A stretch of 43,047 bases of DNA from Rhodoferax sp. Its GTDB lineage: Bacteria; Pseudomonadota; Gammaproteobacteria; Burkholderiales; Burkholderiaceae_C. Position numbers and translations under genes: made by a program. The notes beneath the pieces are model-generated. The model did no database searches, had not been told where the DNA came from, and worked only from the letters and a program-made list of their open reading frames with translations. How positions within the stretch are numbered: the stretch's first letter is position 1; each line of letters starts with the position of its first letter. This document shows positions 1-43,047 of this stretch, piece after piece. The stretch covers positions 1-43,047 of the forward strand of contig JAIPDC010000005.1 of the NCBI GenBank assembly GCA_021737865.1. Reading direction: 5' to 3'.

Positions 1-119
1 CGGGAAACCTGCAGGTCATGGAAGTACCGGATTGCGGGCACGCCCCGGCGCTGAATGTGCCTGCGCAGCTGGATTGCGTTACTTCTTTTGTCGGGAAATG
101 TCATGAAATAGGGCTGTAG
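1..119 (+). CDS. alpha/beta hydrolase, C-terminal fragment (5' end outside window)
   Basis: The frame starting at base 3 is open from the window edge to a TAG at 117-119 and gives 38 residues containing VPDCGHAPALN. A CGHAPAL stretch followed by a short helix is typical of the C-terminal end of alpha/beta-hydrolase-fold enzymes, where this His completes the Ser-Asp-His triad. The substrate cannot be told from the tail. The stop codon lies in the first bases of repeat R1 copy 1 (TGTAGCCC), so the last residues may have been changed by repeat insertion. The family call is inference from a short stretch; another hydrolase-like protein remains possible. Confidence 0.5.
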   Translation, partial: GNLQVMEVPDCGHAPALNVPAQLDCVTSFVGKCHEIGL

Positions 120-160
120 CCCTGGTGGATATTGCGTAGGCTGCTACTCATTACATAGCG
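115..160 (+). repeat. R1 repeat, copy 1 (intergenic, supplies upstream stop)
   Basis: A diverged copy of the ~46-bp R1 element, with TAGCCCTGGTGGATATTGCG near its start and CATAGCG at its end, spaced as in the other five copies. The TAG of its first bases ends the upstream hydrolase fragment. It lies about 60 bp before the toxin-antitoxin operator. Confidence 0.6.
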
Positions 161-217
161 TATTGCGTGCCGCCCATGGACGAGGTCCCGAATGAGCCCG
201 CTGGCGCCGAGATAACT

Positions 218-254
218 TGATGTTTGATGTGATAGCATCACGCATCAAACATCA
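218..254. promoter_or_regulatory. palindromic operator of the toxin-antitoxin pair
   Basis: TGATGTTTGATG (218-229) and CATCAAACATCA (243-254) form a perfect 12-bp inverted repeat. A smaller one, GTGAT-AGC-ATCAC (229-241), sits in its centre. It ends 13 bp before the antitoxin start codon and overlaps the ribosome-binding region's upstream edge (CGGAGG at 255-260). Ribbon-helix-helix antitoxins usually repress their own promoter through such palindromes, so this is the expected autoregulatory site. No convincing -35/-10 pair was recognised. Confidence 0.65.
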
Positions 255-267
255 CGGAGGTCTCTTT

Positions 268-546
268 ATGCGAACCACCCTCGACATTGCAGACGACGTT
301 TTGTTCGCTGCCAAAGAGATTGCGCAGCGTGAGAAAAAACCACTGGGAGTGATCATCAGCGACTTGGCAAGGCGTGCTTTTTTGAACACGGCTGTGGTTG
401 GTGCAGCCGGGGCAACGTCAACCGAGCCCGCCAGTCCGCAGGTGTCTGAGCGGCTTGCCCTTTACGGGATTCACCCATTGCCTTCGCGTGGTGGCATCGT
501 CAGCAACGAACTGATCGATCGTTTGCGTGAAGCCGAGGGCATTTAA
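268..546 (+). CDS. VapB-type ribbon-helix-helix antitoxin
   Basis: A 92-residue protein whose N-terminus (RTTLDIADDVLFAAKEIAQR...) matches the ribbon-helix-helix antitoxins paired with PIN toxins: a short beta strand, then two helices, for DNA binding. The C-terminal half (from about residue 50) has no recognisable fold and should be the toxin-binding tail. The ATG at 268 is preferred over an upstream in-frame start at 217 because CGGAGG lies at the right distance before it and the DNA-binding strand begins immediately; the earlier start would also run through the operator. Its TAA overlaps the toxin ATG by one base (TAATG), so translation is probably coupled. Role: neutralises the toxin and represses the operon. 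Confidence 0.8.
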   Translation: MRTTLDIADDVLFAAKEIAQREKKPLGVIISDLARRAFLNTAVVGAAGATSTEPASPQVSERLALYGIHPLPSRGGIVSNELIDRLREAEGI

Positions 547-974
547 TGCGCGCATTGCTTGACATCAATGTGCTGATTGCCCTGCACGACCGGGAGCACG
601 TTCATCATGAGCGCGCCGCACTCTGGCTTGAGTCGAACATTCTGCACGGATGGGCCAGTTGTCCGTTAACGCAAAACGGTTGTTTGCGCATCATGAGCCA
701 GCCGGGCTACAGCAGCCCGCAGCCGCTGGCCGTTCTGATCGCGATGCTGCAAGCATCAACCGCCACCGCTTTTCACTCGCTGTGGAGCGACGACATCAGC
801 CTGTTGGATGCCCATTGTTTTCATCACTCCCACATACACAGCCATAACCAATTGACCGATTTGTATTTGCTGGCACTGGCCGTAAAAAATGGTGGAAGGC
901 TGGTCAGCTTTGATCAGCGTATTCCATTGAGTGCGGTGCACGGCGCACGCGCCGAGCATTTGATCAAGTTGTAG
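546..974 (+). CDS. VapC-type PIN-domain ribonuclease toxin
   Basis: A 142-residue PIN-domain protein, full length for the family. The first acidic residue is in [10 protein letters not shown] at the N-terminus, and two more Asp are in TDLYLLALA and SFDQRI near the C-terminus. These should bind Mg2+ for RNA cleavage. The second acidic position of many VapC proteins (PLTENG) reads PLTQNG here, with Gln for Glu; some family members may share this, so activity is likely but unproven. It follows the antitoxin with a 1-bp overlap. Its 3' end overlaps the convergent dsdA 3' end by 11 bp (964-974). The RNA target cannot be predicted. Confidence 0.8.
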
Positions 975-2265
975 ATTGCACGGGTGCCACCTGGTTTGAC
1001 GGGTAGGCTGAACGCTGCAAAAACACCTGATACTGCGTATCTGGCACCAGCAGCCCGCCCGTGGTCCACACCACGTGGTTGGCATTGGGGCAGGCCAGTG
1101 CACTGTCGCGCAAGTGCCCCGGTCCGCTGAAACCGGCCGCAGCCGAAGGCTCAATGCGCAGGCCTTGGGTGCCCAGCAGCAGCGCCAGGTGATCGAATAA
1201 GGTCTGGTCTTCCATGGTGAACACACCGGCCAGCAATGGACGCATCACAGCCGCGGCGAGTTGCGAGGCGCGCGGCACGGCCAGGCCATCGGCCTCGGTC
1301 TTGTTGGTCAGGCCATAGTCATAGACGCTGGGGCTGCTGCCTTCGGGCGCGAGCATGTGCACCAGAAAGCAGGGCGACTGTACCGGCTCGGCAAAAAAGC
1401 AATGCACGTTCTTGCCAAACAGTTGGTGCAGACCCCAGGCAATGCCGGCCGGTGCGCCGCCCACGCCGCAGGGCAGGTAGACGATCAAGGGGTGTTGCGC
1501 ATCCACCGTGACGCCCTGCGCCTGCAACTGGGATTGCAGGTGCAAGGCCGCGGCGCTGTAGCCCATGAAGAGCGAGAGTGACCGTTCGTCATCGACAAAG
1601 TGGCACAGCGGATCCGCTTGCGCCAGCTTGCGGCCGCTGGCAACGGCCAGTTCGTAATCACCCGGGTGCTCCACCACCTCGACGCCGCGCTGGCGCAGGC
1701 GTTGCTTCTTCCATTCCTTGGCATCGGTGGACATGTGCACCACGGCACGAAAGCCCAGCGCCGCTGCCAGTACGCCAATGGCCATGCCCAGGTTACCGGT
1801 AGAGCCCACCGCAATCTGGTGGTGGGCAAACAGCGCACGCGCGTGCGGGCCGCAGAGCGAGCGGTAGTCCGCGTCGGATGGGAGCAAGTCGTTTGCGAGT
1901 GCCAGCCGCTCGGTAACCTCCAGCACCTCATGGAAGCCGCCCCGCGCCTTGACGGAGCCCGCCACTGGCAGGCTGTGGTCTGCCTTGACCCACAGCCGGC
2001 CCTGATCGGCGGGCAGTCCTAAAGCCTCTTGCATGGCTGGTGCGGGTAACAGCGGCGACTCGATGCGGCCTCCGCTGGCGGTCAGCTCGGGGAACAGCTG
2101 GCCCAGCAGCGGTGCAAAGCGGGTGAAGCGGTCACGGGCTGCTTGCATGCCTGCGGGCTGAAAGGGTGAGTTGCTCGCACCGATCGCCAGCGCGGGATTG
2201 CGCCCAGGGTTGATCCACATCTGTGGTGTGGCTGAGCGCAGTTTGCTTAACGTTTCAAGTGCCAA
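964..2265 (-). CDS. dsdA: D-serine dehydratase (D-serine ammonia-lyase)
   Basis: A 433-residue PLP enzyme that converts D-serine to pyruvate and ammonia in the cytoplasm. The PLP-binding Lys is at about residue 106 in AGSVKARGG, and a Gly-rich phosphate loop reads [10 protein letters not shown]; both match DsdA of fold type II. The length fits the family (about 440). The start is taken as TTG at 2265 because GGAGG lies 7-8 bases before it and family members begin well ahead of the WINPG motif; an ATG at 2220 is the alternative. It is the last gene of the minus-strand run from hpnC, separated from the histidine phosphatase by R1 copy 2, which borders its ribosome-binding site. No dsdC regulator or dsdX transporter is nearby. 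Confidence 0.85.
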
Positions 2266-2275
2266 AAGTGCCTCC

Positions 2276-2318
2276 AGCCCTCGTGAAATATGCGCAAGCA
2301 GCTATCAATACGATAGCG
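2276..2318 (+). repeat. R1 repeat, copy 2 (between dsdA and the phosphatase)
   Basis: R1 core with AGCCCTCGTGAAATATGCGC at its start and CGATAGCG at its end. It fills the 53-bp gap between two minus-strand genes. Its flank CTA at 2319-2321 is the TAG stop of the phosphatase read on the minus strand, and its other edge abuts the GGAGG of dsdA. Confidence 0.75.
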
Positions 2319-2921
2319 CTAGGCGAGTGGAGGTGAAGCGGTCCGCAACGCCTGCTGCGCCAGTTCAACCCACAGGCAATCGCCGTTTTGCGGCTTCAGG
2401 TGCAGTACCGTGCTGCGGCTGTGGCCCTGGATGTGACGCGTGACCACATCCATGACCCATCCATGGGTGACCACCAGCACGCGTTGACTGCTGTGGCGCG
2501 CACCGATGTCGGCGAATGCCTCCATTACACGGTCCACAAATTCGTCCAGACCCTCTCCACCGACAAACTCAGCCGCAGGGTTGCGCCGCAATATCTGCTC
2601 CAGCAGTGCCGGGTCAAGTTCAGCCAGCTCGCTCTTGGGTATGCCCTGTATGGCGCCAAAGTGCTTTTCCTTCAGTCCCTCGTGGCAGGTGGGTGGTGGC
2701 AAGTGCAGAGTGGAGGCGACGATTTCTGCGGTTTCGCGCGCCCGTGCCAGCGGGCTGGACCAGACGGTGTCAAAGTTCGCCTGCGCCAGTTTGGTCGCCA
2801 ACACGCCGGCCTGCTTGCGGCCCAGTTCGTTGAGGGGGACGTCAAACCATCCCTGCAAGATGCCGCTCTTGTTCCAGTCGGTTTCGCCGTGGCGGGCGAT
2901 GCAAATTATTGTGGGGTGCAT
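2319..2921 (-). CDS. histidine phosphatase family protein (phosphoglycerate-mutase-like)
   Basis: A 200-residue protein of the histidine phosphatase superfamily. The phosphoacceptor motif ARHGETDWN lies at residues 9-17 and is followed by the usual G-x-x-D-x-P-L-N-x-x-G stretch. The second catalytic His is in VVTHGWVMD. The family includes cofactor-dependent phosphoglycerate mutases, alpha-ribazole phosphatase and phosphatases of unknown substrate; nothing here selects one. The ATG at 2921 has AAGGGG upstream. It is 37 bp downstream of hemH on the same strand, so co-transcription is likely. The last codons and stop sit on the edge of R1 copy 2, suggesting the C-terminus was set by the repeat. 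Confidence 0.8.
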   Translation of the reverse strand: MHPTIICIARHGETDWNKSGILQGWFDVPLNELGRKQAGVLATKLAQANFDTVWSSPLARARETAEIVASTLHLPPPTCHEGLKEKHFGAIQGIPKSELAELDPALLEQILRRNPAAEFVGGEGLDEFVDRVMEAFADIGARHSSQRVLVVTHGWVMDVVTRHIQGHSRSTVLHLKPQNGDCLWVELAQQALRTASPPLA

Positions 2922-2958
2922 GCGGCCCCTTCAGGCCTCAAACCGTACCTGGCCGCGT

Positions 2959-4059
2959 TCATTGCTTGGCCCCCATAGCCAGTGCCTCGTTGCGCGATGC
3001 GGCCATGGCCAGTTGGTCGGGTGCCTTCTGCGTGTTCCAGCCACCGAGGTGACGCTCACTGATGTTGCACAGCGCGGTGATCCACTCCGGGTCATCGTTC
3101 AGGCAGGGGATGTAGTGAAACGCTTTGCCGCCGGCCAGCAAAAATGCCGCGCGGCCTTCCATGTCGATTTCTTCCAGGGTTTCCAGGCAGTCGCTGGTGA
3201 AGCCGGGGCACACCACATCGACGCGTTTGACCCCGGCCTTGGCCATCGCAATCAGCGTGGGCTCGGTGTAGGGTTCCAGCCACTTTGCGCGGCCCAGGCG
3301 GGACTGGAACGTGACTTTGTACTCGGTCTTGTCAATGCCCAGCCGCTCAGCCAGCAGGCGCGCGGTCTTCATGCATTCGCAATGGTAGGGGTCGCCCAGC
3401 TCGAGCGTGCGTGCGGGCACGCCGTGAAAGCTCATCACCAGTTGGTTGGGCCGGCCATGGTTCTTCCAGTAGCGCTGGATGCTGGCCGCCAGGGCCGAGA
3501 TGTAGTCGGCATCGTCATGGTAGTGGTTGATAAAGCGCAGCTCTGGCAGCGCGCGGGTGCGCTGGGCCCAGGTATAGACGGCGTCGAACACGCTGGCGGT
3601 GGTGGTGGCGCTGTACTGCGGGTAGGCGGGAACCACCAGCACGCGGGTCACGCCGTCGGCCTTCATGGCGTCGAGTTGTGAGGCGATGGAGGTGCTGCCG
3701 TAGCGCATGGCCCAGCGCACTTTGACACCATGGTTGCGCTGGCCCAGCCAGCCTTGCAGCAGTTTGGACTGCTTTTCGGTCCACACCTTCAGGGGTGAGC
3801 CTTCGGGTGTCCAGACGCTGGCGTATTTGGCGGCCGATTTGGCCGGGCGAAAGCGCAGGATGATGCCGTGCAGGATCAGCCACCAGAGAATGCGCGGGAT
3901 TTCCACCACGCGATGGTCACTCAAAAACTCGGCCAGGTAGCGGCGAACTGCGGTGGCTGTGGGGGCGTCGGGCGTGCCCAGGTTGCACAGCAGCACTGCC
4001 GTGCGAGGCTGCTGGCCATGGGTGTAGGGGGGTTCTGTTTCAAAAGGCATGGAGGGCAT
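2959..4059 (-). CDS. hemH: ferrochelatase
   Basis: A 366-residue protein that inserts Fe2+ into protoporphyrin IX, the last step of protoheme synthesis, at the inner face of the membrane. It carries [12 protein letters not shown] near the N-terminus, the catalytic His in SFHGVPART (about residue 212), the signature [15 protein letters not shown], and the acidic [10 protein letters not shown] motif. The length is normal for proteobacterial HemH. The ATG at 4059 is used; a second ATG 9 bases on is also possible. It starts 22 bp after the penicillin-acylase-family gene on the same strand. No other heme gene is in the window. Confidence 0.93.
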
Positions 4060-4081
4060 TTTCTGCGACCTGCGGCGTGGA

Positions 4082-6505
4082 TCAGGGCCGCAGGGTCAAT
4101 GTGGATTTGGTGTTGGCTTTGACATCCGCGGCGCTCATGTGCTGCTGGACATACAGGCCTTCAGAAAACAGGGCGGCCTGGTCGTCGTAGTGCACATCGA
4201 ACAGCACACCGCTTTGGCCTACGGGGTTGATGCCGACGGATTTGTCGGGCCGCGCAAAATCGATCACGCGTCGTGTCGATGGTCCCGACTTGACGGTCCA
4301 GGGCCCGGGCCCCATGTTGATGTTGAGGTTGTTGGGCGTCTCGCGCCCACCAGCGACATTAAACGGGCCTACGTTGAAGAGGATGTCCAATGGCTTTTGC
4401 ATGCCCAGGGGGTGTGGATGCAACAGTGTGTGTGCGTTGCCCCAGCGCCATTTCAGCAGGTCTTTTCCGTACATCGACTCCAGGTGGCGCAGCGTTTTGA
4501 CCCAGGCAATGCGGATGATTTCGAAACGGTTTTCCACCTTCTTGGTGTTGATGTTGTCCCACCATGGCGAGTTGGCGTCAGTGGCCAAAATTGGCAATGC
4601 GCTGTCCAGGGCAAATGTCTTGAGCAGGTTTTTGAACTGCACTTCGCCCATTTCGTCAGCCATGGCGGCGTGGGCCAACTCGTACATCAGCTGCGTAAAC
4701 AGCAGGGCGGCCATGCTGTCGCGGCTGTAGTCGCCGTCCCACAATTCCAGTGGTTCCAGAAACGCTTTCTCGTAGGGGTCGGTGGTGACGCCTTTCAGAA
4801 TCGGCATCAAGTCCTTCAGAATGCGCGGGCCGTAGCCGTTGCCGCTGTCGAGCTGCAGGTTTTGTGAGGCGGCAATGTCCCACTTGCGGTCGGGGTCCCG
4901 AAACGCGGCGTCCAGGCGCTGCACCCGGTCTGGCAGGCAGTAGTAGCCAGGCACCGGCACGCCGCTGGCGGGTTGGGGTTGGTGGTTGGCCGAGACGATG
5001 TAGCCGCGCGCCGGGTTCTCTTCCTGTGGGTTGAAGTTGAAGCTGTAGAAGCCGCTTTTCTCGGCCTCGCCATTGCTGCCGTCCAGAATGAACGTCGGGT
5101 TCACGCCGGGTGGGCGAATGGGAAGCTTGGCGGCGGCCCACCAGCCAATATCACCCGCTGCATTGGCCCACACCACATTGAGGCCAGGCGAGTGGATTTT
5201 TTCGGACGCAGCGCGGGCTTTCTCCCGGGTGTCGGCGCGGTTGAGTTCATAAAAGGCTTCCAGTACCGGGTTCTCGGTCTCCAGAAACGCCCACCACATG
5301 GCAATGGGTGTATCGCCAAAACTGTCCTTGAAGACATCCGTAATGATGGGGCCGTGCGGCGAGCGACGCAGCCTGAGTTGGACGTCTGGCGCACCCTTGA
5401 CCTTGATGGTCTCGGTGCGGGTTTTCAGGTCGACCCATGCATCGCGGAACCAAACCTGGTTGGGGTTGGCGGGGTTGGTTTTCTCGGCGACCAGGTCCAT
5501 GTCGTCGTTTTCGAACATGGTCACACTCCAACCAAAGCGGTTGTTGTGCCCCAGCATGGCCACGGGGATGAGTGACTGGTGGTGCCCATAGATCTCAAAT
5601 CCGGGTGCGCTCAGGTGGGCTTCGTACCAGACCGATGGGGTTGAATAGCCAATGTGCGGGTCACCTGCCAGCAGCGGCTTGCCGCTTGCCGTGCGCTTGC
5701 CGGAAACGGCCCAGGCATTGCTGCCCTCAAAGGCGGGCACGCCTGCGGCTTCAAGTGCGTTCTGGCTCAGGGTCGCGAGTTGGTTCAGTCCCTGCCAGTC
5801 CTTGGTGCTCAGTGCCAGCGCGGGGCGTTTTGCCATACTGGCTGAAGCAGTCTGGTCCAGCACGCCTTCGGGGTGCCACTCCAGGTCAAAAATCCGCAGG
5901 TATTCGGGGCCGAGGTTGTCACGGATATGGGTCAGGGGCGCATCGGTACGCAGACCGGCGGCAAAGCTGTAGGCGAGGTAGCCCGCGACGGCGTACGTGT
6001 CCTGCGGTGTAAAGGGGCGCTTTGGGATTTTGAGAATGTCAAACTCAAGCGGGGACGGGTGGCTGTTTTGGTACTGGTTGATGCCATCCAGGTATGAGAG
6101 CAGCGCCATATCAGAGGGATTGGCGGGGTTGACCGTGGCAGCTACTTCATCGGCTCGGGCACGAATGCCCAGGGTGCGAAACAGCTTGTCGGTCTCCAGC
6201 AGCTTGGGGCCGAGTATTTCCGCCAGGTCCCCGCGGGCCAGGCGGCGCACCATTTCCATCTGGAACAGGCGGTCTTGCGCATGCACGTAGCCCAGCGCCC
6301 GGTACAGATCCATCTCGTTCTCGGCACGAATATGCGGCACGCCGCGCTCGTCATATGCAACGCTGACGGGAGCTTTTAACTGTTTGAGCTGGATGCTGCC
6401 TTCGCGCACCGGCAGTTTGGTGCGGATATGCCAAGTGGCATAACCACCAACCGACACGAGGGCTGCGGTGAGAGTGGCTGCGACGATTTTGACTGCAATG
6501 TGCAT
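4082..6505 (-). CDS. penicillin acylase family protein (Ntn hydrolase)
   Basis: An 807-residue precursor of the penicillin/cephalosporin/AHL-acylase family. A hydrophobic N-terminal segment (about residues 3-22) marks an export signal or anchor for periplasmic action. It is followed by the alpha-chain region ([14 protein letters not shown]) and the autoprocessing site [10 protein letters not shown], where the Ser becomes the N-terminal nucleophile of the beta chain. [10 protein letters not shown] follows as in family members. The substrate may be beta-lactams, acyl-homoserine lactones or other acylated amines; sequence alone does not decide. The ATG at 6505 is preferred to an upstream TTG at 6532 because the signal segment begins there. 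It lies between the Lon-like gene (47 bp upstream) and hemH. Confidence 0.85.
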
Positions 6506-6552
6506 GGGCTGCTGCTTCTGTGGAGTACCCAATCATACGCATGTGACAGCCT

Positions 6553-9006
6553 TCAACCGCGTGGGCGTTTGGGTGCTCGGCCCTGGGCCGCCAGGCGGCA
6601 CGCCCGCCGGTAGGCCAGCAGGGTGGTTTCGGCCCGGGCGAGCACGCTGTCGGCGGGGTAGGCGTCAATAGTCGGGTCACACGGCAATCCACTGGCCTGA
6701 CCGGTCAGCAGCGCCAATCCGTCGCCTGCGTGACTGGCGGTGTAAATGTGAAACAAGCCCTGGTCCACCGCATCCAGCACGGCGGCGTCGAGCATCAGGT
6801 GGCGTCGGTTGCGTTCGGGAATCAGCACGCCCTGGTGGCGGTCCAGCCCCTGGGCCTCGCAAACCCGAAACCAGCCTTCGATTTTTTCATTGATACCTCC
6901 CACGGGCAGCACATCACCATGTTGGTTGAGTGCGCCGGTCACGGCAATACCCTGCTGAAGCGGTTGGCCAGACAGTGCCGACAGCACGGCAAACAACTCC
7001 GCGCAGGAGGCTGAGTCGCCTTCCACGCCCTGGTACTCCTGCTCAAACACGATTGCTGCACTCAATGCCAGGGGCGCGACGTGGGCAAACAGTGACGTCA
7101 GGTAGGTGTGCAGGATCAACACGCCTTTGTCATGTATCGGCCCGGACATGGACACTTCGCGCTCGATGTTGAGCACCCCACCGTGCCCGGCGTGGGTGCG
7201 TGCGGAAACCCGCACCGGCAGGCCAAAGCGCCAGTCGCCCAGATCAATTTGCGTGAGGCCGTTGATCTGCCCGATCCGCGTGCCCTGCACCGAGATCATG
7301 TGGTCGCCTTCTGCAATCGATTGGCGCAGCCGCTGCTCCGGGTAGTCGTGGCGCAGTCGCCGCGCTGCCAGGGCCAGGTCCACATCTGCAGCTTCCACGA
7401 TCAGGATGTCTGCATTGCCATTGGTCCCCGAGCGGGCGCGTCGTTTGGCGGCAGCTTCGACGATCAGAGTCTCGGTGCGGGCAAAAATAGCGCTCTGTCG
7501 GGTCTGGTCGTCCACTTCGCGGTGCGTGTCTTCCAGTAGGCGGGCCACTGCAGAGCTGGAAAAATGGGGCAGGCCGAGCTTGCGGCAGGTGTGGGCTACA
7601 AATATGGCCGTTCCGGCACGGGTATCGGCGTTGGCCAGAAAGCTTTCGGCAAAGTCCACCTTGACGCGAAAGCGGCGTGCAAATTCCGGGTCGCCTTCTT
7701 GCAGTGCGTAGTACTGCTCGACGGAGCCGATCAGCACGATCTTGACATCGGCATCGACCGCTTCGGGCTCCAGCGACATGGACGGCATGGGCAGCGTGCC
7801 GGTGCCCGGCTCCTCAATCTGTACCCGCCCGCTGCGCAGATAACGGCGCAGCTTTTCCCACACCAGTTCATCGGTCAGCAGGTCGCGCAAATGCAGCATT
7901 AAAAAGCCGCCGTGTGCCTTGAGCAAACTGCCGGCGCGGATGCGGGTGAAATCGGTCATCAGCACGTCTTCTTCGGCCTGGTATTCGATGCTGCCGAACA
8001 GGACGCGAAAAACCGGGTTTTCCTCTACGATGGCCGGCGCGCCAGTGCATCCGTCGTTGTCCACCACTACGTTCACCGTGTAGCTCGCCAGCAATTGCGC
8101 CAGGGCGTCGTGACGCTCGAGCTCATCGTCTTCGTTGTCTGCGGGGGTGAATAATTCCAGGTTTTCCAGCACATCGTGCGAGACCTGATCCAGGTAGGAG
8201 TCGAGCTTGACCGAGTCCTTGATCTGCTTTTTCAGGTTGGCGCGGATATCCTGCAGCGCATGGTCCAGAAACGGCTTCACACTCTGGCGGCGCAGGGCGG
8301 CCAGGGCTTCGTTCATGACCCGCTCCAGCGGACGGGTCTTTTCCAGAAAACGGGCGATTTCCACCCGCAGTTCTTCCTCGGACTTGTCGATCTGGGTGCG
8401 TTGCTCCTTGGGCAAGGCACGGGCTTCGTTCTCGGTCAGAGCGTGCCCGGCTTCACCAATGAGTGTAAAAACCAGGTGCCCTGATTCCCGAAACAGCGTG
8501 AAGTGCCGCGCTTCAGCAAAGGTGTCAAGTTCGGCATAGGCCTTGGACTCTTCGACCTTGTAGGCGTTGCGGATACGCTCTCCCTCGGCCTTGAAGTCTT
8601 CGCTGGAAAGGCGCAGGGGTATTTCGGTTTGCAGCGTGCGCGCCAATGTTGCCATCAATTGGCGTAACTGTCGGCCCTGACCCGGCGGCATGCGCAAGGC
8701 GCGGGGGCGCTCCGGGGCATCAAAGTTGTGCAGGTAGCACAGGTCGGGCGGCACGGGCCGCGTGGCGGCAACGGCCTGCATGCTTTGCAGCAACAGCGAT
8801 GAGCGACCGCTGCCCACCTCACCCAGCACAAACAGGTTGTAGTCGGGCTGCTCCAGGCCCAAACCAAAGCGGGCGGCCTGCTCGGCGCGGTCCTGGCCCA
8901 CCCAGGGCAGGCTCTGCTGCAACAATTCCGATGTGTCGGCAAAGCCCAGTGTGTCAGCGCCGAGGCTCAGGCGCAGGTCGGCTCGTGAGAGGTTTTGGAT
9001 GGTCAT
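6553..9006 (-). CDS. Lon-like ATP-dependent protease (AAA + S16 peptidase)
   Basis: An 817-residue protein with an N-terminal AAA ATPase region, a long helical middle region (about residues 140-280) and a C-terminal Lon-type S16 peptidase domain. The Walker A-like loop is LGEVGSGRSS (residues 61-70), with Arg where Lon has Lys; I believe this is usual in the branch that includes E. coli YcbZ. The peptidase dyad is visible as Ser in GDSASCAE (about residue 665) and Lys in GGINEKIEG (about residue 707). It should degrade proteins in the cytoplasm; substrates are unknown. It is 114 bp downstream of hpnE on the same strand. It lacks the classical Lon N-terminal domain, so it is not the housekeeping lon. 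Confidence 0.85.
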   Translation of the reverse strand: MTIQNLSRADLRLSLGADTLGFADTSELLQQSLPWVGQDRAEQAARFGLGLEQPDYNLFVLGEVGSGRSSLLLQSMQAVAATRPVPPDLCYLHNFDAPERPRALRMPPGQGRQLRQLMATLARTLQTEIPLRLSSEDFKAEGERIRNAYKVEESKAYAELDTFAEARHFTLFRESGHLVFTLIGEAGHALTENEARALPKEQRTQIDKSEEELRVEIARFLEKTRPLERVMNEALAALRRQSVKPFLDHALQDIRANLKKQIKDSVKLDSYLDQVSHDVLENLELFTPADNEDDELERHDALAQLLASYTVNVVVDNDGCTGAPAIVEENPVFRVLFGSIEYQAEEDVLMTDFTRIRAGSLLKAHGGFLMLHLRDLLTDELVWEKLRRYLRSGRVQIEEPGTGTLPMPSMSLEPEAVDADVKIVLIGSVEQYYALQEGDPEFARRFRVKVDFAESFLANADTRAGTAIFVAHTCRKLGLPHFSSSAVARLLEDTHREVDDQTRQSAIFARTETLIVEAAAKRRARSGTNGNADILIVEAADVDLALAARRLRHDYPEQRLRQSIAEGDHMISVQGTRIGQINGLTQIDLGDWRFGLPVRVSARTHAGHGGVLNIEREVSMSGPIHDKGVLILHTYLTSLFAHVAPLALSAAIVFEQEYQGVEGDSASCAELFAVLSALSGQPLQQGIAVTGALNQHGDVLPVGGINEKIEGWFRVCEAQGLDRHQGVLIPERNRRHLMLDAAVLDAVDQGLFHIYTASHAGDGLALLTGQASGLPCDPTIDAYPADSVLARAETTLLAYRRACRLAAQGRAPKRPRG

Positions 9007-9120
9007 GCAGTGTCCAGTTGTCGGTGTCCACTCCCCTTTTGGGTTGTTGGCGAGCCACCGCTGCGCCCATAGTAGGCTCGCGGGGTGGGATTGGCCACCG
9101 GGGCTTGGCCAAAGCTTGAT

Positions 9121-10428
9121 TTAAGGCAAACGACCGGCCGCCCAGCCGCTGCGCACCGCACCTTCCAGGGTGGCAGGGTAGGGGCCATCGACATAGTCAC
9201 CGGCCGCCAATAGCCCCGGGGCGATGAACTGCGCCGGGCGACACAGTCCGGGCGTGCAGGCAAAGGTGGCGTGCCTTTCGACCACGGTTTGCACAGGTTG
9301 CAGGTCGCCCAGACCAAGCGGGGCGAGTTGCACTGCAGCCTGTGTCAGCACAGCACTTTGCAGTTCCTCGCGTGTGCCCGCGCTGGCGCTGACCACAAAG
9401 GCCAGCAAGCCCGCTGGACCCTCCAATTGACTGCGGTCGAACACAAATTGGGCGGGGGCCTGTGCCGAGGCACGCAGGGCCAGCATGGGGTGTGGCAGGC
9501 GTGCTGCGGGTGCCCAGGCGTATACGGTGGCAATGGCCTCAAAGCGCAGGGCTGCGCTTGTTGCCGCCCACGCCCGCAAGGAATTTGCTATTGATTCAGG
9601 AGCTGCTTGCGCACATTCTGCAAGGGTTGTGGCCGCATTCGATGCTGAAGTGGCCCAGATCAGGCGGTCAAATTCCTGACCGTCCAGCAACCAGTGGGGC
9701 GCGTGCCAGCGCAGTTGGCTGGCGCGCTGGCCCTGGCGAACCTGGCCACCGCGCTGTGTGATCCAGCGTGCTGCGGCGTTCGGAAAAATGGTGCTCAGGT
9801 CGGTGCGAGGCAGCAGCAGGTGCGAGCCGCCGCGAATGCCAAATAGCGCGTCCCTGAGGACCCGCAAGAACACCTGGGCGCTGGCCTGTGCGGCGGCCGT
9901 GTTGAGAGCCGACACGCACAGGGGTTCTATCAACTCTTGCAGCACGCGCGGCGCCATGCCGACGCACAACTGCGCGACCGAGAGGTCGGGTGCGCAAGAG
10001 AAGCCCGCCCATTGCCAGCTCAGCGATGCCCGTATCAGTGACAGCCGCTCGCTCCAGGTCCAGCCGCGTGCAGTGGAAATGGCCGCGATGGCATCGAGCG
10101 GCGCGGGCCAATGGGTCGCGTAGCCGGGCGTCTGCAGACCGGTGCCATCAGGAAAGGGCAGCGCCAGAGGCCGGCGTAACAGGAGCGCATCGGGGTCCAG
10201 TCCCACCAGCCGGATCAGGCGCAGCGCTTCGGTGTAGGCCCCAATCAGGATGTGCTGGCCGTTGTCCAGCGTGACGGGCCTGCCGTCTGGCAGTGTTGAC
10301 TCCAGCGCTCTTGCGCGCCCACCCAGTGTTCGGGAAGCTTCAAAAACCGTGACGGCGTGCCCGGCTTCACAAGCCGATACAGCGGCCGCCATGCCAGCCC
10401 ATCCACCACCGACGATGGCTACTTTCAC
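9121..10428 (-). CDS. hpnE: hydroxysqualene dehydroxylase
   Basis: A 435-residue FAD-dependent enzyme that reduces hydroxysqualene to squalene, the last step of the HpnC-HpnD-HpnE route to hopanoid precursors. The N-terminus VAIVGGGWAGMAAAV is the FAD-binding GxGxxG fold, followed by an Arg-rich LGGRARALES loop; the C-terminal YVDGPYPATLEGAVRSG motif is typical of amine-oxidase/desaturase-like flavoproteins. The GTG at 10428 is chosen because it forms a 4-bp GTGA overlap with the hpnD stop and begins directly at the nucleotide fold; an upstream GTG at 10464 is possible. Residues about 267-281 are encoded by R1 copy 3 and are likely foreign to the family. Confidence 0.88.
   Translation of the reverse strand: MKVAIVGGGWAGMAAAVSACEAGHAVTVFEASRTLGGRARALESTLPDGRPVTLDNGQHILIGAYTEALRLIRLVGLDPDALLLRRPLALPFPDGTGLQTPGYATHWPAPLDAIAAISTARGWTWSERLSLIRASLSWQWAGFSCAPDLSVAQLCVGMAPRVLQELIEPLCVSALNTAAAQASAQVFLRVLRDALFGIRGGSHLLLPRTDLSTIFPNAAARWITQRGGQVRQGQRASQLRWHAPHWLLDGQEFDRLIWATSASNAATTLAECAQAAPESIANSLRAWAATSAALRFEAIATVYAWAPAARLPHPMLALRASAQAPAQFVFDRSQLEGPAGLLAFVVSASAGTREELQSAVLTQAAVQLAPLGLGDLQPVQTVVERHATFACTPGLCRPAQFIAPGLLAAGDYVDGPYPATLEGAVRSGWAAGRLP
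9585..9630 (-). repeat. R1 repeat, copy 3 (inside hpnE, in frame)
   Basis: Read on the minus strand, this carries the R1 core TGCGCAAGCAGCT and the ATAGCAA end. In hpnE it is translated as LAECAQAAPESIANS, the same frame used by the sense-oriented copy in nadE (ALVEYAQAAINIVAN). Confidence 0.75.
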
Positions 10429-11264
10429 AGCCTGCCCAGCGCTTGCACCTTCCACGCCAGCCACATTTTGCGCAGTGGCGTCAGGTGGATGCGCTGGTGC
10501 AACACCTGGAACTTGTCGCCTTCAATCTCGCGCAGAAGGGCACGGTAAATGCTGGCCATCATCAGCCCGGGCTTTTGCGCGCGGCGGTCTTCGTCGGGCA
10601 ACAGGGCCAGCGCCTCATCGTAGAGCGCGTGTGCGCGCTGGGCCTGGAACCGCATCAGGGCGGTAAACCGGTCTGAATAGGTGCGCTTCAAAATCTCGTG
10701 CGCTTTGACATCAAACTGCTGTAGTTCGTTGACCGGCAGGTAGATGCGCCCGCGCAGGGCGTCTTCGCCCACATCGCGAATGATGTTGGTGAGTTGCAGC
10801 GCCTGGCCCAGCTTGTGGGCATAGTCCGTGGTCTGTGGCTGGGTCTGGCCAAAAATGCGGGCCGCCACTTCGCCTACCTCGCCGGCCACCAGGTGGCAGT
10901 AGCGCTGCAGGTTTGGGTAGTCCAGGTAGCGGGTTTGCGTCAGGTCCATCTGGCAGCCTTCAATGACGGCCTGCAAGTGGCGCTGCTCAATGCCGAAATC
11001 ACCGGCCAGCGGCATCAGGGCCAGCATCACCGGGTGGCTGGGGTGGCCGGCGTAGGCATCGGCTACTTCGGATTGCCACCATGCCAGCTTGGTGTGGGCC
11101 ACGCTGGCGTCGACCATGTCGTCCACTACGTCATCGACCTCGCGGCAGAAGGCGTAGAAGGCGGTGATGGCGGCGCGCTTGGCGGTTGGCAGGAACAAAA
11201 AGGCGTAGTAGAAGCTGCTGCCTGAGGCTGCTGCCTTTTGCTGGACGTATTGCGCTGGGGTCAT
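10425..11264 (-). CDS. hpnD: presqualene diphosphate synthase
   Basis: A 279-residue trans-isoprenyl diphosphate synthase (squalene/phytoene synthase family) that joins two farnesyl diphosphates to presqualene diphosphate. The first Asp-rich motif is in CREVDDVVDD (residues 40-49) and the second in NIIRDVGEDALRGRIYLP, the paired Mg2+/diphosphate sites. The family signature YCHLVAGEVG is also present. The ATG at 11264 is used; a TTG at 11273 would add three residues. It overlaps hpnE by 4 bp and lies downstream of hpnC, separated by R2 copy 1 and a pentamer repeat. The context hpnC-hpnD-hpnE separates it from carotenoid phytoene synthase. Confidence 0.9.
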   Translation of the reverse strand: MTPAQYVQQKAAASGSSFYYAFLFLPTAKRAAITAFYAFCREVDDVVDDMVDASVAHTKLAWWQSEVADAYAGHPSHPVMLALMPLAGDFGIEQRHLQAVIEGCQMDLTQTRYLDYPNLQRYCHLVAGEVGEVAARIFGQTQPQTTDYAHKLGQALQLTNIIRDVGEDALRGRIYLPVNELQQFDVKAHEILKRTYSDRFTALMRFQAQRAHALYDEALALLPDEDRRAQKPGLMMASIYRALLREIEGDKFQVLHQRIHLTPLRKMWLAWKVQALGRL

Positions 11265-11305
11265 AAGTTTCAATTGTCACTCAGAGCGGGGTGGGGGGCA
11301 GATCA

Positions 11306-11330
11306 TGTTGAGTTATGTTGTGTTGTGTTG
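11306..11330. repeat. pentanucleotide tandem repeat (TGTTG)
   Basis: Five consecutive 5-bp units: TGTTG, AGTTA, then three TGTTG. It lies 42-66 bp upstream of the hpnD start codon and next to the left arm of R2 copy 1. A short tract like this can change length by slipped-strand mispairing; no effect can be seen from one sequence. Confidence 0.6.
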
Positions 11331-11416
11331 AATCAGGTGGGCCGGGTGTTCTGCTGCGTGTCCCCCGGCCTTCGGCCTCCTCCTTGACCTACGCAGAACA
11401 CCCAGCCCACCTGATT
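11331..11416. repeat. R2 nested-hairpin repeat, copy 1 (hpnC-hpnD gap)
   Basis: Arms 11331-11354 and 11393-11416 are complementary at 23 of 24 positions. The inner end of each arm is the conserved TGTTCTGC/GCAGAACA. The 38-bp core has TGTCCCCC, a small GGCC-TTC-GGCC hairpin, then CTCCTCCTTGACCT. The outer arm halves (AATCAGGTGGGC) differ from copy 2 although each copy pairs with itself. Transcribed between hpnC and hpnD, it could act as an RNA processing site or transcription brake; it has no T-tract. Confidence 0.75.
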
Positions 11417-11444
11417 TGGCTGCATGTTCAGCCACGAAGTACGC

Positions 11445-12323
11445 CTACATCCACAACGCCCGCCACAGCATGATTGGGAAGTCCCACCAGCGCAGGGTGG
11501 GGCGCGTATTCAGCGTGGCGTAGTGCAGGGCGTCGATGCGGTCCAGAATGCGCAACCCGCCTTGCACCACCAGGCGCAGCTCCCACCCGGCGCGACCGGG
11601 AACCTGGTGCACCAATTCTGATCCAGATTGCATGCTAGCCCTCGCCGTTGCTGCGCAGGCAGCTATCAATTGTGTAGCATTTTCAGTTTGACGCAGGGCC
11701 AGAATATCTTCCTGCGAGACGCCAAAGCGCATGCATTCGTTGTATGGCAGGTAGTAGCGGCCCCGGGGAATGTCCACGCTCAGGTCCTGCCAGAAGTTAA
11801 TGAGCTGCAGGGCACTGCAAATGGCGTCGCTGCGCTGCAATGCCAGCGTGTCATTCACGCCGTACAGGTGCAGCAACAAGCGCCCGATCGGGTTGGCGGA
11901 GCGGCGGCAGTAGTCCAGCAGTTCGGCGTGCGTGGCATAGCCTTCTGCAGCGGCGGACTTTTGGGTGTCCTGCACAAAGGCATCGAGCAGGTCGTGCAGA
12001 AGTTGGGGTGGGAGTTGGTGGTTTTGCAGCGCGACTTGCAGCGGGCCGAATACGTTGGGCCAACGGGTGCTGGCGGGCGGTGTGATGGCGTGTCCTGGTG
12101 GGACGGTGTTACACGCAGCGACCAAGTCTTGCCGGTAGGCCTGCAGTTCTTCGATCCGTTGCCCGGAAGTGGCCTCGCCCTCATCGGCAATGTCATCGGC
12201 CGTGCGGGCAAAGTGGTAGATGGCGGAGATGGGCGAACGCAAATGCGCCGGGCACAGGAGGGACGCGACCGGAAAGTTTTCGTAATGGGTGATTGGGGAT
12301 GGGCTTTCCATGGGCGGGTGCAT
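11445..12323 (-). CDS. hpnC: hydroxysqualene synthase
   Basis: A 292-residue squalene/phytoene synthase family protein that converts presqualene diphosphate to hydroxysqualene in hopanoid precursor synthesis. HYENFPVAS at the N-terminus is characteristic of HpnC. The first Asp motif is ARTADDIADE (residues 39-48) and the second is INFWQDLSVDIPRGRYYLP. It is the first gene of the hpnC-hpnD-hpnE set; squalene-hopene cyclase is not in the window. The ATG at 12323 is used, with a second ATG 12 bases on as alternative; neither has a clear ribosome-binding site. Residues about 215-230 (NATQLIAACAATARASM) come from R1 copy 4 read in antisense. Confidence 0.9.
   Translation of the reverse strand: MHPPMESPSPITHYENFPVASLLCPAHLRSPISAIYHFARTADDIADEGEATSGQRIEELQAYRQDLVAACNTVPPGHAITPPASTRWPNVFGPLQVALQNHQLPPQLLHDLLDAFVQDTQKSAAAEGYATHAELLDYCRRSANPIGRLLLHLYGVNDTLALQRSDAICSALQLINFWQDLSVDIPRGRYYLPYNECMRFGVSQEDILALRQTENATQLIAACAATARASMQSGSELVHQVPGRAGWELRLVVQGGLRILDRIDALHYATLNTRPTLRWWDFPIMLWRALWM
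11634..11679 (+). repeat. R1 repeat, copy 4 (inside hpnC, antisense to the gene, in frame)
   Basis: Carries GCTAGCCCTCG, CTGCGCAGGCAGCTATCAAT and GTAGCA in R1 order. hpnC reads its complement as ATQLIAACAATARASM. The copy in the GNAT-like gene is read in the same antisense frame (ASSLIAVDTYSTRASS). Confidence 0.8.
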
Positions 12324-12454
12324 TGGAGGATTTTGCCAGTGTGGCTGGCTGCTGCATCCGCTGTGCGGGTAAGATCATTTGGCACAGCTGCGAGAATTGC
12401 GTTGGATGCCCCCGATCAACAGGTTAGCTGATTTTTCTGAAAGATGAAGGTTGT

Positions 12455-14698
12455 ATGTCGACACCCGCACAAGGCAATGCGCCAAGAATAGATTCAGAAA
12501 TGCTACTCAACAAGATATTGTTGCAGCTTCACGATGGGGCAGACCTGCAGCTTGCCGTTGGACAGGCGTATCCTGACATCATGACCCTTATGGATGCCGA
12601 GCGGGTCACCATCTACCAGAAGGATAAAATTTCTGGCGACATGGTTTCTCGATTCAAGGTGGCTGATGAATTGAAGGAAATCCGGGTCTCATCCTCTACC
12701 ACATCATTGTCTGGCTACTGCGCCCTGACACGGCAAGCTGTCAACGTTGCGGACGTATATGACGCGCCGGCCTTGAGCAAGATTCATCCCGCATTGGTGT
12801 TTCAGGATTCTTTCGACCGGGCTTCCGGTTTTCGTACCCGGGCCATGATGGTGCTGCCCATTTTGTTTCACGATGCACTCTTGGGAGTATTGCAAGTCAT
12901 TAATCGGCGCCGTGGGGGACCGTTTAGTGATGTGGATGTGGCATTAGCCAATAAGCTGGCGACGATCCTGGCTCAGAAGTTACGGTATGAACTACAGGCG
13001 ACATCAGGCCCGTACGCACATCTGGTCCACAACGGTCGATTGAAGCAATCCGATCTGGATGACATCAAGCTGCGCTCCAACAAGACCAGACAAACTGTGT
13101 CTCAGTTGCTGATGCGCGAAATGAGAATTGGCGCGGCGGAAATTGGCGCGTCAATGGAGCGCCACTACCAAATTCCCTATATGCCGTTTGATCCGGCCTT
13201 GGTAATTCCCAAAGAGCTGTTCCAGGGTATCAAGGAGAGTTATTTGCGCGCCTGCGGCTGGCTGCCCGTCGCGGGCGACCGAAAAGAGGTCACGATCTTG
13301 ATCGATGACCCCTCGGACAACGCGAAGTTGCGCGAGATTCAGAGTCTGATCAATGCGCAAAAATACATCTTTAAGCTGGGGTTGCCCGAAGACATGTTGC
13401 GATTTCTGGGGCAGGAAGTGGCTACCCCAGGCGATGGCGATGGTGCCGGCAACGCATCTGCTCCTGTGCGCACCGAAACGGCAATCGGCGAGGCCACCGA
13501 TGAAAGTGATGCTGCGGTAGTGCAACTCGTGAACAGATTGCTGATGCAAGCCTACCTGGACCGCGCATCTGATATTCACATTGAACCCGCTGCTGGCACT
13601 TCGCCCACTGCGGTGCGCTTCAGGGTGGACGGCAGCTGTTTGTGGAAGGAGGATGTCCCGACACATATGCACCGGTCGGTTATTTCTCGGATCAAGATTC
13701 TGGCAAAGCTGGACATTTCCGAGCAACGCAAACCGCAAGACGGCAAGCTGATGGTTCGTTATAAGGGCAACCCGTTGGAGTTTCGCGTTGCAACCATTCC
13801 CACAGTTCATGGTGAGTCGATGGTGCTGCGTCTGCTGACATCCGGTGCCAAGCTCATGAAGATTGACGAAATGAACATCGCACCGCACTACCACAGCATG
13901 TTGCACAAGGTGCTTGGCCAGCCGCACGGTGTGTTCTTGGTCGTGGGACCGACGGGTTCAGGAAAGACCACTTCGTTGCACGCACTGTTAAACCATCTGA
14001 ATACACCCGATCGAAAGATCTGGACGGCAGAAGACCCGGTAGAAATTACCCAGAAAGGGCTACAGCAAGTGCAGGTGCACCCCAAGATCGGTTTTACGTT
14101 TGCCGCCGCCATGCGGTCCTTCTTGCGCTGTGACCCGGACATCATCATGGTGGGGGAAATGCGCGACCAGGAAACCGCAACGATTGGCATTGAAGCCTCC
14201 CTTACCGGGCATTTGGTGTTCTCTACGCTCCACTCCAACTCCGCTCCCGAGACATTGACGCGGCTGATGGATCTGGGGGTGGAAAAATCCAGTTTTGCAG
14301 ACGCGTTGCTGGGAGTGATGTCACAGCGCCTCATGCGAAAGCTGTGCAGCAAATGCAAGCAACCCGTGCCACTCACGCCTGAACTCCAAGGCGATCTCAA
14401 GGCACTGTATGGCGAGCGCTTCGAAGACGACTGTGGCGCTTATCTGGGAGCTGCTGGCTCGCTGTTTCGCCATGGCAAATGCAACGCCTGCCAGAATACC
14501 GGCTTTCATGGCCGCGTACCAATCCATGAATTCCTGGTGGCATCCCCCGATCTGAAGCGCCTCATTTCACAGGGCGCACGGTTGGAGCAGCTTGTTGACG
14601 CAGCCTGCCAGGCCGGAATGCGCACATTGATTCAGGACCAGGTCATCAAAGCTTTCCTGGGATATGTGGATGTGGACGAAGCTCTTGGAGCAAGATAG
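12455..14698 (+). CDS. GAF-domain GspE/PilB-type secretion/assembly ATPase
   Basis: A 747-residue protein with an N-terminal GAF domain (about residues 20-180, ending LLGVLQVINRR...) and a C-terminal type II secretion/type IV pilus ATPase. Visible ATPase motifs are Walker A GPTGSGKTTS (about residue 497), the Asp box TAEDPVE, Walker B DPDIIMVGEMRD (about 560), the His box region GHLVFSTLHSN, and a tetracysteine zinc site split between CSKCKQ (about 630) and CNACQN (about 675). Such ATPases drive pilus extension or pseudopilus assembly from the cytoplasm; the GAF domain suggests control by a small ligand. No other pilus or secretion gene is adjacent, so the partner machine is unknown. The ATG at 12455 has a purine-rich GATGAAGG upstream. 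Confidence 0.85.
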   Translation: MSTPAQGNAPRIDSEMLLNKILLQLHDGADLQLAVGQAYPDIMTLMDAERVTIYQKDKISGDMVSRFKVADELKEIRVSSSTTSLSGYCALTRQAVNVADVYDAPALSKIHPALVFQDSFDRASGFRTRAMMVLPILFHDALLGVLQVINRRRGGPFSDVDVALANKLATILAQKLRYELQATSGPYAHLVHNGRLKQSDLDDIKLRSNKTRQTVSQLLMREMRIGAAEIGASMERHYQIPYMPFDPALVIPKELFQGIKESYLRACGWLPVAGDRKEVTILIDDPSDNAKLREIQSLINAQKYIFKLGLPEDMLRFLGQEVATPGDGDGAGNASAPVRTETAIGEATDESDAAVVQLVNRLLMQAYLDRASDIHIEPAAGTSPTAVRFRVDGSCLWKEDVPTHMHRSVISRIKILAKLDISEQRKPQDGKLMVRYKGNPLEFRVATIPTVHGESMVLRLLTSGAKLMKIDEMNIAPHYHSMLHKVLGQPHGVFLVVGPTGSGKTTSLHALLNHLNTPDRKIWTAEDPVEITQKGLQQVQVHPKIGFTFAAAMRSFLRCDPDIIMVGEMRDQETATIGIEASLTGHLVFSTLHSNSAPETLTRLMDLGVEKSSFADALLGVMSQRLMRKLCSKCKQPVPLTPELQGDLKALYGERFEDDCGAYLGAAGSLFRHGKCNACQNTGFHGRVPIHEFLVASPDLKRLISQGARLEQLVDAACQAGMRTLIQDQVIKAFLGYVDVDEALGAR

Positions 14699-14713
14699 CG
14701 GACCCCGCCCCGA

Positions 14714-16912
14714 CTATTTCCGGCTCATCACCACCACGCTGCCGGTGTCACCTGCTTCAAACCTTCTCGCATGGTAGTTGACCAGCGGATCATCAGGGTA
14801 TTGGGTTGCCATCAACTTGAAGGCGTCAGCCGCCTGGGGTGATTCTGCATCCATCAGCGCATAGGCAGAACGGTACTGTTCCATGCGCTCACTCGCGTCT
14901 TCTCCCTCGGTCAGTGGTTCATATACCGTAATCGGGACGGTTTTCCCCTTTAACACCAGGCGGCCCCCCGGACGACCCCGGAAGTTTTTCATTTGCTGTA
15001 CTGTGGACCCGCTGATACAAATACGGGTTCCCAGTTGACCGTTGATGCTCTCAAGCCGGGCCGCCGTATTGATGGCGTCGCCCAGTGCCCGGTAGTCGAA
15101 CATCACCTTTCCGCCAAAATTCCCGACCATGACATCGCCCGTATTAACACCGATTCGGGTCCGCCCAAAAGGAATGCCCCGCGTCTGCTGGCTTTGGCTA
15201 AAAGCATGGGCAAATTCATCCATCGCCATTGCACACGCCACGGCGCGCGCTGCATGGTCTGGTTGAACCACAGGGGCAGAAAACATCACGGCGACAGCAT
15301 CGCCCACGATCCTGTCGAGCGTACCGTCATGCGCAAAGGCTATTTCAATCATGCTGTTCAGGTATTCGTTCAGCAGTGACGACAATATCGAGGGTTCGTA
15401 TTTTTCCATCATCGACGTGAACCCGGCCAGGTCGGTCATAACAAACGAGCACTCCCGGTATTCACCGCCCAGCACCAGTGTTTCCGGGTTCTCCTGCAGG
15501 TATTTCACCCGATTGGGCGAGATGTAACGGGAAAATGCGGTCCTGATCCAGCGCTGTTCCTTTTCCGTACGCAAATAGCCTGGCACAAAGAGCGACAGGA
15601 ATAGCGCAGTAAGACCCAAGGCCGGGTACAACGGGTCAAACAGGAGATACTGGCTTACAAATAGCCACATCGAGAGACTCGCTAGCCCAACCACACCCGC
15701 ACCAAGCAACACCACAGACCATATCGGGCGAAAGTAGGCAAGCATCAACGCCATCGCCAGGCCATAGCTCAACATCAGACCCGTCACAAACGCGTTTTCC
15801 CACCCTGGCCGCAGCAGGTACTCATTGGTCAATAGCTGCTCGATCAGCTGCACATGGCCTTCCACCCCGGGGACCAACTGACCCAGCGGTGTGCGCACCA
15901 CATCCCCCAACCCGACGGACGTGGCGCCGATCACAACAATGTGGTCTTTGATGCGTTTGGGTTCAACCTTGCCATCGAGGATGTCAATGGCGGAAACATA
16001 GCGGTCATTTGATTTTGGGCGCATGTGTAACCACACCCGTGCTTCCGGTGACGTTGGCAGGTAAGCGGCGGTCCCCACCTGGATGCCTTCGATTCCAGGC
16101 GGTTGCAACCAGCTTGCTTTTTGTGGCGAAAGAAACTTCGCCAGTAAATCGCTGGACCCCAGGTACACCCGCAACCCTTCCAGTGCCAGGCTGGGATAGA
16201 GGGAGTGCTCGTCACCCAGCGCACTCACCAGTGGCATCGATCGCAGAATCCCGTCGTGATCGGGCGCCATGGTCACAACACCTGCGCCCATCGCCGAACC
16301 AACCAACGCAGGGTAATAGCCCGTCCCGTCGGACCAGCTTCTGACCCAGGAAGCAATATCTCCGCCCTCTACAGCAATATGCGTCTTGCGCGGGGGCAAT
16401 GGCTTATGTATATCGGAGTTGTATGCCTGAATTCCTGTTACTACCCTGCTCTGCGAAAAAATCGCGGCTAACATTTCGTCGTGTGATGGGAACGTCTGCA
16501 GCAAGGCGTCGAGCTGGGCGTTTTCGGGCCAGAACTGTTTGACTACATTGGGTGACGTGCGATCCGCTTCGGCCAAAATCAGGTCCAGTACAACGACCCG
16601 TGCACCAAACGCTGTCAGTTGGTCAATGATCTGCGCCAGCACGGTGCGAGGCCAAGGCCATTGACCTAATGTTTCCAGGCTCTTATCGTCAATAGCCACC
16701 ACCCTGACGGGTACGTCTTCGACATACGCGCCAGGATGCACCTTATGCAGCCAGTCAAACGCAAAATCCCTAATGCGCATTCGCTCCAGGGGGTCTTGGT
16801 ATTGCACCGCTAGAAAAAAGACCACAATTGCCGACGGCAACAGTGCCTGCATCAACAACTGATAAACCCGTTTGCGAGTCCAAGGGGGGCCAAACAACCA
16901 CGCTTTCGCCAT
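14714..16912 (-). CDS. CHASE2-domain adenylate/guanylate cyclase
   Basis: A 732-residue membrane protein with one N-terminal membrane segment (about residues 20-40), a periplasmic CHASE2 sensor domain, three further membrane segments (about 370-450), and a C-terminal class III cyclase domain. Cyclase motifs are FVMTDLAGFTSM with a metal-binding Asp, VGDAVAVMF with the second, and YRALGDAINTAARLE with the ribose/transition-state Asn and Arg. GTLDRIVGD has Arg where adenylate cyclases usually have Lys, so ATP or GTP preference is open. It should turn a periplasmic signal into cAMP or cGMP. It is the last gene of the TpsB-TpsA-FecR cassette, 56 bp after the LysM-FecR gene. Confidence 0.87.
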   Translation of the reverse strand: MAKAWLFGPPWTRKRVYQLLMQALLPSAIVVFFLAVQYQDPLERMRIRDFAFDWLHKVHPGAYVEDVPVRVVAIDDKSLETLGQWPWPRTVLAQIIDQLTAFGARVVVLDLILAEADRTSPNVVKQFWPENAQLDALLQTFPSHDEMLAAIFSQSRVVTGIQAYNSDIHKPLPPRKTHIAVEGGDIASWVRSWSDGTGYYPALVGSAMGAGVVTMAPDHDGILRSMPLVSALGDEHSLYPSLALEGLRVYLGSSDLLAKFLSPQKASWLQPPGIEGIQVGTAAYLPTSPEARVWLHMRPKSNDRYVSAIDILDGKVEPKRIKDHIVVIGATSVGLGDVVRTPLGQLVPGVEGHVQLIEQLLTNEYLLRPGWENAFVTGLMLSYGLAMALMLAYFRPIWSVVLLGAGVVGLASLSMWLFVSQYLLFDPLYPALGLTALFLSLFVPGYLRTEKEQRWIRTAFSRYISPNRVKYLQENPETLVLGGEYRECSFVMTDLAGFTSMMEKYEPSILSSLLNEYLNSMIEIAFAHDGTLDRIVGDAVAVMFSAPVVQPDHAARAVACAMAMDEFAHAFSQSQQTRGIPFGRTRIGVNTGDVMVGNFGGKVMFDYRALGDAINTAARLESINGQLGTRICISGSTVQQMKNFRGRPGGRLVLKGKTVPITVYEPLTEGEDASERMEQYRSAYALMDAESPQAADAFKLMATQYPDDPLVNYHARRFEAGDTGSVVVMSRK

Positions 16913-16968
16913 GGTTCAAAACCGACCGTCAAACATAGCCAGATAGCGTCGCTTGCACATTGCTCGTG

Positions 16969-18321
16969 TCACCGGGATACAGCCGCACCGCGCGTGAACG
17001 TAAACGCATCGCTGAAAGGGCCAACGTCACCGGTGTTGGTGATGCTGGCGACCCGCCAATAGTATTGGCCCTCCGGCACGGCAATCAATACTGCGCGGGT
17101 GCTGCCAGAGATCTTGGGCACCACCGCCACCAGATTCTTGAATTCGGCATCTTCGGACAGTTGAAAAAGGTAGTCCTGGGCTTGCGGCGCGGTAGACCAC
17201 CGAAACACCACTTTTTCATCGACTGAACGGTATTGGTCTTGCGGAAGGCTGAGATCAGGTGGCTCTGGACGGGTTTTTACGGCAAAAGCCTTGATTCCAT
17301 TGGAACCCTCCAGCCCTGACGCATCGATGCCGCGCACCCGCAATACGTAGTCGCCATCGGGCAGTTCATCCCACTGTGTTTTGCTGTTTTCAGAAACTTC
17401 ATCCACGATGATCGCGTCATTGCCCTGGACCACCGCAAGCAGTTGCACGCGGTACCGCATAGCGCCTGCGAGCCCTGTCCATTCAAATCGGGCTGGCAAT
17501 TTTTTGACCAGAGTTGAAGACGCACCCATGATCGGCGCACTTAACAAGCGAGTGGGCTGCCCCAGCGCTTTTCCCGGCTCAGCGAGGATGCCGAAGCCTG
17601 CTCCAATCACGGCCTGACTGCCTTGGGACTCACCGGCTACCAACCCCTCCACAACCTCGGTACGCGTGGCACCACTGCTCTCGTCAACCTGTATGCGAAA
17701 ACCCGTACCGCGCACGGCAAGGTTGAGTGCGGGTGTGTTGATTTCATACCGCGCAACCGGCCCCTTTTGCGGCGATACCTGCGAGTCGGTTCCCCCCTGA
17801 TGAACCTGAACCTTGGTGTCTGCCATGCCCGTTTTGCCGTAGTTGACCAGGCTCGAGAGGGTGATTTTGCTTTTCTCCGTAACCAGCATCCGGGAGTCAT
17901 CGGCGAAGCGAACGGTCAATGTGCTGCGTGCGCTGGTCTGGATGGTGTCGCCCATCTTCAACACATCACCCGATACCACCTTGGCAACGGGCTGCCCTGA
18001 TTTGTCGAGTCGCTGCACTTCGCCGTGCACCAGGACAGCGGCTGCAAATGGATCGCCTTGTTTGAGGTCGCCTACCGGGATGTTGATCTGCTTGCCCGGC
18101 TGCAACAGCTTGGGGTCCGGTACGGTATTGTTTTGCTGCAATTTTTTCCATTCGTCCGGGTTCTTTTGATACGACTTGGAAATGTCGATCAGTCGATCGC
18201 CCGGACGGACCTTGTAGCCCCAGACCTGATCGACTTTTTGCGCATAACCGGGCGCGGCGATCAACAGACACGCCAATAGGAACCCGTTTGTGGCACGCAT
18301 TACCATGCTGCTCGCGCTCAT
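16969..18321 (-). CDS. LysM and FecR domain protein, exported
   Basis: A 450-residue protein with a signal peptide (from the Met at residue 8, ending PGYA-Q), a LysM domain (YKVRPGDRLIDIS to QINIP, about residues 36-82) that should bind peptidoglycan, and a FecR domain (about 100-230, with TPALNLAVRGTGF). Two fibronectin-III-like segments follow (FEWTGLAGAMRYRVQL; FRWSTAPQAQDYLFQLSED). FecR domains lie in the periplasm and sense or relay surface signals. Its ATG overlaps the tpsA stop by 4 bp (ATGA), so translation is coupled to the secreted protein. It is probably the link between the two-partner-secretion pair and the CHASE2 cyclase; that role is inference. Confidence 0.85.
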   Translation of the reverse strand: MSASSMVMRATNGFLLACLLIAAPGYAQKVDQVWGYKVRPGDRLIDISKSYQKNPDEWKKLQQNNTVPDPKLLQPGKQINIPVGDLKQGDPFAAAVLVHGEVQRLDKSGQPVAKVVSGDVLKMGDTIQTSARSTLTVRFADDSRMLVTEKSKITLSSLVNYGKTGMADTKVQVHQGGTDSQVSPQKGPVARYEINTPALNLAVRGTGFRIQVDESSGATRTEVVEGLVAGESQGSQAVIGAGFGILAEPGKALGQPTRLLSAPIMGASSTLVKKLPARFEWTGLAGAMRYRVQLLAVVQGNDAIIVDEVSENSKTQWDELPDGDYVLRVRGIDASGLEGSNGIKAFAVKTRPEPPDLSLPQDQYRSVDEKVVFRWSTAPQAQDYLFQLSEDAEFKNLVAVVPKISGSTRAVLIAVPEGQYYWRVASITNTGDVGPFSDAFTFTRGAAVSR

Positions 18322-21300
18322 TTGAATGTCACCTCGACAGTTTTTGCAGGGCCAGAAGCGAGTTTGACGGTCAAAGGAAGTCCCGCAAGGGGCACATTGT
18401 CAGCGGTCAGGTGTATGCGGCCACGATCAAAGTTGAGCCAGGGTGGCAAAACCCCTCCCGATGCGGTCGTGGCCTGGACCTGTGGCGCACCCTGCGTGGC
18501 CGCTGCGGGTCCAAAAAACGCGATCGGAATTGCGACGTCAAATCCATCGCCAGCCACCACGGTCACCCCAAGACGGGTCAGGTTGGCGCTAGCGGAGACC
18601 GTTGCCAGAATCACTGCGCCGCCCTTGGTAGTGCCCACTTCCACGGCTCGCGAAGCGCCCCTGACGAACACGTCCTGGGAAACTCTGGGTGCAGTACCCA
18701 CAACTCGCGCCCCAGGTGCGGGCATGCTCGAAAGACCGGATGTGCTGAAGCGACTGGTTCCCGGCGGTGTCGGGGTCTGGGAACCGGATCCGCCAGCAAG
18801 GGCAGTGGAGGAATCGCCCGGATTTGGCATACTCATGGTAGCTTGGCTGACAATTCGTGATCTAGCTGCTGGCCCGGTAACGCTGGATTGCATAGTGCCC
18901 AGCGGCGATGGCGACCTGTCGCGTGTGTCGCCGTCCATGCGCCTACCATTTACAGTGATAACACCGGCATCCAATCCGTTGTCTCGATCCATCAGGCTGA
19001 CCAATGGCACGGTACTTTCCCCGATGCCTGCACCTGGCGCCGCGGATCTTGGCGTGCTGGAAAACGATGAGTTTGAAGTGTTCAGTGACGATTGAACATC
19101 GGCAACCGTTTGCGCTCGTTCACCCACCACGATGTTGGCCAACGTTTGCGCGTTGGTACTGGTCAGCACATAGTTGCTCGCCAAGCCACCTTGCGTCCCA
19201 TTGGCCAAAGAGTAGCCATCGGCCGTCACCGTTTTGCCAGAGCCGACGATCGGGTTGCTGAAAGTTGCAATGCCATGGTTCAGCACCAATGACTCTGATC
19301 CCACGCCTGTCACGGCGGTGCCCCAATTCAGAATGACTGCATTGCGGGTGCCGTCAAACTCCTTGCTGTCTGCGATCAGGCCACTGACCGTCACTCCTTT
19401 GGGCTTCACAGTCAGAACCGATGGAACGTACGTTAGTGCATAGTTTTCGCTTGTCAATCCACTGGCGGTAATCCCAAACTGCCCTGCATTGACTGCACTC
19501 TGACTCGTGCCACCATAGACCAATGCACCGCGGAGAACGGAGGCACTTTCGGCATTTACAAAACCTCGATATTCAACCCCGTTGCCACCAATATAGGGTG
19601 ATCCGTCGTAGGTCTTGGTGTCGTTCTTCGCCGTCACTGTCAGCGGTGCCTTGGTGATCGTCAGGTTACCGTTTTGCAGCGTGAAGTCATAGTAGGTTGC
19701 CGTCAGCGTGCCCACTGCCGGTGTGATGGCCACGCTGCCGACCCCGGTCGTGGGCGTGGCTGCAGTGGTCACGTTGGCACTGCCTCCAAAGCCCGCTGCC
19801 GTGGCGCTCGTCTCGCCGTTGATAAAGCCGCTTACCGTCGCGCTCAGCGCCGGGTTGGCTGCTCCGTACATCCTTGATGCGTCGTTGGCGGTCACCGTCA
19901 GCAGCGCTTTACCAACGGTCAGGGTGCCGCTGTTGACATAGCCGAGACTATAGGCTGCGGGATTGGCCACTACGCCACCCCCCGCGGAAATTGAATAAGA
20001 GCCGACACTCGCGGCGGGACCTTCTCCGGCCGAACCGGCGGTGGGAAGCGTACTCAGGACATCACCGATCACCAGATTCTGGTAAACATTACCGTAAGTG
20101 GCGGCACTTGTCAGCGGCAGCCCGCTGTAGGTGATATCACCTGCCACGCTCATCGATTGGCCGTAGGTCTTGAAGTCGGAAACCGTCGTCGCTGTTACAG
20201 CTCCCAAGGTGGTGAAAACGAACCGATTGCCCGCGGGGACTGCCGGAAGCGGTAGGGAGCCAGGGTTTTGCCCCCAAATGGCCTGGTTGTCGCTGTTCAG
20301 GCTACCAAATACATTGGTGGAGGGGTCATTGCTATACACGACCCACCGACCGCCACCTGCGACGTTCAAAGCACCTGCACCGGCATTGTTAATGAAATTC
20401 GCCCCGCTGAGTGCGACATCACCACCATTGCTAACGATCTGACTTCCCGCGCCAATCGTAATGTTGTTTGCGCTAAAGAAATTGATATCAAGGGTGCCGG
20501 TCGTAGAGCTGATCTTTGCCGCACTATTCATCACAATATCGCCATGCGCGAATAGCGTCAGCGACGCATTTGCTCCGGCCGTTTTGGCGATGTTGGCAGA
20601 AATCGTGATGTCGCCATTACCACCGGGCGCTGCACCAGTTTGCAGCACAACATTCGTACCACCGTTTAGCTGTGTTTGGATGTCCGTGTTCAGTACATTG
20701 GATGTGGCTGGTGTCGACAAGAAATAGGTGCATGCCGGAGGTGAACCCGGTGGGCATGCAGCAGGAACGATGTTGGTTGCTGCAGCGCTGACCGTCAGAT
20801 CGTCCGGATCCAAAAGCCACTGGCCACCCTTTCCGCGCGAAGCCGAGGCATCTGCCCGTAGACCACTTACATCAAGCACATGCCCCGAAGTCTCGATGCG
20901 CCCGCCATCTCCACCTTCAGAACCACCGCGCGCAATCAGGGAGCCATAAACCTGGGTGGCGGACTGCGGGTTGTGCACATCGGACCACGTCACCACTGTG
21001 CCCCCATTGCCATTCACGGTGGACGAAGCGTCCAGCGTAGCGCTTTTCGCCACGAAGACACCACTGGCCTGCCGAATGTCGGGGTCGTTGCCTTGCCAGC
21101 CACCGCCGACATAAATGCCACCGCCGCCCGAAGTACCGGTTGCATCCAGTTGCGCGTGGTCAGCGAGCAGGACCTTGTCACCGCTGGCGATGATGGTTCC
21201 ACCGGCGGTGGACGGTGTCGTCCCAGTCGCGCGAAGCGTTCCGCTCATATTGACCACGCCGGAGTCTCCACCGTCCAGAACGATCCGCCCGTTGCGGTAC

Positions 21301-22181
21301 CCCACCGAGTTCGCCTGAACAATCCCCTTGTTGTTCACGACGCTGTTCAACAGCGCATCTTTGGCGTGTGCGGTCATGAGCACTTCGCCCCCATCTGCCT
21401 GGATGAACCCGCCGTTACTGGCCAGCGCATTCGCCGCACTTTTGTCGACTGTCACATGGATCAAACCATTGATTGGCACATCCACCGTCGCTGCACCGCC
21501 CGCAGCCAGCGCTATCGAACCCAGATTGGCAGTAATCGCCCCTTCATTGCCAACGCGCGTGCCCAGAAGCGCCACGGAACCACCGGGCTCAGCGTAAATG
21601 CTACCGAGATTGGTAACCTCGCCACCACCGGTTCCGCTGAACCGATAGCGCCCGGCAGTGAAGTCCGCGTCCGTGAGATCCAGTGCAGAGGCCAACAAAC
21701 CACCCACATTGACGGACGCACCCTTGCCAAACAGTATGCCGTTTGGGTTCACCAGAAACACCTTGCCGGTAGCCGACAGGTTGCCAAAAATCTGCGATGG
21801 ATCCGATCCCAGCACCCGGTTGATCACGACCGAGTTGCTGCCGGGTTGCACAAACCGCACCGACTCTGCGGCGCCGATCCCGAAACTCTGCCAATTCAAG
21901 ATTGCGCTTTGGCTCGACTGGGTGATGAGAAGACTGCCCGGGCCACTGCTGTTGATGTTGGCGCTACCGGACGAAACCACTCCCCCAGACGGCAGTGCAT
22001 AGGTCGCGGATGCAAAGCCCATCAACAAGCCCACGCTCAACGCGCGCAACGCAAAACCTGCGCATCCAAGGTGGCCTTCCCCCAACGTCGACGATTTCTT
22101 GCCTTTGGATGTGCCAAGTTCCGAAATGGCCACAACGCACCCCAAGGTGTCATTCCAGACCGAGCGGTATATGTGGTTCAT
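18318..22181 (-). CDS. two-partner-secretion exoprotein TpsA (filamentous haemagglutinin-like)
   Basis: A 1287-residue secreted protein. It begins with an extended signal peptide region (MNHIYRSVWNDTLGC) and a hydrophobic segment cleaved near ATYA-LPSG (residue 62). The TPS domain follows, with the NPNGI motif at residues 145-149 and a second conserved stretch at VGGLLASALDL. The middle is beta-helix-like sequence, then MBG/YDG repeats (MYGAANPAL; TKTYDGSPY; SKEFDGTRN) from about residue 780. A Pro/Ser/Gly-rich stretch (about 1080-1200) leads to a cadherin-like end (LPPWLNFDRGRIHL). It should cross the outer membrane through the TpsB encoded 31 bp upstream and act as an adhesin or matrix protein. 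There are no toxin motifs and no CDI-type VENN motif. Confidence 0.88.
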   Translation of the reverse strand: MNHIYRSVWNDTLGCVVAISELGTSKGKKSSTLGEGHLGCAGFALRALSVGLLMGFASATYALPSGGVVSSGSANINSSGPGSLLITQSSQSAILNWQSFGIGAAESVRFVQPGSNSVVINRVLGSDPSQIFGNLSATGKVFLVNPNGILFGKGASVNVGGLLASALDLTDADFTAGRYRFSGTGGGEVTNLGSIYAEPGGSVALLGTRVGNEGAITANLGSIALAAGGAATVDVPINGLIHVTVDKSAANALASNGGFIQADGGEVLMTAHAKDALLNSVVNNKGIVQANSVGYRNGRIVLDGGDSGVVNMSGTLRATGTTPSTAGGTIIASGDKVLLADHAQLDATGTSGGGGIYVGGGWQGNDPDIRQASGVFVAKSATLDASSTVNGNGGTVVTWSDVHNPQSATQVYGSLIARGGSEGGDGGRIETSGHVLDVSGLRADASASRGKGGQWLLDPDDLTVSAAATNIVPAACPPGSPPACTYFLSTPATSNVLNTDIQTQLNGGTNVVLQTGAAPGGNGDITISANIAKTAGANASLTLFAHGDIVMNSAAKISSTTGTLDINFFSANNITIGAGSQIVSNGGDVALSGANFINNAGAGALNVAGGGRWVVYSNDPSTNVFGSLNSDNQAIWGQNPGSLPLPAVPAGNRFVFTTLGAVTATTVSDFKTYGQSMSVAGDITYSGLPLTSAATYGNVYQNLVIGDVLSTLPTAGSAGEGPAASVGSYSISAGGGVVANPAAYSLGYVNSGTLTVGKALLTVTANDASRMYGAANPALSATVSGFINGETSATAAGFGGSANVTTAATPTTGVGSVAITPAVGTLTATYYDFTLQNGNLTITKAPLTVTAKNDTKTYDGSPYIGGNGVEYRGFVNAESASVLRGALVYGGTSQSAVNAGQFGITASGLTSENYALTYVPSVLTVKPKGVTVSGLIADSKEFDGTRNAVILNWGTAVTGVGSESLVLNHGIATFSNPIVGSGKTVTADGYSLANGTQGGLASNYVLTSTNAQTLANIVVGERAQTVADVQSSLNTSNSSFSSTPRSAAPGAGIGESTVPLVSLMDRDNGLDAGVITVNGRRMDGDTRDRSPSPLGTMQSSVTGPAARSRIVSQATMSMPNPGDSSTALAGGSGSQTPTPPGTSRFSTSGLSSMPAPGARVVGTAPRVSQDVFVRGASRAVEVGTTKGGAVILATVSASANLTRLGVTVVAGDGFDVAIPIAFFGPAAATQGAPQVQATTASGGVLPPWLNFDRGRIHLTADNVPLAGLPLTVKLASGPAKTVEVTFK

Positions 22182-22212
22182 GGTGGACGTTTCGCTTATC
22201 TGCTGGGTAAGG

Positions 22213-23901
22213 CTAGAAAGCCTTCAAAATCTGTAGCCAGAAACGGCTGGATGCGTCGGGAGCCGAAGTCGCAACGGCATCGCCCAGTTTGAACGCCCAG
22301 TACGCTTTAATGAACACGTTGCCGGGGCCGATCCAGTTCAGCCCCAGTCCGGCACCGCGGAGTTCCCGGCTATTTGCCGAAGTGGCATCCCAGGGAAACC
22401 GATTGATGCTCACACTGCCCATATCGACAAAGCCGATCAGTTGCAATTGCCCGGGCAGCCGATCAATCAAACCACTGATGTTGGTTCTCGTCTCCAGCGT
22501 CAGGATAGCTCCCACATCACCGCTGGCCTCACCGGCGGGATAGGCACGCACACCCGTGCCGCCACCCAGGCTGAACTTTTCAGACGCATCCAGGTTTTTC
22601 GAAGCCCACTGACCATTGAGGCTTACGTACAAGTCGGTGCCACTCATCAACGTTTGCTGGCGTGTCAGACCATAGGACACTTTGTCGTAGGTGCCGTTGC
22701 TTTGGGCGCTTCCGCTGTCATTGGCCAAAAACACGTCATTTTGCAAATCGATGCGTCCACGCGTCCAGCTCAGTGTGAAGGTGGTCAGTCCCGTTCCTGA
22801 GCCATCACGCAGGTCACCGTTCAGACTCAGGGTGTTCAGGAGGGCATTTTTGTCAGCGCTGACTCCTGGCAAACTGACCCCCGGTCGGTCGGAGAAATCC
22901 TTGCTGTCAAATGACCACTGGGCACTCAGGTTGCGACTGCGAGAGCGAACGAACGGGTAATTGACAAAAAGGCCCGCCACCCGGGCAGTGCCACTGGACT
23001 GTGAGCTTCCAAACTCCTCCCCCAGCATGTAACGCATGGTGGTATAGGCCGCTCCCAGCCTGAACATGCCAGCCTGCAGTTGGTAGGAGGCCCGGCCAAA
23101 CACCAACCCCTCACCGGAGGAGAGCACGCGCAAAGACGCAGCATCACCCAAACCGGCAGGTTCATTGATATTGATGCTGGCGCCGATGCGGTTGGTGCCG
23201 GTATAACGATTGCCCTGGTTGTCCGCCTCTATACTGCCGCTGGCAGCCTGCCCGGGCGCGATGTCGACCGTCAGATCGGTGGCGCCACGTTCACTTGCAG
23301 GAGCCAATGTCGACTTGACAAGGATGCCCGGCAAATCGGACAACAGCAACAGGCGTCGCTCGAGTGCGTGGGATGTAACCTTGTCAGCACTCTTGAGCCC
23401 GCCAAGCAGTTGGTTGGCAACACCGTCTGCCAGACCTGATTGGTTGCGCAGCTTGATCTGGCCAAACTGGCCCTCTAGCACCGTGAATCGCACAACGCCA
23501 TCGGTAATGTCTTGCGAAGGCAAATAGGCCTGTGCTACAAAGTACCCTAGGCTGCGGTAATGGGCGGTCACGCGGGCCGCTATTGCGCGCAGTTCCGCCA
23601 CGCTGTATTGGCTCTGCGCCACGAATCCGCTCACACGAATCAGTTCGGATTCTTCGATTGCGGTGGCTCCTGCAAATTGCAGCCCTTTGATAAGGACTAT
23701 GGCGCCGCTTTCCATCACCGCAGTTTGGGGCAGTTCCGTGCTCACCTGTAGGTCCGGCTTGTCCGATTGAACGGTCGGTGCTGATTGAATTTGCTGGAGC
23801 TGACTTCCCGCGGACGGCTGCTGCTGAGCCAACGTCGCCGGTGGGATCGTAGCTAGGAAAAAACTGACCCAACGCACAGCGGCGCGATGTAGCAGATGCA
23901 T
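22213..23901 (-). CDS. two-partner-secretion transporter TpsB (ShlB/FhaC family)
   Basis: A 562-residue outer-membrane protein of the Omp85 superfamily that secretes the TpsA encoded next to it. A signal peptide ends at ATLA-QQQ (residue about 24). It is followed by a Gln-rich linker, POTRA domains (FVAQSQYSVAELRAIAARV; VRFTVLEGQFGQI) and a 16-strand barrel containing FSLGGGTGVRAYPAGEASGD, the conserved VRGY-like L6 tip. The protein ends in Phe, as outer-membrane barrels do. The ATG at 23901 is chosen because the signal peptide begins there; a longer upstream reading would run into the GAF gene. It is first in translationally close order with tpsA, fecR and the cyclase. Confidence 0.9.
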   Translation of the reverse strand: MHLLHRAAVRWVSFFLATIPPATLAQQQPSAGSQLQQIQSAPTVQSDKPDLQVSTELPQTAVMESGAIVLIKGLQFAGATAIEESELIRVSGFVAQSQYSVAELRAIAARVTAHYRSLGYFVAQAYLPSQDITDGVVRFTVLEGQFGQIKLRNQSGLADGVANQLLGGLKSADKVTSHALERRLLLLSDLPGILVKSTLAPASERGATDLTVDIAPGQAASGSIEADNQGNRYTGTNRIGASININEPAGLGDAASLRVLSSGEGLVFGRASYQLQAGMFRLGAAYTTMRYMLGEEFGSSQSSGTARVAGLFVNYPFVRSRSRNLSAQWSFDSKDFSDRPGVSLPGVSADKNALLNTLSLNGDLRDGSGTGLTTFTLSWTRGRIDLQNDVFLANDSGSAQSNGTYDKVSYGLTRQQTLMSGTDLYVSLNGQWASKNLDASEKFSLGGGTGVRAYPAGEASGDVGAILTLETRTNISGLIDRLPGQLQLIGFVDMGSVSINRFPWDATSANSRELRGAGLGLNWIGPGNVFIKAYWAFKLGDAVATSAPDASSRFWLQILKAF

Positions 23902-23969
23902 GGGAATTCGTGTGACGGAGGTGGGTGATAAGGCGATGTCTCGAAACTGTACGGTTAGAACGGCACAAG

Positions 23970-24749
23970 TCAGGTACTTACGGCTTCCCCTGTAGCTGTC
24001 AGTTGAACCCATGCGCCAAAACCCCGAAACGGGATGACATGGGCGTGGAAGGGTAAAGACATCAGTTTTCTTGGTTCGTCCCACTCGCATTGTTGGATGG
24101 TGACCACATTCAACTCCCTGGGAAGGAGACTTTGCGAAAAATTGACGCCCTCCCAAGCAATGTCCAACATCTTCATCGCCTCGTTGACGACTTTGACATT
24201 TCCTTGCCAGTCTACAACCGCCGACGGATTTGTCGCGCTACGGCATAGGCCGGTCAGAGAGTCTAAAGTTGACTCCGTCAACAAGGCAATGTCAAACATC
24301 GGGGAGATTGTGTCCGCCAATTCGGCCGCATTGGCAAGGTCTCTTTCCCTGAATTGGCCACGTGTTGAATGGTGAAAAGCAATCAGTCCTATGACCGTGT
24401 CGCGGCTCATCATCGGCACGACCATTGCCGACGCGATTTCAGTTGAGCCCATGGACGTCCAGCGCTCGTCCAACTCGGTATTGGACGCCAATCCCCCCTG
24501 ACGGTGCCGTAACGCCCAACCAGCCAGGCCTTCTGCAAGCACCGTCTGCAATTTGTGTTCAGACACCTGCGCGAACGTTTCTTTGGTCGCCAACACTTTG
24601 TGCACTACGCGGTCGCCGGACAGAAGGATGAGGGAACCATTGTCTGCGCCTACGCAGGCCAAAATGGAAGGCAATACCTTGACAGCCATGGTTTGCGCAT
24701 CACTGTGCTGCTTGATCAGATTCAGCAACTCGCTAAGTGTCGGATTCAT
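23970..24749 (-). CDS. GAF-domain protein
   Basis: A 259-residue cytoplasmic protein. Residues about 15-165 resemble a GAF domain (ADNGSLILLSG; VLAEGLAGWALRHRQGG; SAMVVPMMSRDTVIGLIAFHH), followed by a PAS-like C-terminal part (NPSAVVDWQGNVKVVNEAM). No output domain is visible, so it may act through partners. The ATG at 24749 has GAGGG upstream and begins at the predicted first helix; the reading frame continues further upstream without a credible start. It lies 68 bp ahead of tpsB on the same strand and may be the first gene of the cassette. It is divergent from the HD-like gene, with 174 bp between start codons. Confidence 0.7.
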   Translation of the reverse strand: MNPTLSELLNLIKQHSDAQTMAVKVLPSILACVGADNGSLILLSGDRVVHKVLATKETFAQVSEHKLQTVLAEGLAGWALRHRQGGLASNTELDERWTSMGSTEIASAMVVPMMSRDTVIGLIAFHHSTRGQFRERDLANAAELADTISPMFDIALLTESTLDSLTGLCRSATNPSAVVDWQGNVKVVNEAMKMLDIAWEGVNFSQSLLPRELNVVTIQQCEWDEPRKLMSLPFHAHVIPFRGFGAWVQLTATGEAVST

Positions 24750-24923
24750 GAATGCCCTCAGGTTCGTGTGTTCATCCTTTATTCTATAGACTGGAAATTG
24801 GTGCAGGTTGCAGGTTGAGTCTTGCCCGGCCGGGTGAGTCGAGTAGTTTTGAATAGCAAAGTACAAGACCCAACAGCGTAACCATGCCATACTTTGCCTC
24901 ATTCGGCACAAAAAATTATCCGT

Positions 24924-26288
24924 ATGACTGTTTCAACCATCAATAGGCTGATTGCCCTGTTTGATGGGGCATTCCGTGCGCTGGCTCCGGGGCTCAGCAT
25001 GTCCGACGCGGAACACATGGCCACGCTGGTGCACCAGTCCATGAGCCCCAGCACTCGGTCCTATCACACCAGTGACCATGTGTTTGACATGTGCGAGGGT
25101 GCGAATGCCATCCAGACGTTGGCTGCATTGTTTCACGATCTGGTTTATTTTCAACTTGATGGTGGGTTCCCCGCTGGTGTGGCACATTTGCTGAGTGATG
25201 CCGTGTTGGAGCGACACGGTGTCATCACGATTGCACCTTTTTCGTCGGATGACGAGGTCATGTGCTTGTGCACAGAGATCTTTGGCTTCGGGGTTGGACA
25301 GTCTCTCTCGGTCTACGCCGGTTTGAATGAATTTGCGAGTGCGCTGGTGGCGGGCCATCAGCTGCACAAACATCTGCGCCGCAGCGATCTCATTGGCGTG
25401 CTGGCATGTATTGAGGCCACCATTCCGTTTCGCAATGCAGTTTACAAGGGTGAGTCAGCGCCAGATTTGCTGGCCCAGAGGGTCCGCGCAGTGACGCAGA
25501 CGCATGTCCTTGAACTGGTTGGCGTCGAGTTGGATGTGCACGTTGCGTCGACAATGCATGATGCCGTGGAGTTCGGAAATCGGGATGTGCGCGGTTTCGC
25601 GCTGGCCAACCAGGCCCTGTTTCTGTCAAACACATGGATGCTGATTGAGGAGTCCAACGCGCCGCTAAAGGTTGTAGGCGTATATGCGTTGTCCGATTAC
25701 CGAGGCGCTCTCATGCGCATGGCCGGCTTTTTGGCGAACCTGGACTTGGCCAGCATCTTTCAGAGCTATGCAGGCTATCCGAACGACGCAACGCTGGACG
25801 AGTGGGCCGATGCTGCAGGCAGAAACTTGCGCTTTGCCTGTGATTATCTGGACTGTAAAACTGCGTCAGTAGCCATCATTGAAGCACTGGCTAGGCTTAC
25901 CGGCAATGATTCGCCTGTCTCGATGTTCCTCGGTGACATCTCGAGTTTGCATGGAAAACCGGAGCGAGTGGAGGATTACCTGCCCGAAACTTCGCCTGGC
26001 CCGGTCCTGGATGAGGCGCTATTGGAGGTGTTCGTCAAAGGGCGGGCGCGCGAATCGCGCAACGACCTGACTTCTTCGCCACTGACCGCCTTTGTCTACC
26101 GGCGAATCGGTCAGTATGGGATGCGTGTGGCGATTGTCCAGGCGCGACGTATGTTTGACGGTCTGATTTCACCATTCGAATTTCTGAACACACTGGACCG
26201 TGACATGGTGCGCGCCGTAGTGCGTGCGTGCGCCATGATTGCCTTGTCCCGGCGTGAGGCGTTGCTGGCTCTGGAAAAAACGTTGTAG
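24924..26288 (+). CDS. HD-like metal-dependent hydrolase domain protein
   Basis: A 454-residue protein of uncertain function. The N-terminal part has a His/Asp pattern like HD-superfamily phosphohydrolases: RSYHTSDHV (His48, Asp51, His52) and LFHDLVYF (His71, Asp72). These could bind metal; the fuller five-ligand HD motif was not confirmed. The rest is mostly helical with no motif I recognise. Start: ATG at 24924, giving a normal N-terminal helix (STINRLIALFDGAF); an upstream TTG is unlikely. It is divergent from the GAF gene and convergent with the GNAT-like gene. If it hydrolyses a nucleotide it could oppose the cyclase of the cassette, but nothing in the sequence proves this. Confidence 0.55.
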   Translation: MTVSTINRLIALFDGAFRALAPGLSMSDAEHMATLVHQSMSPSTRSYHTSDHVFDMCEGANAIQTLAALFHDLVYFQLDGGFPAGVAHLLSDAVLERHGVITIAPFSSDDEVMCLCTEIFGFGVGQSLSVYAGLNEFASALVAGHQLHKHLRRSDLIGVLACIEATIPFRNAVYKGESAPDLLAQRVRAVTQTHVLELVGVELDVHVASTMHDAVEFGNRDVRGFALANQALFLSNTWMLIEESNAPLKVVGVYALSDYRGALMRMAGFLANLDLASIFQSYAGYPNDATLDEWADAAGRNLRFACDYLDCKTASVAIIEALARLTGNDSPVSMFLGDISSLHGKPERVEDYLPETSPGPVLDEALLEVFVKGRARESRNDLTSSPLTAFVYRRIGQYGMRVAIVQARRMFDGLISPFEFLNTLDRDMVRAVVRACAMIALSRREALLALEKTL

Positions 26289-26431
26289 TACTTTGATTTT
26301 TTGTTGCATCGCTTGGCAAGCCTTTGGATAGTTCAACCTTGCAAATATGTATTGCGATACCGTCGCAAAACGCCTCATCACGTTGATGTCGTACCCAATG
26401 ACTCTTTCGAGTTCGTTCCCAACCTTAATTT

Positions 26432-27814
26432 TCAGAGATCGTGCCTGAACGGGCTGCGTTGCTCCAGATCGTCCAGGTAGCTGTCGATCCCTTGCCCCTC
26501 GCGCTCCAGAAACCGTGCCACGGCATCGGCGAACGATGGATGTGCCAGCCAATGCGCGCTGGTGGTGCGAACAGGCAGCAGGGCGCGGGCCATCTTGTGC
26601 TCACCCTGGGCGCCGCCCTCAAAGCGATGGTAGCCATGTTCTATGCACCACTGCAGTGGCTGGTAGTAGCAGGCTTCAAAGTGCAGGCAGTCCACCCGCT
26701 CTAGCGCACCCCAGTAGCGGCCATAGGCTACTTTTACGATTTGGCTGCGGAGGCCGGGCGCCAGTGTGTTCTGCTCCGTGTCCCCCGCCCGCTGCGCGGG
26801 CTCCTCCGTGACCTGCGCAGAACACACTGCCGCCCGGTCTCCTTGGAAATTTTGGCTGCTAGCCCTCGTGGAATATGTGTCGACAGCTATCAAACTGCTA
26901 GCAATCGGCTGGCCATTGCGTTCGGCAGTGAATAGCAGCCAGTGTTCTGGCATGGTGTCGGCCATGCGCTGGAAGAAGTCGCGGTTCAGGTACGGCGCGT
27001 TGCCGTGTTCCAGGTAGGTGCGCTCGTAGCAGCGGTAGAAAAAATCCCAATCCTTTGGCGCAATGTCATGGCCCTGGGCCCAGCCGAAGCTGACACCAGC
27101 TTCGGCCACTTTGCGCCGCTCCTGCCGAATTTTTTTGCGCTTCTCCTGCGACAGGGACATCAGGAAGTCATCGAAGTCACGAAAGGGGAGCGTGTGGGCA
27201 GGAGTTTCGCCGCCGGGGCGCCCCAAGGCGAAATGCGCCCCCTCGGGGGGCAGCGAACCACGCGTAGCGGGGAGCGTGGGGGCTACATTCGTCCAGTGGA
27301 ACTGCACCGTATGGCGCAGCATCAGACCGGCTTGCGCGCAGGCTTGGGCGTCGGCATCGTCCACAAATAGCAGGTGCAGTGATGACATGCCGCTTTGTTC
27401 ACACCAGCGCAGCAGTGTCTGCAACAAGGCCGCGCGTGCATCGGAGGTGCGGGCCATCAACCGCGCGCCGGGCACAGGCGTGAAAGGGACAGCTGCAACA
27501 GCCTTCGGGTAGTAAGCCAGCCCGTGCTGGGCGTAAGCGTTGGCCCAGGCCCAGTCAAACACGTATTCGCCGTAGGAATGGCTCTTTTCATAGACGGCGC
27601 AGGCCGCGACCAGTTCGCCCCTTGTACTGAGCGTGATGAAGCGGGGCGTCCATCCGGTCGCGGTTGTGGCACTGCCGCTGGCGTTCAGTGCCGCCAGGTA
27701 GGCGTGGCGCAGGAAGGGACTGGGGTTGGGCTGGGTTAGCAGCAGGGCGTCCCAGGCGACGGCATCCACTTCCAGCGGTGAGTTTGCCAGCCGGATGACA
27801 TAATCCTCAGACAA
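26432..27814 (-). CDS. GNAT/FemAB-like acyltransferase family protein carrying three repeat-derived insertions
   Basis: A 460-residue protein resembling the PF04339-type GNAT/FemAB-like family of proteobacteria (PSPFLRHAYLAALNASGSA; FDDFLMSLSQEKRKKIRQERRKV; HFEACYYQPLQWCIEHGYHRFEGGAQGEHKMARAL in pieces). Members are thought to transfer an aminoacyl or acyl group, perhaps in envelope synthesis; the substrate is unknown. Three segments look foreign: about residues 178-201 (R3), 304-319 (R1 copy 5) and 325-356 (R2 copy 2). Without them the length would be near 380, which I recall as normal for the family. The reading frame stays open through all three. The start appears to be TTG at 27814; no better start was found. 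It is divergent from nadE. Confidence 0.75.
   Translation of the reverse strand: MSEDYVIRLANSPLEVDAVAWDALLLTQPNPSPFLRHAYLAALNASGSATTATGWTPRFITLSTRGELVAACAVYEKSHSYGEYVFDWAWANAYAQHGLAYYPKAVAAVPFTPVPGARLMARTSDARAALLQTLLRWCEQSGMSSLHLLFVDDADAQACAQAGLMLRHTVQFHWTNVAPTLPATRGSLPPEGAHFALGRPGGETPAHTLPFRDFDDFLMSLSQEKRKKIRQERRKVAEAGVSFGWAQGHDIAPKDWDFFYRCYERTYLEHGNAPYLNRDFFQRMADTMPEHWLLFTAERNGQPIASSLIAVDTYSTRASSQNFQGDRAAVCSAQVTEEPAQRAGDTEQNTLAPGLRSQIVKVAYGRYWGALERVDCLHFEACYYQPLQWCIEHGYHRFEGGAQGEHKMARALLPVRTTSAHWLAHPSFADAVARFLEREGQGIDSYLDDLEQRSPFRHDL
26749..26842. repeat. R2 nested-hairpin repeat, copy 2 (inside the GNAT-like gene)
   Basis: Arms 26749-26774 and 26817-26842 are complementary at 24 of 26 positions (one mismatch would be a G-U pair in RNA). 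Conserved parts shared with copy 1 are TGTTCTGC/GCAGAACA, GTGTCCCCC and CTCCT...TGACCT. The outer arm half (GGAGGCCGGGCG) and the inner hairpin (GCCCGC-TGC-GCGGGC) differ from copy 1 but remain self-complementary. It is translated within the gene, about residues 325-356. Confidence 0.8.
26858..26904 (+). repeat. R1 repeat, copy 5 (inside the GNAT-like gene, antisense, in frame)
   Basis: GCTAGCCCTCGTGGAATATG at its start and TGCTAGCAA at its end, with CAGCTATCAA between. It lies 15 bp from R2 copy 2. The gene reads the complement as ASSLIAVDTYSTRASS. Confidence 0.8.
27213..27284. repeat. R3 repeat (inside the GNAT-like gene)
   Basis: GC-rich segment with GCGCCCCAAGGCG, CCCCCTCGGGGGGCAGCGAA, and a CCACGC...GCGTGG stem ending in GGGGGC. 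I recall near-identical segments scattered through Comamonadaceae genomes; only one copy is in this window. It is translated in frame on the minus strand (TRGSLPPEGAHFALG). Confidence 0.6.
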
Positions 27815-27876
27815 GGCGTACCCCGTGCGCAGGTTTTGGCCCGTTGAGGCCGTGATTAACGAAAAATACCTGTTTC

Positions 27877-29953
<2,077 letters not shown>

Positions 29954-30349
29954 TCAGAGGCGGTAGTACACCGCTGCCGCCCAGACCCCCATACACAACA
30001 GCAGGCTCAGCAGAACCGCCGCGCTGCCCATGTCCTTTGCGCGTTTGGACAGGTCGTGCCACTCTGGTCCGATGCGGTCAATCGCGGTTTCAATCGCCGT
30101 GTTCAGCAGTTCCACAACCATGACAAAGACAACGCTGGCGCACAACAGAGCGACTTCGACCCAATTGCGCCCCAGCCAGAACGCTGCGGGAATCATCAAC
30201 ATGGCTGCCAGTGCTTCCTGGCGGAATGCTGTTTCTCCCCAACCAGCGCGCAGCCCTGCCACCGAGTAGCCGGTGGCGTGCCACATGCGACTCAAGCCTT
30301 TGCGTGCTTTTTGCGGGTTGGCTGGATTGGTCTCAGAGGGGTGCGTCAC
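29954..30349 (-). CDS. dgkA: diacylglycerol kinase
   Basis: A 131-residue inner-membrane enzyme that phosphorylates diacylglycerol to phosphatidic acid, recycling lipid by-products. The signature VVELLNTAIETAIDRI carries the catalytic Glu, with three membrane helices around it (about residues 45-60, 64-85 and 108-128). The start codon is GTG at 30349, with GAGG about ten bases upstream. It is the last gene of the minus-strand run from the sigma factor, 12 bp after the RDD gene. The length is slightly above the E. coli protein because of a polar N-terminal extension. Confidence 0.9.
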   Translation of the reverse strand: MTHPSETNPANPQKARKGLSRMWHATGYSVAGLRAGWGETAFRQEALAAMLMIPAAFWLGRNWVEVALLCASVVFVMVVELLNTAIETAIDRIGPEWHDLSKRAKDMGSAAVLLSLLLCMGVWAAAVYYRL

Positions 30350-30361
30350 AGATCAATGGCC

Positions 30362-30856
30362 TCATCGGCTGAGGGGTTGCGAGGATACCAGGCGCGTACC
30401 GGCTAGCGCATCGTGCCAGAACTGACCTTGCGGGTGAAAGCGGCTCAGCAATGCCCAGACGATGACCCAGCCGATGATGATCACTGCCGATTCACCACCG
30501 GTCAGTTGAAATGGCGATATCGCAATCAGCGGAGGCAGGAACCATATCCAACTCAGAGCGTAGCGGCTCAGTGCGCGCAGTTGTGTGATGGCTTGGCCAT
30601 CACGGTCGACCACACGGATGTGCCATGTCTTCATGGCCAAGGTCTGTCCTTTGGCCCAAAACCACACAAAATAAATGCCAAAAATGACAAACAGGAAGGC
30701 TTGCAGCGTGTGGCGGTTGTCCATCGCGTTGCGCGATTGGCTCAGCGTGCTGAACAGGTAACCCGAGAGGAAGGCAACGCCGAAAAGCAACATACCCTCG
30801 TAAAGCCAGCAGGCCATACGGCGCCATAAACCGGGAGGGGGCAACTCTGTTTGCAT
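30362..30856 (-). CDS. RDD family membrane protein
   Basis: A 164-residue protein with an RDD-type four-helix membrane region: WRRMACWLYEGMLLFGVAFLSG, a second helix (TLQAFLFVIFGIYFVWFW), then GQTLAMKTWHIRVVDRDGQ, the usual cytoplasmic loop, and two further helices. The function of such proteins is poorly known; some are proposed transporters or assembly factors. The ATG at 30856 is chosen over an upstream TTG. It precedes dgkA by 12 bp on the same strand and follows the DUF3106 gene by 92 bp. Confidence 0.8.
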   Translation of the reverse strand: MQTELPPPGLWRRMACWLYEGMLLFGVAFLSGYLFSTLSQSRNAMDNRHTLQAFLFVIFGIYFVWFWAKGQTLAMKTWHIRVVDRDGQAITQLRALSRYALSWIWFLPPLIAISPFQLTGGESAVIIIGWVIVWALLSRFHPQGQFWHDALAGTRLVSSQPLSR

Positions 30857-30948
30857 AGTGGAGGATGGGAACAATCGCAGGGGATTGTAGGCGGGCCGGT
30901 CATGGCACCCATGCGGTTGCAGGAGCCTCTTGTCAGCAATGGCTCCGC

Positions 30949-31737
30949 TTAGCTGACGGGTGCGCTCGCGACGGGCGCGGGGGGTACACCAGCGGGCGGT
31001 TCTGATGGCGCAGTCTCTGTTGGCACCGGGGTCGAAATAGGGGTCGGTGCGGCCGGTAGCAACGTGTTGGGGTTGAGATTGGGTTTTGGCACGGTTGCAT
31101 CGTTATCTTGCATTGCGGTGTGCCGTGTTACGGGGACTGGTGTCAACTTGTTGGGTGCCACGGGTGTGACGGCAATCGCTGCTCCAGCGGGTCTTGCGCT
31201 TCCCTTTGAGGCCAGTTTTTGCTTCTCCTGGAGGCTAAGGCCTTGATAGGCCTCCCATTCAGCAGCCCTGTCGGACGGCGGTATTTTTTTTGTCTCCGCG
31301 AAATTCAGGCGGGCGCGCTCGCGGTCGACCGGGGTAAGTGCAGCCCACTCGACCATTCGGTCCTGCATTTTTTTCTGTTCAGCCTCAGGGCGCGAGGGGT
31401 AGGTCTGCGCGACGGCGATCCATTTGTTTTTATGCGCACCGGTAAGCGAGTCCCAGGTTGAGGCCAGCGGTTGAAGTATCAGACGTTGGGATTTTGTTAG
31501 TTCTTGCCAGCGCGGACCAGACTGCACGACCACCGGCACGGGTGCGGAGGCCTTTGGCGCTGTGCCGGCGACCGGGGTGTTTGGGCCAGCAGTCTGTGGT
31601 GAACAGGCAATGCAAGACAGTGCCACGACCAAGCAAAGCGTGCCACAACGCGCAACGGACCCCAAACGGAGTTTTGCTTTGCGCAGATGAAAACGTGTCA
31701 ATGAGGCGGTGAACTGCATAGGTTCCAATGCAGGCAT
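30949..31737 (-). CDS. DUF3106 domain protein, exported
   Basis: A 262-residue protein with a hydrophobic N-terminal segment (TLCLVVALSCIAC, about residues 33-45) that could be a signal peptide or an imperfect lipobox ending at Cys. The DUF3106 region follows (PRWQELTKSQRLILQPLASTW; AEQKKMQDRMVEWAALTPVDRERAR read in parts), then a long Pro/Ala/Thr-rich tail. It probably resides in the periplasm. The start ATG overlaps the DUF3619 stop by one base (TAATG). No enzymatic motif is seen; the function is unknown. Confidence 0.75.
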   Translation of the reverse strand: MPALEPMQFTASLTRFHLRKAKLRLGSVARCGTLCLVVALSCIACSPQTAGPNTPVAGTAPKASAPVPVVVQSGPRWQELTKSQRLILQPLASTWDSLTGAHKNKWIAVAQTYPSRPEAEQKKMQDRMVEWAALTPVDRERARLNFAETKKIPPSDRAAEWEAYQGLSLQEKQKLASKGSARPAGAAIAVTPVAPNKLTPVPVTRHTAMQDNDATVPKPNLNPNTLLPAAPTPISTPVPTETAPSEPPAGVPPAPVASAPVS

Positions 31738-32168
31738 TAATCGCGGCGGTTCGTAGTCAGAAAATGAATAAAGCCGGGGTCGGTATAGGCCGCCGGCGGC
31801 AAATCATCCGCCAACAACTCAACGTCAACTTCGGCCAGTTCATCGGCTCGGCGCTGTTCCTGAATAATGGCAATGGTCAAAAGCCCGGCAATCAGCGCGA
31901 TAAGGGGAATGAACGAACCCAATCGGGTCCAGAGACTGTTTCCCCAGTCACCGCCATTGAGGGTTGCAGCACCACCGTTCAAATTGATGCTGGATGCCGT
32001 CTCCAATTTGATAACTTTTCGCTTGGACAATGCCTGCATGCGGGCAGCCTTTAGCCGTTCGGAGATGTCGCTGGGCAGGTTTTGGGTTGACTCGGACAGG
32101 CGCGCAGCAATTTTGCGCCCGAACCGGTCCTGATAGCTTTCGCCTGAAATGGTGTCTTGTGTATTCAT
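31737..32168 (-). CDS. DUF3619 family membrane protein
   Basis: A 143-residue protein with a polar N-terminal part (FGRKIAARLSESTQNLPSDI), one membrane helix (SFIPLIALIAGLLTIAII, about residues 84-105) and a short acidic C-terminal part (ADELAEVDVELLADDLPP). The ATG at 32168 overlaps the sigma-factor TGA by 4 bp (ATGA), so the two are translationally coupled. The arrangement, a single-pass membrane protein directly after a group-4-like sigma factor, resembles sigma/anti-sigma pairs. That role is inference; no zinc-binding anti-sigma motif is present. Confidence 0.8.
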   Translation of the reverse strand: MNTQDTISGESYQDRFGRKIAARLSESTQNLPSDISERLKAARMQALSKRKVIKLETASSINLNGGAATLNGGDWGNSLWTRLGSFIPLIALIAGLLTIAIIQEQRRADELAEVDVELLADDLPPAAYTDPGFIHFLTTNRRD

Positions 32169-32731
32169 AGTCGTAATCCTTTTGCACTCAAGGCTTTTCC
32201 CAAAGCCTGGACTGCCCTTGAACAGTGCGTTTTGACGCTGCCTTGTGAGCAACCCATAGCCGCAGCCGTTTCAGCCACATCCATATCTTCCCAATAACGC
32301 ATCAAAAAGGCTTCCCGTTGACGCGCCGGTAGTTGTTGAACCTCAATTTCAATCTCACGCAAGGTCTGTGCCCGTTCGGTCTGAGTCTCGGCGCTCTCGT
32401 TTTGTTCCCCATTGTTTGATGCATGCAGGGTTTCCAATAGGTCGAAGCCGTCGTCTTCACTGCCATTGTCAAAGTCACTCATCGTCGAAAACAGGGCTTT
32501 TTGTGTTTTTTGGCGCCGAAACCAATCCAGTGTGCAATTGGACAGGATGCGTTGAAACAGCATGGGCAATTCTTCGACCGGTTTGTGCCCATAGTGCTCT
32601 GCCAACTTCATCATGCTGTCCTGGACGATATCCAGCGCCGACTCATCGTTGCGAACGTGATAAACAGACCGTTTGAAGGCGCGTTTTTCAACACTCTTCA
32701 GAAAATCGGACAGTTCGCTTTCGGTTGCCAA
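32165..32731 (-). CDS. RNA polymerase sigma factor, sigma-70 family (ECF-like)
   Basis: A 188-residue sigma factor with region 2 (DIVQDSMMKLAEHYG; LPMLFQRILSNCTLDWFRRQK) and region 4 (LPARQREAFLMRYWEDMDVAETAAAMGCSQGSVKTH in parts), the helix-turn-helix that binds the -35 box. The start is TTG at 32731, giving ATESELSDFLKSVEKRAF, which matches my memory of close homologues; no good Shine-Dalgarno is visible. It is divergent from ilvB and leads the minus-strand run DUF3619, DUF3106, RDD, dgkA. A promoter-like TTGGAC/TATTCT pair lies just upstream on its strand. Confidence 0.87.
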   Translation of the reverse strand: MATESELSDFLKSVEKRAFKRSVYHVRNDESALDIVQDSMMKLAEHYGHKPVEELPMLFQRILSNCTLDWFRRQKTQKALFSTMSDFDNGSEDDGFDLLETLHASNNGEQNESAETQTERAQTLREIEIEVQQLPARQREAFLMRYWEDMDVAETAAAMGCSQGSVKTHCSRAVQALGKALSAKGLRL

Positions 32732-32750
32732 GTGTGAAAACTGGAAAAAT

Positions 32751-32780
32751 AGAATAATGGGTGAGTGCCCGACCGTCCAA
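32751..32780 (-). promoter_or_regulatory. candidate promoter of the sigma-factor operon
   Basis: On the minus strand TTGGAC (32775-32780) and TATTCT (32751-32756) are separated by 18 bp, giving a start site near 32744, only about 13 bases before the TTG start codon. On the plus strand TTGCCA (32725-32730) and TAGAAT (32750-32755) overlap it with a longer 19-bp spacer and would point toward ilvB. Both are pattern matches only. Confidence 0.3.
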
Positions 32781-32785
32781 AGAAG

Positions 32786-32875
32786 ATGGTTTTCTGTGGG
32801 GTAACCGTGATTATCGCACCGGGATTAACAAGATTTCGACCGGAAGTTTTAAAACTCATTGCTGCGGTGCGATAA
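32786..32875 (+). CDS. candidate ilv leader peptide (29 codons)
   Basis: An ATG ORF 150 bp before ilvB contains 11 Val, Ile or Leu among 29 residues, including VTVII at residues 6-10 and LKLIAAV near the end. The left arm of a perfect 13-bp inverted repeat covers its Ile-Ile-Ala-Pro codons and the right arm covers its stop, so a ribosome on this ORF would control hairpin formation. The ribosome-binding site is weak (AAAGAAG directly before ATG), and no T-tract terminator was found after it. It fits an attenuation leader for branched-chain amino-acid control, but this is inference. Confidence 0.4.
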   Translation: MVFCGVTVIIAPGLTRFRPEVLKLIAAVR

Positions 32876-32877
32876 TC
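32809..32877. repeat. 13-bp perfect inverted repeat upstream of ilvB
   Basis: GATTATCGCACCG (32809-32821) and CGGTGCGATAATC (32865-32877) are exact reverse complements with a 43-bp spacer. The spacer holds the 12-bp perfect palindrome AGTTTTAAAACT (32845-32856). It could be an RNA hairpin in the ilvB leader, a protein-binding site between the divergent sigma and ilv genes, or the relic of a small mobile element. Confidence 0.7.
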
Positions 32878-33024
32878 CTCGCTGCATTCAAAGGCAAACG
32901 GGTTTTGGTCCGGCGCAGCATTCAATGTGCCCATGGCCTAAATCCTAAGTTTCGACGCGACTCCACAAGTGTTTGCGAAGGGGCACCCAAGGTTTTTCGT
33001 TAGAGAAAATCACAAAGGTTCATC

Positions 33025-34824
33025 ATGGAAATTTCAAAAGCTGAAATCGCTTCGGCATCGGTTGCATCCAATACAAGCAAGTCGTCAGTATCTGCATCGG
33101 GCTCACAAGAGTTGCGTGGAGCAGAAGTTCTGGTCAAGGCGCTTCAAGCTGAAGGCGTCAAGTACATCTGGGGCTACCCTGGCGGTGCGGTATTGCATAT
33201 TTATGACGCTTTTTACAAGCAGGACACGATCCAGCATGTGCTGGTCCGCCACGAACAGGCTGCAGTGCATGCCGCAGACGGCTATGCGCGGGCTACCGGT
33301 GACGTTGGTGTTGCGCTTGTCACTTCCGGACCAGGCGTTACCAATGCGGTGACCGGAATTGCAACCGCCTACATGGATAGCATTCCGATGGTCATCATCT
33401 CGGGCCAGGTGCCAACGCACGCGATTGGCATGGATGCTTTTCAGGAGTGTGATGCGGTCGGTATTACCCGCCCCATTGTCAAGCACAATTTTTTGGTCAA
33501 GGATGCCCGTGACCTGGCTGTGACCCTGAAGAAGGCATTTCACATTGCCCGTAGTGGACGACCCGGCCCTGTTTTGGTCGATATCCCGAAGGATGTATCT
33601 TTCAAAAAGGTGCCCTACACCGGTTATCCCGCTTCAATCGAAATGCGGTCGTACAACCCGGTTCGCAAGGGCCACGGTGGTCAGATTCGAAAGGCCTTGC
33701 AGTTGTTGCTGGCTGCCAAGCGGCCCTATATCTATACCGGTGGAGGTGTGTTGTTGAGCAATGCCTCAGCCGAATTGCGCACATTGGTGGATATGTTGGG
33801 TTATCCGTGCACCAATACCCTGATGGGGCTAGGTGCATATCCAGCCAGTGACCGCAAATTTTTGGGCATGCTGGGAATGCACGGCACGGTGGAGGCCAAC
33901 AATACGATGCAGAACTGCGATGTCTTGTTGGCAGTCGGCGCACGGTTTGATGACCGCGTCATCGGCAACCCCAAGCATTTTGCGCAAAACGAGCGCAAGA
34001 TCATCCATATCGACATCGATCCATCCAGCATCTCCAAGCGCGTGAAGGTTGATATCCCGATCGTCGGTGATGTCAAGGACGTGCTGAGTGAAATGATCGC
34101 CATGATCAAGGAGGGCGCAGTCAAGCCTGATGCGGAAGCCCTGGGTGCATGGTGGGAAACGATTGATGGCTGGCGCAAGCGCGATTGCATGAAGTACAGC
34201 ATGGGCAAGGGCGATGTGATCAAGCCGCAATATGTGGTTGAGACGCTGTGGAACATGACAAAGGACGCTGATACCTACATTACTTCCGATGTCGGGCAGC
34301 ACCAAATGTGGGCAGCGCAGTACTACAAGTTTGATGAACCCCGCAGGTGGATCAACTCCGGTGGCCTTGGAACAATGGGTGTTGGCATTCCATACGCCAT
34401 GGGCATCAAGTTGGCAAAGCCAGATAGCGAGGTTTTCTGCATTACTGGCGAGGGTTCGGTGCAGATGTGCATTCAGGAACTCTCAACCTGTCTGCAATAC
34501 AACACGCCCATAAAAATTGTGTCACTGAATAATCGCTATCTGGGAATGGTGCGGCAGTGGCAAGAGGTCGAATACGAAGGCCGCTACAGTCACAGCTACA
34601 TGGACGCGTTGCCTAACTTTGTCAAATTGGCTGAGGCTTATGGTCACGTGGGTATGCTGATTGAAAAGCCGCAGGACGTGGAGCCGGCGCTGCGCGAAGC
34701 ACGCAAGCTCAAGGACCGAACGGTATTCATGGACTTTCGTACCGATCCGACCGAAAACGTGTTCCCCATGGTGCAAGCCGGCAAGGGAATTACCGAAATG
34801 CTTCTGGGGTCGGAAGACCTCTAA
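33025..34824 (+). CDS. ilvB: acetolactate synthase large subunit
   Basis: A 599-residue ThDP enzyme that makes acetolactate or acetohydroxybutyrate, the first common step of Val, Leu and Ile synthesis. The catalytic Glu is in VRHEQAAVHAADGYAR, and the FAD/substrate region contains SGPGVTNAVTG and GARFDDRV. The metal/ThDP motif reads ITGEGSVQM...LNNRYLGMVRQWQ, with GEG for the common GDG; I believe this is normal in betaproteobacterial enzymes. A polar 30-residue Ser/Ala-rich N-terminal extension precedes the first domain. The ATG at 33025 follows AAAGG. Followed by ilvH after 98 bp; the gap holds a CCCTGCTG/CAGCAGGG hairpin. A candidate leader ORF lies upstream. Confidence 0.95.
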   Translation: MEISKAEIASASVASNTSKSSVSASGSQELRGAEVLVKALQAEGVKYIWGYPGGAVLHIYDAFYKQDTIQHVLVRHEQAAVHAADGYARATGDVGVALVTSGPGVTNAVTGIATAYMDSIPMVIISGQVPTHAIGMDAFQECDAVGITRPIVKHNFLVKDARDLAVTLKKAFHIARSGRPGPVLVDIPKDVSFKKVPYTGYPASIEMRSYNPVRKGHGGQIRKALQLLLAAKRPYIYTGGGVLLSNASAELRTLVDMLGYPCTNTLMGLGAYPASDRKFLGMLGMHGTVEANNTMQNCDVLLAVGARFDDRVIGNPKHFAQNERKIIHIDIDPSSISKRVKVDIPIVGDVKDVLSEMIAMIKEGAVKPDAEALGAWWETIDGWRKRDCMKYSMGKGDVIKPQYVVETLWNMTKDADTYITSDVGQHQMWAAQYYKFDEPRRWINSGGLGTMGVGIPYAMGIKLAKPDSEVFCITGEGSVQMCIQELSTCLQYNTPIKIVSLNNRYLGMVRQWQEVEYEGRYSHSYMDALPNFVKLAEAYGHVGMLIEKPQDVEPALREARKLKDRTVFMDFRTDPTENVFPMVQAGKGITEMLLGSEDL

Positions 34825-34870
34825 GCGCCGATTTATAGAACTTTTATTGACGAATCTATTGTCTGCCAAG

Positions 34871-34892
34871 CCCTGCTGTTACCGCAGCAGGG
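34871..34892 (+). other. hairpin in the ilvB-ilvH gap
   Basis: CCCTGCTG (34871-34878) pairs with CAGCAGGG (34885-34892) across a 6-base loop. There is no T-tract, so it is more likely an mRNA stability or processing structure than a terminator. Confidence 0.45.
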
Positions 34893-34922
34893 GGAGGGCA
34901 ACGAAAAGAGGAATCTGTTTAT

Positions 34923-35414
34923 ATGAAACATATCATTGCAGTATTGCTGGAAAACGAGCCTGGTGCTCTTTCCCGTGTGGTTGGATTATTTTCCGCTCGC
35001 GGCTACAACATTGAGTCGCTGACGGTGGCTCCCACGGAGGACCCAAGCCTGTCTCGCATGACCATCCAGACCACTGGGTCAGATGACGTGATTGAACAAA
35101 TCACCAAGCACCTGAACCGATTGATCGAGGTTGTCAAAGTTGTCGATTTGACTGAAGGCTCTTACATTGAGCGCGAGCTCATGATGGTCAAGGTGCGTGC
35201 CGTGGGCAAGGAGCGCGAAGAAATGAAGCGTATGGTGGATATTTTTCGTGGTCGCATCATTGACGTGACAGACAAGAGCTACACCATTGAGCTGACCGGC
35301 GATCAGTCCAAAAATGACGCGTTCCTGGAGGCGCTTGAGAGGGCGGCTATTCTGGAAACCGTGCGCACGGGCTCCAGCGGCATCGGCCGTGGCGAGCGCA
35401 TTTTGCGAGTTTGA
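34923..35414 (+). CDS. ilvH: acetolactate synthase small (regulatory) subunit
   Basis: A 163-residue regulatory subunit that activates IlvB and confers feedback inhibition by valine. It has the N-terminal ACT domain (HIIAVLLENEPGALSRVVGLFSARGYNI in parts; residues 1-75) with the valine-site GALSRV motif, and a C-terminal domain (RELMMVKVRA; IFRGRIIDVTDKSYTIELTGD in parts). The length is exactly typical. An AGAGGAA element precedes the ATG. It lies between ilvB and ilvC in one transcription direction. Confidence 0.95.
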   Translation: MKHIIAVLLENEPGALSRVVGLFSARGYNIESLTVAPTEDPSLSRMTIQTTGSDDVIEQITKHLNRLIEVVKVVDLTEGSYIERELMMVKVRAVGKEREEMKRMVDIFRGRIIDVTDKSYTIELTGDQSKNDAFLEALERAAILETVRTGSSGIGRGERILRV

Positions 35415-35495
35415 AACCAGTGTTTACCGCCTGCCCTGCGTTGGGGTATTTTTTGTAACCGGGCGCTTGTCGCCACTATTTATCTCGGAGAATAA

Positions 35496-36509
<1,014 letters not shown>

Positions 36510-36527
36510 TTTCCGTATGACGGATGG

Positions 36528-36560
36528 ACAAAGGCCACTTCGGTGGCCTTTGTTGTTTGG
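36528..36560 (+). terminator. rho-independent terminator after ilvC
   Basis: ACAAAGGCCAC (36528-36538), TTCG loop, GTGGCCTTTGT (36543-36553): a perfect 11-bp stem with a UUCG tetraloop, followed by a modest T-rich run (TGTTTGG). It ends the ilvBHC transcript and separates it from pssA. Confidence 0.85.
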
Positions 36561-36679
36561 GTTGGCGGTCGATCGATAGTGTGCTCATTGACTGGCTTAC
36601 ACTCACTCCGATGACTCGTGGAAGCACTGTTCAGCGCTTGATTCAAGTTCTGGCGTCACTGACCAAGCAAGGAGAATTT

Positions 36680-37495
36680 ATGCACGATGGTTCCGATTCC
36701 GCAAGTACTGACAGTACCGATGTAGTTGTTCGCAAGCGGCGCAAGGGTATATATGTGTTGCCCAACCTCTTCACCCTGGCCGCCTTGTTTGGTGGTTTTT
36801 ACGCCATCGTTATGGCCATCAATGGACGGTTTGATTTGGCGGCGGTGGGTGTGTTTTGCTCGATGGTTCTGGATAGCCTTGACGGGCGTGTCGCACGCAT
36901 GACCAACACCCAGAGTGCCTTTGGGGAGCAGATGGATTCATTGTCAGACATGGTTTCTTTCGGGGCGGCCCCGGCCTTGATTTCTTATGTCTGGTCACTT
37001 AAAGAACTGGGACGTTGGGGCTGGTTTGCCGCTTTTGTCTACTGTGCCTGCGCTGCCTTGCGTCTGGCACGATTCAATGTGAATACGGCGGTGGTGGACA
37101 AGCGGTATTTTCAGGGGTTGCCGTCGCCAGCGGCAGCGGCGCTGGTGGCCGGTTTCATTTGGCTGTGCACCGACCTGGGCTGGAGGGGCGCTGATGTTAC
37201 GTGGCCAATGTTTGTTGTTGCACTGTATGCCGGATTGACCATGGTGACGAATGTGCCGTTTTACAGTTTTAAGGATGTGAGCATGAAGCGCAGCGTGCCC
37301 TTTGCGGTGATTGTGATGATTGCTCTGGGTATTGCGGTGATCAATATCGATCCACCTACTGTGATGTTTGGTGTGTTTGTGATTTATGGTCTCAGCGGGT
37401 ATGCGATTTATGGTTGGCGTAAGGTCAAAGGTGTTCAGACCAGTTTGATCAGCACGTCAACGGATGAACCGGAAGAGCGTGGTTTACACAAGTAA
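36680..37495 (+). CDS. pssA: CDP-diacylglycerol-serine O-phosphatidyltransferase
   Basis: A 271-residue membrane enzyme that makes phosphatidylserine, the precursor of phosphatidylethanolamine, from CDP-diacylglycerol and serine. The CDP-alcohol phosphotransferase signature is complete: Asp65, Asp68-Gly69, Ala72-Arg73, Gly82, Asp86 and Asp90 (in DSLDGRVAR...FGEQMDSLSD). About seven membrane helices follow the polar N-terminus. The ATG at 36680 has AAGGAGAA upstream; longer in-frame readings would enter the ilvC terminator. The placement between ilvC and leuA is conserved in Comamonadaceae as I recall, though the pathway is unrelated. Confidence 0.93.
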   Translation: MHDGSDSASTDSTDVVVRKRRKGIYVLPNLFTLAALFGGFYAIVMAINGRFDLAAVGVFCSMVLDSLDGRVARMTNTQSAFGEQMDSLSDMVSFGAAPALISYVWSLKELGRWGWFAAFVYCACAALRLARFNVNTAVVDKRYFQGLPSPAAAALVAGFIWLCTDLGWRGADVTWPMFVVALYAGLTMVTNVPFYSFKDVSMKRSVPFAVIVMIALGIAVINIDPPTVMFGVFVIYGLSGYAIYGWRKVKGVQTSLISTSTDEPEERGLHK

Positions 37496-37527
37496 CAGGC
37501 CTGCCAAAGGGCACATCGACCATCTTG

Positions 37528-37536
37528 TGGTACATT
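37528..37536 (+). promoter_or_regulatory. candidate extended -10 promoter of the leuA leader
   Basis: TGGTACATT is an extended -10 (TGn plus TACATT). Its TACATT ends 6 bases before the leader ATG at 37543, so transcription would start at or within a base or two of the A of the start codon, giving a leaderless message. No -35 box and no Shine-Dalgarno are seen before this ATG. Confidence 0.45.
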
Positions 37537-37542
37537 GAACAC

Positions 37543-37599
37543 ATGAATTTCTTTGCACTATCGCTATTGTTCCTACGCCACCACGGGCGGAAGAAGTAG
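37543..37599 (+). CDS. leuL: leuA leader peptide (attenuation)
   Basis: An 18-codon ORF encodes [18 protein letters not shown]. Four of its eighteen residues are Leu, at positions 6, 8, 9 and 11, and three of these use CTA, a codon likely rare in this GC-rich genome. A rho-independent terminator begins 16 bases after its stop, and leuA follows. ACGGGC at 37583-37588, near the ORF end, can pair with GCCCGT at 37622-37627 in the terminator stem, giving an antiterminator. When charged tRNA-Leu is scarce, ribosomes should stall on the early CTA codons and allow leuA transcription. The peptide itself needs no other function. Confidence 0.8.
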
Positions 37600-37615
37600 C
37601 GCACGCACTGAATCC

Positions 37616-37650
37616 AAAAAGGCCCGTTAGCACTCGCAACGGGCCTTTTT
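37616..37650 (+). terminator. leuA attenuator (rho-independent terminator)
   Basis: AAAAAGGCCCGTT (37616-37628), 9-base loop, AACGGGCCTTTTT (37638-37650): a perfect 13-bp stem whose last five bases are the T-tract. It lies between the leader ORF and leuA, 57 bp before the leuA start. GCCCGT of the left arm can alternatively pair with ACGGGC at 37583-37588. Confidence 0.88.
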
Positions 37651-37706
37651 GCTTTGGACTGGAAAATACAGGTTGCGGGTTTTTGAAGATCAAAAGGAGT
37701 AATTCG

Positions 37707-39245
37707 ATGGCTGACAAACTTATCATTTTCGACACCACTTTGCGTGATGGCGAGCAGTCCCCCGGGGCGTCCATGACCCGCGACGAGAAGCTGCGTATTG
37801 CACGTCAACTTGAGCGCTTGAAGGTGGACGTCATCGAAGCCGGCTTTGCCGCCAGTTCAAATGGTGATTTTGAAGCGGTTCAACTCATTGCCAACAGCAT
37901 CAAAGACGCAACGATTTGCTCACTGTCACGTGCAAATGACCGGGACATCTCCCGTGCAGCTGAAGCCCTGAAGGGCGCCAATCGCGCGCGTATTCACACG
38001 TTTATAGCGACATCTGCTTTGCACATGGAAAAGAAGCTGCGCATGACCCCAGACCAGGTGTTTGAGCAGGCAAAGCAATCCGTTCGTTTTGCGCGCAATC
38101 TGGTGGACGATATTGAATTCAGTCCAGAAGATGGCTATCGAAGCGATGTTGACTTTTTGTGCCGTGTGATTGAAGCAGTCATTAACGAAGGCGCAACCAC
38201 CATCAATGTGCCCGACACCGTTGGTTATGCGATCCCGGAGCTTTATGGGAATTTCATCAAGACACTGAGGGAACGCATTCCTAATTCTGACAAAGCGGTC
38301 TGGTCCGTGCATTGTCACAATGATTTGGGCATGGCCGTCGCCAATTCGTTGGCGGGTGTAAAAATTGGCGGTGCCCGGCAGGTGGAGTGCACGATCAATG
38401 GCTTGGGTGAGCGAGCAGGCAACTGCAGCCTCGAAGAAGTCGTTATGGCTGTAAAAACCCGTAAGGACTATTTCAACCTCGATCTCGGCATCGACACACG
38501 TCACATTCTTGCCGCCAGCCGGATGGTGAGTCAAACGACTGGTTTTGTGGTTCAACCCAACAAAGCGGTCGTTGGTGCAAATGCATTTGCACACGCATCA
38601 GGCATTCACCAGGATGGCGTGCTGAAGGCGCGCGACACGTATGAAATCATGCGCGCCGAAGATGTGGGCTGGACCGCTAACAAAATTGTTCTCGGAAAAC
38701 TGAGCGGGCGCAATGCATTCAAGCAACGCTTGCTGGAGCTTGGCGTGCAAATGGAGAGTGAGGCTGATATCAACGCCGCATTTGCCCGGTTCAAGGAACT
38801 GGCTGATCGCAAGAGCGAAATATTTGATGAAGATATTTTGGCGCTCGTCAGCGATGAAAGTGTGAGCCATGTGAAAGAGCAGTACGGTTTTGTTTCTCTG
38901 TCGCAGCACAGCGAGACCGGTGAGCGCCCTATGGCTACGATTGTTTTTACAGTCGATGGCAAAGAGGTCAAGGGGGAGTCAGACGGAAATGGTCCGGTAG
39001 ATGCGTCGCTCAAAGCCATTGAAACCCATGTAAAAAGTGGCGCAGAAATGGTGCTGTACTCTGTCAACGCGATCAGTGGTTCGACCGAAAGCCAAGGAGA
39101 AGTAACCGTTCGGCTACAAAACAGCGGACGCGTTGTGAACGGTGTGGGATCAGACCCTGACATCGTGGTCGCATCGGCCAAGGCCTATTTGAGCGCGCTC
39201 AACAAGCTGCACAGCAAGGCTGATCGGGTGGCGGCACAGGGTTAA
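37707..39245 (+). CDS. leuA: 2-isopropylmalate synthase
   Basis: A 512-residue enzyme that condenses acetyl-CoA with 2-oxoisovalerate, the first committed step of leucine synthesis. The HMGL-type barrel opens with [21 protein letters not shown] (in parts), with the metal-binding Asp and catalytic Arg; [18 protein letters not shown] carries metal His residues, and [11 protein letters not shown] lies in the linker. The C-terminal leucine-binding regulatory domain occupies about residues 390-505. AAAAGGAGT precedes the ATG at 37707. Expression is probably controlled by the leader and attenuator upstream, besides leucine feedback on the enzyme. Confidence 0.95.
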
Positions 39246-39290
39246 CCCGGGGAATTTCTCTGAAAACCGACTGATATCTTTAAGATTGGG

Positions 39291-39321
39291 GCGCAAGTAG
39301 TTGATCTTGCGCAACTTTTTT
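39291..39321 (+). terminator. rho-independent terminator after leuA
   Basis: GCGCAAG (39291-39297), 8-base loop, CTTGCGC (39306-39312), then AAC and six T: a 7-bp stem with T-tract, 46 bp after the leuA stop. Confidence 0.8.
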
Positions 39322-39395
39322 GTTTACACTCCCGCTTGCTGGCATTTCACTGGGCCGATTTTTTCAATCACCGTGCAGTGCTGATGGGATACAAC

Positions 39396-40424
39396 ATGAA
39401 ACGAATCTTGCTACGGGCAGGCATTTTTGCCGTTTTTTCCACCTTGGTCGTCATGCCAGCCCAGGCTGCGGGGACCCAACGAGTGGCTGCAAGCGCCAGT
39501 CACGACAGTAAACGACCCGTTGTTAAGGCGAAAGTAGTTAAAAAGCAGGCGGTTGTCAGGGCGGTCGCGGTTCCAAAGGTGCCGTCATATGGTCAACTGG
39601 CTGGACTGCATGGCGCGCATGATGCCTTGGCACTGAAATCCAGTGTGGCCTTTGTGGTTGATCAGGATACCCATGAGGTCCTTTTTCGCAAGAATGAATT
39701 CGCGGTTCTTCCCATTGCGTCCATAACAAAATTGATGACGGGCTTGCTGATCAGTGAAGCCAAGCTTCCAATGGATGAAATGATCACGATCAGTCAGGAC
39801 GATGTCGACACCGAAAAAGGAAGTTCTTCGCGCTTGCGTGTAGGTACCGAACTGAGCCGGGGCGAGTTACTCCATTTGGCACTGATGGCCAGCGAAAACC
39901 GTGCAGCGAATGCTTTGGGCCGCAGTTATCCCGGTGGATTGCCGGTATTCGTCGGTTTGATGAATGCCAGGGCAAAAGCACTTGGGATGATGGACACCAG
40001 CTACGTTGAGCCGACAGGCCTGTCCAGCAAGAATCAGTCTAGTGCCCTGGATTTGGCAACGCTAGTCGGTTTTGCTTCAGGCGATGCGCTGTTGCGAGAA
40101 TTTTCGACTTCGACTGGGCACCAGGTCGCCGTGGGTCATCGCACTTTGCAATACAACAACACCAACCGTTTGGTAAAAAATCCGGCATGGGATATTGGCC
40201 TTCAAAAGACCGGCTACATCTCTGAAGCCGGGCAGTGTTTGGTTATGCAAGCCAAAGTCGCTGGACGAAAGCTCATCATGGTGTTTTTGGATTCTGCTGG
40301 GAAGCTCAGCCGAATTGCGGATGCCGAGCGTGTCAAACGTTGGGTGGAGTCAATTCCGACGCCTGCCTCAAAGACCGTTCCGGTGGCCAGGGCTGTTGAC
40401 GATCAGCGCGTTGCCGTCAATTGA
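39396..40424 (+). CDS. pbpG: D-alanyl-D-alanine endopeptidase (PBP7-type)
   Basis: A 342-residue periplasmic serine peptidase of the low-molecular-weight PBP family that cuts peptidoglycan cross-links. A signal peptide ends at AQA-AG (residue 24). A basic Lys/Val-rich linker follows (about 35-60). The active-site motifs are complete: SITK (about residue 108), SEN (about 166) and KTG (about 272). The ATG at 39396 is chosen because the signal peptide starts there and GATGGGAT lies just upstream; an earlier in-frame ATG at 39336 would put the signal peptide inside the protein. It ends 14 bp from the convergent IclR gene. Confidence 0.88.
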   Translation: MKRILLRAGIFAVFSTLVVMPAQAAGTQRVAASASHDSKRPVVKAKVVKKQAVVRAVAVPKVPSYGQLAGLHGAHDALALKSSVAFVVDQDTHEVLFRKNEFAVLPIASITKLMTGLLISEAKLPMDEMITISQDDVDTEKGSSSRLRVGTELSRGELLHLALMASENRAANALGRSYPGGLPVFVGLMNARAKALGMMDTSYVEPTGLSSKNQSSALDLATLVGFASGDALLREFSTSTGHQVAVGHRTLQYNNTNRLVKNPAWDIGLQKTGYISEAGQCLVMQAKVAGRKLIMVFLDSAGKLSRIADAERVKRWVESIPTPASKTVPVARAVDDQRVAVN

Positions 40425-40438
40425 CCCCTTCTCTGACA

Positions 40439-41245
40439 CTAAGCTTGGCTCAGCTTGTGTCCCAGTGATTCTGAGATTTGGCGTGCAGTCTCCTTGAGCT
40501 TGGGTAACCAGGTCTCTTCAAGGCGATCGGATGGCGCCGATATCGACAGCCCAGCCACCAGGCGATCCTGGTCATCGTAAATTCCTGCTGCCATGCAGCG
40601 CACCCCGAGTTCCAGTTCTTCGTTGTCGCTGGCCTGACCATACTGCCGCACCTTTGATAGTTCGCGCTCCAGTGCATCCAGCTCCGTGATGCTGTTTTTG
40701 GTATGACCTTGCAGTCCCGTGCGTGATGCGTATGCGCGGGTTCTTTGTGGGTCATCTGCGGCCAGAAATAGCTTGCCGACGGACGTGAGATGCAACGGGG
40801 CACGTCCACCAATGGCACGCACCACCTGCATTCCAGAGCGTTCGCTGAATGCCCGTTCTATGTACACAATTTCGTCTCCTTGGCGAACACTCAAATTGAC
40901 GGGTTGTTGTGTCAGCTTGTGGAGTTCGCGCATGGGTGCCACAGCCGCATCCCGGACGTTTAGACGCCCCTTGACCAGATTTCCCAGTTCCAGAAGTCGC
41001 ATACCAAGCCTGTAGCTACCGGGCTGTGTCCTGTCGACGAAGCGGCCAGTGGCGAGATCGTTCAGTATGCGGTGCGCCGTCGACGGATGAAGCCCCGCCT
41101 TCTCGCTGATATCTTTGAGGCTGATGGAGTCTTCGCGGGACGCGAGCACATCGATCAGCGTAAACATTCGCTCAATAACCTGAACAGTTGGTTTGACGAG
41201 GATGTCGGCTTTTTGCTTTGTCATGGTGGTTCTGTAATCTTTCAT
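40439..41245 (-). CDS. IclR family transcriptional regulator
   Basis: A 268-residue regulator with an N-terminal winged helix-turn-helix (SISLKDISEKAGLHPSTAHRIL in parts, about residues 35-75) and a C-terminal IclR effector domain (GELVYIERAF-like QGDEIVYIERAFSERSGM; LGVRCMAAGIYDDQDRLVAGLSIS in parts). Such proteins usually control neighbouring catabolic genes in response to a small acid; no obvious target is adjacent, so the regulon is unknown. The ATG at 41245 lies 1 bp after the bpt stop; a second ATG at 41224 is also possible. Neither has a clear ribosome-binding site, so coupling to bpt may drive translation. Confidence 0.88.
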   Translation of the reverse strand: MKDYRTTMTKQKADILVKPTVQVIERMFTLIDVLASREDSISLKDISEKAGLHPSTAHRILNDLATGRFVDRTQPGSYRLGMRLLELGNLVKGRLNVRDAAVAPMRELHKLTQQPVNLSVRQGDEIVYIERAFSERSGMQVVRAIGGRAPLHLTSVGKLFLAADDPQRTRAYASRTGLQGHTKNSITELDALERELSKVRQYGQASDNEELELGVRCMAAGIYDDQDRLVAGLSISAPSDRLEETWLPKLKETARQISESLGHKLSQA

Positions 41246-41246
41246 C

Positions 41247-42029
41247 TTATACCGTGTCTGCGTCTGCTTCGTGACCAGGCTGTGCCATCACCGCATCAGG
41301 TCCGCACCACTGCCCATTCGACAATATCTGCATCGGGGCAAATCGCGCTTTGTAGCTCATTTTCGGGCTGTCCTGAATCCAGTATCCCAAGTACACATAG
41401 GCAAGCCCCAAACGATTTGCCTGCTGAATTTGCCACAGCACATTGAATGTCCCGAAACTGCCGGATTCATTGGGCTCAAAGAAGGTGTAAACAGCGGAAA
41501 GGCCGTCATCCAGCACATCCAGAATGGAAACCATTTTTAGTGCACCAGGGGTTCCATCAGGGGCGGTTTCACGAAACTCGACCAGTCTGGAATTCACCCG
41601 ACTTTGCAACAAGAATTGGGTGTACTGGTCAACGCTGTCCTCGTCCATGCCGCCACCGGCATGGCGACTGTTTTGGTAGCGCAGGTAGAGGGCGTAGTGC
41701 TCATCGACAAAGCCGAGTTCGAGTACCCGCACCGACAGCCCATGGTGGCGTGTCCAGGCACGGCGCTGACTGCGATTGGGCTTGAATTGTTCGCTTAAAA
41801 CCCGCAGCGGTGTGCAGGCGTTGCAACAATCACAATACGGGCGATACGTAAACATGCCGCTTCGACGAAACCCCTTGCTTACCAGCTCGGAGTAGGCTGC
41901 GTTGTCAATCAGATGGCTTGGTGTCGCAACTTGTGAGCGCGCCAGCCTTTTGGGCAAGTAACTGCAGTCGTAGGGAGCCGTTGCGTAGAACTGCAGTGTT
42001 TGTATTGGAAAGTCGTTGAGGTCTGTCAC
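41247..42029 (-). CDS. bpt: aspartate/glutamate leucyltransferase
   Basis: A 260-residue aminoacyl-tRNA-protein transferase of the ATE1/Bpt family that adds Leu to proteins with N-terminal Asp or Glu, marking them for ClpS/ClpAP. The Cys-rich N-terminal segment ([13 protein letters not shown]) and the [16 protein letters not shown] motif are diagnostic. The GTG start at 42029 ([14 protein letters not shown]) matches the usual N-terminus; the open frame extends upstream into aat in another frame, but that part is not family-like. It starts 10 bp after aat, forming one N-degron operon. Confidence 0.9.
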
Positions 42030-42039
42030 GTTGGGTGTA

Positions 42040-42789
42040 TCAGGCAGACAAAATGTGATTCCAGTATAGGGCGCTAAAGTACCAATTGATGGGGGGCTCC
42101 AGTTGTGCCCGCTCGATATGCTGCAAAAAGACTTTGCGGGGCATTTCTCGTGCTCCAAGAGAGGCCAAATGGGATGTGTTCTGCTGGCAATCAATCGATG
42201 CAATACCATGTTCACGACAAAATCCGACCAGCGCGGCCAATGCAATTTTGGATGCATCTGGAATATGGGTAAACATGGATTCACCAAAAACAGCCCCGCC
42301 GATGGCCACGCAATAGAGGCCTCCGACCAGTTTTCCGTCGACCCAGGTTTCCACGCTGTGCGCGTGCCCCGCTTGGTGAAGCCGGCAGTAGGCATCGACC
42401 ATGGGCGGCAGGATCCACGTTCCGTCTTGGCCGTGTCGCCGTGAACTGGCACACGCGGCAATGACATCTGAAAAGGCCGTATCAAAACGTATTTCGCAAT
42501 CGGCGCTGCGGGTAAAGCGGGTCAATGCCTGCCGCAGTGATCGGTGCAGCCGGAAATTCTGTGTGCTTAACACCATGCGTGGGTCCGGACTCCACCAAAG
42601 AATGGGTTGGCCTTCGCTGAACCACGGAAAAATGCCGCTGCCGTAAGCGCGCAGCAGCGTACCGACGCTCAGGTCCCCGCCGGCGGCAAGCAGTCCGGGC
42701 GCCTCAGAGTTCGAGTCCCATGCGCTGTCCACCGGAGGAAAAGTGCCACCAGATTCCAGCCATGGCAATGGCAACTTCTTTATTGGCAT
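42040..42789 (-). CDS. aat: leucyl/phenylalanyl-tRNA-protein transferase
   Basis: A 249-residue transferase that adds Leu or Phe from aminoacyl-tRNA to proteins with N-terminal Lys or Arg, completing the bacterial N-degron pathway. Typical segments are [25 protein letters not shown] (in parts), [28 protein letters not shown] and [10 protein letters not shown]; the last has Thr after MF where many proteins have Ser. The length is normal. The ATG at 42789 is preceded by no strong Shine-Dalgarno. bpt follows by 10 bp; clpS and clpA are not in the window. Confidence 0.93.
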
Positions 42790-42864
42790 GTGTCTGGGTG
42801 GCTACTTATGATGAATTGAAAGGAAAAAAATATTCCCATGGAAAAGACACGCCGCTCATGCGGT

Positions 42865-42870
42865 TAGAAT
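42865..42870 (+). promoter_or_regulatory. candidate -10 of tRNA-Pro
   Basis: TAGAAT ends 9 bases before the first base of the tRNA. The upstream -35 box is not clear. Confidence 0.35.
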
Positions 42871-42879
42871 ACCAGCTGT

Positions 42880-42956
<77 letters not shown>

Positions 42957-42967
42957 CTTATTACAAC

Positions 42968-43000
42968 AAAGGCCCTGAAGTGACGAACTTTGGGGCCTTT
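42968..43000 (+). terminator. hairpin between the two tRNAs
   Basis: AAAGGCCC (42968-42975) pairs with GGGCCTTT (42993-43000) around a 17-base loop that can itself fold (GAAGT/ACTTT). The short T run suggests a weak terminator or processing site between tRNA-Pro and tRNA-Arg. Confidence 0.6.
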
Positions 43001-43009
43001 ATGCTTTGT

Positions 43010-43047
43010 GCCCGTAGCTCAGTCGGATAGAGCATCAGCCTTCTAAG
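43010..43047 (+). tRNA. tRNA-Arg (anticodon TCT), cut by the window end
   Basis: The first 38 nt match a tRNA: GCCCGTAGCTCAG with D-loop TCGGATAGAGC, anticodon stem CAGCC and loop TTCTAAG, giving anticodon TCT. The 3' half lies beyond the window. Confidence 0.9.

What the first reader, a model, noticed from the sequence alone, without database searches (positions are those of the whole stretch)
11331..26842. R2: nested-hairpin element whose stems differ between copies but stay self-complementary
Copy 1 (11331-11416) and copy 2 (26749-26842) share a core (TGTTCTGC, GTGTCCCCC, CTCCT, TGACCT, GCAGAACA). The outer arms beyond that core are unrelated between copies (AATCAGGTGGGC against GGAGGCCGGGCG), yet pair at 23/24 and 24/26 positions within each copy. 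The inner hairpin also changes from GGCC/GGCC to GCCCGC/GCGGGC. This is covariation of two stems, unlike simple copying of one sequence. It implies selection for the fold, arm-to-arm conversion, or an insertion process that copies flanking DNA into inverted arms.
Basis: seen in the sequence. Interest (0 to 1): 0.8.

Follow-up and report, generated by a model that had tools for sequence, protein, structure and literature searches.

The report
Dispersed hairpin element with frozen loop
Rhodoferax-type bacteria carry scattered copies of a roughly 90-letter hairpin whose stems are free to change as long as they still pair, while its central loop hardly changes, which points to a fold of one DNA or RNA strand that something in the cell recognises.

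Summary
A covariance model finds 31 copies in this genome and copies in 32 of 37 genus genomes. The outer 25-bp stem and the inner hairpin covary (87.7% of cells paired, 32-46% with slid partners). Two unpaired strands (reader strand GTGTCCCCC and TCCTCCTT[G/T]ACCT) are nearly frozen: unchanged in 24 of 30 model-found copies of this genome.

New result: stem mismatches are strand-biased. A.C exceeds G.T 517:103 in 302 copies (42:20 in this genome's 30), so on the opposite strand most are G.U wobbles. Pairing seems kept in one single strand, AGGU(C/A)AAGGAGGA-[hairpin]-GGGGGACAC, whichever way neighbouring genes run. At 31 orthologous sites loops differ 1.5%, arms 16%.

At the FemAB site, empty relatives lack both arms, so arms are not copied flanks. 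Copies also occur inverted at orthologous sites, as doublets of one geometry, and in frame inside genes.

Best reading: a REP/BRE-class mobile palindrome kept by selection on a one-strand fold bound by an unknown factor. Template switching may help homogenise arms but does not explain strand bias or frozen loops. Identity with the 2011 betaproteobacterial BRE was not testable.

The parts
11331..11354 (.). copy 1, left outer arm (stem, sequence free)
   Evidence: inverted repeat I4, 23/24 complementary
11358..11366 (-). copy 1, conserved loop strand (GTGTCCCCC on +; GGGGGACAC on the folded strand)
11367..11377 (.). copy 1, inner hairpin GGCC-TTC-GGCC
11378..11390 (-). copy 1, conserved loop strand (TCCTCCTTGACCT on +; AGGTCAAGGAGGA on the folded strand)
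11393..11416 (.). copy 1, right outer arm
11265..11444 (-). gap between the two SQS_PSY (hpnC-like, hpnD-like) genes, 180 nt from the stop to the in-frame ATG here (171 nt to the listed TTG start) and 12 nt in the close relative G031, which lacks the element; the inserted DNA is larger than the palindrome
26749..26774 (.). copy 2, left outer arm
   Evidence: inverted repeat I2, 24/26
26778..26786 (-). copy 2, conserved loop strand
26787..26801 (.). copy 2, inner hairpin GCCCGC-TGC-GCGGGC
26802..26814 (-). copy 2, conserved loop strand (one change, TCCTCCGTGACCT)
26817..26842 (.). copy 2, right outer arm
26432..27814 (-). FemAB_like gene (PF04339) that carries copy 2 in frame; 4 of 30 orthologous loci examined have the element, 26 do not

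Best explanation
R2 is a dispersed, non-autonomous palindromic element of the REP/BRE class. It folds into an outer helix of about 25 bp, an asymmetric purine-rich internal loop (AGGU[C/A]AAGGAGGA on one side, GGGGGACAC on the other), and a short inner hairpin. Shown: the loop is nearly frozen, both stems covary, stem mismatches are mostly G.U wobbles on that strand, elements with both arms are present at some sites and absent in relatives, and they occur in both orientations. Inferred: a trans-acting factor, not identified, recognises the folded single strand (as ssDNA in a REP-like mobility or maintenance process, or as RNA) by its loop and needs the stems only as helices. Arm sequences therefore drift freely while compensatory change, possibly helped by template switching, keeps them paired.
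For: Covariation: 87.7% of cells paired against 32-46% slid, score 0.674 against at most 0.138 (47 copies chosen by exact core). Loops: in 30 copies of this genome found by the model, 24 have both loops unchanged (G or T version), 5 have one change, 1 has an altered left loop. Strand-specific wobble: A.C 95, G.T 15 in 47 of 52 nonredundant copies; 372:86 in 218 of 234; 517:103 in 302 of 326. It holds in single copies where the folded strand is antisense to both neighbours (50:12), sense (49:17), between convergent genes (54:7), and in doublets (236:32). In situ at 31 orthologous sites: 34 double Watson-Crick changes against 5.3 expected, single A.C 58, G.T 8, loop differences 10 of 682 against 16.4% per site in arms; by context. 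Mobility: empty orthologous sites. Opposite orientation at 9 of 33 sites. Doublets: 62 of 63 neighbouring pairs within 260 nt share one geometry (37 distinct site clusters).
Against: No factor was found. PF01797, the HUH family that serves REPs, has no R2 core in the flanks of up to 1.5 kb at the 30 loci held, and G031, with 34 copies, has no PF01797 match. The wobble bias is weaker in this genome's 30 copies (A.C 42, G.T 20) and is reversed at the two outermost stem positions. Selection in place on many copies, whatever the transcription direction, is odd for a purely selfish element. Most loci were fetched by the core itself, so copies with a lost core would be missed; the FemAB and hpnC/hpnD surveys, found by protein, are the only sites free of this. 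ssDNA and RNA are not separated by these data.
Confidence: 0.6

Rival explanations
1. Template switching between the arms during replication (quasipalindrome correction) keeps them complementary and inverts the spacer, without selection for the fold.
For: Arm homogenisation and spacer inversion are published effects (abstract of PMC8604942; abstract of PMC8794818 on maintained hairpins). Copies in opposite orientation stand at 9 of 33 orthologous sites, and 34 in-situ double changes are seen against 5.3 expected.
Against: It is strand-symmetric and predicts A.C = G.T; 517:103 was seen. It does not freeze the loop (1.5% against 16.4%).
Confidence: 0.12
2. A cis-acting RNA element in host transcripts (3' end stabiliser, attenuator or processing site), selected as mRNA structure.
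For: G.U wobbles on one strand. Site clusters: 31 in convergent gaps against 7 in divergent gaps, and within genes 30 with the folded strand sense against 6.5 antisense. Doublets put a sense hairpin at the 3' side of either transcript (geometry).
Against: Between co-directional genes there is no orientation preference (30 against 28 clusters), and wobble bias and loop conservation persist where the strand is antisense (4 sites). Within genes, the favoured strand and frame may reflect a tolerated peptide.
Confidence: 0.22
3. Strand-specific mutation at extruded hairpins plus gene conversion among copies, without selection for the fold.
For: One loop base (TTGACC or TTTACC) differs between genomes: the G version is rare where the model finds many copies, for example 0 exact G matches and 23 model matches in G026, as concerted evolution would give. 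This genome has both.
Against: The bias is similar in all transcription contexts; conversion of a 22-nt loop without the adjacent arms is implausible; it needs two unexplained processes.
Confidence: 0.06
4. An insertion process that copies flanking DNA into inverted arms.
For: One empty FemAB site (L169) carries AAGGAGAC, like the end of an arm.
Against: 26 of 30 FemAB loci are empty without an arm of about 25 nt; the extra DNA is 90-96 nt, measured against the 173-nt empty segment of L169, and holds both arms. Arm groups recur at unlinked sites.
Confidence: 0.02

Closest known systems
BRE, Beta-proteobacterial repeat element (PMC3110155; section 14 read in full, passages elsewhere)
   Same: About 90 bp, betaproteobacterial including Rhodoferax, Polaromonas and other Comamonadaceae, chromosomal, mostly intergenic but some within coding sequences, scattered, function unknown.
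   Different: Some BRE loci are tandem arrays varying in number; close R2 pairs are inverted in 62 of 63 cases. Section 14 reports no stem covariation or conserved loop. The BRE sequence was not in the parts I read, and supplements could not be read, so identity is untested.
REP / REPIN / BIME (TnpA-REP or RAYT systems; PMC3733652 abstract, section 14 and one passage; PMC8266576 abstract)
   Same: Dispersed palindromes, single-strand fold processed by a transposase in E. coli, inverted dimers of like or unlike partners with spacers of 20-100 bp in most, many at 3' ends, some intragenic.
   Different: R2 is two to four times longer, its conserved part is an internal loop and not a terminal GTAG/CGTC tag, and no PF01797 gene was found linked to it at the loci held.
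RPE, Rickettsia palindromic elements (recalled; search listing only)
   Same: Palindromes of about 100 nt found in frame inside unrelated protein genes.
   Different: Other host lineage; no sequence comparison was made.

Membership tests
BRE | length about 75-91 bp, repeated in betaproteobacteria | tested here: met
   model of 95 positions, arms included; copies in 32 of 37 genus genomes; also single genomes of two other families of the order
BRE | sequence similarity to the Bordetella BRE | not testable with these tools
   sequences are said to be in a figure and a supplement; no named Bordetella genome was at hand
BRE | tandem arrays at some loci, with no or few bases between repeats | tested here: not met
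   62 of 63 close pairs are inverted, with spacers of 19-111 nt; tandem arrays were not sought as such
REP/REPIN | short palindrome (20-40 bp) with GTAG or CGTC tag at one end | tested here: not met
   91-95 nt, conserved internal loop, variable ends
REP/REPIN | inverted dimers | tested here: met
   62 of 63 neighbouring pairs within 260 nt
REP/REPIN | RAYT gene flanked by the repeat | tested here: not met
   no core in the flanks of up to 1.5 kb at the 30 PF01797 loci held, of 51 places listed; a RAYT outside PF01797 was not sought
RPE-like intragenic palindromes | in-frame insertion into protein genes | tested here: met
   FemAB gene; 18 of 30 intragenic site/strand/phase classes use one frame
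MITE of a DDE transposon | target-site duplication | tested here: inconclusive
   no clear duplication by eye in the empty/occupied alignments, flanks too diverged
Rfam RNA families | match at gathering score | tested here: not met
   none at the element in the window; in 5 loci only matches below gathering score

The most novel reading that the evidence does not exclude
A chromosomal system in which dozens of dispersed hairpins, in genes and between them and in either transcriptional orientation, are each held in place by selection for a strand-specific single-strand structure with an almost invariant purine loop, read by an unidentified ssDNA- or RNA-binding factor. That would be a mobile element family turned into a genome-wide structural signal.
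Probability: 0.3. Interest if true: 0.75.

Novelty: new variant of a known kind. Interest (0 to 1): 0.6.

Why it matters
It gives a large natural experiment on palindromic repeats: hundreds of copies with free stems and a nearly frozen loop, with empty, occupied and inverted states at orthologous sites. The A.C against G.T asymmetry is a simple test that separates selection on a single-strand fold from strand-symmetric template switching, and could be applied to REP, BRE, RPE and other repeats whose function is unknown. It also names a precise sequence (the purine loop) with which to fish for the missing binding factor.

Tried and rejected
One search found nothing because my smallest gap was too long; one search corrected it. 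RAYT link: PF01797 occurs in 34 of 37 genus genomes, including the five without an R2 match, and no core lies in the flanks at the 30 loci held. Viral contigs: 0 stretches for the G version of the pattern only. Plasmids: no match with one query copy. Rfam: nothing at gathering score. Orientation relative to replication: a hand tally of the listed single copies in G001 and G007 against sampled GC skew showed no consistent bias (copy lists partial). Printed core sequence: only an unrelated human promoter paper holds two of the six words. BRE identity: on 116 genomes of one other unnamed family (f8) the G-version pattern hit 1 (L304, not examined further) and the model hit 1 (L406, convincing arms; strict filters, 36 candidates scored per genome in the rows shown). 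I cannot say whether f8 holds Bordetella.

Limits of the counts. The 47 copies were chosen by exact core, so their invariant loop columns are by construction; relax this. Wobble counts left out copies out of register (5 of 52 and 16 of 234) and copies out of register or with repeated arms (24 of 326); many of the 302 are orthologous to one another. In one search, 7 ortholog pairs with arm identity under 0.5 were left out; one search keeps one pair per site, the most diverged above a similarity threshold. G009's 114 copies equal the scoring cap. Gene calls come from a home-made codon model. Of the nine inverted sites one has arm identity of only 0.38.

Full report
WHAT IS THERE. Both copies named in the finding are real. 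Their common pattern has 17 exact matches in the genome that holds the window, and a covariance model built from 47 copies finds 31 (E<=0.01, 150 of 1146 candidates scored, the weakest at 38.8 bits). Two contig lengths equal those of Comamonadaceae bacterium OS-4 (G001) and Rhodoferax bucti (G034), so the genus is Rhodoferax or close to it. A scan of genome contigs stopped at its limit with 116 stretches, 80 listed; the titles name Burkholderiales or beta proteobacteria, one only 'bacterium', and among named genera Rhodoferax, Curvibacter, Hydrogenophaga, Ramlibacter, Polaromonas, Variovorax, Comamonas, Rhizobacter and Roseateles. In order-wide samples the G version of the pattern matched the window's own genome and one further place without an evident hairpin, out of 300 genomes, and the T version 4 of 399 (own genome, two other genera of the family, one genome of family f21 with convincing arms). 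One copy with convincing arms lies in family f8 (1 of 116 genomes). None was found in viral contigs (G version only) or plasmids (one query copy).

ANATOMY. The 47 aligned copies were chosen by their exact core, so their loop columns are invariant by construction. Among 30 copies of this genome found by the model, 24 have both loops unchanged (either version), 5 have one change, and one (L364) has an altered left loop. Among 326 copies found with a relaxed core, 282 have GTGTCCCCC and 236 plus 38 the two right versions. Of 1460 stem cells 87.7% form standard pairs, against 32-46% when the partner is slid by 1-3 columns; cells with changes on both sides are 417 against 88-117 slid; the covariation score is 0.674 against at most 0.138; pairs with a double change are 29 of 32 against 23-26 slid. 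Among 160 of 166 copies the own right arm fits the left arm with mean score 19.8, against 7.9 for arms of other copies and 6.6 for shuffles. Folding of the two window copies gives z-scores of -7.5 to -10.5 as RNA and -6.8 to -8.3 as DNA.

STRAND-SPECIFIC PAIRING. A process that treats both strands alike should leave as many A.C as G.T mismatches in the stems. On the other strand the excess cells are G.U wobbles. The bias appears in single copies where that strand is antisense to both neighbouring genes (50:12), sense (49:17), between convergent genes (54:7), and in doublets (236:32); it is 288:88 in one junction type and 229:15 in the other; at the two outermost positions it is reversed (26:50). 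In this genome's 30 model-found copies it is weaker, 42:20. So a single-stranded form of AGGU(C/A)AAGGAGGA-[hairpin]-GGGGGACAC is probably what pairing serves, and host-gene mRNA is unlikely to be its only source. Mutation bias has not been excluded by a control.

CHANGE IN PLACE. Orthologous copies were paired by their flanks. At 31 sites with homologous arms (at least 65% of stem columns alike; mean flank identity 84.9%), arms differ at 16.4% of positions and the 22 loop positions at 10 of 682; 34 pairs changed on both sides to another Watson-Crick pair against 5.3 expected for independent change; single-side differences are A.C 58, G.T 8. A broader set of 35 sites gave the same picture, with the inner hairpin of different length at 5. 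Split by context, loop differences are 0-2.3% in each of seven contexts of 2 to 13 sites. Caution: most loci were fetched by the core. Two surveys made by protein are free of this. At the FemAB-like gene 4 of 30 loci carry an element, with at most 1 loop change, and 26 carry none; no half-decayed copy was seen. At the hpnC-hpnD gap, 5 of 30 loci carry one (G000, G022, G033, G034, G007) by a relaxed pattern and eye, the five confirmed by the model.

EMPTY SITES, INVERSIONS, DOUBLETS. The FemAB segment is 90-96 nt longer than the 173-nt empty segment of L169, and the extra DNA contains both arms. L169 itself holds AAGGAGAC at the junction, like an arm tip, which could be a scar or chance. Two other sites show inserts of 111-120 nt, a little longer than the palindrome, and at copy 1 the gap from stop to ATG is 180 nt here and 12 nt in G031. 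So arms belong to the element and are not copied flanks. At 9 of 33 orthologous single-copy sites, copies stand in opposite orientation, with best arm identities of 0.38-0.87. Neighbouring copies within 260 nt form one geometry in 62 of 63 cases, from 37 distinct site clusters, with variable spacers of 19-111 nt.

GENES. With home-made gene calls, site clusters (158 in all, about 25 unplaced) lie in convergent gaps 31 against divergent 7, between co-directional genes 30 sense and 28 antisense, and inside genes 30 sense and 6.5 antisense. Stop codons do not explain the last bias, since both strands are mostly open. Of 30 intragenic site/strand/phase classes 18 read one frame; the 14 of these that were printed read AQVKEEPAxRAGDTEQ or close to it, as does the FemAB-like protein of the window. 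A tolerated hydrophilic peptide is a likely reason.

HOW IT WORKS. Most likely the folded single strand is recognised through its loop by a factor not yet known, in a REP-like process of mobility or upkeep. The stems matter as helices only, and template switching may assist in keeping them paired and in inverting the unit; the abstract of PMC8604942 describes both effects and that of PMC8794818 the upkeep of stems. ssDNA and RNA cannot be told apart here. PF01797 transposases are not linked to the element at the 30 loci held.

WHAT IS KNOWN. BRE (PMC3110155, section 14 read) is the nearest published repeat: about 90 bp, betaproteobacterial, 4 copies in Rhodoferax ferrireducens and 29 in a Polaromonas, some inside genes. 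I did not find its sequence in the parts read and could not read supplements. The searches made for prior descriptions were made; their listings (titles and abstract starts) showed no description of covarying stems or a frozen loop for such an element, which says nothing about papers outside that library or unread. PMC3733652 (abstract, one section, one passage) notes untagged REP-like families, Bordetella's among them, and inverted dimers, often of unlike partners, as a common REP trait.

Noticed in passing
window 108-160, 2266-2318, 11627-11679, 26851-26903, 28622-28674: A second dispersed repeat (about 53 nt, TAGCCCTCGTGGAATATGCGCAGGCAGCTATCAAT-like); similar sequence is seen within coding genes of several relatives, next to the R2 insertion in the FemAB-like gene and in hpnC of some.
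   Followed up: partly
window about 27191-27286 (minus strand): A further in-frame insert in the same FemAB-like gene (residues about 177-208, containing GCTGCCCCCCGAGGGGGC), whose translation matches many places in genus genomes, including G004, which has no R2 match.
   Followed up: partly
   Followed up: partly
L272-L301 (genus genomes): A Y1_Tnp (PF01797) gene, often single and about 240 aa, in 34 of 37 genomes, without R2 nearby at the 30 loci held; its own repeat partner is unknown.
   Followed up: partly
window 34849-34916 and 42880-42953: ilvH RNA and a tRNA at Rfam gathering score.
   Followed up: no
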